A stretch of DNA of 64,000 nt. It comes from Labrenzia sp. OB1 (GTDB taxonomy: Bacteria; Pseudomonadota; Alphaproteobacteria; Rhizobiales; Stappiaceae). Below the pieces are notes generated by a model. The model saw only the letters and a list, made by a program, of their open reading frames with translations. It ran no database searches and had not been told where the DNA came from. Location: NCBI RefSeq assembly GCF_001624695.1, contig NZ_JSEP01000009.1, positions 1 to 64,000 of the forward strand, in the 5' to 3' direction. Shown here in pieces: positions 1 through 64,000 of the stretch (its first letter is position 1; each line of letters begins with the position of its first letter). The position numbers and the translations under genes are program-made.

Positions 1-237
1 ATCTCGATGGACGGCAAGGGCGCTTGGCGGGACAATGTCTTCGTCGAGCGGCTTTGGCGGTCTATCAAATACGAGGAAGTCTACCTCCACGCTTACAAGA
101 CGGTGTCCGAGGCCCGCGCTGGCATCGGCCGCTATCTGACCTTTTACAATACCCGACGCCCTCACTCATCCCTTGACCGGCAGACGCCGGATCAGGCTTA
201 CTTCAAAGCGCTGGCGCCGATGATGGTGGCGGCATAA
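1..237 (+). CDS. IS3-family transposase (OrfB), C-terminal fragment cut by window edge
   Basis: The reading frame is open from base 1 and ends at TAA 235-237. The protein is the end of an IS3-family DDE transposase. It has the segment around the catalytic Glu (NVFVERLWRSIKYEEVYL) and the typical C-terminal block with YLTFYNTRRPHSSLDRQTPDQAY. The N-terminal part, including the two Asp residues of the DDE triad, lies outside the window. The gene is the outer end of the element that interrupts nagA immediately downstream. Whether the full transposase is intact cannot be judged here. The family call is safe from the motif; the subgroup is not resolved. Confidence 0.92.
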   Translation: MSMDGKGAWRDNVFVERLWRSIKYEEVYLHAYKTVSEARAGIGRYLTFYNTRRPHSSLDRQTPDQAYFKALAPMMVAA

Positions 238-298
238 TTGAGGCGGAAATCCACTTAGCAAAACGCCCGAAACTGTTCAGACAAACCGAACCACCTCT
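1..298 (+). mobile_element. Right end of an IS3-family insertion sequence inserted in nagA
   Basis: The element runs in from the left edge. About 60 bp of non-coding end sequence follow the transposase stop. The junction is placed near 295-300 because the nagA reading frame (minus strand) is recognisable down to GGTAHIM and then turns into sequence without family resemblance (bases around 270-297, containing gttcagacaaaccgaacc). The terminal inverted repeat and the target duplication cannot be confirmed because the left end is not in the window. Confidence 0.75.
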
Positions 299-607
299 CA
301 TGATATGTGCCGTCCCACCTTTGCGCGCACCTTCAGCAATGCGTGACAGTGCATCAACAGTGGGTTCAAAATTGAATTGGGTGTCGTTTGCGCCATTGAT
401 CTGAAGATCGATGAGGCCGGGTGTGGCCACGTCGGCGATTGTCGCTCCCAGCTCCGTCGCCATGGCCTGCGTAGCCTCGCTGACGTGCACAATACGGCCC
501 TGTACGATCCCGATCAGCTGGTTATGACGAGGTTCGGGTGATTGCCCGTCAAAAAGTGTGCGGGCGAACACAGAGTGTTCGAAACTGGCGGGATCAATTG
601 CAGACAC
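298..607 (-). pseudogene. nagA: N-acetylglucosamine-6-phosphate deacetylase, 3' end removed by IS
   Basis: NagA removes acetate from GlcNAc-6-phosphate, giving glucosamine-6-phosphate for NagB. Only the first roughly 103 codons remain of a family usually 370-390 residues long. The retained part holds the typical N-terminal beta-sandwich strands (IGIVQGRIVHV), the motif TPGLIDLQINGA, and ARKGGTAHIM, after which the frame enters the IS end. The start is a GTG at 607, with an AGGGGG ribosome site 6 bases upstream, inside the 3' end of nagB (14-base overlap, so translation is probably coupled). All metal-binding His and catalytic Asp residues that come later in the family are missing, so the product should be inactive. 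The rest of the gene may lie beyond the IS. Confidence 0.85.
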
Positions 608-1376
608 TTTCCGCCCCCTTGGGATGGACGTGCTGATAATATTCCGTATATGCGAGCTCGGCTGCCGCATCCTTGTCCAGAACGATTGTCGCCTTTGGAT
701 GCAGTTGCAGTGCGCTCGCGGGACAAGCGGCGGAAATCGGACCTTCAACCATCGCGGCGACGGCCCGGGCCTTGGTGACGCCGGTCGCCAGCAACAGGCA
801 ACTGCGGGTGGCCAGGATCGAACCAACGCCCATTGTCAGTGCATATTTCGGGATGTCCTCGGGGTTTTCGAAATAACGCGCGTTGGCGCGGCGCGTGTCC
901 TCGGTCAGGGTCTTTATCCGGGTCAGGGAATTCAAGCTCGATGTTGGTTCGTTGAACCCGATATGCCCATTCTGACCGATGCCGACCAACTGAAAATCGA
1001 TCCCGCCGCTAGCCGCGATCAGTGCCTCATACCGAGCCGCTTCGGCCACGCTGTCCGCGCAGTCTCCGCGTGGCAGGTGCGTGCGGGACGGATCAATGTC
1101 GATATGCCTGAACAATACCTCGCGCATATAGGCGTGATACGAGCAGGCGTGGTCCGGCGCTATCCCGATATATTCATCCAGGTTGAACGTAACCGCCTTG
1201 CCGAAAGACGCGCGGCCATCTTTGTGGAGTTCGACCAAACGCTGATAAAGCGGCAGCATCGTGCCGCCGGTAGCCAGCCCGAATACCGCGTCAGGCTTGG
1301 TGTCAAGCACCGCAACAAGCTGATCGGCCGCACTGACGACCGCCCGTTCGGCATCGTCGTAAATCAAAACCTTCAT
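594..1376 (-). CDS. nagB: Glucosamine-6-phosphate deaminase
   Basis: It converts glucosamine-6-phosphate to fructose-6-phosphate and ammonia in the cytoplasm, the last step of amino-sugar catabolism. The protein is 260 residues, normal for NagB. It shows the sugar-phosphate loop (GLATGGTMLPLY, about 33-44), the catalytic-Asp motif FNLDEYIG (about 64) and the active-site segment VGIGQNGHIGFNEP (about 130-143). It lies 31 bases after the ABC ATPase gene and overlaps the truncated nagA, so it is a late gene of the minus-strand operon that starts at gntR. With nagA broken, its substrate would have to come from another deacetylase or from glucosamine. Confidence 0.95.
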   Translation of the reverse strand: MKVLIYDDAERAVVSAADQLVAVLDTKPDAVFGLATGGTMLPLYQRLVELHKDGRASFGKAVTFNLDEYIGIAPDHACSYHAYMREVLFRHIDIDPSRTHLPRGDCADSVAEAARYEALIAASGGIDFQLVGIGQNGHIGFNEPTSSLNSLTRIKTLTEDTRRANARYFENPEDIPKYALTMGVGSILATRSCLLLATGVTKARAVAAMVEGPISAACPASALQLHPKATIVLDKDAAAELAYTEYYQHVHPKGAESVCN

Positions 1377-1407
1377 GCCACTTCCCTTTTCTTCAAAGCG
1401 GTCACGC

Positions 1408-2481
1408 TTACGCCTGCGGCGACGGGGTCACGCGGTTTCCAGATACGTCGAAAAAATGCAAAGCATCGGCCGGAAAATCGAGGCCAACGCGGGCGCCCTC
1501 AACCAATGCGCCGGCGCTCGGAGCCAGCACCGATATGTCGCCTATGGGCCCTGCATCCACAATGATGCTGAGCACTGAACCATGGTATTCGCAGAGTTTT
1601 ATCGTTCCCTTGATCGCGGCATCGCCTGCCTCCGTGATGGAGATCTGTTCGGGGCGCATGCCCACGGTGCTGATCTTTTCTGAACTGCGTTGCCCGATGT
1701 CCAATCGCTGGTTGCCAGGTAGCATGATGCCAGCCTCGCCGCCGCTTGCCGCGTCAATCAGGTTCATTCTGGGGCTGCCGAGAAACTGGGCGACGAATAC
1801 GTTCCCGGGGTGTTCGTAAAGTTCTCGGGGACTCCCGACCTGCATGATTTCTCCCTTGTTCAGAACGACGATGCGGTCCGCCAGGGTCATCGCTTCCACT
1901 TGATCATGGGTGACATAGATCATCGTCGCGGCCAGGGACTTGTGAAGAGACGCGATTTCGATGCGTGTTTCCCCGCGCAAGGCGGCATCCAGATTGGACA
2001 GGGGTTCGTCGAACAGAAAGGCCTTGGGTTCGCGCACAATTGCTCGGCCGATCGCAACGCGTTGACGTTGGCCACCTGAAAGCGCGGATGGTTTGCGGTC
2101 CAGATAGTCCTCAAGCTTCAGTGTGCGCGCGGCCTCGGCGACCTTGCGCTCAATGACCTGTTTGGGTTGTTTTGCGGTTTCCAGTGCGAAGGCAATGTTC
2201 TGGCGCACCGTAAGATGCGGATAAAGCGCGTAGCTTTGGAAAACCATCGAAAGCTGGCGATCAAAAGGCTCCAGCTTGGTGACGTTTTCATCGTCTATCA
2301 GAATCTGGCCTGAAGTCACATCTTCAAGCCCGGCTATCATCCGCAGCAGCGTCGATTTTCCGCAACCCGACGGGCCGACAAAAACGCAGAATTCGCCATC
2401 TTCGACCGTCAGGGAAACGGATTTGATAACCTCCAGTCCCTTGAAGGATTTGCAGATGTTTCGGAGCGAGATTCTTGCCAT
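1408..2481 (-). CDS. Sugar ABC transporter ATP-binding protein (MalK/UgpC type)
   Basis: This is the energising ATPase of the amino-sugar importer encoded just upstream, acting at the inner face of the membrane. The 357-residue protein has Walker A GPSGCGKST (about 37-45), the Q-loop, the signature LSGGQRQRVAIGRAI (about 134-148), Walker B AFLFDEPLSNLD and the H-loop YVTHD. A C-terminal TOBE-like regulatory domain of about 120 residues is typical of the CUT1 family. It follows the second permease gene by 3 bases and is followed by nagB. The substrate is inferred from the operon (GlcNAc, ManNAc or an oligomer) and cannot be read from the ATPase itself. Confidence 0.95.
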   Translation of the reverse strand: MARISLRNICKSFKGLEVIKSVSLTVEDGEFCVFVGPSGCGKSTLLRMIAGLEDVTSGQILIDDENVTKLEPFDRQLSMVFQSYALYPHLTVRQNIAFALETAKQPKQVIERKVAEAARTLKLEDYLDRKPSALSGGQRQRVAIGRAIVREPKAFLFDEPLSNLDAALRGETRIEIASLHKSLAATMIYVTHDQVEAMTLADRIVVLNKGEIMQVGSPRELYEHPGNVFVAQFLGSPRMNLIDAASGGEAGIMLPGNQRLDIGQRSSEKISTVGMRPEQISITEAGDAAIKGTIKLCEYHGSVLSIIVDAGPIGDISVLAPSAGALVEGARVGLDFPADALHFFDVSGNRVTPSPQA

Positions 2482-2484
2482 TTC

Positions 2485-3312
2485 TTATCCTTTGACTGCA
2501 CCGGAGACCATGGAACCAGTGATTTTGCGATACATGATCAGGCCGAGCAGCAGCGGAGGCAGCGCCGCTACAATCATTACGGCAGCGGCCACACCCCATT
2601 GGACGCCACCGCCTGAAGTCGCAAAGAAGAACGATGCGCCGACAGTCATCGGCACTGCTTTCTGAGTGGTCAGTATCAGCCCGAAAAGGAATTCGTTCCA
2701 CGCGGTGATGAAGCCGAAAACAAACGTCGTGATGAAGGCGGGGCGACACAGGGGCAACACGATCCGGAGAATGAGACGCGGCAGCCGCGCACCGTCCATT
2801 CGTGCCGCTTCTTCAAGCTCAATGGGGATCTCCGCGACCGCGTTGACCAGCAGCATGAGCGTCAAAGGCAGGTTCACAACGGCAAGAACCAGTCCAAGCC
2901 CAAGCCGGGTGTCCAGCAGGTTCACAACGGAAAACATCAAATAGAGCGGCACCGCGAAAATGATGAGCGGCAGGGCACGCAAGTTCACAATGAGCGGGAA
3001 CAGAATGTTCCGGCCATATCCCCTGCGTACCATCGCCCAGGCGATCGGGAAGGCAACGACGATCGGCAGCAACGATCCGATCGATGCCGACAGCAGAGAG
3101 TTCAACAGATAATGATAGATGTTCAAACGGTCGCTTACGGTCAGAACGGTCACGAAATTCTCAATGGTGGGGTTCTGCACCACCAGCGACGGGTTGCGGG
3201 CAATTTCGGCCGGTGCCTTCAGGGCGGTTATGAATGTCGCGATGACCGGGAAATTCAAGACAAGAGCTGCGGTCACGAAGACAAGCCACCTGAGGATGAG
3301 GTGCAGTTTCAT
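2485..3312 (-). CDS. Sugar ABC transporter permease (MalG type)
   Basis: This is an inner-membrane subunit of a CUT1-family sugar importer. The 275-residue protein has about six hydrophobic segments and the ATPase-contacting EAA loop EEAARMDGARLPRLILRIVLPL near residue 165-186. It overlaps the preceding permease gene by 4 bases (ATGA) and ends 3 bases before the ATPase gene, so the three are co-translated. Length and motif position match MalG-like permeases. Specificity is inferred from the neighbouring nan/nag genes. Confidence 0.93.
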   Translation of the reverse strand: MKLHLILRWLVFVTAALVLNFPVIATFITALKAPAEIARNPSLVVQNPTIENFVTVLTVSDRLNIYHYLLNSLLSASIGSLLPIVVAFPIAWAMVRRGYGRNILFPLIVNLRALPLIIFAVPLYLMFSVVNLLDTRLGLGLVLAVVNLPLTLMLLVNAVAEIPIELEEAARMDGARLPRLILRIVLPLCRPAFITTFVFGFITAWNEFLFGLILTTQKAVPMTVGASFFFATSGGGVQWGVAAAVMIVAALPPLLLGLIMYRKITGSMVSGAVKG

Positions 3313-4172
3313 CGTCTCCTCCTCATCAGGCTCTGACCCAGGGCAAGTATCGCGAATGCCACGACGAACAAAAGGATCGCGGCCGCCATCGCCTTGCCGA
3401 TTTCGCCCCGCCTCAGAAATGTCTCGTAGATGTAGATGGACATCGATGTCGTCGATCCTCCGGGACCGGCGCCCACCAGTGTGTAGATGTTGTCGAACAC
3501 CCGGAATCCGTCGATAAACCGGATGAAACCCGCGACAAAAAGCGTCGGCATCATTTGCGGGAGCTCGATCTTCCAGAACATGCGCCAGGGACGGGTGCCA
3601 TCAACCGACGCGGCTTCGCGGATGTCTTGCGGGATCGCTTGATAGGCCGTCAGAAAAAGCAGAAAAGCAAAGGGTGTCCATTGCAGGGTTTCGGCAACAA
3701 CAATTGTTTTAAAGACCATCCCGGTGCTCAGGAATGACGGCGACCATCCAAGCCATTCATAAAAATAATAGGGAACCGGGCCTGCAAATTCATGCAGAAC
3801 AAGCCGATACATCAGCCCGATCATCGCAGGTGCGACGATCATGGGAATGATGAGCACGGCCACCATCCAGCCGTTCTCTCTAATGAGAGGGGCCAGGTAG
3901 ACCGCAAGAAAAAGACCGAGCACGCATTCAAGCAGCGCCGTGATGAGGCCAAAACGCAGCGAAAACCAGGCAGCGTCCCAAAAGGCGGAATCCTGGAGAA
4001 CAAGCTGGAAATTCGCAAACCCTATGAGCTTTGGGGACATCAGGGACTGGAAGCTGGCTTCCGAAAAACCGTAGACGATGCTCAGGACAACAGGAAACCC
4101 CAGCAGCGCCAGCAGGAACAAGACCATCGGACTGGCAAGAATTGCATTTTCCTGGCTAGGCAGAAGGCGCAT
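3309..4172 (-). CDS. Sugar ABC transporter permease (MalF type)
   Basis: This is the first permease subunit of the same CUT1 importer. It has 287 residues, a hydrophobic N-terminus (MVLFLLALLGFPVVLSIVYG) and about six membrane segments. The EAA loop REAASVDGTRPWRMFWKIELP lies around residues 190-210. The gene is 52 bases downstream of the binding-protein gene and overlaps the next permease by 4 bases. The usual CUT1 order (binding protein, F-type, G-type, ATPase) is kept. Confidence 0.93.
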   Translation of the reverse strand: MRLLPSQENAILASPMVLFLLALLGFPVVLSIVYGFSEASFQSLMSPKLIGFANFQLVLQDSAFWDAAWFSLRFGLITALLECVLGLFLAVYLAPLIRENGWMVAVLIIPMIVAPAMIGLMYRLVLHEFAGPVPYYFYEWLGWSPSFLSTGMVFKTIVVAETLQWTPFAFLLFLTAYQAIPQDIREAASVDGTRPWRMFWKIELPQMMPTLFVAGFIRFIDGFRVFDNIYTLVGAGPGGSTTSMSIYIYETFLRRGEIGKAMAAAILLFVVAFAILALGQSLMRRRR

Positions 4173-4224
4173 GGTGATCTCCTTGAATTCGGGCCGGCCG
4201 GGGATGCCGGCCAGCCCGGTTTTC

Positions 4225-5526
4225 TTATTTCAAGAGCTCGGTCATGGACGCGGAGATGTTGCTCATCGCCTCGTCAAGACTTTGTGTGCCTGCCCAGTAG
4301 CCGGTAAACTCCTTGGCCTGCGCTTCATAGACCGAAAGCGCATTTTCGGATGTGCCGCCGTTCATGACAAAGCCGTAGTTTGAGGCATAGTCCCCCACCT
4401 GCACGAGGTCCGGTCGCTCCTCCGCCAGTTTTCCCGCAGTGGCGGGCGTCAGGCCGGGAGCTCCGTCGGCGCGCGCGTAGGCAAGGGCCGCCTCTTCCGT
4501 GGAAAGCCATTGAAGAAACGCCCTGGCGCCCTCCTTGTTTTCGGCTGCCGCGTTCAGACCCAGGCCCAGACCGTGAATGTGAGTAAACCGTCCATCCGGT
4601 CCCGTTGGGGGTGCCTGGGTGACGGTCTCCGGTTGAGCGCCGACCAGATCGCTGGCCGCGGCATTCCACTGTACCATCGCCGCAACCTGTCCGGCGGAGT
4701 AAGCCGCATTGGCCTCGGCATATTCATATGATGTCGAATCCGGCGGAGTTGCGCCTGCATCGTACAACATCTTCGCCAACTCAAGCGTGTTCCGATAAGC
4801 CTCGGAATCCACAGTGATGTTGCCGTCGTTGTCCATCCAGTTCGCGCCGTAGCTGCGCGGCAGCGAATGGAAGACCATCATGTTGAAGAGCAGGTTCTTC
4901 ATCTGAATGACGGTGCCGTAGCGGGTCGGGCTGTCAGGGTTGACCGACTGGCTGAAATAGAGCGCGTTGGCTGCGAAATCCCGCCAGGTCCACTCTTCCG
5001 GGTTTTTCGGTGCCAACCGCTCGCCAAGGTATTTTTCAGAGATATCGCCATAGAGCGTCCTGGCAGCATCATCCGCCATCAAAGCGTCTATCAGGTCCTT
5101 GCGGAAGTAGAGGAAATGAAGCGAAAGGTCCGTCGGCACGCCATATTGTGCGCCGTCAAACTGCATGGTCGAGAGAACAGTGTCGCCAAAGACCGACCCG
5201 GCCTCATCCGACAATGTGATTGGCTCCAGAAAGGGGGCGTAGCGCCCGATCGAGTAAGTGGCGATTAGGTTGGCGTCGAAGGCCGTGCTGCCAGCCGCCA
5301 AATCGACCTGGAGCTTGTCGAAAAAGCCATCCCGCGAGGTGAACAAGAGCTCGACCTTGTCCTCGTCCGCAAGGTCAGCCTTGGCGTTGTAGATTTCAGT
5401 GACAGCACGAAGGGCTGTTTCTTCCGGGCCGCCGGGCCATCCGAGGACCGTCACCTCCGCATTTGCTGTGCCTGTAAGCAGCACTGCAAGTGCGGTCGAG
5501 CACAAGAATTTGCGCGATAGCATCAT
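4225..5526 (-). CDS. Extracellular sugar-binding protein of the ABC importer
   Basis: This is a periplasmic solute-binding protein (family 1) that would capture an amino sugar or its oligomer and deliver it to the two permeases downstream. The start at 5526 (ATG ATG) is chosen because it gives a clean signal peptide, MMLSRKFLCSTALAVLLTGTANA, with cleavage near residue 23-24. It also has AAGGGAG 8 bases upstream. A longer in-frame extension to 5733 lies inside the kinase gene and has no signal-peptide character. The mature part has the family's alternating fold and a C-terminal ARAFLQWLSTEEA segment. The start overlaps the stop of the ROK kinase (ATGATGA), indicating translational coupling. 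Confidence 0.93.
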   Translation of the reverse strand: MMLSRKFLCSTALAVLLTGTANAEVTVLGWPGGPEETALRAVTEIYNAKADLADEDKVELLFTSRDGFFDKLQVDLAAGSTAFDANLIATYSIGRYAPFLEPITLSDEAGSVFGDTVLSTMQFDGAQYGVPTDLSLHFLYFRKDLIDALMADDAARTLYGDISEKYLGERLAPKNPEEWTWRDFAANALYFSQSVNPDSPTRYGTVIQMKNLLFNMMVFHSLPRSYGANWMDNDGNITVDSEAYRNTLELAKMLYDAGATPPDSTSYEYAEANAAYSAGQVAAMVQWNAAASDLVGAQPETVTQAPPTGPDGRFTHIHGLGLGLNAAAENKEGARAFLQWLSTEEAALAYARADGAPGLTPATAGKLAEERPDLVQVGDYASNYGFVMNGGTSENALSVYEAQAKEFTGYWAGTQSLDEAMSNISASMTELLK

Positions 5527-6377
5527 TTGTTTGTTCTCCCTTGGGGTGCGAGTGCGGCAATTCCCAAGACGCCTGCGTTCGCCCCCAACGCCGCACGGGC
5601 AAGGGTCGATGAAACACGGGCAGGCAGTGTCTTGAGTTTGGTTTGCACCCTTGGGAGATACCCAGGAGCCAAACCCATGCCCCCGCCGACTACAATAACG
5701 GCAGGGTCGAAAGTCAGCTGCAGGTTGTGGCACAATCTGGCGATGTGGCTTGCCGATTCATTGATCAGTTCGTCTGCCCAGGCTTCGCCTCTTGCTGCAG
5801 CGGCAAAAACCTCGGGCGCTTGCCCGGAATGACCGCGCCGGCCTGCCTCCGCTGCAATCCAGCTACCCGATGCAGTGTCCTCCAGCAGCGTTTCACTGTC
5901 GGACAGCAAAAGACCGAAATGGCCACCAATGCCCGACCGGCCCTGCAGCAGCGTGCCGTTGACGACAGCGCCACCACCAATTCCCGTCGAGATGGTCAGA
6001 AAGACAGTGTCTTCGCGGTTGCCCGCGCCGAAACAGTATTCGCCCCAGGCCGCCGCCTGGGCATCGTTGCATAGGGTGGCCGGGACCTGGAAGATCGAGG
6101 TGACCTGCTGCGCCAGCGGGTACCTGTCCGGAACATTGAGCGTTCTTGGGTTCATCGCGGACCAGAAGCCGTCATGGACCGCGCCGGTGACCGTCACTCC
6201 GCAGTGCTCATAGCTCCCGCTCCACCCGCCGGCCAACTCGGCGGCTTGCGCGAGCCAGTCATCAGGCCCGTCCGCGCGCGAAGTCGCCACAGTTTCAGAT
6301 GCCAACACCTCTTTCCCCTGGACGAGCGCCGTGAGAATCTTGGTGCCGCCGATATCGATGGCCAGCGTCGGAGACAT
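5523..6377 (-). CDS. ROK-family sugar kinase, probable N-acetylmannosamine/GlcNAc kinase
   Basis: The predicted role is phosphorylation of ManNAc (or GlcNAc) with ATP, giving the substrate of the adjacent NanE. The 284-residue protein starts with the ROK phosphate loop LAIDIGGTKILTALV and has TGIGGGAVVNGTLLQGRSGIGGHFG around 135-160. The usual ROK zinc motif (CxCGxxGCxE) after the GH is absent: the region reads LLLSDSETLLEDTASG, so this is a zinc-less variant. Its ATG overlaps the stop of nanE (sharing base 6377). Because NanE lies next to it, NanK activity is the most economical reading, but GlcNAc kinase is possible. Confidence 0.85.
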   Translation of the reverse strand: MSPTLAIDIGGTKILTALVQGKEVLASETVATSRADGPDDWLAQAAELAGGWSGSYEHCGVTVTGAVHDGFWSAMNPRTLNVPDRYPLAQQVTSIFQVPATLCNDAQAAAWGEYCFGAGNREDTVFLTISTGIGGGAVVNGTLLQGRSGIGGHFGLLLSDSETLLEDTASGSWIAAEAGRRGHSGQAPEVFAAAARGEAWADELINESASHIARLCHNLQLTFDPAVIVVGGGMGLAPGYLPRVQTKLKTLPARVSSTLARAALGANAGVLGIAALAPQGRTNK

Positions 6378-7063
6378 CAGCGATCACCGGTTTTCGTGCG
6401 GCCGGTCAGCGCATCCGCGAACCAGGAAGTGATATGTTCCGGCCGTGAAATCGCCGATCCGACGACGACTGCATCTGCACCGTTTTTTTGGGCCCGAACA
6501 GCGTCTACGGGTCGCTGATAGCGGCCTTCCGCAACAGTGAACCGTCCGCATCCGGAAAGGGCGGTGACGAGTTCCAGATCCGGGCCATCGGGAATGGGCC
6601 CGCCGAGATAGCCGGACATTGTCGATCCGAGCAGTTCGCAGCCAAGATCGGCCGCCCGTCTGCCGTCCTCGACACTGGAGCAATCGGCCATTGCCAACAC
6701 GCCAGCAGACTTGATTGCCGCGATCAGCCTGGAAATGGGTTCGGGCCGAACCCTGTCGGTCGCATCAAAGGCGACGATGTCCGCGCCGGCCTCGATGAGC
6801 GCTCTTGCCTGTGTAGGAAAAGGGGTAATTCGAACCGGACTGTCTGTCAGGTCCTCCTTTATCAATCCGATAACCGGTACTTTGGTAACCGCGCGGACGG
6901 CCTTTAGGTTCTCGACACCTTCAATACGCAAACCGCACGCTCCACCGTCCAGCGCGGCCAGAGCGAATGCCGCCGTTATTTCGGGGCGATCGAGGGGGCC
7001 ACCGATGACAGGCTGGCAAGAGACGATCAGTCCGCTACTTAACTGCTCCAGAATTGACGGCAC
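6377..7063 (-). CDS. nanE: N-acylglucosamine-6-phosphate 2-epimerase
   Basis: It interconverts ManNAc-6-phosphate and GlcNAc-6-phosphate, linking ManNAc (from sialic acid) to the NagA/NagB route. The protein is 228 residues, a normal length. It carries the NanE signatures LIVSCQPVIGGPLDRPE near the start, the catalytic-Lys region GLIKED (about 68-73), ADIVAFDAT, MADCSSVEDG and the C-terminal VVVGSAISRPEHIT of this TIM-barrel family. It is the first enzyme gene after the regulator. No sialate lyase (NanA) is visible in the window, so free ManNAc or an upstream sialate enzyme elsewhere is implied. Confidence 0.93.
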   Translation of the reverse strand: MPSILEQLSSGLIVSCQPVIGGPLDRPEITAAFALAALDGGACGLRIEGVENLKAVRAVTKVPVIGLIKEDLTDSPVRITPFPTQARALIEAGADIVAFDATDRVRPEPISRLIAAIKSAGVLAMADCSSVEDGRRAADLGCELLGSTMSGYLGGPIPDGPDLELVTALSGCGRFTVAEGRYQRPVDAVRAQKNGADAVVVGSAISRPEHITSWFADALTGRTKTGDR

Positions 7064-7090
7064 GCTGATCTCCTCTTTTGATGAGAAGAT

Positions 7091-7142
7091 TTAATACCAG
7101 TGCAATACCAGGAAGCAATTTAATTGTAACTGGTATGTACCG
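7091..7142. promoter_or_regulatory. Probable GntR operator cluster before nanE
   Basis: Between gntR and nanE, and running into the last codons of gntR, is TGGTATGTACCG (7131-7142). It matches the palindrome TGGTA-N2-TACCA seen upstream of gntR at 11 of 12 symmetric positions. Two further ATACCAG half-sites lie at 7095-7101 and 7105-7111, 10 bases apart. HutC-subfamily GntR regulators of GlcNAc genes are known to bind short palindromes of this kind. Binding here is inference. Confidence 0.6.
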
Positions 7143-7899
7143 TACCCGGTGTCAGCAGCTCTGCGGAGAAGTCGTAGCGCTCTCCGTTGTAGCGGGTCTC
7201 CGTGAACTCAACGGGCCGGCCGTCGTCGAGAAAACAGCGCCGTTCGACAATCAGGAGGGGGGTGCCGGGCTCCGCTTCGAGAAGCTCCGCGTCCAGTTTC
7301 GTCATGATCCCCGCCCGGATTCTTTGAATTCCGCGCGCTGGGGCAGCGCCAGCAGAGGCAAGCGCCGCATATAAGGACAGCGAAACCATGTTGCCATCCG
7401 GCAGAAACACCTTTGGAACGGCGGCACGCTCGACCGCGATCGGCACGCCGTCCGCAAGGCGCACACGAATGAGGCGAACGATCGGTTCCGCAGGCGGCAC
7501 GCCCAACGCCATTGACTCTGTCGGTGTCGGGTTGACGGTATTGCGAGAGATCCATCGCTGACCGGGTTTCAATCCCCTTGCCTGCAATTCTTCTGAAAAT
7601 CCGGTCAGGACGGAGAGTGGCTTTTCAAGGCGCGGCGTTACCGACGTCCTCGCGCCTTGCCGCCTTTGCAGGAACCCGTCTGCCTGAAGTTCATCCAGTG
7701 CCCGGCGCACGGTCACCCTGCTCAGATCGAGTTTGTCGGACAGTTTCCTCTCGCTGGGAAGATGGGCCGAAGCAGACAGAATGCCTGATTTCAGCGCGTC
7801 GGAAAGCGCAGCTGAAAGCCTGCGATACAGAGGTTCGCTCTGGTTGGAGCTCTCCATATGTTTGATCAGATACAGATAAAGATCGGCGAAATCACGCAT
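7120..7899 (-). CDS. GntR-family regulator, HutC/NagR subfamily, of the amino-sugar operon
   Basis: This is a transcription factor of 259 residues, first gene of the minus-strand operon. The N-terminal winged helix covers roughly residues 20-90 (LPSERKLSDKLDLSRVTVRRALDELQADGFLQRRQGARTSV, split here only for description). It is followed by a UTRA effector domain from about 95 (LTGFSEELQARGLKPG, IVRLIRVRLADGVPIAVERA, LLIVERRCFLDDGRPVEFTETRYNG). UTRA domains of NagR-type regulators sense GlcNAc-6-P or GlcN-6-P; the operon content supports the same effector. Candidate operators lie just upstream (7923-7934) and just downstream (7131-7142), suggesting autoregulation and control of the enzyme genes. 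Confidence 0.92.
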   Translation of the reverse strand: MRDFADLYLYLIKHMESSNQSEPLYRRLSAALSDALKSGILSASAHLPSERKLSDKLDLSRVTVRRALDELQADGFLQRRQGARTSVTPRLEKPLSVLTGFSEELQARGLKPGQRWISRNTVNPTPTESMALGVPPAEPIVRLIRVRLADGVPIAVERAAVPKVFLPDGNMVSLSLYAALASAGAAPARGIQRIRAGIMTKLDAELLEAEPGTPLLIVERRCFLDDGRPVEFTETRYNGERYDFSAELLTPGTVHTSYN

Positions 7900-7922
7900 A
7901 ACTGGTCCTAATCATGACAATC

Positions 7923-7934
7923 TGGTAGTTACCA
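7923..7934. promoter_or_regulatory. Palindromic operator upstream of gntR
   Basis: TGGTAGTTACCA is a perfect inverted repeat (TGGTA-N2-TACCA) 24 bases before the gntR start codon. A further half-site ACTGGT sits at the start codon (7901-7906). The same motif recurs before nanE, which is the main support for its being the GntR operator. Confidence 0.65.
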
Positions 7935-8907
7935 ATTTGCGCGGTGCGTGACAAGTGACGATGGCCACGGGACGCATGTTGTTTCGATTTTGCTTGTTGG
8001 GGGGCTCTCTACGCGTAGCGCGCAACTTCACCTGGCGAAAAATACGGCAATCCGAAGAGCGGTGAAATGTGCCAATTGAAACCTTTGGCCCTGCTCTTCA
8101 AAACCGGCACGTGAACCACAAGCGTTTGTGTGGTTGTATCGCGAAGAAGGGCTGCCGATCCGCACCGGACTTGAAGATCCGAGGCAGGGGAGATGACCGA
8201 TGGGTCGCACACACTGAAAAGACCCTTGGTGCTCTGCTTTCCGGCCGCACACAGGCTTGAAAATGAAATATCGGCTATCGTCTCTGTTTTCTGGGCTTCA
8301 GGGGAGCTGATCCTCCGGAAAGCTGTGCTTTGAAGTGCGTTAAAAATGAATGCCGTATTCAGGAGCAGGATCAAGTTCGATTTTCGAAAGGAGAGATCCC
8401 TCGATGATCGCTTGAATACTGATGTTTGCGCCCATGTGCGGATAAAATCTTGACCTCACGTCTGGGATCTCCACGTCGTTGGATTCCCCGTCAGAGGGCT
8501 TAGAGTCTAAACCTGTCGTGCGCATAATCCCCGCTCCCCGATACTTTTATGATCGAAAGAAATTTCGAAAAGCACACTAGGGAAGAGATGCAAAAACGGC
8601 GCTAAAGCCTTGAGGCGAATTTTCTCGGATTTATGGAAAAGTTGTTAATCTTTCGAGGGCGGGTTGTGATGGATTTACCCGAAATTTTTCGCTCATCTCA
8701 TTTCAGCCGTTGGCTGGCTCGGATTGGATGTGCCCTGGAGCATGAGTCCAGCAGGGGGCGCATTTGCCAGCGTCAGATGAACAGCGGATCGAGGATCCGG
8801 TCGAAGCCAGATGTTATCAGCATTGCTTTCGCACAAGGCTGATCAACTCGCTTCGAACGGCTACAAAGGCGATAACCGCTCTTTGGCTGATCTACGGCTG
8901 CTTCGCG
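7935..8907. other. Long intergenic stretch with a dispersed repeat and one doubtful small ORF
   Basis: No convincing gene was found in these 970 bases. The dispersed repeat at 8019-8080 is listed separately. A 61-codon minus-strand ORF (8340-8525), preceded by a GGGGA run, has balanced composition but resembles nothing known to me and is not claimed as a gene. Other frames look like noise. Confidence 0.5.
8019..8080. repeat. Copy 1 of a dispersed intergenic repeat (second copy 54689-54750)
   Basis: The block GCGCAACTTCA-YY-TGGCGAAAAA-Y-ACGGCAATC at 8019-8054 recurs at 54690-54722. Weaker similarity continues for about 25 bases (..GGTGA..GCCA.TTGAAA). Both copies can be read on the minus strand as a short peptide end, IAVFFA(K/R)stop. 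A third, shorter relative lies at 54586-54605. It is probably an intergenic repeat family; nature unknown. Confidence 0.7.
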
Positions 8908-9141
8908 TTAGGGCGAAACGAAGGTAACCTTCACGCCGCGCTGGCGAAAGTAGGCCTGCAGCAGCTTACGGCCCGAGCGGTTGTTCTGGACGATCCTGGC
9001 CGGATCCAGGACGGCCTCTTTCAAGCCCTCGCGCTTCAATGCTGCCTTGAGCGCGGCAATGTGGTGCTCAATGTCCTCATTGTCCGCCTGAAGAGATTGG
9101 TAAATGCGGTTCGTTGCATCCGCTGCGGTCAATTCGCTCAA
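8908..9141 (-). CDS. Small conserved-looking hypothetical protein
   Basis: The likely start is a TTG at 9141, with AAGGAA 6-7 bases upstream. It gives a 77-residue protein beginning SELTAADATNRIYQSL. An ATG at 9177 in frame has no ribosome site. The sequence is amphipathic and rich in A, L, E and K in the first half (helical). It ends with a basic stretch, NNRSGRKLLQAYFRQRGVKV. No domain is recognised, and no function can be assigned. It stands alone between two intergenic regions. Confidence 0.55.
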   Translation of the reverse strand: MSELTAADATNRIYQSLQADNEDIEHHIAALKAALKREGLKEAVLDPARIVQNNRSGRKLLQAYFRQRGVKVTFVSP

Positions 9142-9464
9142 TGGCACGTTCCTTATGTTGTTTACGGCGCATATCACATTTTCGATCCGGGTATCAAAGA
9201 GAGTTCACCGGGGCAAAACTACCGGCAGCGGAGAGCTTCGGCGGCAGCTTCCGAAACGAGTATCTCATTAAAGCGCTGTTTTCGTCACTGGGAGATGCCA
9301 GATGCCAAACCAATGCATGAAAGGAAGGCGAGCACGTCAGCAGTCCCACTCCTTCGGATATCGCGCGCCATGGGAGTTCGCATTGAAAACGGCATTGCGA
9401 ACAGGCGCCGCTTGATCCGGACCTGCAACAAGCAGGGTCTTATGTCTTGACGTCGGGAAAAGCT
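9142..9464. other. Intergenic, nothing recognised
   Basis: About 320 bases between the small hypothetical gene and the 3' end of the HlyD-type gene. I see no coding, repeat or clear terminator structure. Confidence 0.5.
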
Positions 9465-10667
9465 CTAGTGACCACCTCCGGCCAGGCCCACGCCGGTGAC
9501 AAGCGCGATCCATACCTTGATGCGCAGGCCCCAGGCCTTGATGATGCCGAGCCCGCCGAGAACATGTCCGACCAATCCGTGGCCGAAGTTCCTGTCATAG
9601 GTCTGCACGATACAGCCGCTTCCGTTGACAAGCAGGTCGCGATGCTCCGGATAGACCAGCTCGAAAAGTACGGCGACTTCACCGCGCGTGGCGAACTGGG
9701 AAGGTTCGAGCAGCCTGCCGGTGGACGTCACCTGACCGGCAGCGATTTCCGGCTGAATTGCGACTATTCTCGCAGGCAGCACAGCATCTATCATCGCTAT
9801 ATTGAAGTTGGTGTCGCAGGCGACCTCGGCAGGCATGCCAACGTAGAGAACGGAGCGGGCAACCTGGGAAAATCCGGCAAAGACCCGTTTGGGATGAGCC
9901 TCATCCCGATCGGGTATAATCAGCATCGCGGGACTTGAGGCGATCTGGGAGGCGCGGGCACCGACATGCAAGGTCTGCTGGTCAATGACACCATTCACTT
10001 GCGAGCGAACAATCGTCTTTTCGAGCTCGACCTGAGCCTGCTCAAGGGCGGCATTGGCGCTTGCAAGCTGGGCAGGAAGCACCTCGTTCAATTGTGTGTT
10101 TACTTCATCCAGAACGGCCTGCGCCTGAGCCACCTTGGCTTCGCCGGCGGACTTGTCTGCAACGGCGGCCTCGAACCGGGTTGCGGTGAACGCGGCGGAA
10201 TTACGCTGCCGCAGTTCTTCCTGATCCTCAAACACTTCATTGGCCTGTTGAAGCACGGCGTTTTCACGGTCTACGGATGCCTGAGCGGATCGGACCTGTG
10301 CTTCGGCAAGTGCGAATGACTTCTCGATCTCCGCCAGCTTGAGTTCCGCGGTCTTGACCGCGGCTTCCTCGGTTTCGTTTGAAACGGTGAACAGGATCTG
10401 CCCCGGTTCGACGCGGCTTCCATTGTCGACGTTGATTTGCGTCACCGTGCCGCCGTTCTCACTCACAACCGGCACAATCCGAAACGGTACGAAGCCGGTG
10501 TACGATTTCGGGTAGTAGTAGAAGACCGTAAAAAACACCGCGAAGGCGAGAACCAGCCAGGAAAACAGCGCTATGTGAACGTTGTAGAGCGTAACGGGAA
10601 TGCCTTTCCATCGCAGATAAAGAATACGCAATACGAAAGGTATGGAAGTGACGGTCAACTCAATCAT
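9465..10667 (-). CDS. HlyD/EmrA-type membrane fusion protein
   Basis: This is a periplasmic adaptor anchored in the inner membrane that would link an export pump to the outer membrane or form part of a secretion system. The 400-residue protein has an N-terminal hydrophobic anchor (ALFSWLVLAFAVFFTVFYYY, about 33-52). A barrel/lipoyl half-motif follows (VPVVSENGGTVTQINVDNGSRVEPGQILFTV, about 65-95). Next comes a long alpha-helical hairpin of coiled-coil character (about 100-220), then a second lipoyl half (SQVNGVIDQQTLHVG) and a beta-barrel domain. The start overlaps the end of the upstream membrane-protein gene by 8 bases, so the two are a pair. No pump or TolC gene is adjacent, so the transported substrate is unknown. 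Confidence 0.85.
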   Translation of the reverse strand: MIELTVTSIPFVLRILYLRWKGIPVTLYNVHIALFSWLVLAFAVFFTVFYYYPKSYTGFVPFRIVPVVSENGGTVTQINVDNGSRVEPGQILFTVSNETEEAAVKTAELKLAEIEKSFALAEAQVRSAQASVDRENAVLQQANEVFEDQEELRQRNSAAFTATRFEAAVADKSAGEAKVAQAQAVLDEVNTQLNEVLPAQLASANAALEQAQVELEKTIVRSQVNGVIDQQTLHVGARASQIASSPAMLIIPDRDEAHPKRVFAGFSQVARSVLYVGMPAEVACDTNFNIAMIDAVLPARIVAIQPEIAAGQVTSTGRLLEPSQFATRGEVAVLFELVYPEHRDLLVNGSGCIVQTYDRNFGHGLVGHVLGGLGIIKAWGLRIKVWIALVTGVGLAGGGH

Positions 10668-11283
10668 TGTCGCTTGCTCCCACAGTCTGTGAAACCTGTC
10701 TTCGGCCTTCAGCGGGCGAACTTGGTGCTGCCATCACAGGCTCTGCCGAAGGGGTGTTTGTCTCGTCCGCCTTCACGATTTCTCCCCTGGGTGCAGGCGG
10801 GACACGCCGGCCGTCGCGGTCGTGTTCGCCCAAATGACTTTTCTGCAGTTCCTCGAGCATCACACCCTCAAGCTCACCCTTGAGCGTGTGTTCCTTCATC
10901 GGTTCGAACCACAGCATGAGATCGCGCGCGAGCGCAGTCGCGATCAGTGACAGTGGCAGCAATATGCTGAAATGACTGAGTGGCGGGAAAATCTCATAGG
11001 CAAAAGCAATCATCAGCAGCATGGGAATTGTTGTTTGCAGCGGCGTGCCTTCGTTGTGCTTCTCGGCAAATCGATCGAAGCGGGCATAAAAGTGAAACAC
11101 GGCGAACAACAGCAGAAAAACGAGGAACAACGCTGAAAAGGCTGTACTGTCCGTCGTTCCTGGGGGTGCCCACCAGGATACGGTCTGTCCTTCAGTACTT
11201 GCCTCATTTGCAAGCGCTGAAGCTGAAGGCGGCACGAAGACGGCAAGAGGCAGAAGCAGGCGGACCAAGAACTGGCTTTTCAT
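10660..11283 (-). CDS. Small membrane protein partner of the HlyD-type protein
   Basis: This 207-residue protein has an N-terminal signal-like segment (MKSQFLVRLLLPLAVFVPPSASALA) and about three membrane helices (AFSALFLVFLLLFAVFHFYA, TTIPMLLMIAFAYEIF, FSILLPLSLIATALARDLML). A charged, low-complexity cytoplasmic tail of about 80 residues rich in E, P and A follows. The gene overlaps the HlyD-type gene downstream by 8 bases, indicating a two-gene operon. I do not recognise a named family; membrane partners of this layout occur with YibH/EmrA-like adaptors. Function is inferred only from the pairing. Confidence 0.7.
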   Translation of the reverse strand: MKSQFLVRLLLPLAVFVPPSASALANEASTEGQTVSWWAPPGTTDSTAFSALFLVFLLLFAVFHFYARFDRFAEKHNEGTPLQTTIPMLLMIAFAYEIFPPLSHFSILLPLSLIATALARDLMLWFEPMKEHTLKGELEGVMLEELQKSHLGEHDRDGRRVPPAPRGEIVKADETNTPSAEPVMAAPSSPAEGRRQVSQTVGASDND

Positions 11284-11691
11284 TGCTTGCCTTTCCTTTT
11301 TTCTGAATTTTTCATGCCGGCCAAAGCGGCTTCGTCAATGTGACGCAAAAAAAACAAATCGAATACCAAACACAAATCATGGTGGACCCAGCGGTCGCGG
11401 CGCAGCACTTTTCAGTAAAGCTTTTATCGGCAAGGCTGCAAAGCCGGTCAATGTTTTTCTTACGCAGCGAAAGCCACGATCCAACTGATGACCCTATCCT
11501 GATTGAAGGCGAGGCCTCGCGCAGTAAAGTGGCGCCATTGAGATGGCGGTAACGGAAAACAGAGAACCTGTTTGCATTTCCGGGAGGAAATTGCTGTCAA
11601 AGCGGATGGGCTAACAGGATCATTGGCCGTTTAAGCACCCAACCTATCCGGCTCCACAGGCGCTGAGGGGGACCAAAGGTCCAGCCAGGTC
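11284..11691. other. Intergenic, nothing recognised
   Basis: About 400 bases with an A-rich patch near 11341-11365, upstream of the minus-strand membrane-protein gene. That patch could hold its promoter, but no clear -35/-10 pair can be named. A 70-codon plus-strand ORF at 11340 lacks a ribosome site and family resemblance and is not called. Confidence 0.5.
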
Positions 11692-12297
11692 TTAATCCTG
11701 CCAGGTGTTCCACGCCTTCAACTGCTCCACGGCGCGCTTCGGCCCAATTGTCAGACGGCAAAAATCAAATACTCCAGGGGTCACAGAGGCAAAAAAATAG
11801 CAAATGTGGAGCTTGAATAAGCGGTGACGCAGGTAGCGGAAGGTGGCCGGAGCCATCCGGTCGGGAATGCAAATGCTGAAACGCCTGTGTTCCGGCTTTC
11901 TGCAGTCGGCTTTTGTGAGCGCCGCATAACGGGCAATCGGCGGGGTGCGGCCGCAACAGATCGGGTCGTGAGGCGAATGGAGACCCGTCCAGTCGACGCT
12001 TGAGCGCGCAATCGTTGCCATGGCCTCGCCGAAGCCGCGCTGTGCACCGTAGCCGCCGAGGCAGTCGAAAGCCGGTCCGAGCGTGACAAAGGCGAAGCCG
12101 CCCCTGCGAGTGCCGAAATCGGCAGTACCTTGTGTATTCGACGAACCGAAGGCTGAACAGACGGATGCGGCTGTCTCGGAGGAATTAAGGGCCGTCTGCC
12201 TGAGTTGCGCGTGGAAGGCGAGGAAACCTTGCGAGCAGGGCGGAGGGTGCGCAGAATGACCGGCAATCGATCCTGTCCGGCCGCCGTCCTGACTCAT
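11692..12297 (-). pseudogene. Probable remnant of an alpha/beta-hydrolase-like gene (C-terminal part)
   Basis: The frame starts with an ATG overlapping the stop of the upstream hydrolase (ATGA at 12294-12297) and gives 201 residues. The second half resembles, from memory, the C-terminal part of an alphaproteobacterial hydrolase-like family of about 400 residues: VTLGPAFDCLGGYGA, VDWTGLHSPHDP, and near the end FRYLRHRLFKLHICYF followed by GVFDFCRLTIGP. The N-terminal 70 residues are low in hydrophobic pattern and do not form the expected beta strands. I read it as a truncated, probably non-functional copy. An alternative is a real small protein translationally coupled to the hydrolase. Confidence 0.4.
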
Positions 12298-13673
12298 GCT
12301 GCCAGCCAGCGCATCGTTTCAAGCATAAAGCCGGCCAGTTGCCGCGGCTTTTCAAGATGGCCGTAATGGGTCATCGGCATGTCGAACACCATCGTCCGGA
12401 TGGCAATATCGGGATTTCGATCTCGGAACTGGTTTGAGACCAGGCGTTCGCGTGCTTTTTCGGGATCGGTCTTGTGCCAGTGGCCCTGATCCCATTTTCC
12501 CGCGGACCAGAGCATTTTATCGTAGCCCGTCAGCGGTGCGTCGTTCGAGGCGAAAAGATCGCCGAGAACCTGATCAAGGTCGATCTCGACCGTTGCGCCG
12601 GTAAGGGTCTGCCTGATTTCGGAGACGATCCGGCCGCGCAGTTCAACCATGCCCCGGTGTTCCATGTCCAGAAGAGGCTGCTTGAACTGCGGCCGGCGCG
12701 CACTTTCACGCTCGAGCCAGGCTTCGGCAACTTGCAACGCGCCCAAACCCGGTTTCGCAAGGGAGTTCAATGGGCCAACATACGCTGCGTATTCTTCGCT
12801 GCCTCGGGCGCGCAATTCCCACATCGGCGGGAACCCGGCCAGTTTGGCAACGCTTCTTTCACGCTTGCCGACCGTTTCCTCCCACTCCTTGCGCAGGTTC
12901 GACGGACCGCCGCTGCCCCAGCCAAGGAACCGGCGCTTGAGGCGTTTTGAAAGTTCCGGATCGCCATGTGCCAGATAGACCAGTTCGCCGGAGGTGGAAT
13001 GGCCGACCAAAACGATGTCACCGCAGGTCTCCCGCAGTATCAGGCGCTTCAATCCTGCGAACTGCATGATGTTGGTGTAAAGCGCGTTGCGAAGCTTTAC
13101 TTCTTCAGCGGGCAGTTCGGTATCCAGAAGAAATTGCGGGGCGCGTTTGGTGAAAGGGCCTGACCAGCCGCCGTACTTGAAATTCCCGGGAATCGTGACA
13201 AGTAGCACATTGACCTTCTGGGCCAGGTATTGGCCAAGTCCCGCCTCATTGTCGAGGTTGACTAGGAACTCGTAGAAATTCGCCGAACCGCCGTGAATGA
13301 TGATGGCCCAGGGCCGGTTTCGCGCATCCGGGTCCAGGCTTTCCAGCCGGAGTCCGGTGATGTCCCAGTCGAGCCCGTACTGTGAATAGCGCAGCACAGT
13401 CCATTTCGCCCGGTATCCGAGGTCAAGTGCCGGAACAGCCTCAAGGTCACGAGGATCGAAGGCTCCGCCGGGCGCCAGATCCGCAAGGCGTTTCACCCTG
13501 CGTCCACCGTCCGGTAGTCGGATATCGGCGCCGAAGGTCTCCACGAGGCTTTCGGGCATCATCGTATAGTCCGCCGGCTGGTCGAGCAGGTCCGGCAGGT
13601 CACTGCGGTGACGGCTCTCAGGCTTGTCCGAATTGCCGGCGCGAAAATCTGTCGGCACTGGTGGTGTCTCCAT
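12294..13673 (-). CDS. Alpha/beta hydrolase
   Basis: This 459-residue cytoplasmic-looking protein has an alpha/beta-hydrolase core. An oxyanion-hole segment AIIIHGGSANFYEF lies near 123-136, the nucleophile elbow DIVLVGHSTSGELVYL near 216-231 (Ser in GHSTSG), and a late His in MTHYGHLEKP near 440. The first 100 residues and the helical insert between the elbow and the His are larger than in simple esterases. The substrate is unknown. A copy of the island operator (13735-13759) lies 62 bases upstream, so it may belong to the same regulon as the catabolic genes to the right. It could hydrolyse an ester or amide precursor of the substrate, which is inference. Confidence 0.8.
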   Translation of the reverse strand: METPPVPTDFRAGNSDKPESRHRSDLPDLLDQPADYTMMPESLVETFGADIRLPDGGRRVKRLADLAPGGAFDPRDLEAVPALDLGYRAKWTVLRYSQYGLDWDITGLRLESLDPDARNRPWAIIIHGGSANFYEFLVNLDNEAGLGQYLAQKVNVLLVTIPGNFKYGGWSGPFTKRAPQFLLDTELPAEEVKLRNALYTNIMQFAGLKRLILRETCGDIVLVGHSTSGELVYLAHGDPELSKRLKRRFLGWGSGGPSNLRKEWEETVGKRERSVAKLAGFPPMWELRARGSEEYAAYVGPLNSLAKPGLGALQVAEAWLERESARRPQFKQPLLDMEHRGMVELRGRIVSEIRQTLTGATVEIDLDQVLGDLFASNDAPLTGYDKMLWSAGKWDQGHWHKTDPEKARERLVSNQFRDRNPDIAIRTMVFDMPMTHYGHLEKPRQLAGFMLETMRWLAA

Positions 13674-13734
13674 TATCTGGCAGAGGCAAGTCGGGGCGAA
13701 TTTTAGTTGAGAATTTCGACGGAGATAAAAAAAC

Positions 13735-13759
13735 AGAACTTAATTCCGTATATCAGAAC
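13735..13759. promoter_or_regulatory. IclR-type triple-pentamer operator, hydrolase promoter
   Basis: AGAAC-tta-ATTCC-GTATATC-AGAAC, i.e. (read on the minus strand) GTTCT-N7-GGAAT-N3-GTTCT. The arrangement is the same as at seven other promoters in the window (spacers 7 and 3). It lies 62 bases before the start codon of the minus-strand alpha/beta hydrolase. Confidence 0.6.
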
Positions 13760-13872
13760 GACAGGTAAGGTCGGGCGAGGTGCTTGCGGTTCGGTTCGCG
13801 ACCCTGATGTGGCGGAAAGGGGGGCGAAAGGATGCTCGGTCTGTCCGGCAGTAAGGCTCTTAACTTTTCGGT

Positions 13873-14526
13873 TTGTTCCGTTTTCACTTGGAACGGCGCA
13901 TGCCGCGTCGCATCGGTGTTTCGCGGGCTGCGGAAGTGAAGCGGCTCAATCCGTTTTTCCGTCATCCTGGCCATTGTGCTGCCTGGAGAAGCCCTCAACG
14001 ATGCATATCTTGCGGGCATGTTCCGCATTGCCGTTGCATTCGGCCTTCTGGTTCACACCTCGTTGACGCGCGATGAGGAGGGGCAGACGCCTCCGGCGGC
14101 TCAATGTCTTTTTGGTGCTTTCGCGGCACTCGCCTGTGCGCTTGCCTATGTCACCCGGAAAATCGGGCTCGAGCAATTGCCCGATCCGGCCCCTGGAACC
14201 ATCGTGAGTGCCCTGGCTGGCCTTGCTGCCGTCGTGGCCGTCATTCTCGTGTCCCGCCGGCAGCGATCCAGCCTTCGTGATGTCTTTCGCAATCTCGATC
14301 TCTGGATCGTCCTGTCGGCGGCGATGGTCTCCGAAGGGCAGATTCTGCTCTTTGCCGCCTTGCCTTTCGAAAGGGTCTCGAAAACGGCAATGATTGCCTC
14401 GCTCGAGATTTTTGTTTCCATGTTCCTATCCACTGTAGTCTTCAAAACCGAAGGAAGGCCGAGTTCGAAAAGCTTGTGTTGGCCGCGCTGGCAACCACAG
14501 GTGTAATCCTCGCGGCGGCAGGATAG
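13873..14526 (+). pseudogene. DMT/EamA-family transporter remnant with two frameshifts
   Basis: EamA proteins are ten-helix inner-membrane metabolite transporters of about 300 residues. Here the end of the first EamA repeat is read in one frame (RRIGVSRAAEVKRLNPFF, to about 13955). It continues in the next frame (SVILAIVLPGEALNDAYLAGM and the second repeat). After a further shift near 14455 it returns to the first frame, ending EFEKLVLAALATTGVILAAAG and TAG at 14524-14526. The first shift lies at a run of five T. The N-terminal helices are missing altogether. It cannot make a working transporter. Confidence 0.75.
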
Positions 14527-14576
14527 GGAGTTGCCTGCAAGCAAGCTGAAAAATAGCTGACTAGACGCGCAATATT

Positions 14577-14601
14577 GTTCCTTTATACGGACCGCAGTCC
14601 C
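14577..14601. promoter_or_regulatory. IclR-type triple-pentamer operator before tctC1
   Basis: GTTCC-TTTATAC-GGACC-gca-GTCCC. It matches the island consensus GTTCC-N7-GGAAC-N3-GTTCC and is followed by CATTGACG as at 40169. It lies about 205 bases before the tctC1 start, so the transcript should have a long leader (14602-14807), in which I recognise no named RNA element. Confidence 0.6.
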
Positions 14602-14807
14602 ATTGACGCGATGAAAGACTTGATCTTACTGTGAAACGTGAGCTGGGACGGTGGCCGCAGCATCACCTTGGGATCAGGGCGCCGGGAGGGCGCAAAGGTC
14701 GATCTTGAGGACGAAGTCCAGGGCTGCGCGACAGCCAGAAGTCCGTTTGAAGGAATGCCGGCAGAGCGACGGCCCAGCGGACGGATAATCACCATTTGGA
14801 GGAAAAC

Positions 14808-15845
14808 ATGAGACGCGCATTTCTAAAAGCCATGACCGCGGCACTGGCCGCCGCCGCCATCTTCGGCGGAACTGGCGCCGTCCAGGCGGAAACGCCGGCG
14901 GAGTTCTATCAGGGAAAGGCAATCAAGTGGATCGTGCCCTACAAGCCGGGTGGCGGTTATGACGAATACTCCCGTATCATCGCTCCCTTCCTTGAAAAAT
15001 ACACGGGTGCACGGGTAGACATTGTCAATATGCCGGGTGCCGGCGGGATGAAGGGCGCCAATGAAATCTTCAATGCACCCGATGACGGACTGACCATCGG
15101 CATCATCAACGGCTCTGCCATGGTTACCAATGAAATCGCCGGCATCGCCGGTGCGAAATACAAGGTGGCAGACTACAATTTCCTGGGTCGTGTCGTCGCC
15201 GACCAGCGTGTTCTGATCGTGTCCACCCAAAGCGGGCTCAATTCATTTGAAGATCTGCTGGCCTCGGACGAGCCGGTCCTGCTCGGGGCGACCGGCCTGG
15301 GCGGATCGACCTATGTCGATGCGGTCGTTGTCGGTCTCGTCATGGGCAACAACCAGAAGGTCATCCACGGATTCAACAGTTCCTCCGACGTCCGCCAGGC
15401 GCTGTTGCGTGGAGACATTCAGGGCATGTGGGGATCCCTCGGGTCGGCTCTCAACGGCATTGAGGCGGGAGATATGAAAGTCATCACGCACGACGCGAAC
15501 AAGGGCATTCCGCAAGCTCCGGACGTGCCGAGTGTCTTTGAACATGCGGCCAATACGGACAATCCGGCCCGCTCGTACGAGATCCTTGCAACGTGGGATG
15601 CTCTTTCGGCCGTTGGCCGTCCGGTCGCCACGTCGCCAGGTGTGCCGGAGGACCGGGTCGCCTTTCTTCAGAAGGCTTTCAGCGAGGCGATGAACGACCC
15701 GGAGTTTGTGACCATCGCCGAAGATACGCAGCGTGACATTTCTTTCCTGGACGGCAACAGCATGAAACTCATCGCAAGGGCATCGACCCAGATGAAACCT
15801 GAGGTGAAGGAAATTTTCGTCGCCGCCATTCGCGGCGAGATCTGA
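14808..15845 (+). CDS. Tripartite tricarboxylate transporter substrate-binding protein (TctC family), system 1
   Basis: This is a periplasmic receptor of a TctABC secondary transporter for carboxylates. The start at 14808 is preceded by TTGGAGG. The four codons upstream in frame are part of the ribosome site. The signal peptide covers about residues 1-29 (MRRAFLKAMTAALAAAAIFG, ending VQA). The mature protein opens with the typical TctC block IKWIVPYKPGGGYDEYSRI and has PGAGGMKGANEIF and GATGLGGSTYVDA. It totals 345 residues. It heads the long plus-strand run tctC1-tctA1-tctB1-bicupin-EutA-like-tctB2-tctC2-tctA2. The ligand is not readable; aromatic and aliphatic carboxylates are both known for this family. 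Confidence 0.93.
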   Translation: MRRAFLKAMTAALAAAAIFGGTGAVQAETPAEFYQGKAIKWIVPYKPGGGYDEYSRIIAPFLEKYTGARVDIVNMPGAGGMKGANEIFNAPDDGLTIGIINGSAMVTNEIAGIAGAKYKVADYNFLGRVVADQRVLIVSTQSGLNSFEDLLASDEPVLLGATGLGGSTYVDAVVVGLVMGNNQKVIHGFNSSSDVRQALLRGDIQGMWGSLGSALNGIEAGDMKVITHDANKGIPQAPDVPSVFEHAANTDNPARSYEILATWDALSAVGRPVATSPGVPEDRVAFLQKAFSEAMNDPEFVTIAEDTQRDISFLDGNSMKLIARASTQMKPEVKEIFVAAIRGEI

Positions 15846-15853
15846 ATCGGCAA

Positions 15854-15886
15854 GGAGCGGACGAGCCGACCCGGCTCGTCCGCTCC
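15854..15886 (+). terminator. Strong hairpin between tctC1 and tctA1 (attenuator or 3' stabiliser)
   Basis: A perfect 14-bp stem (GGAGCGGACGAGCC pairing with GGCTCGTCCGCTCC) around a 5-base loop, 9 bases after the tctC1 stop. No T-run follows, so it is probably not a full terminator but a stabilising or partial-termination structure giving more binding protein than permease. Confidence 0.65.
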
Positions 15887-15919
15887 ACCTTCACCAGTCG
15901 GCACGACCGGGGATAACGA

Positions 15920-17425
15920 ATGACAATAATTGAAGGAATGACCAGCGGCTTCCTGCAGGCGGTCAGCCTGGAGGTCCTGCCCTACCTGATAACCGGCGCA
16001 TTTTTTGGTCTGATCATCGGGGTGATCCCGGGACTGAGCGGCCATTTCGCCATGGCCATGGCGGTGACCTTTCTCTATTCGATGGAACCCGGTGCGGGTA
16101 TCGCCTTCCTGCTCGGGGCGCATTCCACGGTGGCGCAGGGGGGCGGCCTGACCGCGATCCTTTTCAGCACACCTGGAACGGGCCAGAACGCGGCAACGTT
16201 GCTGGACGGACCGCCGATGCGCGACAAGGGGCGGGCCGGTATCGCGGTTGGGGCGGCAATGGCCTCCTGTTTTCTCGGCGCAACATTTGGTGCGATCGCC
16301 CTTGCCGCGCTAATCCCGGTCATGCGCGATGTCGTCCTCTTTTTCGGTCCGCCCGAGATCTTCGTCCTGGCCTTCCTGGCCCTGACGTTTGTCGCGATAC
16401 TCGGCAAGGAAGACCTGGCTCGTAGCCTGATTGCAGCTCTGCTGGGTCTTATGCTGGCCATGATCGGTGTCGACAATGTCACCAATGCCGAGCGTTTCAC
16501 CTTCGGATCGGAACATCTGGCTGATGGGCTGTCGATGGTCCCGGTGATCCTCGGCCTGTTTGCGGTGGCGGAGATGATTGATCTTTGGCTTCGCGGTGGT
16601 TCGCTGGCGCAGGATGCCCCGAAAGCCCTGTCGGGGAAGGAAACGCAGCGCCAGATCTTCCATGGTATCCTGCTCGCTTTCAAGCACTGGTGGCTGGTGC
16701 TCCGCTGCAGTGCAATCGGCACGGTCATGGGACTGATCCCGGGACTTGGCAGCGCGCCGGCGGCCTTTGTCGCCTATGGCCACGCCAAGCAGAGTTCCAA
16801 GGACAAGGACACATTCGGCAAGGGCAATGTCAAAGGGGTGATCGGAGCCGAGGCAGCCAATGACGCGGTTGAAGGCGGAGCGCTCGCCTCGACGCTTGCC
16901 TTTGGAATTCCAGGGTCCTCCTCGATGGCGATCCTGCTGAGCGGGTTGTTCATCCTCGGGCTCGAAACCGGTCCGCAGATGCTGAACAGCAATCTCGACA
17001 TCGTCTTCATCATGATCTTCACCATCATCATAGGCAACTTCCTGGGAACGATTGTCGGCATGTTCCTCGTCAATCCGCTGTCGCGGTCGACGTCGGTGCG
17101 AGCCTCCTTCATGGTGCCCGTGCTGCTGTCAATCATCGTGACCGGCGCCTATGCCGCCGAGCGGTCTGTTTTCGATATCGGCATCGCTCTCTTCTTCGGT
17201 GTCGTCGGTTACGTCATGAAGGTGTTGAATTACTCCCGTGCAGCGCTGCTGATCGGTTTCGTGCTCGGTTTTGCGGTTGAAAAGAACCTCTATCTCGCGC
17301 TGCTGCTCGACGGTCCGTATTTCATCCTGCAGCCCGTTCCCTTGATCCTGAGCCTGATCACCGTTGCCTTCCTGACCATCAACATCATCGGCATCCTTCG
17401 CGATGGCCGGAGGAGGCGGATATGA
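15920..17425 (+). CDS. Tripartite tricarboxylate transporter large permease (TctA), system 1
   Basis: This is the large inner-membrane subunit of the ion-coupled carboxylate importer served by tctC1. The 501 residues include about 11-12 hydrophobic segments and the family motif GVIPGLSGHFAMAM near residues 34-47. Its repeat in the second half is GLIPGLGSAPAAFVAYGHA. The conserved GKGNVKGVIGAEAANDA and FGIPGSSSMAILLSG also lie in the second half. It is followed by tctB1 with a 4-base overlap. GGGGA precedes the ATG. Confidence 0.95.
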   Translation: MTIIEGMTSGFLQAVSLEVLPYLITGAFFGLIIGVIPGLSGHFAMAMAVTFLYSMEPGAGIAFLLGAHSTVAQGGGLTAILFSTPGTGQNAATLLDGPPMRDKGRAGIAVGAAMASCFLGATFGAIALAALIPVMRDVVLFFGPPEIFVLAFLALTFVAILGKEDLARSLIAALLGLMLAMIGVDNVTNAERFTFGSEHLADGLSMVPVILGLFAVAEMIDLWLRGGSLAQDAPKALSGKETQRQIFHGILLAFKHWWLVLRCSAIGTVMGLIPGLGSAPAAFVAYGHAKQSSKDKDTFGKGNVKGVIGAEAANDAVEGGALASTLAFGIPGSSSMAILLSGLFILGLETGPQMLNSNLDIVFIMIFTIIIGNFLGTIVGMFLVNPLSRSTSVRASFMVPVLLSIIVTGAYAAERSVFDIGIALFFGVVGYVMKVLNYSRAALLIGFVLGFAVEKNLYLALLLDGPYFILQPVPLILSLITVAFLTINIIGILRDGRRRRI

Positions 17426-18003
17426 GCCTGCGGGATACCGGCATGCGCGAAACAGGCGCAGACAAGAAAATCGCCGTGCGCGACGATGACATTTCGAATG
17501 AAACCGTCCGGGAGGAGGCCAACCGGCACGCGATGGAGGTCGTCTTCCTCCTGATCCTCGGAGCCGTCGTGCTTGCCGCCTTCGTCCAGGCCTTCAGTTA
17601 TCAGCTTGTGTCGTCACGAACGCCTTTTGTGATCATGGTGCCGCTCATCGGTTTGCTTGTCGGGCAAATGGTCAGGCTATTGCGCCAGCGCGGCCTGGAC
17701 TCTGTCCGCGCGCGGGTTCGGGCGGTATGGACCGATGCAGGCTCGGCTTTTCGCAAGTCGCTCGTCTTCGTCGGCTGGCTGGCCGCGCTACAGTTGACCA
17801 TCCTGTTCGCCGGCCACTACGTGGCGGTGGCAGGCTTCATATTTGTGCTCGCCTGGTATCTGTGCGGCGAGAAATGGAAGCTGTCTCTGGGAATGGCCCT
17901 TGCGACCACGGCCATCCTCTATCTGGTTTTCCAGATCGGTTTTCACATCGATCTCTATCCCGGCATGATCTACCGCTACTTCGCCGGTTACCGAAGTTTC
18001 TAG
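17422..18003 (+). CDS. Tripartite tricarboxylate transporter small permease (TctB), system 1
   Basis: This is the small membrane subunit of the Tct system, 193 residues. It has a hydrophilic N-terminus of about 35 residues and four hydrophobic segments (VVFLLILGAVVLAAFVQAF, TPFVIMVPLIGLLVG, LVFVGWLAALQLTILFAG, and a pair near the C-terminus), matching the four-helix TctB pattern. Its ATG overlaps the tctA1 stop (ATGA), so synthesis is coupled. The order C-A-B differs from the second system (B-C-A) downstream. Confidence 0.9.
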   Translation: MSLRDTGMRETGADKKIAVRDDDISNETVREEANRHAMEVVFLLILGAVVLAAFVQAFSYQLVSSRTPFVIMVPLIGLLVGQMVRLLRQRGLDSVRARVRAVWTDAGSAFRKSLVFVGWLAALQLTILFAGHYVAVAGFIFVLAWYLCGEKWKLSLGMALATTAILYLVFQIGFHIDLYPGMIYRYFAGYRSF

Positions 18004-18068
18004 CTTCATTTTCAAGCTTCTCGTGACGCAGAGGAGGACCAATTCGGTCAAATCCGGAGGACATGAAA

Positions 18069-18176
18069 ATGGCTTCACCCTGTGTCGTCAGAGTGCTTGA
18101 CCGGGCAAGAAGCCCGCTCATCGCTCGCTTCCTAAAGGGAGGTCGCCATTTCCCATGCCATTTCGTCTTCATTTAG
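18069..18176 (+). CDS. Possible 35-codon ORF between tctB1 and the bicupin gene
   Basis: An ATG at 18069 has a perfect GGAGG 8 bases upstream and opens a 35-codon frame ending in TAG at 18176. The peptide is basic with two Cys and two His (..GGRHFPCHFVFI at the end). Nothing similar is known to me. It could be a leader peptide, a small protein or chance. It is listed because of the good ribosome site and its position in a 209-base gap inside an operon. Confidence 0.2.
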   Translation: MASPCVVRVLDRARSPLIARFLKGGRHFPCHFVFI

Positions 18177-18212
18177 GAGTTTAAGCCCTAGTTTTCCAAC
18201 GAGAGACACTCA

Positions 18213-19424
18213 ATGCATGACCCCTTAACCGGCAAGGTCCATTGGCATGAACCCCAGGCCGAAGACCGCGCAGGCCACGGCAAGTTCGGCCAGCCGCTTT
18301 CTGAATACGACAGGTTCATGGACGCCGAAGGCATTGGCTGCTTCCGCGGTCTGGGGTTCAACAGCGTCTTCGATCTGCCGTTGAGCGACTGGCCCCGGAT
18401 GGGCGGGCGCGGACACTTCATCCAATTGCATGGTACCGAGGGCAAGTGGGGCTGCTATGTGGTGGAGGTTCCCGCGGCCGGTGGCCTGAACCCGGAAAAA
18501 CACCTCTACGAGGAGATATTCCTGGTTGCGGAAGGGCGCGGCACGACGGAGGTCTGGCTTGAGGAAGGCGGACGGAAGCATGTCTTTGAGTGGCAGAAAG
18601 GTTCGCTCTTCTCGATTCCGGTGAATGCCTTCCACCGGATCGTCAACGCCACGAACAAGCCGGCTCTGCTGATCGCGGGCACCACGGCACCGAATCTGAT
18701 GGACCTGATCGGCAACACCGAGTTCATCTACAATACGCCTTACCGGTTTTCCGACCGCTTTTCACCGGTGCCGGATTTCTACAAGCCGTCGGAAGACATT
18801 GAGCCGGATCCGATCCGGGGGCTGGCGATGCGGCGCACCAACCTGGTGCCGGACGTGGTGAACTGCGAGTTGCCGCTCGATAACCGCCGCTCCCCCGGTT
18901 ACCGGCGGGTGGAGCCTTTCATGACCGGCAACAAGTTCTATCTCTGGCTCGGCCAGCATGAGACCGGACGCTATTCCAAGGCTCATGCGCATACATCCGC
19001 CGCCGTGCTGATCGGTCTGAAAGGCGAAGGCTACACATATACCTGGCCGGAGGAACTTGGGGTGACCCCCTGGAAGGACGGCAACGGCGATCAGGTGCAG
19101 CGGATCGACTACGGCCAGTTCGGCATGGTCAGCGCCGCTCCCGGCGGGGCGCGCTGGTATCACCAGCATTTCAACACATCCAGGGAACCGTTCCGCATCT
19201 CCGCCTGGTTCGGTCCGAACCACCCTAGTCTCGTCACCGGTCTGCGTCCGGGCGCGCAGCAGACCGACTATACCGCCATGGACATCACCGAAGGAGGTAC
19301 GGCCATTCCCTATTGGATGGAAGATCCTCATCTGCGCGAGGAATTCGAAGCCCGTATCCGTGCAAGCGGCGGGACGCTGCGAATGGAGCCCACACGCTAT
19401 GAAAAACCCGAAAGGGTGACCTGA
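18213..19424 (+). CDS. Bicupin protein 1, paired with EutA-like ATPase
   Basis: This 403-residue protein has two cupin barrels. The first (about 75-160) reads EKHLYEEIFLVAEGRGTTEV and GSLFSIPVNAFHRIVNAT; its first metal motif lacks the canonical HxH. The second (about 250-345) has KAHAHTSAAVLIGLKGEGY with HxH, and GARWYHQHFNTS as motif 2. Bicupins of this size include gentisate- and salicylate-type ring-cleaving dioxygenases, but the sequence is not close enough to any of them for a substrate call. The gene is 4 bases upstream of an EutA-like ATPase gene. The same partnership recurs at 38.4-41.4 kb. Possible roles are a metal-dependent dioxygenase or a sensor/activator; the first is favoured by the catabolic context. 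Confidence 0.75.
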   Translation: MHDPLTGKVHWHEPQAEDRAGHGKFGQPLSEYDRFMDAEGIGCFRGLGFNSVFDLPLSDWPRMGGRGHFIQLHGTEGKWGCYVVEVPAAGGLNPEKHLYEEIFLVAEGRGTTEVWLEEGGRKHVFEWQKGSLFSIPVNAFHRIVNATNKPALLIAGTTAPNLMDLIGNTEFIYNTPYRFSDRFSPVPDFYKPSEDIEPDPIRGLAMRRTNLVPDVVNCELPLDNRRSPGYRRVEPFMTGNKFYLWLGQHETGRYSKAHAHTSAAVLIGLKGEGYTYTWPEELGVTPWKDGNGDQVQRIDYGQFGMVSAAPGGARWYHQHFNTSREPFRISAWFGPNHPSLVTGLRPGAQQTDYTAMDITEGGTAIPYWMEDPHLREEFEARIRASGGTLRMEPTRYEKPERVT

Positions 19425-19428
19425 CCCC

Positions 19429-20940
19429 GTGGCAGACACGCCCCAAATTTCGCCTGCTGGCGGGCAGATCTTCTTCTCCGGGGGCTCCCGTAGCCTCATC
19501 GAGGAGGATGAGATCGAGATCACCAGCGTGGGTGTCGACATCGGCTCTTCCACCGCGCATCTGCTGTTTTCCCGGTTGACGCTGGAGCGGTTGGATACCC
19601 GCTATGTCGTCACTTCACGCGAGGTTCTCCATGCCTCGGAAATCCTGCTGACACCCTATCGCGACAATGGTGACATCGATGCCGAACGGCTGGGGGCCTT
19701 TGTCGACCAGCAATACGCAAGAAGCGGCCTTGCCCGGGAGCAGGTTGACGCGGGTGCGCTGATCCTGACCGGTGTTGCAGTGCGCCGCCGCAATGCCCGC
19801 GCCATCGGGGAGTTGTTTGCTGCCGATGCCGGGAAATTCGTCTCGCTCAGCGCCGGTGACAGTCTGGAAGCGGTTATGGCTGCCCATGGTTCCGGCGCGG
19901 CTGCCGCATCCAGAGACGGGCGGACGATCCTCAACATCGACATTGGCGGAGGCACCGCGAAGCTCGCGGTTTGCCGGAACGGTGAAGTGTGCGAGGTGAC
20001 GGCGATAGAGGCAGGGGCCCGCCTCGTTGTGACCGATGCCCGTGACCGGATCGTCAGGCTTGAAGAGTTCGGGGCCAGAGCAATCGGGCCGAATGCGAAG
20101 CTGGGCGATACACTGAGCCGCGACGGGCGGTCCGTCCTGGCGGCAATGCTGGCGCACCGCATTTTGCAGGGCACTCTTGGAGGACTTGAGCCGGTCTATC
20201 ACCGCCTGCCGCCGATCGCTGCCGGCTGGCAGTTCGACGGTGTCGTCCTTTCCGGTGGCGTATCGGAGTTTTTCTACGGCGACACGGCTGAAGATTTTGG
20301 TGATCTGGGTCTGGATCTCGCCCGGCTTCTGCGCATGGACCTCAAGGCGGCGGGGTTTGCCGTGCTGCCAAATCGGGACGGCATTCGGGCGACTGTTGTC
20401 GGTGCTTCGCAATACACAGTGCAGGTCAGCGGCAGCACGGTCTTTCTGGATCCGCTCGAAACGCTGCCGCTCCACAATCTGGCAACCGTGCGGCCGGCCT
20501 TGAAGCTCAGCGAGGAAATTGATCCCGCCGCAATGGAAAAAACCGTCTCGGCGGAGTTGCAACGCCTTGACCTGGCAGGCGGTGCGCAGCCGGTGGCGCT
20601 TGCGTTGTCCTGGCAAGGGTCAACAAGCTTCGCCCGGCTTCACGCCCTGAGCTGCGGCCTGGTGGCGGGGCTGGCTCCCGTGCTGTCGGCAGGGCATCCC
20701 CTGGTGATCGTGACCGACGGCGATATTGGCGGCCTGCTTGGAATGCATTGCCGCGAACACGGGCTGGCAACGAATCCGATCGTGTCGATTGACGGCATTT
20801 CTCCGTCGACCTTCGATTTCATCGATATCGGCGAGGTTCTGCACGCAACCGGAGCCGTGCCGGTTGTCATCAAGTCGCTGGTTTTTCCCGGCGAACCCAC
20901 CCGGCTGGAGACCGAGACATATGACCGGCACCAAGTTTGA
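19429..20940 (+). CDS. EutA-like ATPase (reactivase family), copy 1
   Basis: EutA is an ASKHA-fold ATPase that reactivates adenosylcobalamin-dependent ethanolamine ammonia-lyase. This 503-residue protein has the phosphate-1 loop SVGVDIGSSTAHLLFSRL (about 30-47), ALILTGVAVRRRNAR, a second phosphate loop LNIDIGGGTAKLAV (about 165-178), an adenosine motif VVLSGGVSEFFYG, and the C-terminal EutA block FDFIDIGEVLHATGAVPVVIKSLVF. It starts with GTG 4 bases after the bicupin stop. No ethanolamine ammonia-lyase or other B12 enzyme is visible in the window, so its client is probably different, and the adjacent cupin is the obvious candidate. The 3' end overlaps tctB2 by 20 bases. Confidence 0.85.
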   Translation: MADTPQISPAGGQIFFSGGSRSLIEEDEIEITSVGVDIGSSTAHLLFSRLTLERLDTRYVVTSREVLHASEILLTPYRDNGDIDAERLGAFVDQQYARSGLAREQVDAGALILTGVAVRRRNARAIGELFAADAGKFVSLSAGDSLEAVMAAHGSGAAAASRDGRTILNIDIGGGTAKLAVCRNGEVCEVTAIEAGARLVVTDARDRIVRLEEFGARAIGPNAKLGDTLSRDGRSVLAAMLAHRILQGTLGGLEPVYHRLPPIAAGWQFDGVVLSGGVSEFFYGDTAEDFGDLGLDLARLLRMDLKAAGFAVLPNRDGIRATVVGASQYTVQVSGSTVFLDPLETLPLHNLATVRPALKLSEEIDPAAMEKTVSAELQRLDLAGGAQPVALALSWQGSTSFARLHALSCGLVAGLAPVLSAGHPLVIVTDGDIGGLLGMHCREHGLATNPIVSIDGISPSTFDFIDIGEVLHATGAVPVVIKSLVFPGEPTRLETETYDRHQV

Positions 20941-21439
20941 GGCCCCCCCAAAGTCAGTGACTTCGATCTGGCCCGCGGTGACGGTTCTGGCATTCGCATG
21001 CGTTGTTTTCGCGGTTGCCCAAAGCTACAGCGAAACTGCCCGCCGCTTTCCTTCAATCATCGCCCTCGTGCTTGCCGTGCTGGCGTTGTTCGACATGTAT
21101 GGCCGCACCCGGCTCCCCGGACACGACGCGCTCAACACCTTCTGGGGCAGCGGATTTTCACGACGCGAAATGACCCACAATCCGGGCCTGCGCGACGAAA
21201 TCGCCGTGCTGGGATGGGTGTTGTCCGCGTTCGCCGCCCTGGCGGTGCTGGGCATTCTGGCGGGAGCTCCCCTGTTTACGCTGTTCTACATCTAGCGCCG
21301 GGGCGGACGGCCGTTCGCTCAGGCTGCCCTGATCGGGCTCGGTGTCCTGACCTTCGAATATGGCGTTTTCGAATGGGCCCTCGATTACGAACTCTATCGA
21401 GGGCTCATTGTGGCGGAGGGCGGGCTTTCGGCCTGGTGA
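20921..21439 (+). pseudogene. TctB small permease, system 2, interrupted by an in-frame amber codon
   Basis: The gene starts at ATG 20921 inside the EutA-like gene and codes 124 residues with two to three hydrophobic segments, ending LFTLFYI and TAG at 21293-21295. The same frame continues after the TAG without further stops to TGA 21437-21439. It reads RRGGRPFAQAALIGLGVLTF and then EYGVFEWALDYELYRGLIV. That is just what the last TctB helix and tail should look like, giving a normal full length of about 172. One base change (for example TGG to TAG) explains it. The truncated product would lack the last helix. A sequencing error or readthrough are alternatives. Confidence 0.75.
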
Positions 21440-21462
21440 AAAGTTTCGAAAGGAGGAACGAA

Positions 21463-22404
21463 ATGAAACATCTGTTGAAATTGGGGGTTCTGACACTGGC
21501 GGCCTTGGCCGCGGCGCCGGCACAGGCCGGTTATCCGGAGAAGGGGCCGGTTACATTCGTCGTGCCCTATGGTCCGGGAGGCGGCTTCGACACGATCGTG
21601 CGTACCTTTGCGCCGGAGGTTGAAAAGGTGCTCGGAGCGACCATCGTACCCAAGAATATTCCGGGTGCGTCGGGCACGCGCGGCGGGCAGAGTGTGGCGC
21701 GTGCGGAAGCCGACGGCTATACGATCGGCATCTACAATGTGCCCGGCCTGAACGTCGCCGGGACCCTGGGGCGTGACATTGGTTTCAATCTCGATGACGT
21801 CACCTGGATCGCCAATCTGGCGGAATCCAAATATGCCGTCGCCGTTGCCAAGGACAGCCCGGTCACCAGTCTGAAGGATCTTTGCGGCCTGGGCCGCCCG
21901 ATCAAGCTGTCCGATACGGGCAAGGATTCCACGTCCTCGATCGCATCCGTGATTGCGTTCAACCAGATCGGGTGTGAAATCAACAACATCACCGGTTACA
22001 GCGGTTCGAACGATACGATGATTGCCGTGATGCGCGGCGAGGTGGATGCTACCTTGAAGCCCATCTCTTCCCTGGCGAAGTATACCGATTCCGGCGACTT
22101 GCGGCTGATTGCGACGCTGACGGAAACTTCGGTGGTCGAAGGCGTGCCGTCGACCACCGAACTGGGGTTCCCTGAACTTGCAAAACTCGGCCTCAATCGC
22201 GTGGTCGGTGGACCGCCGAACATGCCCGCAGACGTGGTGGAGACACTTTCCGGTGCGTTCAAGGCCGCGGCCGAGAGTTCCACGATCCAGGAATGGGGCG
22301 GCAGCACCGGGACTGTGATCAAGTATCTGGATGCCGAACAGACAGACAGCATGATGACAGGCGTTTCGGACTTCTACCTGCAATACAAGGAATTGCTTGA
22401 GTAG
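21463..22404 (+). CDS. Tripartite tricarboxylate transporter substrate-binding protein (TctC), system 2
   Basis: This is a periplasmic binding protein of 313 residues. The start at 21463 follows AGGAGG. The signal peptide MKHLLKLGVLTLAALAAAPA ends at QAG (about residue 22). The mature part begins GPVTFVVPYGPGGGFDTIVR, the typical TctC ligand-loop block, and includes NIPGASGTRGGQSVARAEAD. Two cysteines in the middle (LCGLG and IGCEI) may form a disulfide, as in several TctC proteins. It lies between the broken tctB2 and tctA2; a hairpin separates it from tctA2. Confidence 0.93.
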   Translation: MKHLLKLGVLTLAALAAAPAQAGYPEKGPVTFVVPYGPGGGFDTIVRTFAPEVEKVLGATIVPKNIPGASGTRGGQSVARAEADGYTIGIYNVPGLNVAGTLGRDIGFNLDDVTWIANLAESKYAVAVAKDSPVTSLKDLCGLGRPIKLSDTGKDSTSSIASVIAFNQIGCEINNITGYSGSNDTMIAVMRGEVDATLKPISSLAKYTDSGDLRLIATLTETSVVEGVPSTTELGFPELAKLGLNRVVGGPPNMPADVVETLSGAFKAAAESSTIQEWGGSTGTVIKYLDAEQTDSMMTGVSDFYLQYKELLE

Positions 22405-22415
22405 CAGTCTGCCGG

Positions 22416-22436
22416 GCCGGTCCACACAGGACCGGC
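22416..22436 (+). terminator. Hairpin between tctC2 and tctA2
   Basis: An 8-bp perfect stem (GCCGGTCC pairing with GGACCGGC) with a 5-base loop ACACA, 12 bases after the tctC2 stop. It parallels the larger hairpin between tctC1 and tctA1. No T-run follows, so partial termination or mRNA stabilisation is more likely than full termination. Confidence 0.55.
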
Positions 22437-22455
22437 TCCGCCATGAAAGGAAAGC

Positions 22456-23973
22456 ATGATGGGGTTCGAAGCGCTGCTCCAGGCTCTTGCGGACATCGCA
22501 GGCGGTGGCGGCATAATCTATTTTCTGTCGGGTATCGTGCTTGGGCTGTGTTTCGGGGTCATTCCGGGTCTTGGAGGCACCACCGCGCTTGCGCTGCTGA
22601 TCCCGGTCACCTACGGAATGGTGCCGCTGGATGCCATGTATCTGGCCGGAGGTGTCATGGGGTCGACTGCCTTCGGCGGCTCTATTTCGGCCATTTTGTT
22701 GAACACGCCCGGCACGGCTCCAAACGCGGCAACAACGTTCGACGGATATCCGCTGGCGCGCCAGGGAAAGGCGGGGTTGGCCATTGGCGCCGCGGCCTGC
22801 GCATCTTCGATGGGGGGCGTGATCGGGCTCCTTACGCTGATCCTCTTCATTCCGATCGCCAAGGCAATCGTTCTCAGCTTCGGTCCTGCCGAATTCTTCC
22901 TGCTGACCATATTGGGGCTGACCGCAATTGCAGTCTCCGTTCGCGGGAAGATGTTGCGCGGCCTGATCGCGGGAGCGGTCGGACTGACTCTCGCATTCGT
23001 CGGATCGGACATGATTTTGGGCGACCTGCGCTTCACGGGCGGTCTCAACTATCTCTGGGACGGCGTTCCGCTCGTCCCCACGCTGACCGGCATGTTCGCT
23101 ATCTCCCAGATGATCGAGCTGGCGTTGAAAGGGGGCTCGGTGGCAACAGTTGGGGACAAGGACGTGGCGGCCATGAAGATCACGGGAGTGGGGGAAGGGG
23201 TTCTTGCCGTTTTCCGTCACTGGCCGGTCCTCTTGCGCGGGTCGGTCATCGGCACTCTGATCGGAGCCATTCCCGGTCTCGGTGGCACGGTTGCCTCCTT
23301 CCTGGCCTACAGTTCGACCGTTCAGACGGACAAGCATCCGGAGACTTACGGCAAGGGCAACATTCGCGGTGTAATCGCGCCGGAGTCGGCCAACAACGCC
23401 AAGGATGGCGGATCACTGATCCCTACCGTGGCTTTCGGCATACCCGGCAGCGCCGAGACCGCGATCTTTCTCGGCATCCTGGTGCTCCACGGAATGGACC
23501 CGGGGCCGATGATCCTTCTGCAGCACGAAGGAGAAATCTACGGGCTGATTGTCGCGATCACCCTTGCCTCGGTCGGGGCATCGCTTCTCGGCCTGGCGAT
23601 TTCGCGGTTTCTGGTCCTGATCACACGCATCGACGTAGGCATAGTGGCTCCAGTGGTGATTGCCGTTTCGCTGACCGGGGTCTACGTGCTTGAAGGTCGC
23701 ATGGCGGACGTGCTGTTGACCATGATCATGGGACTGGTCGGCTATTTGATGATCCGCTTCGACTATCCGAGGCTGACGCTGGTGATTGCTCTCGTGCTCG
23801 GCGAAACCGCTGAACGGTCCTTTCACCAGGTTCAGCAGATCTCCGACGGACATGCACTGCAGTTCATACTGGGGCGGCCCGTGGCGACGATCCTGTTGCT
23901 CGCCACGCTCATGACCTTCCTGTTGCCTGTGGCGCGCAAGCTGCTGGAGAAGCGCAAGGTTTTACGGAACTGA
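22456..23973 (+). CDS. Tripartite tricarboxylate transporter large permease (TctA), system 2
   Basis: This 505-residue inner-membrane permease has the TctA motifs GVIPGLGGTTALALLIP (about 35-51) and GAIPGLGGTVASFLAYSS (about 270-287). The conserved GKGNIRGVIAPESANNAKDGG and FGIPGSAETAIFLGI are also present. The start is ATG ATG at 22456 with GAAAGG upstream. It is the last gene of the long plus-strand unit that begins at tctC1. Its small partner TctB2 is interrupted, so it may work with TctB1 or not at all. Confidence 0.94.
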   Translation: MMGFEALLQALADIAGGGGIIYFLSGIVLGLCFGVIPGLGGTTALALLIPVTYGMVPLDAMYLAGGVMGSTAFGGSISAILLNTPGTAPNAATTFDGYPLARQGKAGLAIGAAACASSMGGVIGLLTLILFIPIAKAIVLSFGPAEFFLLTILGLTAIAVSVRGKMLRGLIAGAVGLTLAFVGSDMILGDLRFTGGLNYLWDGVPLVPTLTGMFAISQMIELALKGGSVATVGDKDVAAMKITGVGEGVLAVFRHWPVLLRGSVIGTLIGAIPGLGGTVASFLAYSSTVQTDKHPETYGKGNIRGVIAPESANNAKDGGSLIPTVAFGIPGSAETAIFLGILVLHGMDPGPMILLQHEGEIYGLIVAITLASVGASLLGLAISRFLVLITRIDVGIVAPVVIAVSLTGVYVLEGRMADVLLTMIMGLVGYLMIRFDYPRLTLVIALVLGETAERSFHQVQQISDGHALQFILGRPVATILLLATLMTFLLPVARKLLEKRKVLRN

Positions 23974-24129
23974 AGACTGGTCCGGCGGTTCCGCAAAGGC
24001 CGCCGGGCCAGTGTGCTCCATGGAACACGCTGGATGCGTCTGTGCACGGAACGGCCCGCGGCCAACGAACCAGGCGGGATATCGCAGCACCGAACCCGGC
24101 GGGGCGATCAGTTCTCCGTTAACGGCACG

Positions 24130-24157
24130 CAAAAAAGGCGGCCAATTCAGGGCCGCC
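24130..24157 (-). terminator. Intrinsic terminator after the ferredoxin gene
   Basis: Read on the minus strand: GGGCCGCC stem side, 6-base loop, GGCGGCC, then TTTTTT. It is 25 bases beyond the ferredoxin stop and in the right orientation for it. The plus-strand tctA2 gene converges on the same gap. Confidence 0.8.
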
Positions 24158-24181
24158 GTGGGCGAGGGGAGCTTGGGAGAG

Positions 24182-24508
24182 TTAGTCCTTTGAAACCGCG
24201 ATGACGACATGGGTGTCGTCGGGACGGACTTCATAGGTTCTGAGCGGGATCATGCACGGAGGCGCGACGACCTCGCCGTTGCGGATGTCGAAGCATCCGC
24301 CATGGAAGTCGCATTCAATGACATAACCATCCAGGAAGCCCTCGGCGAGCGATCCCGGACCGTGGGTGCACAGGTCATCGGTCACGTAGAACAGGCCTTC
24401 GACATTATAGACGGCCAAGACCAGATCGCCGTTTTCCACCTTTATGGCTTCACCTTCCGGCACCTCGGACTTTTCGCAAAGCTTCAAGGTTGTCAGGGTC
24501 TGTGTCAT
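24182..24508 (-). CDS. Rieske [2Fe-2S] ferredoxin of a ring-hydroxylating oxygenase
   Basis: This 108-residue electron carrier has the Rieske cluster motif CTHGPGSL (about 47-54) and CDFHGGCFD (about 66-74), i.e. CxH...CxxH. The length and spacing are those of BphF/NirD-like ferredoxins without a signal peptide, so it is cytoplasmic. In this island it could shuttle electrons between the reductase at 36.5 kb and the Rieske oxygenase at 41.5 kb. Phthalate-type oxygenases usually take electrons directly from their reductase, so it might serve another enzyme. It is a single-gene unit with its own operator (24556-24580) and terminator. Confidence 0.9.
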   Translation of the reverse strand: MTQTLTTLKLCEKSEVPEGEAIKVENGDLVLAVYNVEGLFYVTDDLCTHGPGSLAEGFLDGYVIECDFHGGCFDIRNGEVVAPPCMIPLRTYEVRPDDTHVVIAVSKD

Positions 24509-24555
24509 TGGTTCCTCGCCACTGTTTTGTCTGCTGGTTCCTTTCGCAAATTATT

Positions 24556-24580
24556 GGAACATCGTTCCGTATGCAAGAAA
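24556..24580. promoter_or_regulatory. IclR-type triple-pentamer operator, ferredoxin promoter
   Basis: GGAAC-atc-GTTCC-GTATGCA-AGAAA. Read on the minus strand it is TTTCT-N7-GGAAC-N3-GTTCC. It lies 48 bases before the ferredoxin start codon. Confidence 0.6.
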
Positions 24581-24707
24581 GTATAAGACGGAAGTTGGAA
24601 GTAATTTGCGCTGGAAGCAAGCGGAAATTTCGCGCGCCAGGACAAGTCTGTTCCAACCGGCTGATGATAAGAGGAAAAATCGTGCAGATGAGGGAGGCAA
24701 CGCAATT

Positions 24708-24744
24708 GTTCCGTATAAAGGAATATTGTTCTGCATAAAGAATT
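24708..24744. promoter_or_regulatory. Tandem IclR-type operator before the first cupin pair
   Basis: Two copies of the 17-bp element, GTTCC-GTATAAA-GGAAT and GTTCT-GCATAAA-GAATT, spaced exactly 20 bases apart. The third-pentamer rule (N3 between sites) is kept. They lie 32 bases before the cupin start codon. Confidence 0.65.
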
Positions 24745-24775
24745 CGGCTAACGGTAAGGAAATATGGAGGTGACG

Positions 24776-25375
24776 ATGTCCGAGAAGGTCAAGCCAGCCG
24801 GCGCCGAAAACGAACAGCCGAAGGGTTACTACCACAGTCAGAAAAACCGTATCTTTGTGCGGAGTGTGCAGGGAGAGTACAATCTGACGACCGAGCTGGA
24901 AAGACTCCGTTCCATGCCACGCGTGCGCAAAGCGCGCGAGATCAAATTTGTCGATGGGCCACAAGCCTACAGCCGGCACTATGTCGAACCCAAGGACGGG
25001 ATCAGCCAGCTTTTCCATATTCATCTTGAGGAATATGGTCCGGGCGGTAAATCGCAGAAGCACGGTCACGTCAACGAGGCTGCGTTTTATATCCTCGACG
25101 GGGAGGGCTACGAGGTCCATGACGAGATCCGGTATGACTGGAAAGCCGGCGACGTCGCGATCGTGCACAACAACTGTGTGCACCAGCATTTCAACGCTTC
25201 CGACAGCAAGCCCGCCCGGGCCCTGGTTCTGAAGACCAAGCCGATGTTCGTCTTCATGAACATGCTGTTCCAGAAGACGGTCGTGCCCCGCGAGACCACG
25301 CCGGCGCCAGGTGGAGAGAACTTCACCGTCCGCGAGGAAGAGGAAGACTTCAATCACCCGGAAGGAGGCTGCTGA
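24776..25375 (+). CDS. Single-cupin protein A1
   Basis: This 199-residue protein has one cupin barrel. Motif 1 is KHGHVNEAAFYILDGEG (about 85-101, with HxH and Glu) and motif 2 is VHNNCVHQHFNAS (about 127-139, His). All usual metal ligands are present, so it should bind Fe, Mn, Ni or similar. The start at 24776 is set by GGAGG; an upstream in-frame ATG at 24764 overlaps that ribosome site. The C-terminus is acidic and ends in Cys. It is followed after one base by the B-type partner. An equivalent A/B pair lies at 47.8-49.0 kb. The catalysed reaction is unknown; a heteromeric dioxygenase is my inference. Confidence 0.8.
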   Translation: MSEKVKPAGAENEQPKGYYHSQKNRIFVRSVQGEYNLTTELERLRSMPRVRKAREIKFVDGPQAYSRHYVEPKDGISQLFHIHLEEYGPGGKSQKHGHVNEAAFYILDGEGYEVHDEIRYDWKAGDVAIVHNNCVHQHFNASDSKPARALVLKTKPMFVFMNMLFQKTVVPRETTPAPGGENFTVREEEEDFNHPEGGC

Positions 25376-25376
25376 G

Positions 25377-25979
25377 ATGGCATGGGGCGAAAGCAAGGCC
25401 TGGTTGACGGGCGCTGAGAACCGGGATCTCTATCAGCAGCTCCTTGACGACGCGACCACGGCGCCCGAGCGAAATGCGGCACGGAAGAAAATCGTCCGCC
25501 CGGAGGAAATGCCCTGGGAAATGTCGCCTCAGGGGCTTTTGAAGCATCTGATCAACGAGGGCATGAACACCCGGATGGAGACAGTCGACTCCTATATGCA
25601 GATCGTTCCGCCAGGGTCGAAATCGGGCAAGCACCGTCATCTCGCGGAGGAATGCCTCTATGTGCTGGAAGGCCGCGGCTACGATCTGCATCAGGACTGT
25701 GACGTCGAAATCACTGACGACTACCACTGGAAACCGCAGGACAAGGTCCAGCGCTTCGATTACGAGGCCGGCGATGTGATCTACGTGCCGCCAAACACGA
25801 TTCATCAGCACTTTAACGCCGACCCCGGCAGGCCGTTGCGGCTGATTTCCTGCATCAACCGGATCTTCAAGCAATGCGGCCTCAACGATCTCGAGCAGAT
25901 CGAGGATGCGCCGGAATACCAGCCGGGTGTCGAACTGACACCGGAACGGGTTCGTCGCTTCCTCAGGACCTGTTCCTGA
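25377..25979 (+). CDS. Single-cupin protein B1
   Basis: This 200-residue single-cupin protein is the partner of the preceding gene (1 base gap, AAGGAGG before the ATG). Motif 1 is GKHRHLAEECLYVLEGRG (about 83-100, HxH and Glu) and motif 2 is VPPNTIHQHFNADP (about 139-152). Between them it has an insert of about 15 residues (DYHWKPQDKVQRFDY) that the A protein lacks. The N-terminal 50 residues are charged and helical. All metal ligands are present. Having A and B as separate, adjacent chains suggests a complex that mimics a two-domain bicupin. Confidence 0.8.
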   Translation: MAWGESKAWLTGAENRDLYQQLLDDATTAPERNAARKKIVRPEEMPWEMSPQGLLKHLINEGMNTRMETVDSYMQIVPPGSKSGKHRHLAEECLYVLEGRGYDLHQDCDVEITDDYHWKPQDKVQRFDYEAGDVIYVPPNTIHQHFNADPGRPLRLISCINRIFKQCGLNDLEQIEDAPEYQPGVELTPERVRRFLRTCS

Positions 25980-26016
25980 ACCGGCCGGCCCGCGAGCATT
26001 CCGGGCCGGCCGGTTC
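25978..26016 (+). terminator. Very strong hairpin after cupin B1
   Basis: A perfect 15-bp GC-rich stem (GAACCGGCCGGCCCG with its complement) and 9-base loop begin at the cupin stop codon. There is no T-run. It may end or stabilise the cupin mRNA and lower expression of the transporter gene that follows 34 bases later. Confidence 0.6.
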
Positions 26017-26049
26017 CGGATACTTCCTTGATGAGTTTGGAGAAACGTG

Positions 26050-27027
26050 ATGTTGGGAGCAATCCTTGCATTGAGTTCGGCTGCCTTCTTTGGCCTGAAC
26101 AACGCAACGGTCCGTCGCGGCGTGTTGAAATCCACCGTGTTGCAGGGCATGGCGATCACCGTGCCGCTTGGTCTGCCGATCTTCGCGGGCTTCGCTTTCT
26201 TCCTGGACGGCTTTGAGGCCATGCGGGGCTGGCCGATGTCGGCATGGGTCTGGATGATGCTGGCCGGTGTCGTGCATTTCGTTATCGGCCGGTACGGCAA
26301 TTACAGGGCGACGCAGGCGCTTGGCGCAACGCTGTCGACCCCGATCCAGCAACTGTCGATCCTGGTGTCGCTGGTTCTGGCTTTCCTGTTTCTCGACGAG
26401 ACCGTGAATCTGATGAACCTCTTCGGCATAGCACTGATCATGGGCGGACCCATGCTGGTGGTCGGGCGGCGCAAAAATGCTTTAAAGGCGGGCAAGGCCA
26501 AGGGGTTTCGGCCGGACTTCGGCCCAGGCCTGTTCTGGGGTGCGGTCTGCGCTCTGGGGTATGGCACCAGCCCGTTGCTGATTTCCCTGGGGCTCGGGGC
26601 CGCGCCGAAGCCGGCAGACGGGATTGGCGGCGTATTCCTGTCTTATGTCGCTGCCACGGTCGTCGTCGCCCTATGCGTTTTCGCGGCCGGCGGCCGATCC
26701 TACATGCGCTCGCTCGACCGCGGTTCGGGTGGGTGGTTCCTGATCTCCGCCATCTGTGTGGCCCTGTCGCAGTTGTTCCGCTACCTCGCGCTGACTGTCG
26801 CTCCCGTTTCGGTTGTCGTGCCGGTCCAGCGGCTCTCGGTCGTGTTTCGAATTGTCTTCGGCGCCTTGATAAACCGGGATCATGAGGTGTTCGACACCTG
26901 GATCATCGTGTCGATCCTGCTGGCGATTGCGGGAGCTGCCGCTCTGACCCTCGACACGGAATTCCTGCTTGAGATCTTCCACGTTCCGGCCGCGACACGC
27001 CTGCTGCTGTCATCGCCGCTGTTTTGA
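26050..27027 (+). CDS. DMT-superfamily (EamA-like) transporter
   Basis: This 325-residue inner-membrane protein has about ten hydrophobic segments in two EamA-like repeats (first about 5-140, second about 160-310). It opens LGAILALSSAAFFGLNNATVRRGV and has SVVVPVQRLSVVFRIVFG near the end. The start is placed at ATG 26050 because GGAGA is 6 bases upstream; GTG 26047 is the alternative. It may export or import a pathway metabolite; direction and substrate are unknown. It shares the plus-strand unit with the cupin pair. Unlike the EamA remnant at 13.9 kb it is intact. Confidence 0.85.
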   Translation: MLGAILALSSAAFFGLNNATVRRGVLKSTVLQGMAITVPLGLPIFAGFAFFLDGFEAMRGWPMSAWVWMMLAGVVHFVIGRYGNYRATQALGATLSTPIQQLSILVSLVLAFLFLDETVNLMNLFGIALIMGGPMLVVGRRKNALKAGKAKGFRPDFGPGLFWGAVCALGYGTSPLLISLGLGAAPKPADGIGGVFLSYVAATVVVALCVFAAGGRSYMRSLDRGSGGWFLISAICVALSQLFRYLALTVAPVSVVVPVQRLSVVFRIVFGALINRDHEVFDTWIIVSILLAIAGAAALTLDTEFLLEIFHVPAATRLLLSSPLF

Positions 27028-27121
27028 GCGAGTGCTCCAGGCAAAAAATAGCGTGCGGGGTAAGCGATTTTATTGCGCGCCGGTGCCGACCTGCTAAGGT
27101 CGGGCCGGGAGACTGGGGTCA

Positions 27122-28045
27122 ATGATAAAAATCAGGCAGCTCATCTATCTGAAGAAGGCGATAGAGACTGGCAACATTACGCGTGCCGCCGACCAGTTGC
27201 ACGTCGCCCAGACCGCCCTGGGTATCCAGATTCGCAATCTTGAGGACCAGCTCGGAGCCAAGCTGCTCAAAAGACATTCGCGCGGTGTCACCGCGACACC
27301 GGCGGGAGAACTTCTGGTGCGCCATGCCGACGACATCCTCGCACGTGTGCAGCAGGCGGAAGAAGCCGTTCGGGCGATGGCGGGCACGGGTACGCGCTCT
27401 CTGGCGATCGGCCTGCCTCCCAGTGTCATTCGCCTCGTCGGCGATTACGTGACCATGAGCCTGTCACAGAGATGTCCCGAGATCGCGCTGAAAGTCGTCG
27501 AGGGGTTGAGCTTCACCCTGACCCGCCAGCTCGCACTGGGCGAGCTGGATTGCGCCTTTACCTATTTGCCGAGCATCGATCAGCAGCTGGATCGCATTGC
27601 CCTTCTGGAAGAAGAGTTGTTCTATATCACGTCGCCGAGCTTCGACACCGGAGAGGGGCCGATCAAATTCAGCGAAGCCCTGGCTTCGGATCTTGCACTG
27701 ACGGGCCGGGACGACGCGGTGTTCCAGATCACGAAACAAAACGCGGAGCGGCTCGGTCTGGACCTCAATGTCACCTATGAGGTGCAATCTATCCGGGCAG
27801 TCAAGAACCTGGTGGCCAAAGGTGTGGCGGCAACGATCATGCCTTTTGGAGCTGCCGAAGGCGAATTGCGTAAAGGTGTCTTGAAGGCCCGGCACATTGT
27901 TGCGCCGTCAATCATCCGCACGCTCATGTTCGTGCACTCGCGAGACAAGGCGCCGATGATGGCCGATGCGCAGATCGGTGATCTCGTGAACTCCATCACC
28001 GATCTTCTGCTGGCGGCCGAAGGGCCGATAATGCGCCGGTTGTGA
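27122..28045 (+). CDS. LysR-family transcriptional regulator
   Basis: This 307-residue protein has an N-terminal winged helix (IRQLIYLKKAIETGNITRAADQLHVAQTALG, about 4-35) and a periplasmic-binding-like effector domain from about residue 90. It is of the Nac/Cbl-like short-linker type, with the phrase TRAADQLHVAQTALGIQIR. A 7-bp hairpin (27086-27103) lies just before its start. It follows the DMT gene on the same strand, with about 95 bases between. Its target is not evident; the divergent-gene arrangement typical of LysR is absent here. It may fine-tune part of the island together with the IclR protein. Confidence 0.9.
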   Translation: MIKIRQLIYLKKAIETGNITRAADQLHVAQTALGIQIRNLEDQLGAKLLKRHSRGVTATPAGELLVRHADDILARVQQAEEAVRAMAGTGTRSLAIGLPPSVIRLVGDYVTMSLSQRCPEIALKVVEGLSFTLTRQLALGELDCAFTYLPSIDQQLDRIALLEEELFYITSPSFDTGEGPIKFSEALASDLALTGRDDAVFQITKQNAERLGLDLNVTYEVQSIRAVKNLVAKGVAATIMPFGAAEGELRKGVLKARHIVAPSIIRTLMFVHSRDKAPMMADAQIGDLVNSITDLLLAAEGPIMRRL

Positions 28046-28054
28046 CCGGCGGCT

Positions 28055-28288
28055 TCAGGCGGCGGCCTGCCGGTTGTCGAGCATGATCCTGGAGACGACT
28101 TCCGGCAATTCCTTCCTGGTCAGGCCGAGGCGTGCAAGCTCACCGTCGCTCATGCCGTTCAGGTGCACATAGACACGGAAGGCGCGGTAGCCGGAAAACA
28201 GGCCGAGTGGGTCACGAAGGAAGCGTTTGGGCGCGATTTCTTCGACAAGTTGTTTCAGAGTGAAGCTGGAATTTGCCGCGACTGCCAT
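28055..28288 (-). CDS. Small DUF1127-like protein
   Basis: This is a 77-residue protein from ATG 28288 (AAAGGGA upstream). An in-frame ATG at 28318 has no ribosome site. The C-terminal half, YRAFRVYVHLNGMSDGELARLGLTRKELPEVV (described in part), follows the DUF1127 pattern: basic/aromatic stretch, then MSDxELxxLGLxRxxI. Such proteins are common, small and often regulatory in alphaproteobacteria. It converges on the LysR gene. Confidence 0.6.
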   Translation of the reverse strand: MAVAANSSFTLKQLVEEIAPKRFLRDPLGLFSGYRAFRVYVHLNGMSDGELARLGLTRKELPEVVSRIMLDNRQAAA

Positions 28289-28500
28289 GTGATGTCCCTT
28301 TCTTTTATTGCACCGCAATATCTAGGTGAAAAATGTCAGGAAACAAAGTGGAAATCCTTGATTTTGGTCAAGGAGATAGCTGGTATGCACGCAGTGCAGG
28401 GCAAATTCCCGTATAGCGGAACAACAGGCGCCAAATCCCCCTGCGTTATCTTGCGAGGGGATGCCGGCTCAACTTCAACGCTGCGGATGAAGGCGGGGGG

Positions 28501-29523
28501 TCAAAGTCCGCGGGCGCGCAATTGCCGATCCAGGCGCGGATAGACCCGGCGGACATTCCCTTCAAACACCTTGAAGCGGTCTTCGTCGCTGAGATCAAGC
28601 GCGTCGACATAGCGCTTTGTATCGTCGAAATTGTAGCCAGTTTCCGGGTCGACGCCTTTCACGGCGCCGAACATCTCCGATGCGAACAGGATGTTGTCGA
28701 TGTCGATCACCTCGAACAGCAGCTCGATGCCCGGCAAATGGTAGACGCATGTGTCGAAGAAGACGTTCTTCATGATGTGATCGTTGAGATGCGGCTTGCC
28801 AAGCATGTCGGCCAGGCCGCGATAACGGCCCCAGTGATAGGGCACGGCACCGCCGCCGTGGGGGATGATCAGCTTCAGGTCCGGAAAATCGCGAAACAGG
28901 TCACCTTGCAAAAACTGCATGAATGCCGTGGTATCGGCATTGATGTAATGCGCGCCTGTGGCGTGGAAGTTCGGGTTGCAGGAGCCCGAGACGTGAATCA
29001 TGGCCGGCACCTCAAGCTCGCAGAGCTTTTCGAAAAACGGATACCAGCTGCGGTCCGTAAGCGGTGCGCCCGTCCATTTGCCGCCCGAGGGGTCGGGGTT
29101 GAGGTTGCAGCCCACAACGCCCAGTTCGTTCACGCAGCGCTCCAGCTCATCGATCGAATTTTCGATCGAAACGCCGACCGATTGCGGCAACTGGCAGACA
29201 CTGATGAAATGCTCCGGGAACAGGGAGACGACCCGGTGGACCAGGTCGTTGTTCAGCCGGGTCCATTCCTTCGACACTGCCTCATCCCCGACATGGTGAG
29301 CCATCGCGGAAGCCTTGGGCGAGAAGATCGTCATGTCGGCTCCGCGTTCGCGCAGGGCCTTGAGCTGGTTCTTTTCGATGCTTTCGCGAATTTGGTCGTC
29401 GCTGATCGCCTTCAGCTTGGGCGGGACGCCTTTACCGCTCTCAAAAAAGGCGATCTGTGCGTCCCGGAACTCCTGCAGCTCGACAGGCGCGGTGGTGTAG
29501 TGGCCATGGCAATCGATGATCAT
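28501..29523 (-). CDS. 4-oxalomesaconate hydratase-like amidohydrolase (LigJ family)
   Basis: It is predicted to hydrate 4-oxalomesaconate to 4-carboxy-4-hydroxy-2-oxoadipate, the penultimate step of protocatechuate 4,5-cleavage and gallate catabolism. The 340-residue protein is of the COG2159 amidohydrolase type. It has the N-terminal metal motif MIIDCHGHYTTAP (HxH), AMIHVSGSC with His near 175, LKLIIPHGGGAVPYHWGR near 225 and LFASEMFGAVKG near 285. LigJ is one of the closest families by length and opening motif; a decarboxylase of the same superfamily is the main alternative. It is the last gene of the minus-strand unit ADH, GTPase, LigK-like, LigJ-like. Confidence 0.8.
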   Translation of the reverse strand: MIIDCHGHYTTAPVELQEFRDAQIAFFESGKGVPPKLKAISDDQIRESIEKNQLKALRERGADMTIFSPKASAMAHHVGDEAVSKEWTRLNNDLVHRVVSLFPEHFISVCQLPQSVGVSIENSIDELERCVNELGVVGCNLNPDPSGGKWTGAPLTDRSWYPFFEKLCELEVPAMIHVSGSCNPNFHATGAHYINADTTAFMQFLQGDLFRDFPDLKLIIPHGGGAVPYHWGRYRGLADMLGKPHLNDHIMKNVFFDTCVYHLPGIELLFEVIDIDNILFASEMFGAVKGVDPETGYNFDDTKRYVDALDLSDEDRFKVFEGNVRRVYPRLDRQLRARGL

Positions 29524-29543
29524 GGGGAAGGTCCTTGCTTTGG

Positions 29544-30239
29544 TCAGTTTCCGGCGAGGTCGGACTGGTCGACGTAAATCAGCCCTTTCTCGGCCAGGCG
29601 CGGACGCATGTTGTTCATGTCGAGACCGAGTTCTCCGGCGGTGTAGCGCTCACGGATGCCTTCCTCCCTTTTCTCGCGGGCCGCGGCGGCGTCCGCCACC
29701 TTGGCCACATTCAGCCGCGGCACGACGACCACACCGTCGTTGTCTGCGACGATGACATCGCCGGGATTGACCACGATATCGCCGCAGCTGATCGGCAGGT
29801 TGACGTCGCCTAGCGTCTCCTTGACGGTTCCATGGGCGGATATGGCGCGGGACCAGACCGGGAAGCCCATTTTCTCGAGATCGTCGGTGTCGCGGCAGCC
29901 CGCGTCGATCACGAGGCCGCGTACGCCGCGTGTTTGCAGAAGCGTGCCGAGCAGATCTCCGAAATAGCCGGAGTCCGAACGAGAGATCGGGCTGACCACC
30001 AGAACATCGCCTGGCTGGCACTGCTCGGCGGCGACATGGATCATCCAGTTGTCGCCGGGAGGAACACTTACGGTTACCGCAGTGCCGCTGATCGCCGGAC
30101 CGCGGAAAATCGGCTGCATGCGGGCGGCCATCAATCCGGTGCGGCCCTGGGCTTCATGCACTGTGGCAACGCCGTAGCGGGCGAGGGCGTCAGTTGCTTT
30201 GCATCCGGCACGGGCGATGTTGGTAACAACGGTTGGCAT
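29544..30239 (-). CDS. 4-carboxy-4-hydroxy-2-oxoadipate aldolase / oxaloacetate decarboxylase-like (LigK/RraA family)
   Basis: It is predicted to split the product of the LigJ-like enzyme into pyruvate and oxaloacetate. The 231-residue protein is of the RraA fold. It has [15 protein letters not shown] near 21-35, [10 protein letters not shown] near 80, [14 protein letters not shown] near 110 (the Asp and Arg of the active site) and [20 protein letters not shown] near 155-175. The start is ATG 30239 with AGGGAG upstream; the frame extends 15 codons further into the GTPase gene. Pairing with the LigJ-like gene strengthens the call, since RraA-fold proteins alone are hard to separate. Confidence 0.82.
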
Positions 30240-30249
30240 TGGGGTCTCC

Positions 30250-31230
30250 CTATTGCGAACGGCAGCTCTCGAAGCCGGCTGCAAGCGCCGCGCCGTCGAG
30301 ATTTCGTCCGATGAAAACGAGCCGTGATTGCCGAGGACCGGCAGTCCATCCGGCGGTGTAATCTCCCTCGAGCATCATGTTCACCGCCTGCACCACCAGC
30401 TTGCGGTCCTGGCCTGCGATGGAGAAAATTCCCTTGGTGCGCAGGATGTCAGCACCTTGCCGCTGCAGCAGCTGTTGCAGCCAGTTCTCCACTTTTGCCT
30501 GGTCGAGCGGATCGCCGCAGGAAAGAGCCACACTGGCAATCCCCCCGGCGGCGATGTGACCATGGTCGTGGTCATGGTCATGGTCATGCGGCTTGGCGGC
30601 GAGATCGATCCGGGTTAGGTCGAAGCTGCGGCGATCGAGCAACATGCCGGCAGGTATCTCCGAGCGCGTGCAGCGGATCAGTTCGGCCTGCGGGTTGATC
30701 AGACGAAGTTGCGCTTCGATCAGCTCCAGGGGGGCGGTGGCGGCATCCACCTTGTTGAGAACGATGAGGTCGCCAAAGGCGATTTGTTCGGCGGCATCGC
30801 TGCTTGTGGCGGTCTGCTCCAGAACATGTGCCGCATCGGTGACGGTGATCACCGAATCCAGTCTGCACTGTGCCGCGATCACCTGGTCGATCGCCAGGGT
30901 CTGGATCACGGGACTTGGATTGGCCAGGCCTGTGGTTTCGATCACGACGCCGTCAAGGTCCCGCTGCTCGGCGCACAGGCGCCGCAACACGCGGATCAGG
31001 TCGCCGCGCACCACGCAACAGATGCAGCCGCTGCTGAGTTCGATCAGCTCTTCGTTGCCGCCCTCGATCAACTCGCCGTCGATGCCGATGTCCCCGAATT
31101 CGTTGACGATCACGGCCAGCCGACGGCCTGCCGCCTCCGCCAGGATGCGGTTCACAAGTGTGGTCTTGCCCGCCCCCAGGTACCCGGTCACCACCGTGAC
31201 AGGAAGCCGCTCATCGTCGCTGTCCGGCAT
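30250..31230 (-). CDS. COG0523 G3E GTPase (metallochaperone family) with His-rich loop
   Basis: This 326-residue P-loop GTPase belongs to the family of CobW, YjiA and ZNG1, which deliver or insert metals. Walker A is GYLGAGKTT (16-24), the metal-binding CxCC motif is CICC (69-72), and the guanine-specificity motif is NKVD (159-162). A histidine/aspartate tract (about 215-225) separates the GTPase from the C-terminal CobW_C domain. The ATG lies 3 bases after the stop of the ADH gene and translation is probably coupled. In this island it would be a metal insertase for the cupin enzymes or the Zn-dehydrogenase. The metal cannot be read from sequence. Confidence 0.9.
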
Positions 31231-31233
31231 GGT

Positions 31234-32337
31234 TCAAGACCAGGGCATCAGCGAGACGTGGATCACGTCGCCGCTTCCGCCGACAGCGTTGATCGCTATG
31301 TGAGTGTCCTTGAGGCCGAAGCGGTGGGTGGTGATCAGGTCCAGCGGGAAACGCGTGGAATTGAGCTGTCTGAGCGCAAGCTCGCAGCTCTCGTAGTTGT
31401 GGCCGCGGGCCGCCTTCACCGTGATGTATTTGTTGGCGATCTTGGCGAGCGGGAAATTCGGGAAATCACTGAGTTCACCCTGGATCAGCAGGGTGCCGCC
31501 CTTGCGCTTCAGAGCTTCAATGCCGAGCAGGACCGGGATCGTGCCCGCGCCGGCGGTGCAGTCCAGGGACACATCGACGCCTTCGCCGCCGGTGATTTCC
31601 CGGATCCGTTCCAATGGATCTTCTTCTTCCACATTGATCACGTAATCCGCGCCGAGCCGCTTGGCGACTTCAAGGCGCTTGGCGTCCTTGCCGGTGCCGG
31701 TCACGATGATCAGCGAGGCACCGGCCTGGCGGCAGGCGACAACCTGGCTGAGACCCTGCTGCCCGGGGCCCTGCACGAGGACACGGCTGTCATAGCCGAC
31801 ACCGCAGTCGAACAGCGCCCACTGAATGCCGTTGGCCATCGGTGTCACCACACCGGCTAGCTCGGGAGACAATCCGTCCGGCACCTTGTGCAGCACCGAA
31901 TTCCACGGCAGGTACATGTATTGCGCGAAGCCGCCGAACAGGTGAGGCGCGCGTTTGGCGGACGTATAGCCGAAGCGCAGGCCTTCAGGATTTTTGCGCC
32001 AGTCGGTCGCCAGGCACAGCCGGTAATCGCCACGGTGGCAGTGTTCGCAGTTCATGCAGCCGACATAGTGTTCGGCAAAGACGAGGTCGCCTTCCTTCAA
32101 TCCTCGGCGTTTTTGAAAGGTTTTGCCCGCCTTGGCGATGTAGCCGATGTTTTCATGGCCCATGATCACCGGATCGGTAATCGGTGGTTTGGAGTAGAAC
32201 TTCACGTCCGTGCCGCAGATCCCCGCCACTTCCACCTTCAAAAGCGCGGCTTCGTCGGGAATGTCTGGCATGTCGAATTCCCGGAATTCGGTTGTCTGCG
32301 GTGCCGTGCGCACAGCGGCAAGAACTTTTTCTGACAT
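31234..32337 (-). CDS. Zinc-dependent medium-chain alcohol dehydrogenase
   Basis: This 367-residue MDR-family oxidoreductase uses catalytic zinc (GICGTDVKFY near 35 and GHENIG near 58). It has a structural zinc lobe with four Cys (VGCMNCEHCHRGDYRLC, about 85-101) and a Rossmann domain (VQGPGQQGLSQVV near 170; the usual GxGxxG is GPGQQG). It would oxidise an alcohol or dihydrodiol with NAD(P). A role as the dihydrodiol dehydrogenase missing from the phthalate-like route is possible but unproven, since the classical Pht4 is of another family. It is the first gene of its minus-strand unit; AGGAG precedes ATG 32337. The operator at 32395-32419 is shared with the divergent genes. Confidence 0.85.
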   Translation of the reverse strand: MSEKVLAAVRTAPQTTEFREFDMPDIPDEAALLKVEVAGICGTDVKFYSKPPITDPVIMGHENIGYIAKAGKTFQKRRGLKEGDLVFAEHYVGCMNCEHCHRGDYRLCLATDWRKNPEGLRFGYTSAKRAPHLFGGFAQYMYLPWNSVLHKVPDGLSPELAGVVTPMANGIQWALFDCGVGYDSRVLVQGPGQQGLSQVVACRQAGASLIIVTGTGKDAKRLEVAKRLGADYVINVEEEDPLERIREITGGEGVDVSLDCTAGAGTIPVLLGIEALKRKGGTLLIQGELSDFPNFPLAKIANKYITVKAARGHNYESCELALRQLNSTRFPLDLITTHRFGLKDTHIAINAVGGSGDVIHVSLMPWS

Positions 32338-32394
32338 GCCCGTCTCTCCTGTTTGAGCTTGACACATTGGTAACAAAGCGGCAGGCTTCTAACA

Positions 32395-32419
32395 AGAACG
32401 CAGTTCCGTATGAAGGAAC
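32395..32419. promoter_or_regulatory. IclR-type triple-pentamer operator in a divergent promoter
   Basis: AGAAC-gca-GTTCC-GTATGAA-GGAAC. The inner 17 bases contain a perfect GTTCC/GGAAC inverted repeat. It lies between the divergent ADH gene (minus) and the small gene at 32487 (plus), so it may control both. Confidence 0.7.
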
Positions 32420-32486
32420 ATGTTGGAAATTATTGCCCGAAACAAGCCTGTCGGGCACGGCCACGGCAGGCGGTTGAGGTGTTGTC

Positions 32487-32777
32487 ATGTTCAGGCGTTT
32501 CGGCTCCGGCCGCGACCGGTTGGAAGACCTGGAAAGAGTGGAGGTTCTGGCCCGGGACCGGTTCCGGCTCGACGCGGATGATCTGGTTCTGGTCTCCGAG
32601 GATCAGGGGACCCGGCCCGGATATCCGCCACTTGAGACGAATGTGATCTTCTGGCGCGGAGCAGAACGCTACCGGTTTCGCATTTTTTCCCCCTTGGCTG
32701 AAGTCGGTGCCGCCGATCTTCCTGTCGCCTGGCTGCTGCCTGCGCTGAAGGACGACGGCGACGGGGAATGCTGTTAA
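32487..32777 (+). CDS. Small uncharacterised protein ending in Cys-Cys
   Basis: This 96-residue acidic protein is not of a family I recognise. It is rich in R, D, E and L, contains a predicted beta-rich middle (NVIFWRGAERYRFRIFSPL) and ends DGDGECC. A terminal Cys pair could bind metal or form a disulfide. It is first in a two-gene plus-strand unit with the decarboxylase-like gene 21 bases later, and is presumably controlled by the 32395 operator. A role as an accessory or subunit of the next protein is conjecture. Confidence 0.6.
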   Translation: MFRRFGSGRDRLEDLERVEVLARDRFRLDADDLVLVSEDQGTRPGYPPLETNVIFWRGAERYRFRIFSPLAEVGAADLPVAWLLPALKDDGDGECC

Positions 32778-32798
32778 CTGCAAATATCGAGGATGCTC

Positions 32799-33740
32799 AT
32801 GAGCAAGCTGAAACTGAAGACCGTCACGCGAACACAAGGCAACAACCGCGCACTGAAGGAAGGCCGGGTCACTGCGCCTGACCTGGAGTTCGATTTCGAG
32901 GAAATTCCGGTGCTCGTGAAAGGGTTCCGCAGCATGGTGCGGGAACTGGCCTATGACGTTTGCGAAATGGCGCTGACCACATACATCTGCGCCAAGGCTC
33001 ATGGAGTGAAGTTCACCGCGCTTCCGGTCTTTCTTGTGCGTGACTTCCATCACGATGCGATCCTGCATCATGTTCCTTCAAGCCTGCAGTCTCCGTCGGA
33101 GCTTTCGGGCCGCCGGGTTGGCCTGAACCGTGGCTACACGGTAACGACCGGTGTCTGGGCCCGCTCGATTCTGCAGGACGAATACGGTGTCGATCTGTCC
33201 TCGGTAACCTGGGCGCCGTCCGGCGACGAGCATGTCGCCGGTTACCGCCCTCCCGCAAACGTCCAGCCGCTCGCGGACAGCGATCTGGCGGGGCAATTGT
33301 CTTCCGGCGAACTGGTCGCGGCGGTCGGTGCAAAGGTGGACCATCCGGACGTTGCAACGATGATCGCCGATCCGTTCTCGGCAGGTGTCGCGGCCCTGAA
33401 GAAACGGGGCCTCTATCCGATCAACCATCTCGTGGTGGTGCGTGACGAACTTTTGGCGGAAAACCCGGAGATCGCGACCCAGGTGTTTGACGCTTTCGCG
33501 TCCTCCAAGCAGCTTTATGTCGATGACCTGAAGGCCGGACGTGTTTCCGAACCCGGCCGGGTCGACAGGATCCACCAGGCCGCACTTGAAGTGATGGACG
33601 ATCCGTTGCCCTACGGAATCGAGCCGAACCGCGATGTTCTGGAGCAACTTGTCGGCCATGCGGTGACCCAGAAGATCATTCCGGAGCGCATCGACGTCGA
33701 CACCCTCTTTGCGGCGCCCGTCAGGAACTGCGTTGCCTGA
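32799..33740 (+). CDS. 4,5-dihydroxyphthalate decarboxylase-like protein (Pht5/NMT1 fold), copy 1
   Basis: This 313-residue protein has the periplasmic-binding-like fold of Pht5 but no signal peptide, so it is a cytoplasmic enzyme. Family features include EIPVLVKGFRSMVRELAYDVCEMALTTY near 35-60, ALPVFLVRDFHHDAI near 75-90, LSGRRVGLNRGYTVTTGVWARSIL near 105-128 and PYGIEPNRDVLEQLV near the end. The start at 32799 is favoured by GAGG 6 bases upstream. It is divergent from the copy at 35.4 kb; perhaps each decarboxylates a different dihydroxylated polycarboxylate. A thiamine-precursor-like binding role (NMT1) is the alternative. Confidence 0.75.
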   Translation: MSKLKLKTVTRTQGNNRALKEGRVTAPDLEFDFEEIPVLVKGFRSMVRELAYDVCEMALTTYICAKAHGVKFTALPVFLVRDFHHDAILHHVPSSLQSPSELSGRRVGLNRGYTVTTGVWARSILQDEYGVDLSSVTWAPSGDEHVAGYRPPANVQPLADSDLAGQLSSGELVAAVGAKVDHPDVATMIADPFSAGVAALKKRGLYPINHLVVVRDELLAENPEIATQVFDAFASSKQLYVDDLKAGRVSEPGRVDRIHQAALEVMDDPLPYGIEPNRDVLEQLVGHAVTQKIIPERIDVDTLFAAPVRNCVA

Positions 33741-33751
33741 CCGCTACCCGG

Positions 33752-34606
33752 TTAAACCGATGCGCCGTCAAGGAAATCGATAACGCGCTTCGGTGCGTTC
33801 TCTTCTGTCTGCTTTTCTGTCGGGATGTCCCAGTAATCGGATCCCTTCAGGCATTCCTGCAGGTAGCGTGCCGCGGACGTGGCATGGAATTCATCGGCTC
33901 CGGGCACGATAAGGCTTGGAATATCGAGACACATCAAGTCTTCCGGTTCAGCGCCTGGGGCCGTGTCGCGGTCGATCAGTCCCCGATACATACCTGTCAC
34001 CGTCAGAAGGTATTTCGCCTGGTCCAGTTCGGCATAGGCCTTGGCGAAATCGTCGGAATTGCGGATCGGCTGGCCCCAGGGGCCACCGCGGGGATCGGCG
34101 CTGAAATTCTTGTCGTGGCTGCGCGCGAGATCCACCACCGCCTGGAGGCCGTTCTCCCCGACAAAGGCCAGATGGCGGGCAAAACGCTGGTGCCCGCTGA
34201 TCCGGTAACTGGCGCCACCGACGGGCCAGTAGTGCACCATGCTCAGCGTGCGTTCGGGCAGGGCGGCGCCGAAGGCCGCCACGGGACAGCATCCCATGCA
34301 ACCGCCCATCAGATGCGCTTTTTCGACGTTGAGATGATCAAGCAGACCGGCGCCTTGCCGCACGAAATGGTTCCAGGTAATTCGCTCCACCCGGCCGCCC
34401 GACTGACCGTTCTCACGCCGGTCGAACACGATGCAGCGGTATTTCCCGGGCAGGTGATCCAGAAGCCTGATGCGCTTGTAGACGCCAAGGTCTGACCATT
34501 TTTCGATCCGGGCGTCGAAGCCTCCCGGTGAAAACATCAAGAGGGGCGGGCCGTCGCCCAGCACCTCGTAGCGGGTTTCGATCCCGTCAATTTCAATCAT
34601 CGGCAT
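33752..34606 (-). CDS. Alpha/beta hydrolase with a cysteine nucleophile
   Basis: This 284-residue protein opens with PMIEIDGIETRYEVLGDGPPLLMFSPGGFD, the typical strand and oxyanion hole of the fold. The nucleophile elbow reads HLMGGCMGCCPVAAFG (about 122-137), with Cys where most relatives have Ser, as in dienelactone hydrolase. The acid-loop segment SLIVPGADEFHATSAARYL is present. The last His expected about 25 residues later is not obvious (DIPTEKQTEENAPKRVIDFL). It is the last gene of the minus-strand unit after the PanB-like gene. A ring-fission-product or lactone hydrolase is plausible; substrate unknown. The start is chosen at ATG 34606 with AAGGA upstream; the frame runs further into panB-like. 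Confidence 0.75.
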   Translation of the reverse strand: MPMIEIDGIETRYEVLGDGPPLLMFSPGGFDARIEKWSDLGVYKRIRLLDHLPGKYRCIVFDRRENGQSGGRVERITWNHFVRQGAGLLDHLNVEKAHLMGGCMGCCPVAAFGAALPERTLSMVHYWPVGGASYRISGHQRFARHLAFVGENGLQAVVDLARSHDKNFSADPRGGPWGQPIRNSDDFAKAYAELDQAKYLLTVTGMYRGLIDRDTAPGAEPEDLMCLDIPSLIVPGADEFHATSAARYLQECLKGSDYWDIPTEKQTEENAPKRVIDFLDGASV

Positions 34607-34617
34607 GGATGCAGTCC

Positions 34618-35439
34618 TTATCTTGACGGCGGTGTACCCTTGATTTGGCGCGCGGCGCGGACGTCTTCGCCCAACTCCTTGATTGCCGAGTGGATGATCT
34701 TCGCCACATTGGCGTAGTTGTCGGTGTCGCTGTCGAGCGCTTTGGCGCTGTAGCCGATGGCAGCATTCGCCATGCGCACGCGGCCGTCCAGCCACGGGCC
34801 GCCCCCGAAACCGCCAATCACGGGAACACCGATCTGTTCCACCACCTTGGGGCCGACCACCGAACCGGAATTGGTGAAATCGAGTATGGATGCACCAGCG
34901 GCTTCCAGCATTTTTGCCTCTTTGATCAGCCGTTCGGTCATGCCTTCCGGCACATGCGCATCGGCGCGGTTCATCGCGCCATATTCCATGCCGTAGGCAA
35001 GCGCAGTCTGCGGCGTGACGCCGAACTGGGCCCAGACCGGAATGCCGGCCTTGACCAAAGCTGTTGTGGCTTCGGGAAAATCGGCGGCCCCGTCCAGCTT
35101 GATCATGTCGACGCCGGCTTCCTTGACGAAGCGAATGGCGGCGCGCACGGCGCTTTCGGCTCCTTCCTGGAGCGGTCCATAAGGAAAGTCGGCGCTCAAG
35201 AGCGCGTTTTTCACACCGCGCCGCACCGCCTGGGTCACGGTGAGCATCTGATCCATGGTGATTTCCAGCGGATTGGACTGACCCCAGAGATTGTGGCCGA
35301 CCGTATCGCCGACAGAGACGATATCGACGCCGGTACGGTCGACGATCTGTGCCATCTGATAGTCCCAGACGACGACGCCGAAGATTTTCTTGCCCTCACG
35401 CTTCATCTGTTGAAGCGCCGGAAGTGTGACTTTAGCCAT
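34618..35439 (-). CDS. PanB-like (ketopantoate hydroxymethyltransferase/PEP-mutase superfamily) enzyme
   Basis: PanB adds a hydroxymethyl group to 2-oxoisovalerate. Relatives in this TIM-barrel superfamily form or break C-C bonds next to a keto acid using a bound divalent metal. The 273-residue protein has SVGDTVGHNLWG (about 40-51, Asp metal ligand), LLSADFPYGPLQEGAESAVR (about 83-102) and MIKLDGAADFPE (about 117). Its location inside an aromatic-catabolism unit between a Pht5-like gene and a hydrolase argues against pantothenate biosynthesis. A retro-aldol step on a keto-acid intermediate is a reasonable guess. The true start is ATG 35439. Confidence 0.75.
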   Translation of the reverse strand: MAKVTLPALQQMKREGKKIFGVVVWDYQMAQIVDRTGVDIVSVGDTVGHNLWGQSNPLEITMDQMLTVTQAVRRGVKNALLSADFPYGPLQEGAESAVRAAIRFVKEAGVDMIKLDGAADFPEATTALVKAGIPVWAQFGVTPQTALAYGMEYGAMNRADAHVPEGMTERLIKEAKMLEAAGASILDFTNSGSVVGPKVVEQIGVPVIGGFGGGPWLDGRVRMANAAIGYSAKALDSDTDNYANVAKIIHSAIKELGEDVRAARQIKGTPPSR

Positions 35440-35449
35440 TTCAGGCTCC

Positions 35450-36436
35450 TTAGATGACGAATTCCTCGAAGGTTTCCAGGGCGAACATTTCCTCGACGCG
35501 CAGCACACGCGGCGACAGACCCTGTTCGTGGTGGTAGCGCAGGAAGGTCTCCAGCACCTTGCGGTTCTTCTCCAGGCCGTAGGGCCAGAAGTCTGGCCCC
35601 ATCAGCTCTACCGCTTCTTCGACATGGGCATTGAACCAGGGCAGCATTCCCTTCAGTGCGCTGGTCTCGCCATTGTCGTGATAGGTGATCCGCTGAGCTT
35701 CGCGAAAAGCCTGATAAAGGTTCATGGCAATCCAGCGGTTGGCTTCGTAGACTTCCCGGCGGATCGCGATAACATGCATGATCGGGAAGATGCCGGTCTC
35801 GCGCCAGTACTGCTTTTCGACGGGAATGTGGTCGGGAAACAGCCGCCGGACCGTAACGCCGTCGTAGGTGGACGGCTTGCGGGCGGTATGCAGGGCGTCG
35901 ATTTCGCCGGTCCGGAGCATTTGTGCAAGTGTCTTGCCTTCACCGATCGGCTCGACACTGATGTTCTCCGGCAGGTTCAGTTTCAGTTTTTCCTCGCGGT
36001 TGGGCGCTTCTTCGCCTCCGGTCACATAGGTCACGCTGTCCACCGGCACACCGTAGTGGTCCGACAGGATGCCGCGGATCCAGACCGGTGCGGTCATCTG
36101 GTACTCCGGCACGCCGACGCGCTTGCCGATCAGGTCCTGCGCCGTCTCGATCCCCGAATTCGCATTCACGTAGATACAGGAGTGACGGAAAAAACGGCTC
36201 GGATAGACCGGGATCGCAACGAACGGCCGCTCCGGGCGGCTGAGCGAGACGGTGTAGGAGGACATCGACATTTCAGAAACGTCGAATTCCCTCTGCCTCA
36301 GCATACGGAAGAAGGTCTCCTCGACGATCATGTCGAGGAACCGCAGGTCGATGCCCTCGGGGCGGACACGTCCGTCCTTGAGCGGCATGACACGGTCATA
36401 CCCCCAACAGCCGAGGGTAAGCGGAAGATTGGCCAT
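35450..36436 (-). CDS. 4,5-dihydroxyphthalate decarboxylase-like protein (Pht5 family), copy 2
   Basis: This 328-residue protein is the better Pht5 match of the two. It begins LPLTLGCWGYDRVMPLKDGRV and has VEETFFRMLRQREFDVSEMSMSSY, IPVYPSRFFRHSCIYVN near 75-92, DLIGKRVGVPEYQMTAPVWIRGIL near 105-128 and PYGLEKNRKVLETFLRYHHEQGL near the end. It has no signal peptide. In phthalate degradation Pht5 turns 4,5-dihydroxyphthalate into protocatechuate. It lies between the reductase and the PanB-like gene, 10-17 bases from each. The start is placed at ATG 36436; a TTG at 36457 overlapping the reductase stop is possible. Confidence 0.85.
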   Translation of the reverse strand: MANLPLTLGCWGYDRVMPLKDGRVRPEGIDLRFLDMIVEETFFRMLRQREFDVSEMSMSSYTVSLSRPERPFVAIPVYPSRFFRHSCIYVNANSGIETAQDLIGKRVGVPEYQMTAPVWIRGILSDHYGVPVDSVTYVTGGEEAPNREEKLKLNLPENISVEPIGEGKTLAQMLRTGEIDALHTARKPSTYDGVTVRRLFPDHIPVEKQYWRETGIFPIMHVIAIRREVYEANRWIAMNLYQAFREAQRITYHDNGETSALKGMLPWFNAHVEEAVELMGPDFWPYGLEKNRKVLETFLRYHHEQGLSPRVLRVEEMFALETFEEFVI

Positions 36437-36453
36437 GATGCTATACTCTCGGC

Positions 36454-37443
36454 TCAATAAAATTCGTCGAAATGGAGCTGGTTCATCGGCACGCCGGCCT
36501 CATGCGCCATCTTCTGGATGGCTGCGGCCATCACCGGGGGGCCGGCGAAATAGATCTCGTGATCCTTCAGTCTTTCGCCGAAATCCGCTTCGACGACCTC
36601 ATGCAGGAAGCCGCTGCGTTGGCCTTCCGTTGCCTGGGTGTCCGAGAGAGCTGCGATAAAGCTGATCCGGCCGGAAATGTCTCCGCCCAGAAGCGAAGCA
36701 TCTATAAGGTCGTTTTCGGCCCGGCAGCCGTAGTAGAAATGGAGCTTGCGGCGCTTCAGCAGTCCGGCAGCAGCAGCGCCCCGGGCGATGGATACCATCG
36801 GCGACAGGCCCGACCCGCCGGCCATCAGGATGATGTCACGTGGCCTGTCCGGACGCAGATAGGCCGTACTGTAGGGACCGTCGATGGAGATCTCCGTACC
36901 ATCCTTCAAGGCGAAGAGCTGCCCGGTCGCAACGCCGCCGGGGACCTTCTTGATCTGGAAAGACCAATTTCCCTCACCTGGCAGGTTGCACATGGAATAG
37001 GCGCGTGCGCCATTCACCCCCGGCAGCGACAGCAGGGCGTATTGCCCCGGCAGGAAGCCGTCTTCCCCCTCGAATTCGAAACGGAATTCGCGAATGTCAT
37101 GAGTGATGTCCGACAGGCGGGTCAGCCGGGCTTTCCGGCGCTTGGGCGGGTGAGGGGTGATGTAATTCTCGTCGGCCCGGAACTTTATCGTGCACCGGCC
37201 GGAGGGCCGGGCCTGGCACCCCAGCCAGCGGTTGCGCTTCAGATCGCGCTCCGACCAGGCCGGGGCGTCCTCGCGCAGATGCGAGACGTCGCCCTCGACC
37301 AGTTCGAACCTGCAATTTCCACAAGAGCCGACATTGCAGGAATAGGCCATGCCGACATTGGCACGAAGGGCCGCCCGAAGAATTGTATCGTTCTCGTCGC
37401 AGACAAATGTATCTGCGCTGTTAAGAATTGATATTTCCGTCAT
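36454..37443 (-). CDS. Oxygenase reductase: plant-type 2Fe-2S ferredoxin fused to an FAD/NAD reductase
   Basis: This 329-residue protein transfers electrons from NAD(P)H to a terminal oxygenase. The N-terminal ferredoxin has SCNVGSCGNCRFEL (about 35-48) and a later Cys in WLGCQARP (about 74), giving the four cluster ligands. The flavin domain has ARAYSMCNLP near 148, and the nucleotide domain has ILMAGGSGLSPMVSIARG near 205 and YFAGPPVMAAAI near 300. The order ferredoxin-FAD-NAD is that of benzoate/toluene-monooxygenase reductases rather than of the phthalate reductase Pht2, where the ferredoxin is C-terminal. It lies 22 bases after the IclR gene. Confidence 0.92.
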   Translation of the reverse strand: MTEISILNSADTFVCDENDTILRAALRANVGMAYSCNVGSCGNCRFELVEGDVSHLREDAPAWSERDLKRNRWLGCQARPSGRCTIKFRADENYITPHPPKRRKARLTRLSDITHDIREFRFEFEGEDGFLPGQYALLSLPGVNGARAYSMCNLPGEGNWSFQIKKVPGGVATGQLFALKDGTEISIDGPYSTAYLRPDRPRDIILMAGGSGLSPMVSIARGAAAAGLLKRRKLHFYYGCRAENDLIDASLLGGDISGRISFIAALSDTQATEGQRSGFLHEVVEADFGERLKDHEIYFAGPPVMAAAIQKMAHEAGVPMNQLHFDEFY

Positions 37444-37465
37444 TGGCCCTCTTTATCCATGGTTG

Positions 37466-38290
37466 CTACACGTAGATTTTTGGCCGCCCGGCAAACCCCA
37501 GGGTGTGCGAGATCTGTTCGGTGACCTCGATCACCTGCGGTGCAAGTTGCGGGAACTGGCGTTTTTTCATTCGAAGCCGCGGCCCGGCCACACCGACGGC
37601 GCCCAGCACGCGGCCATCGTTTTGGTAGATCGGAGCCGCAAGGCAGCGGGTGCCCTCTTCACATTCCTCGTCTTCGACGGCAAAACCCCGACGCTGCACG
37701 AGGCGGATCCGTTCGCGCAGTTCTTCTTCGTCCGTCATGGTCTTGTCGGTCATTTTCTCCCGCGGCTGCATCAGATACCTGTCGAGCTCGGCGGACCGCA
37801 TGCCGGCAAGAAGGCACAGGCCTTCGGCAACGCAATAGGCAGGCCGGCTTTTGCCTGTGCCGGACTTCAGCCGCAGGGTCTGCGGGCTTTCGAAGTCGTG
37901 CAGATAAACCGCGCGGTCGCCTTGCAGCACCGCGAGCCGCACGTTTTCCTGGGTGCGCTCGCGCAGTTCGTTCAAGATCCGTTTCGATGCATTGGCCACT
38001 TCAAAGCGTGAGCGGACCATGGATCCGAGAGAAAACAGCGCCACGCCGAGCTGGTAACGCCCGTTTTCGGGATTCTGCAGCAACATGTCTTCGTCCAGCA
38101 AGGCGCTGGCCAGCCTGTGCACCGTGCTTTTGGCAACGCCCAGACGCTTGGCCAGTTCGCTGATGCCAAGTTCCTTGTCTTGCGCGTTGAACGTTTTCAG
38201 CAGATGAATTGCTGTAGTGACCGACGACAGGCGAGCGCTGTCCCGCCGCGGGTTACGGTTTGGTTCATTTTTTTCACTTTTCGAGGTCAT
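37466..38290 (-). CDS. IclR-family regulator, likely master regulator of the island
   Basis: This 274-residue protein has an N-terminal winged helix (SSVTTAIHLLKTF, LGISELAKRLGVAKSTVHRLASAL, about 20-60) and an IclR effector domain from about 95 to 255. IclR relatives PcaU and PobR regulate protocatechuate and hydroxybenzoate genes. The start is placed at ATG 38290: the longer frame to 38455 overlaps the neighbour and runs through a copy of the island operator (38311-38335), which would then sit just upstream, as expected for autoregulation. It is transcribed with the reductase operon. The effector is unknown. Confidence 0.9.
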   Translation of the reverse strand: MTSKSEKNEPNRNPRRDSARLSSVTTAIHLLKTFNAQDKELGISELAKRLGVAKSTVHRLASALLDEDMLLQNPENGRYQLGVALFSLGSMVRSRFEVANASKRILNELRERTQENVRLAVLQGDRAVYLHDFESPQTLRLKSGTGKSRPAYCVAEGLCLLAGMRSAELDRYLMQPREKMTDKTMTDEEELRERIRLVQRRGFAVEDEECEEGTRCLAAPIYQNDGRVLGAVGVAGPRLRMKKRQFPQLAPQVIEVTEQISHTLGFAGRPKIYV

Positions 38291-38310
38291 ATCTGAAAAC
38301 ACCTGTTTCT

Positions 38311-38335
38311 GTTCCATTTTGCAGAACCGTGTTCC
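38311..38335. promoter_or_regulatory. IclR-type triple-pentamer operator at the iclR promoter
   Basis: GTTCC-ATTTTGC-AGAAC-cgt-GTTCC, 20 bases before the iclR start codon. It suggests autoregulation and control of the downstream reductase/decarboxylase genes. Confidence 0.65.
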
Positions 38336-38396
38336 AGTTTTCTCGTGATGACCTGAAGTTGTCAACGTTCCAATCCCCATTTCGCGGCGAACGGAG

Positions 38397-40163
38397 TCAT
38401 TCTCCGCTTCGTTCGCCCGGCGTTGTTGCCGTGGCGTGAGAATGCGTGTGGCCATGGCCGTGGTGATGGTGGTGCCCGTGGCTGTGATCGTCAGGCGTAT
38501 ATGGCTGTTCTCCTGACTGGAAATGGATGCGCTCGCCGCCGCGCGGGCCGCGTGGATCTTCCGCGAAGAGCAGAGACTTGACCGTGACCGGAACGGTGAA
38601 GGAAGGCAGGCGGATCTTGCCGAGATCGATATAGTCGAAGTCGCGCAGGCTCAGGCCGTCCAGCACAAGAAGATCGTTGGTCAGGCCGATCTCGTCACGC
38701 AGAATTCCACCTAAAGTCTGGGCAATGTCTCCATCGATGATCACGTAAAGTGGATGGCCAGCCGCCAGACGCGGCGCCATGGCTGTGGCGATTCCGTCTG
38801 CCAGGGCCCGGATTGGCAGGTAGTCGGGAGCGATCCGGTATTCGAAGACCAGCGCGACGTCCCGCGTTTCCGGCGTCATGTCGAAGGCTTCGAAGTGCTT
38901 TGAAATGGCATCGGCCACCTGGTCCGCTCCGGGATGGCGCTGCATGTCGAGATAGGGTTTGAGAACCGGCATGTTGCGCCGGGGCAGAACCCTGCTGGGC
39001 GATGTGATTGTCGAGGTCTGGCCGCTCAGTTGTACCGAATATTCGGAAGCACCGAGCGCCGTCGCCCGTATGCAGGCCACGGCAGGAAGGATCGGCGCGT
39101 TGAGAGCGCCTGCCGACGCGCGGGCTCGTATCGCCTTGCCGAGATGCAGTCCAAGGTCGCCGAAGGATCGGGTTTCGCGCTCATAGACATATTCGCCGAC
39201 GCCGCCCGAAAACATCAACCCGTCGATCGGCGACAGGTTTTCCGGCAGATCCGTGAGGAACAGACGCGCCGTATCCGCAGGCAGCGTCCGGCAAGTCAGA
39301 ACGCGGGTCAGCTGGTCGATCATCGTCTCCGCCACGCGGCCAAGGTCCTCCTCTGACATCGGCATTCCCGGGTGCAGCTCGTAGCCGGCGGTCGAAGCGT
39401 GGTGCCGCCCCGCGGGATCCATCCGGACAACATGATCATCTTCAGTGGCAATCAGGCGGCCGCCTATGTGGAGGGCGCCGGTCCAGGTAATTTTGCCGGC
39501 TTCGCAAAGCGCCAGCTTGGTGGTTCCGCCGCCGATGTCGACATTGAGGATGCGCCGGCCGCTGTCGTGGCTCGCCTTGGCTGCCCCCGAGCCATAGGCT
39601 GCAAGCATTGCTTCCATGTGGTTGCCGGCGGTTGCAGTGACGAAATCACCGCCCTTTTCGGCAACGATACCGGCAATTGCCTCGGCGTTTTCGCGCCGCA
39701 GGGCCTCTCCGGTCAGGATCACCACACCGGCATCGATGTCCGAAGGCAGGACCTTGGCGTCCCGGTAGGCCTTGTCGATGATCGCGCCAAGTGCGGGGCC
39801 GTCGATCGTGGTCGCATCGGCGAAGGGCGTGAACGCGATTTCGGATTCAAAGGCGGTGGCGCGATCGATGATCACATATTTGCTGGCAAGGCTCGAGCCG
39901 ACCCTCTGCAGGTGGACGTTCGAAAAAATCACCTGTGTCCCGGCTGAGCCGATGTCGATGCCGACCGACGTCAGCATCACGTTGTCACGCTGCCAGATCG
40001 GGTTGTCTTCCAAAGGGCCGGGGCTGATGTCGTCATGATCGTGATCGGCATCGCCGTCGTGGTCGTGCGGATAAAAGTCACCGAACATGTGGTCGTCAAT
40101 CGAATGCGGCGTGTCCTTGGAGGGGGCTGCCGTATCGATATCGGTGGCTTTCTTGCTAATCAT
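38397..40163 (-). CDS. EutA-like ATPase (reactivase family), copy 2, with His-rich ends
   Basis: This 588-residue relative of EutA is 85 residues longer than copy 1 because of added ends. The first 50 residues contain PHDHDGDADHDHDD, and the last 32 contain a tract of about 12 His (SHGHHHHHGHGHTHSH). The core shows SVGIDIGSAGTQVIFSNV (about 65-82), VVILTGEALRRENAEA, LNVDIGGGTTKLALCEAG (about 205), LMFSGGVGEYVYE and FDYIDLGKIRLPSFTVPVTV. Start ATG 40163 is preceded by AAAGGAAC, which overlaps the operator. It is divergent from bicupin 2. No B12 lyase is in the window. The His tracts suggest metal binding or delivery during reactivation of a metalloenzyme, which is inference. Confidence 0.85.
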   Translation of the reverse strand: MISKKATDIDTAAPSKDTPHSIDDHMFGDFYPHDHDGDADHDHDDISPGPLEDNPIWQRDNVMLTSVGIDIGSAGTQVIFSNVHLQRVGSSLASKYVIIDRATAFESEIAFTPFADATTIDGPALGAIIDKAYRDAKVLPSDIDAGVVILTGEALRRENAEAIAGIVAEKGGDFVTATAGNHMEAMLAAYGSGAAKASHDSGRRILNVDIGGGTTKLALCEAGKITWTGALHIGGRLIATEDDHVVRMDPAGRHHASTAGYELHPGMPMSEEDLGRVAETMIDQLTRVLTCRTLPADTARLFLTDLPENLSPIDGLMFSGGVGEYVYERETRSFGDLGLHLGKAIRARASAGALNAPILPAVACIRATALGASEYSVQLSGQTSTITSPSRVLPRRNMPVLKPYLDMQRHPGADQVADAISKHFEAFDMTPETRDVALVFEYRIAPDYLPIRALADGIATAMAPRLAAGHPLYVIIDGDIAQTLGGILRDEIGLTNDLLVLDGLSLRDFDYIDLGKIRLPSFTVPVTVKSLLFAEDPRGPRGGERIHFQSGEQPYTPDDHSHGHHHHHGHGHTHSHATATTPGERSGE

Positions 40164-40168
40164 TGTTC

Positions 40169-40193
40169 GTTCCTTTATGCGGACCATCGGTCC
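40169..40193. promoter_or_regulatory. IclR-type triple-pentamer operator between EutA-like 2 and bicupin 2
   Basis: GTTCC-TTTATGC-GGACC-atc-GGTCC. The second and third pentamers also form a perfect GGACC-N3-GGTCC palindrome. It sits in a 117-base divergent promoter, 5 bases from one start codon and 88 from the other. Confidence 0.7.
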
Positions 40194-40280
40194 ATTGACG
40201 AAACAATAACCTCCAAGTTACGTTGATGCAACACCTCAATAGAGTCTGGCTCACGGACTCGCAGAACGTACGGAGCGAAG

Positions 40281-41396
40281 ATGGTGAAACAAGCGATCGT
40301 CTCAGAGAAGCTGGCAGCCAAGTTCAAGACTGAAAAAGAGTCGCCCTATACAAGGTTCATCGCGGGAGAAGGTCTCGACATCATCGACGGTCTTTATGTC
40401 CCGAGCCTGCATGAGGTCGCGTTGAAGCCCTGGGCACGCCGCGGCGGCAACGCGGTTTTCATCAATCACGACGCATCACGGACCACCAACGACTGCTATG
40501 TCATGGAAATCCCGGCGGGCAGGAAACTCGAGCCCCAGCGGCAGCTCTTCGAGGAGACGATCCTCGTGCTGTCCGGCCGCGGTTCGACCATGGTCTGGAA
40601 CGACAGCGGCGACAAGGCCAGCTTCGAATGGGGTCCGGGATCGATCTTCGGTATTCCGCTCAATGCCAGCCACCAGCATTTCAACGGTTCTGGTACGGAA
40701 CCCGCGCGGTTTGTTTCGGTCACCAACATGCCGCCGCTGCTCAACGTGTTCGAAGAGCCGGAATTCCTGTTCGGTACCTCCTACGACTTCAAGGGCCGCT
40801 TCTCCGGCGAGCCGGATTACTTCGCCGATCAGGGCAGGCAGAACGGACTGTTGATGGAGACCAACTTCGTCGCCGACGCGATCAACCTGCCGCTGATCGA
40901 GGCGAAGGAGCGCGGCGCCGGTGGTGGTCATATCCGCTTCCAGCTCGCCAAATGCTCGATGAACAGCCACATCAGCCAGTTTCCGGTCGGCACCTACAAG
41001 AAATGTCACCGCCACGGCCCCGGCGCCCATGTGATCATTCTCTCCGGCGAAGGCTACAGCCTGATGTGGCCGGAAGGGGAGGACCCCAAGCGCTACGACT
41101 GGAAGCCTGGATCGATGATCGTGCCGCCGAACATGTGGTACCACCAGCACTTCAACGGCGGCACAACACCCGCCCGCTATCTGGCGTTCAAGTACGAAGG
41201 GGTCGCGATCCGCAATGCCCAGGGCGTACCTAAGGCCTGGATTTCTCAGCGGATCGGCGGTGACCAGATCGACTATGCCGACGAGCGCATGGACGTGCGC
41301 AACATGTTCAGCGACGCGCTGGCCAAACACGGCCTGACGCCGCGGATGGACGCCGCCTACGATGCGGAACTGGCCGACCTGCCCCCAAAATCCTGA
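40281..41396 (+). CDS. Bicupin protein 2
   Basis: This 371-residue two-cupin protein is a distant relative of bicupin 1. First barrel: PQRQLFEETILVLSGRGSTM (about 87-106, no HxH) with GIPLNASHQHFNGSG as motif 2. Second barrel: YKKCHRHGPGAHVIILSGEGY (about 238-258, HxH followed by a second His in place of Glu) and VPPNMWYHQHFNGG. The C-terminal barrel thus looks like the metal site. It starts the plus-strand unit that continues with the Rieske oxygenase, the NicO-type transporter and the His-rich protein. It may be a ring-cleaving dioxygenase of gentisate-like fold or a regulatory partner of the EutA-like protein. Confidence 0.78.
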   Translation: MVKQAIVSEKLAAKFKTEKESPYTRFIAGEGLDIIDGLYVPSLHEVALKPWARRGGNAVFINHDASRTTNDCYVMEIPAGRKLEPQRQLFEETILVLSGRGSTMVWNDSGDKASFEWGPGSIFGIPLNASHQHFNGSGTEPARFVSVTNMPPLLNVFEEPEFLFGTSYDFKGRFSGEPDYFADQGRQNGLLMETNFVADAINLPLIEAKERGAGGGHIRFQLAKCSMNSHISQFPVGTYKKCHRHGPGAHVIILSGEGYSLMWPEGEDPKRYDWKPGSMIVPPNMWYHQHFNGGTTPARYLAFKYEGVAIRNAQGVPKAWISQRIGGDQIDYADERMDVRNMFSDALAKHGLTPRMDAAYDAELADLPPKS

Positions 41397-41405
41397 TCCT
41401 ATTTT

Positions 41406-41429
41406 CACCGCGCCGGTGCCGGCGCGGTG
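41406..41429 (+). terminator. GC-rich palindrome between bicupin 2 and the Rieske oxygenase
   Basis: A perfect 11-bp inverted repeat, CACCGCGCCGG and its complement, with a 2-base centre, 10 bases after the bicupin stop. No T-run follows on the plus strand. It is probably a processing or partial-termination element. Confidence 0.5.
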
Positions 41430-41483
41430 GCCTGATGGAATGTGAGAAGAACAAGATCAACCCGAAGGACAGGGAGCGAGACA

Positions 41484-42770
41484 ATGCTTCGGAAGGAAGT
41501 GAATGAACTTCTGACACAAACGGACCCCGGCACTCCAATGGGCGCGCTTTTCCGCCAATACTGGATCCCGGCCCTCCTGGCCAGCGAACTGCCCGAGGAC
41601 GATTGCGCACCCGTACGGGTCAAGCTGCTGGGCGAACGGCTGATCGCGTTTCGCGACAGCGACGGCCGCTACGGTCTGATGGACGAGTTCTGCGCCCACC
41701 GGGGTGTCTCTCTGTGGTTCGGCCGCAACGAGGAGAGCGGGCTGCGCTGTCCCTATCACGGCTGGAAATACGACGTGAACGGACAATGCACCGAAGTGCC
41801 CTCCGAGCCGGATGCGAGCGGGTTCTGCGAGAAGATCAAGCTGCGGGCATATCCGTTGATCAAGATCGGCGACGTCTTGTGGACCCACATGGGCGGCAAG
41901 GAGAACCGTCCGCCCGAACCGGTCTGGGAATTCGCCACCGTGGCGCCGGAACAGACCTTCACCTCCAAGCGCTGGCAGGAATGCAACTGGCTGCAGGCCA
42001 TGGAAGGCGGGATCGATTCAAGCCACGTTTCCTTCCTGCACTCGGGCGGACTGAATACCGATCCACTGTTCAGGGGCGCAAAGGGCAACCAGTATAACCT
42101 GGCCGACAAGAAGCCGGTTTTCGAAGTGACCGAGACCGAGGGCGGTCTCTTCATCGGCGCGCGCCGCAATGCCGAAGAAGGCAGGCACTACTGGCGCATC
42201 ACACCCTGGATCATGCCGAGCTTCACCATGGTGCCGCCGCGTGGCGACCATCCGCAGCACGGTCATTTCTGGGTTCCCATTGATGACGAAAACTGCTGGG
42301 CCTGGAGCTACGACTACCATCCGACCCGTGCCCTGACCGGGGCGGAGCGTCAGGCGATGAGGGACGGCCACGGCATCCATAATGAATATGTCCCGGGCAC
42401 GTTCCGTCCGCTGCAGAACAAAGACAACGACTACATGATGGACCGTGAGGCCCAGAAGCGCGGCGACACCTTTTCGGGCATCAAGGGCATCGCGATGCAG
42501 GACGCCAGCCTGCAGGAGAGCATGGGGCCGATCTGCGACCGTACCAAGGAAAACCTGGTCTCCACCGACAACGGCATCATCATGGCGCGTCATCGGTTGC
42601 GCAAAGCGGTGACCGCGTTGCGTGACAAGGGCACATTGCCTCCCGGCCGCAATCCGGAACACCAAAAGGTGCGTTCGGTCGCCGCGGTCCTGGAGGCCGA
42701 CAAGAACTATGTAGAGGCCTGCCGCGATGCCCTGACGGCCGCGCCCGGCAAGCAACGGACGTCGGTATAG
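41484..42770 (+). CDS. Rieske oxygenase large subunit, phthalate 4,5-dioxygenase-like
   Basis: This is the terminal oxygenase component that would dihydroxylate or demethylate an aromatic acid. The 428-residue protein has the Rieske motif CAHRGVSLWFGRNEESG followed by CPYHGWKYD (about 72-100). The mononuclear-iron motif GIDSSHVSFLHSG lies near 180 (His-x4-His). Length and motifs fit the phthalate-4,5-dioxygenase/vanillate-demethylase-like class of single-subunit oxygenases, which take electrons from a flavin-2Fe-2S reductase. The start is ATG 41484 with AGGGAG upstream. It is followed by the 42773 gene with only 2 bases between. The substrate is presumably an aromatic polycarboxylate, supported by the Pht5-like genes. 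Confidence 0.88.
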   Translation: MLRKEVNELLTQTDPGTPMGALFRQYWIPALLASELPEDDCAPVRVKLLGERLIAFRDSDGRYGLMDEFCAHRGVSLWFGRNEESGLRCPYHGWKYDVNGQCTEVPSEPDASGFCEKIKLRAYPLIKIGDVLWTHMGGKENRPPEPVWEFATVAPEQTFTSKRWQECNWLQAMEGGIDSSHVSFLHSGGLNTDPLFRGAKGNQYNLADKKPVFEVTETEGGLFIGARRNAEEGRHYWRITPWIMPSFTMVPPRGDHPQHGHFWVPIDDENCWAWSYDYHPTRALTGAERQAMRDGHGIHNEYVPGTFRPLQNKDNDYMMDREAQKRGDTFSGIKGIAMQDASLQESMGPICDRTKENLVSTDNGIIMARHRLRKAVTALRDKGTLPPGRNPEHQKVRSVAAVLEADKNYVEACRDALTAAPGKQRTSV

Positions 42771-42772
42771 CC

Positions 42773-43303
42773 ATGAGCGGCAGCCATCGCCCCACCTTGT
42801 TGAGCAACTGCACCTTGGCCACCACGGCAGCCGAGGCGCGGTTCCGGGTTGAATACCCGAATTCCCGGACCCGCTCGTCGCGGATCTTCGCGCTCGACCA
42901 GCGCGCGGCCGAGGCGATGTATGCGATCACCGAAGACCCCTGGCAGGGTGCGCATTTTCTGACCGTCCTTGCCAATGACGACATCGAGCCCGAGGCCACG
43001 GAGGCCTCTCAGCTCCCCCTCGCGCATCCCGACGGAACGCCGGCAGATCTCGCCGTCGAAATCGAAGGCGCGGATGTGGTGGTGTTGATCTCTTCGTCCG
43101 GCCGCAACGCCGGTGCCGCAGAGGTTGTCGCCCGTGAGGCCTATCACCGGAGCATCATGACCGCCGGCCTGGCGCTCTCGGACCTCAATGCGGGCGAAAA
43201 GGCGGAAGCGGCCGTGAATGCCATGCGGCCTTTCGCGTCGGTACTTGTTGTCGCCCGGGACGAGGAATTCATCCCGGCCATGTTGAACGCGCTGCGTGCG
43301 TGA
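42773..43303 (+). CDS. Uncharacterised protein coupled to the Rieske oxygenase
   Basis: This 176-residue soluble protein has a Rossmann-like core (ADVVVLISSSGRNAGAAEVVAREAYHRSIMTAGLAL, about 103-137) and a C-terminal repeat of that pattern (ASVLVVARDEEFIPAMLNAL). I do not recognise a named family; the GRNAGAAE loop resembles a nucleotide- or phosphate-binding turn. It begins 2 bases after the oxygenase stop and is followed by the NicO-type gene, so it is cotranscribed with both. It could be an oxygenase accessory factor or a link to metal supply. Confidence 0.65.
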   Translation: MSGSHRPTLLSNCTLATTAAEARFRVEYPNSRTRSSRIFALDQRAAEAMYAITEDPWQGAHFLTVLANDDIEPEATEASQLPLAHPDGTPADLAVEIEGADVVVLISSSGRNAGAAEVVAREAYHRSIMTAGLALSDLNAGEKAEAAVNAMRPFASVLVVARDEEFIPAMLNALRA

Positions 43304-43312
43304 GGAGGCTCA

Positions 43313-44029
43313 TTGGATTTTCTCACTGTTCTGCCACTCGGATTCATGATCGGCATGGCTCACGCCCTGGAAGCCGATCACCTTGCCGCCGTCACCGCCC
43401 TGCACAGCCAGGCCAGCAGGCGAACCGCAATGGTTCGCCGCGGTGCGATCTGGGGCGTTGGTCATACCTTGTCGATCTTCGGGGTGTGTCTGGCCGTTTT
43501 TCTGATTGGGCTGTCGATCTCCACCCGCATGGAAGCTGCTCTGGAATTTACGGTCAGCGTGATGATCATCGCCCTTGCGCTGCATGTGCTGTGGCGGTTG
43601 AAGCGCGACAGGATCCATGTCCACGCACACAGTCACGACGGCACGCGGCACATTCATGTGCACAGCCACGCGCGTGATCAGGGCCCGCACCGGCTTTCCT
43701 CCCATGATCACGATCACCGGTCCGGCTTCGGCAGGGTGTTGGCTGTGGGCATGGTGCATGGTCTCGCCGGCTCGGCCGGGTTCCTGGTATTGGCGGCAGC
43801 AACAGCCGACACGCTTGGCCATGTCCTCGTCTATCTCGCCGTCTTCGGTATCGGTTCGATGCTCGGGATGGCAGTCCTGTCGGCGATCATCAGTCTGCCT
43901 CTGGGTCTGGCCGCGCGGAAAGGCGGCAGGGTTCCGCTGGCCGTAAACGCGGTCATCGCCTGTGCCGCGCTCTATGTAGGTGCCGCGCTGGCGGTGGAAA
44001 GTTTCGGCACACTATTCGGCGGGGTATGA
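43313..44029 (+). CDS. NicO/HupE-type metal transporter with His-rich loop
   Basis: This 238-residue inner-membrane protein has about six helices and the transporter motif GMAHALEADHLAAVTAL (about 14-30, with the HxxxxDH signature of nickel/cobalt permeases). The cytoplasmic loop between about 97 and 140 contains around 14 His (including HVHAHSHDG, HIHVHSHA and HDHDH), typical of metal capture. It is probably a Ni2+/Co2+ (or other divalent metal) transporter; direction is not certain. The start is TTG 43313 with GAGGAGG upstream. No urease or hydrogenase genes are present, so the metal is presumably for the cupins or the EutA-like system. Confidence 0.82.
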   Translation: MDFLTVLPLGFMIGMAHALEADHLAAVTALHSQASRRTAMVRRGAIWGVGHTLSIFGVCLAVFLIGLSISTRMEAALEFTVSVMIIALALHVLWRLKRDRIHVHAHSHDGTRHIHVHSHARDQGPHRLSSHDHDHRSGFGRVLAVGMVHGLAGSAGFLVLAAATADTLGHVLVYLAVFGIGSMLGMAVLSAIISLPLGLAARKGGRVPLAVNAVIACAALYVGAALAVESFGTLFGGV

Positions 44030-44033
44030 TCAG

Positions 44034-44714
44034 ATGGACCGGAATGCCGCGCAATCGGTCTGTGATGCTGTTGCGATTCTGACTGCCGCCGGGGTGATGG
44101 ATTTCAACGGCCATGCATCGCTGCGCCGGTCCGAAGGCGGTTTCCTGATCAACAGCGGAGCTTCCGATCGTGCGGCGATGACGCCCGAACAGGTCTGCCG
44201 GGTCGACGGGGACGGCCGGCCGCTCGACGGTATCCGGCCACCCAACGAGGTCGCGCTTCATGCGGCGATCTATGCGGCACGGCCCGACGTTCAGGCGGTG
44301 GTGCACGGCCACCCGAAATGGTCCACGCTCTTCACCCTGACCGGTAAGAGAATAGACGTGGTGATGCCGCAGGGCTGCCTCGTGGCGGATCTTCCGGTCT
44401 ATCCCGACCCGCATTCCATATCGACAGCCGAACGCGGTGCCGCCGTCGCCGGGATCCTCGGTGCGGACCGCGGTGCGTTGCTGGCCGGACATGGCTCCGT
44501 GCTCACCGGGCAAACGTTGCAGGAGGCGGTGGCGCTGGCCGTTTATACCGAGCACAATGCTGAACGGGCCTACCGGGCCCGACTGCTCGGCAGCCCGCGC
44601 TGTATCCCGGCGGAGGACCATGACGAATACCGCCAGATGCTCGACAAGCCCGGTCTCTACAAGAAATGCTGGGCCTTCCACCTGAGTCAGAGGAGAATGG
44701 CCGATGTGCGGTGA
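44034..44714 (+). CDS. Class II aldolase/adducin-family protein
   Basis: This 226-residue zinc-dependent aldolase-like enzyme has the substrate/zinc motifs GHASLR near 24, INSGASDRAAMTPEQV near 38-53, PPNEVALHAAIYAARPDVQAVVHGHPKWSTLF near 72-103 (catalytic Glu and the two zinc His) and LLAGHGSVLTG near 155 (third His). Members break or form C-C bonds of phosphorylated or free hydroxy-keto acids; one branch (AraD/HpcH-unrelated) handles aromatic-pathway acids and decarboxylations. The exact substrate is open. It starts 4 bases after the NicO gene and overlaps the His-rich gene by 11 bases. Confidence 0.8.
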   Translation: MDRNAAQSVCDAVAILTAAGVMDFNGHASLRRSEGGFLINSGASDRAAMTPEQVCRVDGDGRPLDGIRPPNEVALHAAIYAARPDVQAVVHGHPKWSTLFTLTGKRIDVVMPQGCLVADLPVYPDPHSISTAERGAAVAGILGADRGALLAGHGSVLTGQTLQEAVALAVYTEHNAERAYRARLLGSPRCIPAEDHDEYRQMLDKPGLYKKCWAFHLSQRRMADVR

Positions 44715-45156
44715 AATCGACGAGACCATCGAGGTCAATCTGCAGCTTCTGGAACGTTTCAAGGTCATGACGCGGATGCTGGGGCTTGAGGTGCCGGAGT
44801 CCGTGGCAAGCGGGCCTCGCGGCCTTGCCGACCCGAAGGGCCGCGCCGCCTATATGGAACAGATCTTTCAACTCGGCCTGATGCGGGCGCTCAAGGACGC
44901 GCAGGCCGCCGAGGAGGATGAAACGGTCGACGCGATCGCGTCTCAAGCGATTGCCTTTGCGCGTCTTGCCGGCTTCATCGCCGGCCAGTTGCCGCCTGAT
45001 GCGGATCTGTTTCGAGCGGTGATCGAAGCCGTCACCACAGGCCATTCCGAGACAGCGAAGCTGCAGCAGCAATATCGCAGCAATCAGGCCGAGGCCCATG
45101 GCCACGATCACGATCATGGCCATCACCATCCTCACGACGAACCTCATCGTCACTGA
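44704..45156 (+). CDS. Small protein with a His-rich C-terminal tail
   Basis: This 150-residue soluble protein has a helical N-terminal body (ETIEVNLQLLERFKVMTRMLGLEV, QIFQLGLMRALKDAQAAEE) and a tail of about 18 residues with nine or more His (HGHDHDHGHHHPHDEPHRH). The body is not of a family I know; the tail is a metal-binding tract like those of UreE, HypB or SlyD. It is cotranscribed with the NicO-type and half-permease genes. The most natural role is a cytoplasmic metal store or chaperone for the transporters around it. Confidence 0.75.
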   Translation: MCGEIDETIEVNLQLLERFKVMTRMLGLEVPESVASGPRGLADPKGRAAYMEQIFQLGLMRALKDAQAAEEDETVDAIASQAIAFARLAGFIAGQLPPDADLFRAVIEAVTTGHSETAKLQQQYRSNQAEAHGHDHDHGHHHPHDEPHRH

Positions 45157-45169
45157 CGCGGGGGGGGTG

Positions 45170-45757
45170 ATGGGATTCGGTTTCCTGAAAGATCCGGTTT
45201 GGAGCAGGCGCACATTTGTGGACGCCTTCGGTAGAGGTTTTTTGGGTTTCCTGGCCTTTGCGCTGCTGATGGGTGTGCTGACTTTCTTCATCAAAGGCCC
45301 GCAGGTCGTGCATGAAACGCTCGTGGGTGACGTTGTGTTGCTGGGCGAGATGCTGCCCAGGGTCGCGGTCGCCCTGTCGATCGCGGCTCTTGTCTGGGTG
45401 ATGTTGCCACGCGACCGCATCACGAAACTTGTCGGGGTCGACTCCGGCTTCAGAGGACTGGTGATCGCTACATTGGCCGGCACGGTCACCCTCGGTGGCC
45501 CGTCCTCCGCCTATGCGCTGCTTGCCATGCTGGCGGCATCGGGCGCCGACCGTGGAGCGTTGGTCGCTTATATCACGGCGTGGGCAACACTCGGACTGCA
45601 GCGGATACTGGTGTGGGACGTGCCATTTCTCGGGCCTGAATTCGCCATCTTGCGCTTTGCCGTCAGCATTGGGCTGCCGATCGTGGCGGGGCTCATCGCC
45701 CGCAGGCTGACCTTTGTGCCCATGGTCTGCGACACCCAGAAAGACGGGGCGGAATGA
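45170..45757 (+). CDS. Half-size permease 1 (DUF318/YraQ-like)
   Basis: This 195-residue membrane protein has about five helices with the pattern of one half of YraQ/ArsP-type permeases (LPRVAVALSIAALVWVML, GTVTLGGPSSAYALLAMLAASGADRGALVAYITAW). Full-length members have about ten helices; here the second half is a separate gene overlapping by 4 bases. The start at ATG 45170 is preceded by a G-run; an upstream ATG at 45098 lies inside the His-rich gene. It could export or import a metal ion or metal complex together with the next protein. Confidence 0.75.
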   Translation: MGFGFLKDPVWSRRTFVDAFGRGFLGFLAFALLMGVLTFFIKGPQVVHETLVGDVVLLGEMLPRVAVALSIAALVWVMLPRDRITKLVGVDSGFRGLVIATLAGTVTLGGPSSAYALLAMLAASGADRGALVAYITAWATLGLQRILVWDVPFLGPEFAILRFAVSIGLPIVAGLIARRLTFVPMVCDTQKDGAE

Positions 45758-46272
45758 ATATCGGGTTCTGGGTTCTTGTTGTGGTGCTCATTCTTCTGGG
45801 CCTGGTCGCCCTGAAACGCCGCGAAGACCCGGGTCCGGTGGTTAAGCGGCTGTTGGAACAGGCGGCAAAGCTGGTGCCGCGCATGTTTTGCGCCCTGGTG
45901 GCCGCGGGGTTTGTCGCCGAGTTGCTGCCAAAGGAGGAGATCGCAAGGTTCCTGGGGGCCGAAGCCGGTTTGTTTGCCTTGCCCGCTGCTGCGGCTATAG
46001 GTTTGCTGGTGCCTGCAGGACCCGTCATTGCCTTCGCGATTGCCGCTGTCTTTGCCAAGGCGGGAGCCTCGACGCCGGCCCTTGTCACCTTCATCACAGC
46101 GTGGAGTATTTTTGCCGCGCACCGGATGCTGATTTTCGAGCTTCCGTTGCTCGGCCCCTCATTCATGCGCATGCGGTTGCTCTCGGTTGTCATCGTGCCG
46201 TTTCTGGCCGGGCTGCTGGCCATCGTGATCGGTCTGGTGACAAGTTTCGGAACCGCAATTCCGTACATCTGA
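45754..46272 (+). CDS. Half-size permease 2 (DUF318/YraQ-like)
   Basis: This 172-residue membrane protein parallels half-permease 1. Aligned phrases are GAEAGLFALPAAAAIGLLVPAGPVIAFAIAAVF here versus GTVTLGGPSSAYALLAML there, followed in both by a conserved FITAWS or YITAWA. The shared arrangement suggests a heterodimer that replaces a single ten-helix YraQ/ArsP permease. It is the last gene of the plus-strand unit from bicupin 2. A variant of the operator motif at its very end (46258-46274) is probably fortuitous. Confidence 0.75.
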   Translation: MNIGFWVLVVVLILLGLVALKRREDPGPVVKRLLEQAAKLVPRMFCALVAAGFVAELLPKEEIARFLGAEAGLFALPAAAAIGLLVPAGPVIAFAIAAVFAKAGASTPALVTFITAWSIFAAHRMLIFELPLLGPSFMRMRLLSVVIVPFLAGLLAIVIGLVTSFGTAIPYI

Positions 46273-46513
46273 ACCGTGGTGCCGCCGTCGTTCAGAGACC
46301 GACCGGATCTCTGGTTTTGCAGTCCCTCTGCGTTCGGCAACCGGCCGCGCAAAACGCCCTGACGCGACCCAAACTGTCCTTCATCATCATCGACGGGTCT
46401 TGCGCTACCGGGATTGCGTGCCCGCTCAGTTATCCTTCAGGACCACACAGGGCCATTGTTGCTGGTGAACAGTGCATTTTTGCTGGTGAATTGTGTTAGC
46501 CGGCGGGGAAGAC

Positions 46514-46541
46514 AAAAAAGCGCGCCGGGAATGGCGCGCTT
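46514..46541 (-). terminator. Intrinsic terminator after tctC3
   Basis: On the minus strand: perfect stem AAGCGCGCC/GGCGCGCTT with a 6-base loop and TTTTTT, 22 bases beyond the tctC3 stop. The 290-base gap 46273-46562 between convergent units holds nothing else I recognise. Confidence 0.85.
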
Positions 46542-46562
46542 CAAGGTCCCGATTTACCAGGA

Positions 46563-47768
46563 TCAGCCGTTGCAGTTCATGGAACTCGGCTCGAAATCCT
46601 CGTTGGTCGGGTCATAGACGATTTCGCAGGCCATGCCGACTTTCAACCCGCCCCGGTCGCCGGAAGCGCCGTTGATCGTGATGGCTGTGCGCGATCCCGA
46701 GATCTCGCTCTTGATAACCGCGTCGCCGGAATGGAACTCGACGACCTTGTTTTTGTCCGCCAGCGACAGAATTTCGCTGGTGACGGTGATCGACGGGATT
46801 TCAACTTCCAGGGCCGAGGCAATCAGCTTGACCGTCTCGGGCGTTTGATTGAGCGCCGCAAACACCATCTGCTCGACGTGCTCGCCGCTTTCGGGTTCGA
46901 TCGGAAGGCCGAGCCTTTCCGCTTCCGCCAGGAAAGCGGGATCCTGCATCACATCCATATAGGCAGTGCGCAATTCCCGCAGCACGTCGTCCGGCACGCC
47001 GGCGGGGGCTGCGGTCAGCCGTCCGAGAGTGGACATGGCCTGGATGAGGTTGATGATCGCCTTGGCCCGGTCGCTTTCGGCGTAGGTGATGGCCTGTGGT
47101 TCGATGTCGCCACCGACGGAGACGATGGTATGTCCGCTGCCGGCGTCGACAAACGGCTTGATCGAAGCGTAACTGGCAAGCTGGCCGGCGACTTCGCCTC
47201 TCAGCATCGCCATTTCGCCTTCATTGCCCTTGTAACCGGGGATCAGTTCGATCTTGAGGTCGAAGGCGTCCTTGAGCAGCTTTGACTCCGTGAAGGATGC
47301 GGACCCTACACCCGAGGTGGAGAAGTTCACCGGTTCGCTCAGGTTCAGCAGGTCCGTGAAGTCTTTCAGGCCGCTGTCTTCACTTACGACGATGACACGG
47401 GCGTCGGCTTCGGCCTTCCCTATCCAGCTCATCTGCCGGAGGTCGAAATTGATGCCCTCCTGCTCCAGGATCTGGGCGTAGATCAGGCCGGTGTTGAAGG
47501 TTCCGATGGTCAAGCCGTCCGGTTTGGACGCCGCCAGCGTGTTTGCGCCGATAATGTGGCCGGCACCCGGCAGGTTCTTGAACAGAATCTTGTCCGCGCC
47601 GAGCCTTTCCTCCAGTTGCTTGCCGATCAGGCGCGCATAGGCATCGTAGTTGCCGCCGGGGCTGGTGGCGATGATGTAGGTGATGGTCTTGCCCTCGAAA
47701 AAACCATCCGCCCAGGCAGGGACCGCCATCGCGGCTGACAGGGCAAGTGCAGTCAGAAGCTTCCTCAT
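46563..47768 (-). CDS. TctC-family substrate-binding protein, system 3, with C-terminal extension
   Basis: This 401-residue periplasmic protein has a signal peptide MRKLLTALALSAAMAVPAWA (start ATG 47768, GGGAGGA upstream). The TctC opening is ITYIIATSPGGNYDAYARLIG. The typical TctC domain ends near residue 320. The last roughly 75 residues (from about SITVTSEILSLADKNKVVEF to the end, with NGASGDRGGLKVGMACEIVY) form an extra, probably beta-rich domain not usual in the family. Two Cys near the end could pair. It ends the minus-strand unit cupin A2, cupin B2, tctC3. Its permeases are probably the TctA3/TctB3 genes at 50.2 kb. Confidence 0.87.
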   Translation of the reverse strand: MRKLLTALALSAAMAVPAWADGFFEGKTITYIIATSPGGNYDAYARLIGKQLEERLGADKILFKNLPGAGHIIGANTLAASKPDGLTIGTFNTGLIYAQILEQEGINFDLRQMSWIGKAEADARVIVVSEDSGLKDFTDLLNLSEPVNFSTSGVGSASFTESKLLKDAFDLKIELIPGYKGNEGEMAMLRGEVAGQLASYASIKPFVDAGSGHTIVSVGGDIEPQAITYAESDRAKAIINLIQAMSTLGRLTAAPAGVPDDVLRELRTAYMDVMQDPAFLAEAERLGLPIEPESGEHVEQMVFAALNQTPETVKLIASALEVEIPSITVTSEILSLADKNKVVEFHSGDAVIKSEISGSRTAITINGASGDRGGLKVGMACEIVYDPTNEDFEPSSMNCNG

Positions 47769-47832
47769 GTATTCCTCCCGGTAGTAAGGCCGGGGACGGA
47801 CAGAGCGTGCCCGCACCCCGGCAGGTGCGAGT

Positions 47833-48426
47833 TCAGTCCGCAGGCGGAACCCACACATCCTCGAAGCCTTCGGCCGGCTCAAGCTGGTCGAACCAGTCCA
47901 GGCCGATGGCCTTCATGATCCGGCTGTTGCACACGATGATCCGAGCTTCGATGTCCGAGGTGTTGATGCGCTTGTGCGCGACATAGGGCGGCACATAGAT
48001 GAAATCGCCGGGTCCCCATTCGTATTTCTTTGGGTTCGTATCCCAGCGCCACTCGAATTCGACATCGCAATGGAAATGCACATCGTAGTGCAGATCGTGA
48101 CCGGTTCCTTCAATCACGAAGGCGACCTCCTCGGTCAGGTGACGGCTGGTGCCGGTCGCCTTGCGGGCCTCAATAAACTGCATGTAGATGTCAAGGCAGC
48201 ATTCCTTGGTGTCCATGCGCTCATTGATGATGTGTTTGATCAGACCGTCCGCCGAACGCTCCAGCGGCATCTGGTTGTGTTTCGCCACGTTGAGGCGGTC
48301 ACGATATTCCTCGCGGAACTTCTGGCTGGCTTCAAGAGCTTCCTTGTAGAAGGAAACATCACCGGAACTCAGCTTGGAGCGTTGCCGTTCGGTCAGATCT
48401 GCAAATGTGGATGCGTCAATGGTCAT
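47833..48426 (-). CDS. Single-cupin protein B2
   Basis: This 197-residue paralogue of cupin B1 has the same layout: charged helical N-terminus, motif 1 region GTSRHLTEEVAFVIEGTGHDLH (about 96-117), an insert with several Trp/Tyr, and motif 2 VPPYVAHKRINTSD (about 150-163). The first His of motif 1 (KHRH in B1) is Ser here (TSRH), and HQHFN of motif 2 is HKRIN. The metal site is therefore partly degraded. It follows cupin A2 by 16 bases. It may be structural or regulatory within an A2/B2 complex. Confidence 0.8.
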   Translation of the reverse strand: MTIDASTFADLTERQRSKLSSGDVSFYKEALEASQKFREEYRDRLNVAKHNQMPLERSADGLIKHIINERMDTKECCLDIYMQFIEARKATGTSRHLTEEVAFVIEGTGHDLHYDVHFHCDVEFEWRWDTNPKKYEWGPGDFIYVPPYVAHKRINTSDIEARIIVCNSRIMKAIGLDWFDQLEPAEGFEDVWVPPAD

Positions 48427-48442
48427 GTTCTCTTCCTTCGGC

Positions 48443-49021
48443 TCAAAGGCTCAGCGGCGGGTGATAGTCCTCGTGGCCCGGCACCGGTTCCTTCGGTGGG
48501 AAATGGACCATCTTCTGGAAGACCATGTGCATGAAGAGGAACAGAGGCTTGGCCTTGAGAACCAGCACCAGCGTCTCGTCGTCGCTGTCGTTCAAATGCT
48601 GATGGACGCAGGCATTCTCCACGATCAGCGCGTCGCCGGCCTCCCAGTCGATGCGGCGGCCGTCATGGATGTCGTGACCCTTTCCCTTGAGAACGAAAAA
48701 CACTGCCGAATTCATGTGTCCATGGGTCTGGCCGTAACCGTGCGGCGCGAAAGCGTCGACATGAGCCTCGATCGACTGGGCGATCCTGTTGGCTTGCGGG
48801 TTGATCACTTTCTTGCCGAAATTATGCGGTCCGCCCTTCCATTTCATGTCGCCGGTCTTGTAGACGCGGGGCTGGCTGTAAAGTTCGTCCCGCATCTCGC
48901 TGTAGGTGCCTTCCAGGGCACGGACGAAAGTGCGTTTCTTGGTCCAGCGTTCCCAGACCACCTCTTCGCGTTGATCGCTGTTGTGGCCGATCACGGCATC
49001 TTTGGTTTGGTCTTCAGACAT
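48443..49021 (-). CDS. Single-cupin protein A2
   Basis: This 192-residue paralogue of cupin A1 has motif 1 QTHGHMNSAVFFVLKGKG (about 93-110) and motif 2 VENACVHQHLNDSD (about 135-148). Both His of HxH and the motif-2 His are kept, but the Glu of motif 1 is Ser. The start is ATG 49021; the 20-codon extension to 49081 is not supported by a ribosome site. The gene is directly controlled by the operator at 49083-49107. Together with B2 the pair keeps a complete ligand set only if A and B contribute jointly. Confidence 0.8.
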   Translation of the reverse strand: MSEDQTKDAVIGHNSDQREEVVWERWTKKRTFVRALEGTYSEMRDELYSQPRVYKTGDMKWKGGPHNFGKKVINPQANRIAQSIEAHVDAFAPHGYGQTHGHMNSAVFFVLKGKGHDIHDGRRIDWEAGDALIVENACVHQHLNDSDDETLVLVLKAKPLFLFMHMVFQKMVHFPPKEPVPGHEDYHPPLSL

Positions 49022-49082
49022 GATGTCTCCTCGAAATCCGGTTGCTTGTATCAGCGTAGGCACGCATCTTGTTTCTGTCAAC

Positions 49083-49107
49083 GGGATGATGTTCCGTATA
49101 AAAGAAC
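49083..49107. promoter_or_regulatory. IclR-type triple-pentamer operator before cupin A2
   Basis: GGGAT-gat-GTTCC-GTATAAA-AGAAC, 62 bases before the start of cupin A2 (minus strand). The first pentamer is the weakest of the series. Confidence 0.6.
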
Positions 49108-49119
49108 AAAGAAACTGTT

Positions 49120-49983
49120 TCAGCCAGCCTTGTCTGGAGAGGGGCCGGAACGGGACTGGATCGGCGCGCCCAGATAGCCGGCTTCGGGTTCGTGGAGAAG
49201 CTGCCTGACATCATCCGGGCCGAGCCGTTTGACCAGTTGGTCAACCAGGCCGAAGAGCGGCAGCGGCAGGCCGGTTTCCTGTGCCAGTCCCAAAGCCACA
49301 TCCATGTCCTTCTCGTGCCAGGTGAAGCGGGTGGTGTCCCAGCGTTCCAGCGTCGTGTTGCGGGCAGGGCACTTCAGCAAGGTCTCGCGCATGGCTTGCG
49401 CATCCAGACCCCAGGCCCGGGCAAGCGCAAGGGTCTCGTAATTGGCGACGCATGCGGCCCAATGCATCATGTTGTTGCAGGTCTTGGCGACTTGACCCGC
49501 GCCATGATCTCCGATGTGTTCCACGCTGCGGCTATAGGCGGACAGCACCGGGGTCACCCTGTCGATGCTGTCCTTCGGACCACCGCAGAGCGAGACAAGT
49601 TCGCCGGTTTTTGCGCCCTGCAAGCCGTAGCAGACCGGCGCATCGACAAAATCGATGCCGGCTGTACTGCACCGCCCGGCAAGGTCGATCATGGTCTCGG
49701 GGTGGTTGGTTGCTGTCACGACGATGGTGGCGCCGGGCGTCAGGATGCCATCCAGGAGACTTTCCACCGCCGACACGGATTGGCCATCGGTCGCCACCAT
49801 GACCAGAACGACGTCCGCTCCCTTAAGCCCGGCGGGCCGGTCAGCCGTCTTCAGTCCGGCCGCCCTTGCCGCGTCCATTGCAGCCTCGTCCAGATCATGC
49901 GCAACGACTTCAAATCCCGCGCTTGCAATATGACCTGCCATGGCCAGCCCCATCGCGCCAATACCAATTATTGCCACCTTCAT
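49120..49983 (-). CDS. 3-hydroxyisobutyrate dehydrogenase-family NAD(P) oxidoreductase
   Basis: This 287-residue beta-hydroxyacid dehydrogenase has the N-terminal NAD fingerprint MKVAIIGIGAMGLAMAGHIASAGF (GxGxxG). The substrate-binding segment is DFVDAPVCYGLQGAKTGEL near 120 (the usual GGxxGA is CYGLQGA). The catalytic-Lys region GAGQVAKTCNNMM lies near 168-180. It would oxidise or reduce a beta-hydroxy acid, possibly an aldol product of the pathway. The start is ATG 49983. It is a single-gene minus unit, divergent from tctA3 and presumably sharing the operator at 50054. Confidence 0.87.
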   Translation of the reverse strand: MKVAIIGIGAMGLAMAGHIASAGFEVVAHDLDEAAMDAARAAGLKTADRPAGLKGADVVLVMVATDGQSVSAVESLLDGILTPGATIVVTATNHPETMIDLAGRCSTAGIDFVDAPVCYGLQGAKTGELVSLCGGPKDSIDRVTPVLSAYSRSVEHIGDHGAGQVAKTCNNMMHWAACVANYETLALARAWGLDAQAMRETLLKCPARNTTLERWDTTRFTWHEKDMDVALGLAQETGLPLPLFGLVDQLVKRLGPDDVRQLLHEPEAGYLGAPIQSRSGPSPDKAG

Positions 49984-50053
49984 TTCGATCTCCTCCCTGG
50001 TTTTTCCCATTGCGTACGGAACCGGATCCGGGCGCAATCAAGGATCATTCAAA

Positions 50054-50078
50054 GTTCCTTCATACGGAACATCGGTCC
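50054..50078. promoter_or_regulatory. IclR-type triple-pentamer operator in the 49983/50211 divergent promoter
   Basis: GTTCC-TTCATAC-GGAAC-atc-GGTCC, with a perfect inner GTTCC/GGAAC repeat. It lies 70 bases from the dehydrogenase start and 133 from the tctA3 start. Confidence 0.7.
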
Positions 50079-50210
50079 ATTATAGCTTGTGGAGAGAGAG
50101 GCGGAAGCCTAATTTGCTCCGTCAAGGCTGCCAGGTGCCGACCTGAAACATGTTTCAAGTGACAGGCCCGCAGCTTTTTGAACCATCACCGAGCCGAGGA
50201 GGGGCCCGTT

Positions 50211-51722
50211 GTGGACGTCACTGTAATTTTCGGACCGTTACTGAACATTCTGACTTCACTGCATCTGATGGGCCTGATCCTGTTGGCGATCCCGATCGGA
50301 ATGTTCTTTGGGGCCGTTCCCGGTCTCGGCGGGAAATTGGGGATCGTCCTTTTGATCCCCTTTGTCTTCGGCATGGACGCGATGTCCGGCGCGGTATTTC
50401 TGTTGGCGATGCACGCGGTTGTGCACACCGGCGGGTCCATTCCTTCCATCCTGTTCGGAGTGCCGGGCACAGGGCCGGACGCGGTCACGATCGTCGACGG
50501 ATATCCGATGGCGCAGCGCGGCGAGGCGGGCCGCGCGCTCGGTGCATCGCTGGGTGCCTCCGGTATCGGCGGCGTGATCGGCGCCCTCTTTCTGGCGCTG
50601 ATGCTTCCGGTGTTGCGGCCGGTTGTTCTGGCCTTCAGCCCGGCCGAATTCTTTCTGCTGGCGCTCTTCGGCATCACCTTCATCGCCATGTTGTCCGGCC
50701 GCAGTCTGATCAAGGGTATTGCTGTCGGTTTTCTCGGACTGTCGTTTTCTCTGATCGGGCTGGACCCGCACACCGGGTCGCAACGTTTCACATTCGATAT
50801 GCTGTTCCTCTGGGATGGCGTGAGCGTGGTCGCCGCGGTTCTGGGCATGTTCGCCATTCCCGAAATGCTGGCCCTCGGGGTCAAGGGAGGGGCAATCGCG
50901 GAGATACGCGGCAAGGCCGCGCGGTACGATATTCGCCAGGTTATCGACGGCATACTCGATGTGTTCCGCAACCCGTGGCTGACGCTGCGCACCTCGGTCA
51001 TCGGTGCGGTGATCGGAGCGATTCCCGGATTGGGCGGCGATGCGGCTTCCTGGCTCTGCTACGGCCACGCGGTGCAGACCTGCAAGAACAACGAAACCTT
51101 TGGCAAGGGCGATGTGCGCGGCGTGATCGCGCCCGAGACAGCCAACAATTCCAAGGAAGGCGGATCGCTGCTGCCGACACTTTTCTTCGGCGTTCCGGGC
51201 AGCACCGGCATGGCGATCCTGATCGGTGCCTTCGTGATGCTGGGCATTCAGCCGGGACCGCAGATGGCGCTCAACGGCATGGACCTGGTCTGGTCGCTGA
51301 TCTGGGCGCTGGCGCTGGCCAACTTCCTCTCGATTTTCGTCTTCCTGCTGTTCGTCCCGGCCATGTCGATGCTGGTCTTCGTTCGCGGCGCGCTGCTGAT
51401 CCCCTTCGTGCTGGTGCTCGCTTTCCTCGGGGCCTACCTTTCGGGCGGCGCCTGGGAAAACATGCTTCTGCTCGTCGTGCTCGGGACATTGGGGTACTTC
51501 CTCAAGAAATTCGGCTGGCCGCGCCCGCCGTTCGTCATCGGACTTGTTCTTGGCCACATCGCCGAGGACTCGGTCCACAAGGCACTGGCGATCTGGGGGC
51601 CGTCTTTCCTGCTGCGGCCGCTGTCGCTGGTCCTGATCGCCCTCATCGTTCTGACCATTGCCACCTATGTCTTCCGCCAGCGGCCGAAGGCCCAGAAAAA
51701 GGATGTCAGTCATGAAGGTTGA
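50211..51722 (+). CDS. Tripartite tricarboxylate transporter large permease (TctA), system 3
   Basis: This permease of 503 residues carries the TctA motifs GAVPGLGGKLGIVLLIPFVFG (about 33-53) and GAIPGLGGDAASWLCYGHA (about 265). The conserved GKGDVRGVIAPETANNSKEGG and FGVPGSTGMAILIGAF are also present. The start is set at GTG 50211 because GAGGAGG precedes it by 8 bases; ATG 50178 would add 11 residues without a ribosome site. It is the partner of TctB3 (overlap of 11 bases) and probably of TctC3 across the divergent region. Confidence 0.93.
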   Translation: MDVTVIFGPLLNILTSLHLMGLILLAIPIGMFFGAVPGLGGKLGIVLLIPFVFGMDAMSGAVFLLAMHAVVHTGGSIPSILFGVPGTGPDAVTIVDGYPMAQRGEAGRALGASLGASGIGGVIGALFLALMLPVLRPVVLAFSPAEFFLLALFGITFIAMLSGRSLIKGIAVGFLGLSFSLIGLDPHTGSQRFTFDMLFLWDGVSVVAAVLGMFAIPEMLALGVKGGAIAEIRGKAARYDIRQVIDGILDVFRNPWLTLRTSVIGAVIGAIPGLGGDAASWLCYGHAVQTCKNNETFGKGDVRGVIAPETANNSKEGGSLLPTLFFGVPGSTGMAILIGAFVMLGIQPGPQMALNGMDLVWSLIWALALANFLSIFVFLLFVPAMSMLVFVRGALLIPFVLVLAFLGAYLSGGAWENMLLLVVLGTLGYFLKKFGWPRPPFVIGLVLGHIAEDSVHKALAIWGPSFLLRPLSLVLIALIVLTIATYVFRQRPKAQKKDVSHEG

Positions 51723-52188
51723 TGCCCGCATTGCCACCACCGGCGCGATGCTGATCCTGATGGGAGGGATTGCCCTGTTGTCCCTCGGTCTTCCCAGCAA
51801 AGCGGCCTTCATGCCGCTGCTCGTATCGGTGCCCGGTGCGTTGCTGTGCCTGGCGCAACTGGTCATCGACCTGCGCGATCAGCGCCGGGAGCTTGCGGTT
51901 CCCGGAGAAGCGACCGAAGGACCCGACATTCCGGAAGAGGGGGAAGGCAGGTCCGAACTGACCATGTTCGTCTGGCTCGCGGTCTTCACCGTCGTGCTGC
52001 TGAGCCTGGGGTTCGTGGTTGGTGGTACGCTCTGCGTGCTGGCCTTTGTGCGGCTGAACAACCAGGGGGCCTGGGGAGCGGCGATCTTCGCTGCCGCAGG
52101 AACACTTGCGGTTTTGAGCGGCGTCTTCATCTGGTTGCTCGAGCTGCACCTCTTCCCGGGGTATCTTTTCGAAATCCTGTTGTCGTGA
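51712..52188 (+). CDS. Tripartite tricarboxylate transporter small permease (TctB), system 3
   Basis: This 158-residue protein has four hydrophobic segments (TTGAMLILMGGIALLSLGL, MPLLVSVPGALLCLAQLVI, MFVWLAVFTVVLLSLGFVVG, IFAAAGTLAVLSGVFIWLLE) and an acidic loop between the second and third, the usual TctB plan. The start at 51712 gives AAAGGA spacing of 8; ATG 51703 is an alternative. It is intact, unlike TctB2. Confidence 0.88.
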   Translation: MKVDARIATTGAMLILMGGIALLSLGLPSKAAFMPLLVSVPGALLCLAQLVIDLRDQRRELAVPGEATEGPDIPEEGEGRSELTMFVWLAVFTVVLLSLGFVVGGTLCVLAFVRLNNQGAWGAAIFAAAGTLAVLSGVFIWLLELHLFPGYLFEILLS

Positions 52189-52208
52189 TTCCGGCGGAGG
52201 CCGAGTGA

Positions 52209-53194
52209 ATGCTGCTGATCGACATTCCGACTGTCGAGGCCCATCTGACCATGGCAATGACCCTCGCGGCGCTGGAGAAGAGTTATCTCGATCTCGCCGC
52301 GGGCCGCGGTGTCTGCCGTCCCCGGATTGACATGAGCATTCCAACATCGGACCCTTCCAGAACCTACCGCTGGGGGACGATGGAAGGCGGGGCAATGGGC
52401 GGTTACTTCGCCATCAGAATGAAGTCTGACGTCATTCATTACGACGTGGCGGCCGATGGCACCCGGACCCAGGAAAAATACTGCGCCGAACCTGGACTCT
52501 ACTGCGGGCTGATTTTCCTGACGGAGGTCGAAACCGGACGGCCGCTTGCGATACTCAATGATGGCGTGCTTCAGCACATGCGGGTTGGCGGCGATGGCGG
52601 CCTGGGCGTAAATACATGGCGCGGCCGGACGCTGAAGTGGTGGGCATGCTTGGCAGTGGCGGCATGGCCGAAACCCACATGCGGTCCTTCATGGCGGTGC
52701 GCAACATCCGGAAACTGCAGATCTACAGCCCCACCCGGGCCAACCGGGAAGCATTCGGTGCCTGAATGGCATCGAAATACCGCCTCGAGGTCAAGGTCTG
52801 CGACCGGCCGGAACTGGTCTATCGCGGTGCTGATATCGTCGCCTCGCTGACCGATGCCACCCGTCCCGTGCTCGATGGCGCACTGCTTGAGGCCGGAGCC
52901 CATGTGGTCAATATCGGCGGCGGCGGCGGTCTTCCGGACGACGCAACCATGGAGCGGGTCGATATCTACCTCCGCTTTGGCGACGCGCCGCCGGCCGAAG
53001 GCCTGGAGGCGGTGGCGATCGACGACGAATATCTGCGCTGGCGTGCCGGCCGCCGCTCGCAGGACCAGCCGCGCAAACGCGCCCACGGCGTCATGCTGCC
53101 GGAAAAACGGATCACCCTTGCCGATCTTGTGGCCGGACGGGCCAAGGGGCGCAGCTTGCCGGACGACTGGTTCCTGCAGACCATCCGCAATTGA
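52209..53194 (+). pseudogene. Ornithine cyclodeaminase/mu-crystallin-family gene with frameshift and stop
   Basis: The family consists of about 330-residue NAD(P)-dependent imine reductases or cyclodeaminases. The first part (52209-52610) reads MLLIDIPTVEAHLTMAMTLA to HMRVGGDGGLGV. At about 52610 the frame shifts: the continuation MARPDAEVVGMLGSGGMAET, with the NAD-binding loop, is in another frame. In that frame a TGA at 52763-52765 interrupts it before MASKYRLEVKVCDRPELVYR, and it then runs on to 53194. Adding the pieces gives the normal length of about 328. Two independent lesions make a sequencing artefact unlikely. It lies directly after tctB3 in the same unit. Confidence 0.85.
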
Positions 53195-53226
53195 GAACCT
53201 GCGATCTTCAGCGCCTCCCGGCCGTT

Positions 53227-54321
53227 TCATTCATCCGGCTGGCGTGCATTCTTTTTTGCCCTTCCGTAGAGCGCATGAAACAGCAATGGCGCAAGGGTAA
53301 CCGCAAAGCCGATCCGAAGCACATGATGCGTGGCCACGAAAACCGGGTCGGCCCCGATTGAAATCGCGATCAGTCCCATCTCCACCAGCCCGCCCGGCGC
53401 AAAGGCGATGAAACCCGCGACCGTCGCGGCCATCCCAAGGCCGGAGACAAGCAGCGCCATCAGGAAGGCAACGGCGAGGGTGGTAGACAGGGTCAGGACC
53501 GACAGGCCCAGACCGCGCGCCAATTCAGTCCGGCTCGGTCCGGCAAAGCGCATGCCTATGGTGATGCCGATCACAAGCTGCGCCATCTTCAGGAGTTCCT
53601 GAGGAATCTGGGCGGCGGTGACGCCTGTGCCATGCAACACGGCGCTCAGCAGGAACGGTCCAACCATGATCGCTGCCGGCAGTCGCAGGCGCCGTCCCAG
53701 GAAAACCCCCAGGATTCCGGCAGCGGCCAGCAGGGCAGCATCCTGCACCGTCAACGGTGGTCCGCCGCTGTCCGCTACTATGCCTGCGGCGCTGCCTACC
53801 GGTTCACCATAATAAAAGGACAGCAGAATCGGGATCACGGAAACCGAGAGCGACACGCGGGCGAAGTGCTGAATGGTCATCAGGGAAGCCTTGCCGCCAT
53901 TCTGCTCTCCGATCAGCACCGCTTCAACCAGGCCTCCGGGGCTCGCCGCGAAGAAGGCCGTGGCCGGGTCGTAACCGCCAACCCGCCTCAAGATGGCAGC
54001 GTTCACGATCTGAACCAGGCAGGCATAGGGAGCTACAAGCAGGAGGCTTGGCCACCAGCGTGCCAGCTCACTTGCAAAATCGCCGGAGATGCTGGATCCG
54101 ATCATCAGGCCGACGATGGGCACGAATATGGTGCGGCTCTTGGCTGGCAAACCGGCGTTGAACCCGAGGATCTTCACTTTCAGGAAAGATGCGGCGGCCG
54201 TAACGAGCAGTGGTCCGAGCATCCACGGCAGGGGAAGTCTCAGATATTCGAAAAGGATAGCGGCCGCAATGGCGGCGGTCACGGTTACAGCGGCGGCAAG
54301 GATGGCACGGGCATCAATCAT
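53227..54321 (-). CDS. AbrB-family (duplicated membrane protein) transporter-like protein
   Basis: This 364-residue polytopic membrane protein of the AbrB/'ammonia monooxygenase regulator' family has two homologous halves of about five helices. The motif LPLPWMLGPLLV in the first half (about 29-40) matches LRLPAAIMVGPFLLSAVLHG in the second (about 215-234). GGLVEAVLIGEQ and APGGLVEMGLIAISIGADP also match each other. The family is of uncertain function; it often sits with Tct transporters. A weak copy of the operator (54444-54460) lies upstream. Confidence 0.85.
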   Translation of the reverse strand: MIDARAILAAAVTVTAAIAAAILFEYLRLPLPWMLGPLLVTAAASFLKVKILGFNAGLPAKSRTIFVPIVGLMIGSSISGDFASELARWWPSLLLVAPYACLVQIVNAAILRRVGGYDPATAFFAASPGGLVEAVLIGEQNGGKASLMTIQHFARVSLSVSVIPILLSFYYGEPVGSAAGIVADSGGPPLTVQDAALLAAAGILGVFLGRRLRLPAAIMVGPFLLSAVLHGTGVTAAQIPQELLKMAQLVIGITIGMRFAGPSRTELARGLGLSVLTLSTTLAVAFLMALLVSGLGMAATVAGFIAFAPGGLVEMGLIAISIGADPVFVATHHVLRIGFAVTLAPLLFHALYGRAKKNARQPDE

Positions 54322-54688
54322 CTGCGGTGTCAGGCCTGGTTGGAAACTGGCCGCGCGGGGCGCTTCGCGTCAACCTCCGCCCGGTCTCGTGTTTCAAGAT
54401 CTAAGCGAACCGTCGCTGTCACACAACAAGATGTAATACCGGCATTCCTCCATGCGGAAATCCGCCCTTCTCGGGAAGGCCAGTCTGCCGATCACGGACG
54501 GAGCCCGTTTCTTGTCGGTCAGGATGCATCGCTGAATGACGTGCTTCCGGAATTTCAGTCCAGACCAACTTCAAGAAACGGTGTAACGCGCAACTTCACT
54601 TGGCATAAATGGCGTTTCCGGGATTAAGTGGGATCAAGCGATTTTTGGCGGTTTTCTGCTGTTTCTGGTGAGGCTAGGTTAAAACGGG

Positions 54689-54750
54689 CGCGCAACTTCA
54701 TTTGGCGAAAAACACGGCAATCGGCGGGTTGGTGACTGCAGCCATTTGAA
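54689..54750. repeat. Copy 2 of the dispersed repeat of 8019-8080
   Basis: CGCGCAACTTCATTTGGCGA and the following bases agree with copy 1 almost base for base over the first 34 positions, then weakly to about 54750. A third shorter relative lies at 54586-54605 (CGCGCAACTTCACTTGGC). Confidence 0.7.
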
Positions 54751-54773
54751 AAAGCGCAATGAAAACAAACACC

Positions 54774-54855
54774 GCGCAAGTTCGAGGTAGCAACTGAAAC
54801 GCAATTTCCGGAACGAGTTGCTACCTTGAAAAAATCGGCAGAATTCTGCTGTTTT
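54774..54855. repeat. Hairpin repeat unit, copy a
   Basis: It starts GCGCAAGTTC. A perfect 10-bp stem, GGTAGCAACT (54786-54795) with AGTTGCTACC (54816-54825), encloses a 20-base loop. It is followed by a GAATTCTGCTGTTTT tail at 54841-54855. Copy b lies 149 bases further. Confidence 0.75.
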
Positions 54856-54922
54856 GGGCTAATTTGCACACATCGACCTAGCATCCGTGGTAGCAACTTT
54901 TTCGCCTTTGACGTCGAACATT

Positions 54923-55008
54923 GCGCAAGTTCAAGGAGGGAACTGAAACACGTTTTCTGGAACGAGTTCCCACCATGGCGCAAATGGCCGAATTCTGTGG
55001 TGTTTCAG
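54923..55008. repeat. Hairpin repeat unit, copy b
   Basis: It starts GCGCAAGTTC as in copy a. Stem GGAGGGAACT (54935-54944) with AGTTCCCACC (54965-54974) has 9 of 10 pairs and a 20-base loop. The same kind of tail GAATTCTGTGGTGTTTC follows. Two stem pairs differ from copy a by compensating changes. A lone arm GGTAGCAACT plus T-run lies between the copies at 54889-54902. Confidence 0.75.
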
Positions 55009-55189
55009 ATGTCGAGGCTAATTGAACCATTCGCTAAGGTGGGTAATTTCAATATCGCAGAATCTGCTCTCTTGGACGCTTTCCATCTAATGCTCATTTG
55101 ACTTCATTGAACTCAGACCAATCGGTCTCGCCACGTGCCAGGAATGACCGCTGTGCGCACCCAAGTCGGCAGTTCACAGTTTCACAGGC

Positions 55190-56113
55190 TTACTTCACCC
55201 AATCCATTTTCTTGTTTTCAATAAAGTAATTACAGGCTGCTTTCGCGTCCGTTGCGAACTCCTGGATTAGGCGTTTGTTGCGGGCGTCGTGAGCGTAGCT
55301 CAAAAACTGCTCCATCGGGGTTTCAGGTTCGAACGGTCGGATGGAAAGACGGTCGCCCATGCCGGCGATGAACAGCGGATACACGAGCGCGACACCCTGC
55401 CCACCGGCGACGAATTCCCTGATCGAGGCCACGGAATCCGCATTGATTACGGTCTTCGGGCTGATGCTGTATTTCTGGAAGATCGTGTCGATCTTTTGCC
55501 CGGTGTAGGAATCGAGATCGAACGTGATGAATTCAATGTCATTCAGATCGTCCGGGAGAACGACCTTCTTCTGCTCGAGCGGGTGGCTCGGAGGCATGAT
55601 GCAGACAAGCGGATGTTTAACGATCCGCTCGGTGGCGAAATTGGAGTTTTCGATCGGGGTTGGTGTGATGCTGACATCGACCTGGCGCGTGACCAGATGT
55701 TCGACCAGCCATCGCGACCGGCGGGACTGTATCAGGCACAGGACATTCGGATTTCGGTCAAGAAAACTTGCGATTGCTCGCTGTATGAAGGCTCCGGTGA
55801 GGGCGGGTGGAAGGCCTACGACGATGCGTCCCTGATCCTCGCGCCGGATCAGCGCAATTGCACTTTCCACCTGCCGCACGCCCGCGAAAATGCGTTCCAC
55901 TTCATCGTAAAGGTGCAGGCTTTGGGTCGTGGGCACCAATCGGCCTTTTTGCCGGGAAAACAGCTGAAGGCCGTTTTCCCTTTCCAACTGCATCAGAAGC
56001 TTGCTGGCTGCAGGCTGTGAAATATTCAGGACGTCCGCCGCCTGGCTGACGGTTCCATATTCCATCACGGCCTTGAAGATTTCGATCTGACGAAGATTGA
56101 GTGCACGTGCCAT
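55190..56113 (-). CDS. LysR-family regulator divergent from the opine-oxidase-like genes
   Basis: This 307-residue LysR protein has the winged helix LRQIEIFKAVMEYGTVSQAADVLNISQPAASK (about 6-37) and a long effector domain. The start at ATG 56113 has GGAAG 7 bases upstream; 15 further codons to 56158 are possible. LysR proteins commonly activate divergent catabolic genes, so the flavoenzyme/hydantoinase unit on the other strand is the expected target. The sequence resembles NocR/OccR-like regulators of opine genes in this part, a family impression only. Confidence 0.9.
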   Translation of the reverse strand: MARALNLRQIEIFKAVMEYGTVSQAADVLNISQPAASKLLMQLERENGLQLFSRQKGRLVPTTQSLHLYDEVERIFAGVRQVESAIALIRREDQGRIVVGLPPALTGAFIQRAIASFLDRNPNVLCLIQSRRSRWLVEHLVTRQVDVSITPTPIENSNFATERIVKHPLVCIMPPSHPLEQKKVVLPDDLNDIEFITFDLDSYTGQKIDTIFQKYSISPKTVINADSVASIREFVAGGQGVALVYPLFIAGMGDRLSIRPFEPETPMEQFLSYAHDARNKRLIQEFATDAKAACNYFIENKKMDWVK

Positions 56114-56422
56114 TCTATAACTTCCAGAATATGATATGTGATTTTTACTATTGGACATTATAGGTTCTCAATTCTTACCCTTGTCAACAACGGGGTAAGA
56201 ACATGTTGCAGAATATCGGTTTCATAGCTCTGGAAGCATCTGGTCCGACAAAGGACCGCGATCTGGTTACCGGGTTTGCCGGGCGACAATGGCATGGGCC
56301 ATCGTCACTGCCGTGCAGCTTGATCGCAGACTGTCTCGGGTACGGGAGGCCATGTCCGGGATCGGGAAAGTCGGCGCGCCGCGATCTGCTGTCATCGACA
56401 TTTTCCCGTGTGGGGCCGGCCG
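56114..56422. other. Divergent promoter region, LysR / 2Fe-2S gene
   Basis: The first 60 bases are AT-rich (around ATATGATATGTGAT at 56132-56145) and suit a LysR-type binding site and promoter. The remaining 250 bases have no clear gene. A 100-codon plus frame from 56289 is judged noise or a remnant. Confidence 0.5.
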
Positions 56423-56716
56423 ATGTTTAGAAAGCTGCAGAGCCTCGACGAAGAAGTCACGGTCTATGTGGACGGTGTTGCCGTTCCCGCCGAGGCCAAC
56501 GAGAGCGTTGCGGCCGTCCTCCTGCGGCAGTCGCCGGTCTGGGCCCGCACTGCTCCCGTATCCTGTTCGCGCCGGGCACCCTATTGCATGATGGGCGTTT
56601 GTTTCGACTGTCTGGCGACGGTTGACGGAATTGCCTCTACCCAGACATGTCTGACCCCTGTACGCGACGGCATGCTGGTTTTGCGGCAAAAGGGCCGCCG
56701 GAGTGTGCGGCCATGA
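56423..56716 (+). CDS. 2Fe-2S subunit of an HcnABC/opine-oxidase-like flavoenzyme
   Basis: This 97-residue subunit has the ferredoxin-like cluster motif SCSRRAPYCMMGVCFDCLATVD (Cys at about 51, 58, 63, 66) and a fourth Cys in STQTCLTPVRDG. It resembles HcnA and the small subunit of opine and hydroxyproline oxidases. The start is ATG 56423; its stop overlaps the start of the next gene (ATGA), so the three subunits are co-translated. It passes electrons between the flavin subunits. Confidence 0.88.
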   Translation: MFRKLQSLDEEVTVYVDGVAVPAEANESVAAVLLRQSPVWARTAPVSCSRRAPYCMMGVCFDCLATVDGIASTQTCLTPVRDGMLVLRQKGRRSVRP

Positions 56717-58113
56717 CAGGGGGGCCTGATCTTCTGATTGTGGGTGCGGGGCCGGCAGGCATGTCAGCGGCCGTTGTGGCGCGGCGTCATGGGCTCGACG
56801 TTCTCGTGGTCGACGAGCAGTCCGCACCCGGCGGGCAGATCTGGCGGAACATCGAGACGGCCGCCGATACTTCCCGGGCTGGCATTCTCGGTAAGGCCTA
56901 CAGCGACGGCGCGGACGTGGTCCGCCGGTTCCGTGCAAGCGGGGCCGGCTATCTACCTGGGGCCAGGGTCTGGCACCTCGAACCAGGTCCGCGCGCCTTC
57001 ATTGCGCAAAACGGAGTGGCGCGTTGCATTGATGCAAACGCTATCCTCCTGGCAACGGGCGCGCAGGAGCGTCCGTTGCCGTTTCCCGGCTGGACCTTGC
57101 CGGGCGTGATGACGGTAGGCGCCGCGCAGATCCTTCTCAAATCTTCAGGTCAGATTCCCGATGAGCCGGTCTGGATTGCCGGCACTGGACCGCTCTCCCT
57201 GCTTTACGCCATTCAGCTTCTGAAAGCCGGAGGCCGGATTGCCGGGTTTCTCGACACCGCACCGTCCGCAAACCTGGCAGGCGCTTTTCGGGAACTGGCG
57301 GGCGCCTTTCTTGGTGCGCCCGGTGACATGCTGAAAGGTTTTGGCTGGCTGATGGCTCTCCGCCGGCAGGTTCGCTTTATCGGCAACGTCAAAGAAATCG
57401 AAGCCATCGGCAACGAAGCGCTCGAACGTCTCCGGTACATAACCGCCAACGGCAGGTCGGCAACGGTTGATGCGCGCCTGCTCTTCGTTCATGAGGGCAT
57501 TGTTCCCACGATCCATCCGACTCTCGCACTTGGGTGCAAGCACATCTGGAATGCTGCTCAGGACAGCTTCGCGCCGGATCTGGACACATGGGGTGAAACC
57601 TCCGTATCCGATGTGTTCGTCGCCGGGGATGGTGCGAGGATCGGCGGAGCCCAAGCGGCATGCCATCTTGGTGAGTTGGCGGCCCTGCGAGTTGCTGCCA
57701 AGGCAGGCCGTCTTTCCCGTGCGCAGTTGGCCGCCGTGGCCGCCCCGGTTCGCAAGCGGCTGAAAGCAGCCCTGGCCATCAGGCCCTTTCTGGACCGGCT
57801 TTATCGTCCACGTTCCGCGGTCTTTGTGCCGCCAGAGGCAACGCTCGTGTGCCGCTGCGAAGAGGTGAGCGCAGCCAGGATACTGGAACAGGCGGCAGCC
57901 GGCCGGCCGGACCCCAATCAGGTAAAAGCGTTCACGCGGGCGGGTATGGGCCCCTGCCAGGGCAGGCAATGCAGTTACACTGTCGCCAGTCTCCTGGCGG
58001 CGAAGGAGGGACGGACGGTCCCGGATGTCGGCCTATACCGGGTCCGTCCGCCCTTCAAGCCAATCACTCTTGCCGAGCTTGCAGCACTCGACGCGGGAGC
58101 TGTGATCCCATGA
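56713..58113 (+). CDS. FAD-dependent subunit with BFD-like 2Fe-2S domain (HcnB/OoxA-like)
   Basis: This 466-residue subunit has the dinucleotide motif LLIVGAGPAGMSAAVVARRHG near 7-27, a NAD/FAD loop AGTGPLSLLYAIQLL near 157 and VFVAGDGARIGGAQAAC near 300. A C-terminal BFD-type cluster domain follows: VCRCEEVSAARILEQ, then GPCQGRQC at about 408-415. This layout is that of HcnB, opine oxidase A and D-hydroxyproline dehydrogenase subunits. It overlaps neighbours on both sides by 4 bases, so the three make one enzyme. Confidence 0.9.
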   Translation: MTGGPDLLIVGAGPAGMSAAVVARRHGLDVLVVDEQSAPGGQIWRNIETAADTSRAGILGKAYSDGADVVRRFRASGAGYLPGARVWHLEPGPRAFIAQNGVARCIDANAILLATGAQERPLPFPGWTLPGVMTVGAAQILLKSSGQIPDEPVWIAGTGPLSLLYAIQLLKAGGRIAGFLDTAPSANLAGAFRELAGAFLGAPGDMLKGFGWLMALRRQVRFIGNVKEIEAIGNEALERLRYITANGRSATVDARLLFVHEGIVPTIHPTLALGCKHIWNAAQDSFAPDLDTWGETSVSDVFVAGDGARIGGAQAACHLGELAALRVAAKAGRLSRAQLAAVAAPVRKRLKAALAIRPFLDRLYRPRSAVFVPPEATLVCRCEEVSAARILEQAAAGRPDPNQVKAFTRAGMGPCQGRQCSYTVASLLAAKEGRTVPDVGLYRVRPPFKPITLAELAALDAGAVIP

Positions 58114-59240
58114 GCGGACCTGTCCTCGATACAATCATCATCGGTGGCGGCCTGATGGGGCTTTCTGCCGGACTGCATCTTGCGCGCTCGGGAAAACGAG
58201 TTGCCATTCTGGAGAAATCCTGGGTGGGCCGGCACGCGTCAGGCGCATCGGCCGCGGGCGTCCGGACACTGAACCGGGCCTTGGAAGAGTTGCCGATTTC
58301 GCTGGAAGCGATGGACATGTGGCGCAACATCGAGACGATTGTCGGCGATGGTTGCGGCTTCCACTCCCATGGTCAGGTGATGGTTGCCGAAAAGCGCAGT
58401 GATGTTCCGGTCCTTGAAAAGCGGTTGGCAAAAACCCGCAATGCCGGCTGCGGCCACGAGGAACTGATTGACCGGGATGAATTGCTGAGGCTTGTGCCGG
58501 CGCTTTCTCCCTATTGCGCCGCGGCGCTGATTGTCCGGACGGATGGGGCGGCGGATCCGCACAGAACCCTGCGGGCGTTTCGGCGCAGTGCCGAGGCGGC
58601 GGGTGTCACCATACACGAAGGCTGCGGCGTCACGGCGATCGATCCGCTAGGGTCCGATTGGCGGGTACGCGCCGGCGAGCGGGAATTCGTCGCCCCTACC
58701 GTGGTGAATATGGCCGGGGCCTGGGCGAAAACCATTGCCGCTATGGTCGGCGACGATATCCCGCTCGGCCACAAGGCCTCGATGATGATCGTCACAGAAC
58801 GTGTCGCACCGCTTCTCAAGCCTGTCGTCAGCCTTGTCGGGCGGCCACTCTCCTTCAAGCAGACCGATCAGGGAACTCTGGTAATCGGCGGTGGGCTGCA
58901 GGGCCGTGCCGACATCGAAGCCGAGCAAAGCTTTGTCGATTTCATGGAACTGTCCAGGAGTGCGCGGGCAGTGATCGATCTTTTTCCCACGACCGGTTCC
59001 TTGCGCATCGTTCGCACCTGGGCCGGCATGGAGGCAAAGACGTCGGATCTTCTGCCCGTCATCGGACCTTCGCCGCGCGCGGCGGGTGTTTTTCACGCAT
59101 TCGGTTTCTCCGGACATGGATTCCAACTCGTTCCGATCGTGGGCGCCATCATGGCCGACCTGATCATCGCGGGAGGCACCAGGAAGCAGATCGCAAGTTT
59201 CACGGCGGAACGGCTGATGCAGAGGCAAGCAGTCGCATGA
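58110..59240 (+). CDS. Catalytic FAD-dependent amine oxidase subunit (HcnC/OoxB/DadA-like)
   Basis: This 376-residue DAO-family flavoprotein has TIIIGGGLMGLSAGLHLARSG near 8-28 (FAD) and typical C-terminal AFGFSGHGFQLVPIVGAIMADLI. It would oxidise the C-N bond of an imino- or amino-acid derivative (opine, sarcosine, proline or hydantoin-derived N-carbamoyl or N-methyl amino acid). The neighbouring hydantoinase genes favour a cyclic amide or ureide route, but opines are equally possible. Members of the HcnABC family that make cyanide from glycine are less likely in this context. Confidence 0.87.
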   Translation: MSGPVLDTIIIGGGLMGLSAGLHLARSGKRVAILEKSWVGRHASGASAAGVRTLNRALEELPISLEAMDMWRNIETIVGDGCGFHSHGQVMVAEKRSDVPVLEKRLAKTRNAGCGHEELIDRDELLRLVPALSPYCAAALIVRTDGAADPHRTLRAFRRSAEAAGVTIHEGCGVTAIDPLGSDWRVRAGEREFVAPTVVNMAGAWAKTIAAMVGDDIPLGHKASMMIVTERVAPLLKPVVSLVGRPLSFKQTDQGTLVIGGGLQGRADIEAEQSFVDFMELSRSARAVIDLFPTTGSLRIVRTWAGMEAKTSDLLPVIGPSPRAAGVFHAFGFSGHGFQLVPIVGAIMADLIIAGGTRKQIASFTAERLMQRQAVA

Positions 59241-59330
59241 GGCCGGCCGGATATGCAAAAGCGCCAAAGGTTCCGGACCGGCTTCGCCGGCAGATGGATC
59301 CGGCGACGTTAATCAAGGAGCAAAAAGGTA

Positions 59331-61370
59331 ATGTATAGAATTGGCGTCGATGTTGGCGGCACCTTTACCGATTTCGTGATGCTGGATACCGAGGGTGAGT
59401 CCACCGCGTTCCACAAGGTGCCCTCGACCCCGGACGATCCTTCCCGAGCGATTGCCGCCGGGATCAATGAGATTCTGGAACTCAACAAGGTGGACCCGGC
59501 CAAGGTCGGCTATGTCGGCCACGGCACCACGGTCGCGACCAATATGGTGATCGAGGGCAGAGGTGTGCCCACGGGCCTGCTCACGACGAAAGGGTTTCGT
59601 GACGTCCTTGCCATCGGGCGCCAGACCAGGCCTTCTCTTTATGACTGGTCGGTGCGCAAGCCCGAGCCACTGGTCGAGCGCTACCGCCGTATAGAGGTCG
59701 ACGAGCGCTTGGACAAAGACGGCAATCCGCTGACTGTTCCCGATATCAAGGCGGTCATGGAATTGGTGACAGCGTTGAAGGACAGCGGCGTCGAAGCTGT
59801 TGCCATTGGATTTTTGCACTCCTACCGCAATCCGGAGCACGAGCGGGTAGTGCGCGATCTCATCAATGAGATTGCTCCCGATCTCTATGTCAGCATTTCC
59901 TCCGATGTTGTGGCTGAGTTTCGGGAATTCGAACGGATTTCAACCACAGCGCTCAATGCCTATGTCGGTCCGCGCACGCAAAAATACCTGCACCGCTTGC
60001 GGAGCAGGATCGCCGATGCCGGGATCCGGATAGAACCGCTGACGTTTCATTCCAACGGAGGGTTGCTGCCGGTACAGACAGTCGAGGAACTGCCTGTTCT
60101 GACCTGTCTGTCAGGACCGGCCGCTGGGGTGATCGGGTCCGCCCACATCGGCACCGAAATAAGCGAAACGGAAATCATCACCTTCGACGTCGGCGGAACC
60201 AGCACCGATGTGTCCCTGATTACCAAGGGACAGCCGCAGTTCACTTCAAGCCGACTGGTCGCGGGCCATCCGGTGCGCATGCCCATGGTCGATATTCATG
60301 TCATCGGCGCAGGCGGCGGCAGCATTGCCAGAATTGATGACGCGGGAGCCTTGAAAGTCGGGCCGACCAGCGCCGGCGCGGTACCAGGACCGATTTCCTA
60401 TTTGCAGGGTGGCGGAGATGTGACCCTGACCGATGCGAATATCGTTCTGGGCCGGCTCAATCCGGTCGCGCTGCTGGAAGGGCGCATGAAGGTCGATCGG
60501 GGGCTTGCCGAAGAGGCAATCAAGAAACAGATCGCCGGTCCCCTGGGACTTTCGGTCGAAGAAGCCTCCTACGGGATCCTCAGTATTGCGACGGCCAATA
60601 TGAGCCGTGCGATCCGGTCGGTCTCGACGGAACATGGTCATGACCTCAGCAATTTCACGCTGTTTTCATTCGGCGGTGCAGGATCGTTGCACGCAGCCGA
60701 AGTGGCGGAGGAATGCGGCCTGCGAAAAATCGTCGTGCCGAGGGAGCCAGGAACCTTGTGCGCCCGAGGTGTGTTGCTGTCGGACCTCAGCCGTGACTAT
60801 GTCCGCACGGCGCTCGTCGTGGCGAGACCGGAAACCTGGCGGCAGGTCGTCGGCCTCGGGGACGAGATGGCGGAAAACGGCAAGGATTGGCTGGCCACCG
60901 AGGCGCTCCCCGGAGCCGCTCAGGAGCTGCAGGTTTCTCTCGATGCCCGTTATTTCGGCCAGAGCCACTCCATCCCGATCGCGCTTCAAGAGCTGAACGA
61001 GGACGTCCTGGAAGCGTTCGTTCAAAAATTCCATCAAGCCCATGCCGATCAATACGGTTACAGGCTGGACGATCACGGGATCGAGATTGTGAACGTGCGC
61101 CTGAAGGCGGTCTGCCACGTGAAAAAGGGCAATGCCGTACCGAGGATCCAGGGTGGCTCTCTTCAGAAGGCGCTTCTTGAAACTCGCAAGGTCTTTTTCG
61201 GAACGAGCTGGAAGGACACTCCCGTTTACCGCCGGGCGCTGTTAGCTGCCGGGGTGCCCTTTAGCGGGCCGGCTATCGTCGAGGAGATGAGCGGCACAAC
61301 CGTGATCCTGCCAGGGCAGACCGCCGAGCTCGATGCGTTCGGCAATATTCACATCTCTCTCAAGAGCTGA
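59331..61370 (+). CDS. Hydantoinase/oxoprolinase family, subunit A (HyuA)
   Basis: This 679-residue ATP-dependent amidohydrolase subunit (N-methylhydantoinase A/5-oxoprolinase A). It begins IGVDVGGTFTDFVMLDTEG and has VGYVGHGTTVATNMVIEGRG near 61-80, PVLTCLSGPAAGVIGSA near 250, FDVGGTSTDVSL near 283 and SFGGAGSLHAAEVA near 445. It hydrolyses a cyclic amide (hydantoin, 5-oxoproline) together with HyuB, using ATP. It follows the oxidase genes by 90 bases; AAAAAGG precedes the ATG. Confidence 0.93.
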   Translation: MYRIGVDVGGTFTDFVMLDTEGESTAFHKVPSTPDDPSRAIAAGINEILELNKVDPAKVGYVGHGTTVATNMVIEGRGVPTGLLTTKGFRDVLAIGRQTRPSLYDWSVRKPEPLVERYRRIEVDERLDKDGNPLTVPDIKAVMELVTALKDSGVEAVAIGFLHSYRNPEHERVVRDLINEIAPDLYVSISSDVVAEFREFERISTTALNAYVGPRTQKYLHRLRSRIADAGIRIEPLTFHSNGGLLPVQTVEELPVLTCLSGPAAGVIGSAHIGTEISETEIITFDVGGTSTDVSLITKGQPQFTSSRLVAGHPVRMPMVDIHVIGAGGGSIARIDDAGALKVGPTSAGAVPGPISYLQGGGDVTLTDANIVLGRLNPVALLEGRMKVDRGLAEEAIKKQIAGPLGLSVEEASYGILSIATANMSRAIRSVSTEHGHDLSNFTLFSFGGAGSLHAAEVAEECGLRKIVVPREPGTLCARGVLLSDLSRDYVRTALVVARPETWRQVVGLGDEMAENGKDWLATEALPGAAQELQVSLDARYFGQSHSIPIALQELNEDVLEAFVQKFHQAHADQYGYRLDDHGIEIVNVRLKAVCHVKKGNAVPRIQGGSLQKALLETRKVFFGTSWKDTPVYRRALLAAGVPFSGPAIVEEMSGTTVILPGQTAELDAFGNIHISLKS

Positions 61371-61381
61371 GGCGAAAGAAC

Positions 61382-63145
61382 ATGAACAAGCAGATTTCTT
61401 CAGCCGGAATGATTGGCGGGTTCGACGCGATTGCCATGGAGGTCTTCGCCAACCGCCTGCTGTCCATCACCGAGTCGATGGCCATAAACATGATGCGGTC
61501 GTCGTTTTCCACGCAGATCAAGGAACGCCGCGACTTCTCGGTCGGTCTGTTCGACGGATACGGTCGGCTCGTGGCGCAAGGCACTCATATTCCGGTCCAT
61601 CTCGGCTCGCTCATGGGGGCAGTCGACGCCCTTCTGGCGCGGTATCCCCGCGACCAGATCAGGCCTGGAGATGCGTTCATCTGCAATGACCCTTATGCGG
61701 CGGGCGGCACCCATCTGCCCGATATCTCGATTGCGACACCGTTGTTCATCGGAGACAGTCTGGTCGCCTTCATGGTCAATATCGGCCATCACAACGATGT
61801 CGGCGGCAGGGTTCCCGGTTCAACGGCGGCAACCGCTGAATCGATCTTCGAGGAAGGTTTGCGGATTCCCTCCATGCGGGTCCGCCGGGAGGGGGAGGTC
61901 GACGAGGACCTTCTGAACATGATCAGCTTGAACACACGTCTGCCCGAAGAGCGCGTGCTGGATCTGAAGGTGCAAGTCGCAACCAACGACCGGGGCGGTG
62001 AAGAAGCCCGCAAGCTGATCGACCGGATGGGTATCTGCGGGTTTGAGGCGCGGATCCAGGATCTCCTGGACTACACCCGGCGGCGCCTGGAACTGCGTAT
62101 CGCCGAGCTGCGCACGAGTGCTCCCAGCACCTTCACCACCTATCTGGATGACGACGGCCTCCCAGGTGGAGATCGCGTACCGCTGAAGGTCACCGTCAGC
62201 GTCGAGGACGGCAAGCTGATCCTGGATTTCGAGGGCAGCGGGCTGGAGGCACGGGGCGCGTTGAATATCGCCCAGAACGCTCTCAGGGCCACCGCATATT
62301 ATTGCGTCAAGGCGCTGCTCGATCCGGAGCTGATGGCCAATTCAGGCATGATGGAGTCGATTGTCCTGCGAGCACCGGTGGGCACGATTGTCAATCCGCG
62401 CGATCCGGCGCCGGTCGGGTCGAGAACGATTGCCTGTCAACGTCTCGCTGGCGCGATCTTTGGTGCTTTCCAGCCGCTGATCGATCCTGAAGGGCGCATG
62501 GCATCCAGTTATGACGTGCTGCCGTCCTACGTCTTTTCGGGGCTCAATCCGCAGACTGGCAAATACTATATTTGCGGCGAGACGATTGGCGGCGGCGGCG
62601 GGGCGCGTTGCGACAGCGACGGCATGGATGGCGTTCATGTTCACATCACCAACTCGCTCAACCTTCCGATTGAATCCATGGAAAACGAGTATCCGCTGAT
62701 CTGCGAGGAATACGCGTTGCTGCAAAACTCCGGCGGTCTCGGCCGGTGGCGCGGCGGTATGGGTATCACCCGTACCATACGGGCGTTGCACGATAATACG
62801 ACTGTCTCCGCCCGCTCCGACAGACACAATCACGGGGCGCCAGGCGCGGAAGGCGGTGAACCGGGGGGAATGGGCCGGTTGATCCGCAATCCGGGTGCCG
62901 ACGGGGAGGAAATGCTGCCCTCGAAAGTCACACAGACGATTTTCCGGGCAGGCGACACGCTGCGCATTGAAATCCCGGGTGGTGGTGGTTTCGGTAGACC
63001 CACGAACCGGCCGGTCGGGATGATAGCAGCCGATCTGCGCGACGAAATCATATCCGAGGACCACGCTCGCAAAGGTTATGGCGACACTCTCGTCGACGCT
63101 GCGCTGGCGCTGCTGCACGGGGGGGAGAAACAGACCGCAGCCTGA
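61382..63145 (+). CDS. Hydantoinase/oxoprolinase family, subunit B (HyuB)
   Basis: This 587-residue partner of HyuA has the family blocks RRDFSVGLFDGYGRLVAQGTHIPVHLGSL near 45-73, GDAFICNDPYAAGGTHLPDI near 95-114, VNIGHHNDVGGRVPGS near 132-147 and GGTRCDS-like GGGGGARCDSDGMDGVHVHI near 400. It ends in the typical glycine-rich IPGGGGFGRP. It begins 11 bases after the hyuA stop, so A and B are co-expressed. The exact substrate cannot be determined; hydantoin, N-methylhydantoin and acetone-type relatives share these folds. Confidence 0.93.
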   Translation: MNKQISSAGMIGGFDAIAMEVFANRLLSITESMAINMMRSSFSTQIKERRDFSVGLFDGYGRLVAQGTHIPVHLGSLMGAVDALLARYPRDQIRPGDAFICNDPYAAGGTHLPDISIATPLFIGDSLVAFMVNIGHHNDVGGRVPGSTAATAESIFEEGLRIPSMRVRREGEVDEDLLNMISLNTRLPEERVLDLKVQVATNDRGGEEARKLIDRMGICGFEARIQDLLDYTRRRLELRIAELRTSAPSTFTTYLDDDGLPGGDRVPLKVTVSVEDGKLILDFEGSGLEARGALNIAQNALRATAYYCVKALLDPELMANSGMMESIVLRAPVGTIVNPRDPAPVGSRTIACQRLAGAIFGAFQPLIDPEGRMASSYDVLPSYVFSGLNPQTGKYYICGETIGGGGGARCDSDGMDGVHVHITNSLNLPIESMENEYPLICEEYALLQNSGGLGRWRGGMGITRTIRALHDNTTVSARSDRHNHGAPGAEGGEPGGMGRLIRNPGADGEEMLPSKVTQTIFRAGDTLRIEIPGGGGFGRPTNRPVGMIAADLRDEIISEDHARKGYGDTLVDAALALLHGGEKQTAA

Positions 63146-63213
63146 CCGGAAAATAACAATAACAAGCATACCGGGAAATCCCGGTTACGAAAACAAAGCA
63201 AAAGGGGAACATA

Positions 63214-64000
63214 ATGAGTGAATTCATGAAAAACAGCTTCCTGCTCTCCCGGCGGGGTTTTGTCGCCGCATCGGGAGCTGCGCTAGGCACGCTCGCGCTG
63301 CCGCGCGTGGTGCGCGCCCAGGATCCGGACGTTTTGAGATACGCTCTCTCAGCCTATCCTCCCGGGTTGGACCCGTTCAAGCACGAAGGCGCGGCGGCAG
63401 TCACCGTCAAGCTGCAGGTGTTCCGTGGTCTTCTCGGGCTTGACGGCGATGGGAAAGTTGTCGGCGAACTGGCCGAGAAATGGGAGGAGTCTGGGACTGG
63501 ATATATCTTCCATATCCGCGAGAACGCGAAGTTCCAGAACGGCGAACCGGTCACGGCGGCAGATGTCATCTGGTCGCTCAAGCAGATCAGCCGGGAAGGA
63601 TCGACAGCTTATTTCGTCAAGGATCTCAAGGTGATTTCCAAGGTCGACGCTATTGACGAGAAGACGGTGGGGATCACCCTGAGCGATCCGACACCGGCGT
63701 TCGCCAAGTTGCTGGCGACCGCCTACGTCCCGATTCTCTCGGAGAAGGCAGGCATGGAAAAGCCTGTCGGTGCCGGTCCCTACAAGATCACCAGTATCGA
63801 GGAAGGCGTGTCCATCGATCTCGAGGCCTTCGAGGATTATTACAAAGATGGCTATCCGAAGATCAGGAAAATCAAGATGATCGCCTACAAGGACGAAAGT
63901 CTTCGGGTCGCCGCGCTGGAATCCGGCGATGTCGATATCATCGAATATGTTCCCTGGCAGAGCATGACCAAGATCGAGGAAAGTCCAAGCCTGGTCCTGA
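63214..64000 (+). CDS. ABC transporter binding protein, peptide/opine type (family 5), cut by window end
   Basis: The frame starts at ATG 63214 (AAAAGGGGAAC upstream) and is open to the window end at about residue 262. The leader has a twin-arginine-like start (LLSRRGFVAASGAALGTLAL), suggesting a Tat signal with cleavage after RAQ at about 36. The mature part shows the family-5 pattern: LRYALSAYPPGLDPFKHEG, VVGELAEKWEE, NGEPVTAADVIWSLKQI and PVGAGPYKITSIEEG. It would bring in the substrate of the oxidase/hydantoinase enzymes. Permease genes are expected beyond the window. Confidence 0.9.
   Translation, partial: MSEFMKNSFLLSRRGFVAASGAALGTLALPRVVRAQDPDVLRYALSAYPPGLDPFKHEGAAAVTVKLQVFRGLLGLDGDGKVVGELAEKWEESGTGYIFHIRENAKFQNGEPVTAADVIWSLKQISREGSTAYFVKDLKVISKVDAIDEKTVGITLSDPTPAFAKLLATAYVPILSEKAGMEKPVGAGPYKITSIEEGVSIDLEAFEDYYKDGYPKIRKIKMIAYKDESLRVAALESGDVDIIEYVPWQSMTKIEESPSLVL

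Follow-up and report, generated by a model that had tools for sequence, protein, structure and literature searches.

EutA repairs ethanolamine ammonia-lyase by replacing its damaged B12 cofactor with an intact one, and the diol dehydratase reactivases (DdrA/PduG type) are ATPases that exchange a damaged cofactor. Nucleotide-driven metal insertases such as CobW, HypB and UreG are GTPases with His-rich stretches that are encoded beside the metalloenzyme. To our knowledge, cupin dioxygenases are thought to obtain their metal unaided. According to the passages dealing with it in two reports, EutQ is a cupin whose gene shares an operon with that of EutA (PMC3483176, PMC12487888); it lacks the metal-binding histidines (PMC3483176) and belongs to PF06249 (PMC12487888). 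Literature searches for EutA with cupins yielded no further link, and the label 'ethanolamine ammonia lyase-activating' was absent from the papers searched.

The DNA analysed here (the window) is a stretch of 64,000 nucleotides from Labrenzia sp. OB1 that carries two genes for EutA-like ASKHA ATPases, each beside a bicupin gene (Table 1). An earlier note had described this arrangement from the letters of the window, and it was confirmed for both pairs: EutA1 starts 4 bases past the stop codon of bicupin 1 on the same strand, and EutA2 is divergent from bicupin 2, with no promoter found in a scan of the spacer between them. A possible alternative start of EutA2 is the ATG at 40187, to which the reading frame is open; the ATG at 40163 is preceded by AAGGAACG. 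These are the only full-length EutA genes in the genome, the third match being a 51-position stretch under the cut-off. Both proteins match PF06277 over their full length, which rules out spurious gene calls as their source, and the ASKHA motif columns DxGS, DxGGGT and SGGV are invariant or nearly so among 65 aligned sequences (alignment A5, 65 of the 89 listed EutA-like proteins). An ASKHA fold is predicted by the AlphaFold2 model of EutA2 (mean pLDDT 82.1), whose Foldseek matches include Ppx/GppA, PilM and MreB; a sequence search found no solved EutA structure. In family membership and motifs the window proteins thus resemble EutA. However, their best scores of 278.5 and 312.9 bits fall below the NCBIfam EutA equivalog cut-off of 598, EutA2 shares 30-32% identity with three EutBC-linked haloarchaeal EutAs, and 12 EutB-linked EutAs split from the 107 EutA-like sequences surveyed below at a branch with an SH-aLRT of 99, in a quick tree with long branches flagged.

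Table 1. Features of the two EutA-like/bicupin pairs and their neighbours in the window.
Feature	Position	Strand	Evidence or remark
Bicupin 1 (403 aa), type 1	18213-19424	+	Cupin_2 35 bits
N-terminal segment MHDPLTGKVHWHEP of bicupin 1	18213-18254	+	on 10/71 paired bicupins, each with an EutA lacking the segment
EutA1, EutA-like ASKHA ATPase, 503 aa, GTG start	19429-20940	+	PF06277 338 bits
Protein resembling 4,5-dihydroxyphthalate decarboxylase (presumed name), context	35450-36457	-	recurrent near EutA-like genes
EutA2, EutA-like ASKHA ATPase, 588 aa from ATG 40163	38397-40163	-	PF06277 380 bits
C-terminal His-rich tail HSHGHHHHHGHGHTHSH of EutA2	38436-38486	-	tail with ≥4 His in all 11 of the EutA2 clade
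N-terminal Asp/His segment HDHDGDADHDHDD of EutA2	40029-40067	-	absent from 7 EutBC-linked EutAs inspected
Bicupin 2, of type 2 (371 aa)	40281-41396	+	Cupin_2 44 bits
Putative metal-ligand motif HRHGPGAH of bicupin 2 (C-terminal cupin; H243, H245, H250)	41007-41030	+	alignment
H288-Q-H290, second half of putative metal site, bicupin 2	41142-41150	+	both His 68/68
NicO/HupE-type Ni/Co transporter, 3' of bicupin 2	43313-44029	+	likeness to PF03824 protein

The closest solved protein to the bicupins by profile is 3bu7 (E 1.9e-8), of the gentisate 1,2-dioxygenase type. However, with TIGR02272 bicupin 2 reached 19.3 bits against a cut-off of 442.1 and bicupin 1 gave no match, and the bicupins differ further by the conserved His site of their C-terminal cupin. 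Unlike EutQ, the window bicupins gave no match to PF06249. A bicupin-family profile in which bicupin 1 is one of the 15 rows scored that protein at 542 bits, and the AlphaFold2 model of bicupin 2 has a mean pLDDT of 90.8. In alignment A4, which holds 68 of the 78 listed bicupins, H243 and H245 are present in all 68 and H250 in 53. The HxH...H pattern of a putative metal site occurs in both window bicupins, in 68/68 rows of A4 and in 13/15 rows of A2; the HxH of the C-terminal site is missing from two type-1 bicupins, those of L039 and the EutA-adjacent one in L041. The NicO/HupE-type transporter, which is 43% identical to a protein that itself matches PF03824 (L059:19829-20557), is possibly linked to the bicupin 2 system. 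Across the survey, metal-transport genes were found within 6 kb of about 9 of the 107 EutA-like genes (NicO 6, TerC-type 3), and CobW within 6 kb of none.

The pairing proved to be general. The survey covered 96 loci that together hold 107 non-redundant EutA-like genes, and a bicupin lay within 400 bp of 81 of these genes, 76 on the same strand, with a median gap of 27 bp. This is a profile-distance count, used because a tally of ORF neighbours (58/100 with an adjacent bicupin cluster) was distorted by shadow ORFs hiding true genes. Among the other 26 genes, four had a bicupin at 443 bp to 5.3 kb, seven stood beside UbiD and several were at contig ends. In a sample of 289 genomes from the window's class, bicupins were restricted to genomes with a recognised cupin-type EutA and occurred in seven, six with a full-length EutA and one with an EutA cut by a contig end; a fragment of a cupin-type EutA also occurs in G664, where no bicupin was found. 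Furthermore, the partners co-diverge (Mantel r 0.80). When partners were swapped within genomes the own partner was better in 23/24 cases, which makes it less likely that the co-divergence stems from common lineage alone; repeating the swap with every other recognisable same-genome group gave no further usable pair.

Most EutA-like proteins carry an N-terminal Asp/His segment (e.g., MHDxDxxHxH), and in one clade the segment is found on the bicupin instead. By a pattern defined after the sequences had been seen, exactly one partner has the segment in 67/71 pairs: the EutA only in 57, the bicupin only in 10, both in none and neither in four. EutA1 lacks it and falls in the 13-row type-1 clade of the tree (support 100). 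As the alternative placement is confined to one clade, it represents about one evolutionary switch. This either-or distribution is a new observation. The segment was absent from the seven EutBC-linked EutAs whose N-termini were inspected, and together with the separate side of the tree and an occasional His tail it distinguishes the EutA-like branch from EutA. A C-terminal tail with at least four His was present in 14/107 EutA-like genes, including 11/11 of the EutA2 clade. An NTPase with His-rich stretches recalls CobW, HypB and UreG; however, those are GTPases of another fold. From the diol dehydratase reactivases the EutA-like proteins differ in that their neighbour is a cupin.

Co-occurrence, co-divergence and the segment on one or other partner all point to a functional couple, and the coupling of the EutA-like ATPase with the bicupin is well supported. 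The earlier proposal, that an ASKHA ATPase serves a metal-dependent cupin enzyme, is partly supported, as far as the couple itself is concerned; reactivation or metallation of the cupin, and catalysis by it, are putative. Our preferred reading, to which we assign a probability of about one half, is that the EutA-like protein, as an ASKHA ATPase, supplies the histidine site of catabolic cupins with metal or restores its activity. Here we infer physical contact, ATP use, metal transfer, the identity of the metal and the cupin's being an enzyme. Three or four His of the C-terminal cupin domain would form the metal site of the bicupins, which would act as catabolic enzymes dependent on that metal and have the EutA-like protein as their dedicated helper. 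The helper would dock on the cupin, and ATP binding and hydrolysis would open or remodel it. The Asp/His segment, which sits on the ATPase except in the type-1 clade, where the bicupin has it, would then serve to swap a lost, oxidised or wrong metal for the right ion. The logic would be that of EutA, except that a bare metal ion would be exchanged, not the cobamide of ethanolamine ammonia-lyase.

Instead of being helped by the ATPase, the bicupin could make up a single holoenzyme with it. The ATPase would then be a subunit whose ATP hydrolysis powers the reaction itself, as happens in acetone carboxylase and in the systems of 2-hydroxyacyl-CoA dehydratase and its activator. Close operonic pairing and co-divergence are consistent with this, as is the activator of 2-hydroxyglutaryl-CoA dehydratase (1hux), which ranks 15 among the 50 best Foldseek matches of EutA2. 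However, bicupins outnumber EutA-like genes, at least six against two to four in G104, G113, G210 and G216, and of the 28 bicupins listed for the class sample, 13 have no EutA beside them but one elsewhere in the genome; of the solo loci inspected (G216:C96 aside), about half lie within transporter or oxygenase clusters. Such numbers are as expected if a single helper has several clients, and with UbiD replacing the bicupin as neighbour in one clade they make a holoenzyme unlikely. Somewhat less likely again, the EutA-like protein could act as a metabolic kinase, kinases being known in the ASKHA superfamily. The bicupin would then be a second enzyme in the catabolic pathway of that kinase, and the pairing would reflect pathway logic only. 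The clusters indeed hold tripartite tricarboxylate transporters, Rieske oxygenases, aldolases and dehydrogenases, but this explanation predicts neither the either-or segment nor a single ATPase set against several bicupins in separate clusters.

UbiD lies within 400 bp of 10/107 EutA-like genes and within 6 kb of 15/107, and relatives of the decarboxylase-like protein, which in the window matched no Pfam family, lie within 6 kb of 32/107. The ATPase could accordingly serve one of these neighbours, with the bicupin as co-chaperone or adaptor. We consider this doubtful, the adjacency of bicupins (81/107) being much commoner than that of UbiD even within 6 kb. A sub-branch of EutA-like proteins in seven loci nevertheless adjoins UbiD and a small cupin, all seven of these EutAs have the Asp/His segment, and under the metal-loading reading clients may therefore extend beyond bicupins.

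The earlier note saw no adenosylcobalamin enzyme nearby, and for EutB, EutC and B12-binding domains this extends beyond the window. Six-frame tblastn found neither EutB nor EutC in the window, and EutB was absent from its genome. The note had named as refuting its proposal the case that most pairs stand beside a B12 lyase; against this, EutB/EutC were detected in 0/96 loci; the EutB query recovered 5/5 EutB-linked loci and the EutC query EutC in L157. EutB was likewise absent from 28/29 genomes tested that carry an EutA-like gene (the window's and 28 others), the exception, G929, having it on a contig that differs in length from the one with L079, the EutA-like locus of G929. Hidden EutB or EutC was rejected on these searches. 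A B12-binding neighbour was rejected as well, no such domain being detected in window ORFs of at least 80 aa or in 6306 ORFs of the 96 loci, with a profile built from 20 domain pieces whose positive control was partial (2/5 own-genome stretches recovered, the rest perhaps in the wrong frame); a BLAST check of neighbours relied on the same five stretches. B12-binding proteins do occur elsewhere in the window's genome and somewhere in 47/47 further genomes tested, 21 of which the EutB search covered, but given these absences, the tree position apart from EutB-linked EutAs and the co-occurrence with bicupins, a role of the EutA-like protein in reactivating a B12 enzyme from another part of the genome, with the cupin unrelated to it, is very improbable.

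The existing label 'ethanolamine ammonia-lyase reactivating factor', carried for example by L033, is probably wrong for the whole gene branch in Proteobacteria and Chloroflexota. Tentatively, and with less confidence than for the role of the ATPase itself, these genes may represent a widespread, unstudied system of ATP-driven metal loading and repair for non-heme cupin enzymes, possibly UbiD decarboxylases too, that would be sister to the B12 reactivases and have a metal-handing Asp/His arm on either partner. If true, the EutA fold would serve non-B12 clients, a dedicated ATPase partner might account for such enzymes failing when expressed alone, and cupin metallation and repair would become directly testable.

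Both EutA-like genes described in the earlier note, each beside a bicupin, were confirmed together with their partners. EutA1 (338 bits) and EutA2 (380 bits) matched PF06277 across the whole domain, both under the NCBIfam EutA equivalog cut-offs, and are the only full-length EutA genes in this genome, in which a genome-wide search found no EutB. B12-binding proteins were not found in the window and are present elsewhere in the genome.

Coordinates of features discussed in the text (window unless a locus is named)
Feature	Position	Strand	Remark
Bicupin 1	18213-19424	+	type 1
EutA1	19429-20940	+	type 1
Two single-domain cupins	24764-25979		side by side, near tricarboxylate-transporter genes
Two related-looking proteins	35450-36457, 32793-33740		no Pfam family match
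EutA2	38397-40163	-	divergent from bicupin 2
Bicupin 2	40281-41396	+	type 2
Possible metal cluster	43313-46272, 30250-31230		NicO-type transporter, His-rich small protein, two membrane proteins, CobW GTPase
His-rich small protein	44704-45156
Pair of related membrane proteins	45098-45757, 45754-46272
Three EutA-like genes with bicupins	L090:4660-13336		three separate clades inside 9 kb

Named genomes were scanned with a profile built from 17 EutA-like proteins, and the best 80 of at least 515 relatives were taken, so that proteins of the query's kind are over-represented. Once earlier loci were included, the set comprised 96 loci (2 repeating others) and 107 non-redundant EutA-like genes. For 81 of these a bicupin lay within 400 bp, a bicupin flanked by two EutA genes being credited to both; the two genes shared a strand in 76 cases, with the bicupin upstream in 42 and downstream in 34. 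The gap in same-strand pairs had a median of 27 bp and was at most 60 bp in 54/76, with 17 overlapping by mechanical ORF starts; four further EutA-like genes had a bicupin at 443 bp to 5.3 kb. Records with adjacent bicupins were labeled Alpha-, Beta- and Gammaproteobacteria, Chloroflexota, Myxococcota and Actinomycetota, many of them metagenome bins. The earlier note had proposed a search for pairs lacking eutBC, and such pairs were indeed recovered: six-frame tblastn detected neither EutB nor EutC in any of the 96 loci. In control searches the EutB query recovered 5/5 EutB-linked loci and the EutC query recovered EutC in L157. Of 28 further genomes having EutA-like genes, 27 had no EutB anywhere in the genome. 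In the sole exception (G929) EutB was encoded on a 478,413-base contig and the EutA-like locus, L079, on another of 568,838 bases.

A quick maximum-likelihood tree was built from 119 proteins. One branch (support 99) split 12 EutB-linked EutAs, 7 of which were seen with EutC as well, from all 107 EutA-like proteins; the program flagged long branches. The type-1 clade, which holds EutA1, had 13 rows and the clade of EutA2 had 11, each with support of 100. In two genomes (loci L135 and L157, the latter with EutC) a divergent EutA (228 bits) adjoined a divergent EutB, and L135 formed a very long branch.

Among 289 genomes drawn evenly from the Alphaproteobacteria, the class of the window's organism, 220 had some EutA match at E 0.001, but matches beyond 15 full-length genes in 6 genomes were short or weak only. 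For 12 of the 15 a bicupin lay within 400 bp; two others (L038, L043) had a UbiD gene and a small cupin as neighbors, and one (L046) had neither arrangement. A bicupin profile search (E up to 1e-15, no more than six candidates per genome scored) identified bicupins in seven genomes: the six with full-length EutA, and G226, in which an EutA gene interrupted by the contig end adjoins its bicupin. In this sample bicupins were found only where cupin-type EutA was found. They also outnumber the ATPases: by coordinates, the 28 bicupins among the matches listed comprised 14 in runs touching an EutA-like gene, 1 about 4 kb away and 13 standing alone. The surroundings of 12 of these 13, in 10 loci, included tripartite tricarboxylate transporter parts (5/10), a decarboxylase-like protein (2/10) and a Rieske oxygenase (2/10), with none of the three in L150, L151 and L154. 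The class of another sampled genome, G416, yielded no bicupin among 274 genomes, a weak negative since none of these was a known match; of the three EutA genes in that sample, two (G416, G791) adjoin EutB, and the third (G664) is a cupin-type fragment at a contig end in a genome where no bicupin was detected.

Distances among EutA proteins and among bicupins were correlated over 71 one-to-one pairs (r = 0.80; highest of 2000 permutations, 0.21). Since shared species history could yield this value, pairs within one genome or locus were compared. A protein's own partner gave the better fit, relative to a swapped partner, in 23 of 24 such tests, which come from 10 groups and are not independent. 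For the window the correlations were 0.89 (own) versus -0.36 (swapped) and 0.78 versus -0.16.

An Asp/His segment (e.g., MHDLDFDHEH) stands near the start codon, ahead of the ATPase core, in 73 of 94 scorable EutA-like genes; the pattern left 13/107 unscored, most of them visibly having the segment. It was absent from seven EutBC-linked EutAs inspected, whose N-termini begin near the core. In type-1 EutAs the segment is replaced by GGRxFFS or similar, and the paired bicupins start M(P)HD...HWHEP or similar. Two solo type-1 bicupins in L147 also bear the segment. Among the 71 pairs, EutA alone carried it in 57 and the bicupin alone in 10; both partners had it in 0 and neither in 4 (Fisher p 2e-9, with the pattern set after inspecting sequences and p uncorrected for descent). 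All 10 bicupin-only pairs belong to one clade, which therefore represents about one switch, not ten. The four remaining pairs were His-rich yet outside the pattern (L117, L128), had a weak MRLHDD (L098) or had nothing (L050). Carried once per pair, on either chain, the segment may be a jointly used metal-binding arm. A His-rich C-terminal tail was seen in 11/11 members of the EutA2 clade and in 14/107 EutA-like genes overall.

The AlphaFold2 model of bicupin 2 was confident (mean pLDDT 90.8) and showed two cupins. Its nearest Foldseek matches were oxalate decarboxylase, MncA, vicilins and gentisate dioxygenase (TM mostly 0.43-0.50), and the nearest solved protein by profile was gentisate 1,2-dioxygenase (3bu7). 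In the C-terminal cupin H243, H245, H288 and H290 (bicupin 2 numbering) were kept in 68/68 aligned sequences and H250 in 53/68; in a separate 15-row alignment the HxH was lost in 2 rows. The EutA2 model had an ASKHA fold (pLDDT 82.1) with disordered tails.

Metal-gene neighbors accompany a minority of EutA-like genes. NicO Ni/Co transporters lay within 6 kb of 6/107 (EutA2 and five in the UbiD clade), a TerC-type YjbE gene occurred in three Phyllobacterium loci, and CobW was present in L070 and, 7 kb from EutA2, in the window, at more than 6 kb in each case. The window's CobW GTPase bears the stretch [11 protein letters not shown]. The two proteins without a Pfam family match resemble 4,5-dihydroxyphthalate decarboxylase, and relatives of the one at 35450-36457 lay within 6 kb of 32/107 EutA-like genes.

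Within the open-access literature searched, we found no study of a EutA-fold protein that serves a cupin enzyme, and prior work may exist. Some of the papers found mention both EutA and cupins. "EutA" in PMC4996985 and PMC4334477 is an unrelated ectoine gene, the cupin in PMC3483176 and PMC12487888 is EutQ of the eut operon, and PMC9426561 states an exchange of AdoCbl for Co(II)Cbl by EutA. Among 398 genomes sampled across the phylum, EutA was found at E 1e-20 in six, five with adjacent EutB plus the window's genome; EutB occurred in 79, of which 74 were without EutA at that threshold. Many ethanolamine ammonia-lyases may therefore work without this reactivase, as reported for Acinetobacter in PMC9426561, where one such lyase is active in the absence of EutA.

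Given the dependence of bicupins on cupin-type EutA, their excess over the ATPases, the co-divergence and the shared segment, which are the strongest points, we propose that the EutA-like protein would be an ATP-driven helper that loads metal into, or reactivates, the cupin. UbiD is a possible second client class: in seven loci (L038, L043, L055, L057, L058, L061, L068), whose EutA-like genes form a single nested clade, the gene comes after one for a UbiD decarboxylase; a small cupin is present in 7/7 and a NicO transporter in 5/7, and no bicupin was found.
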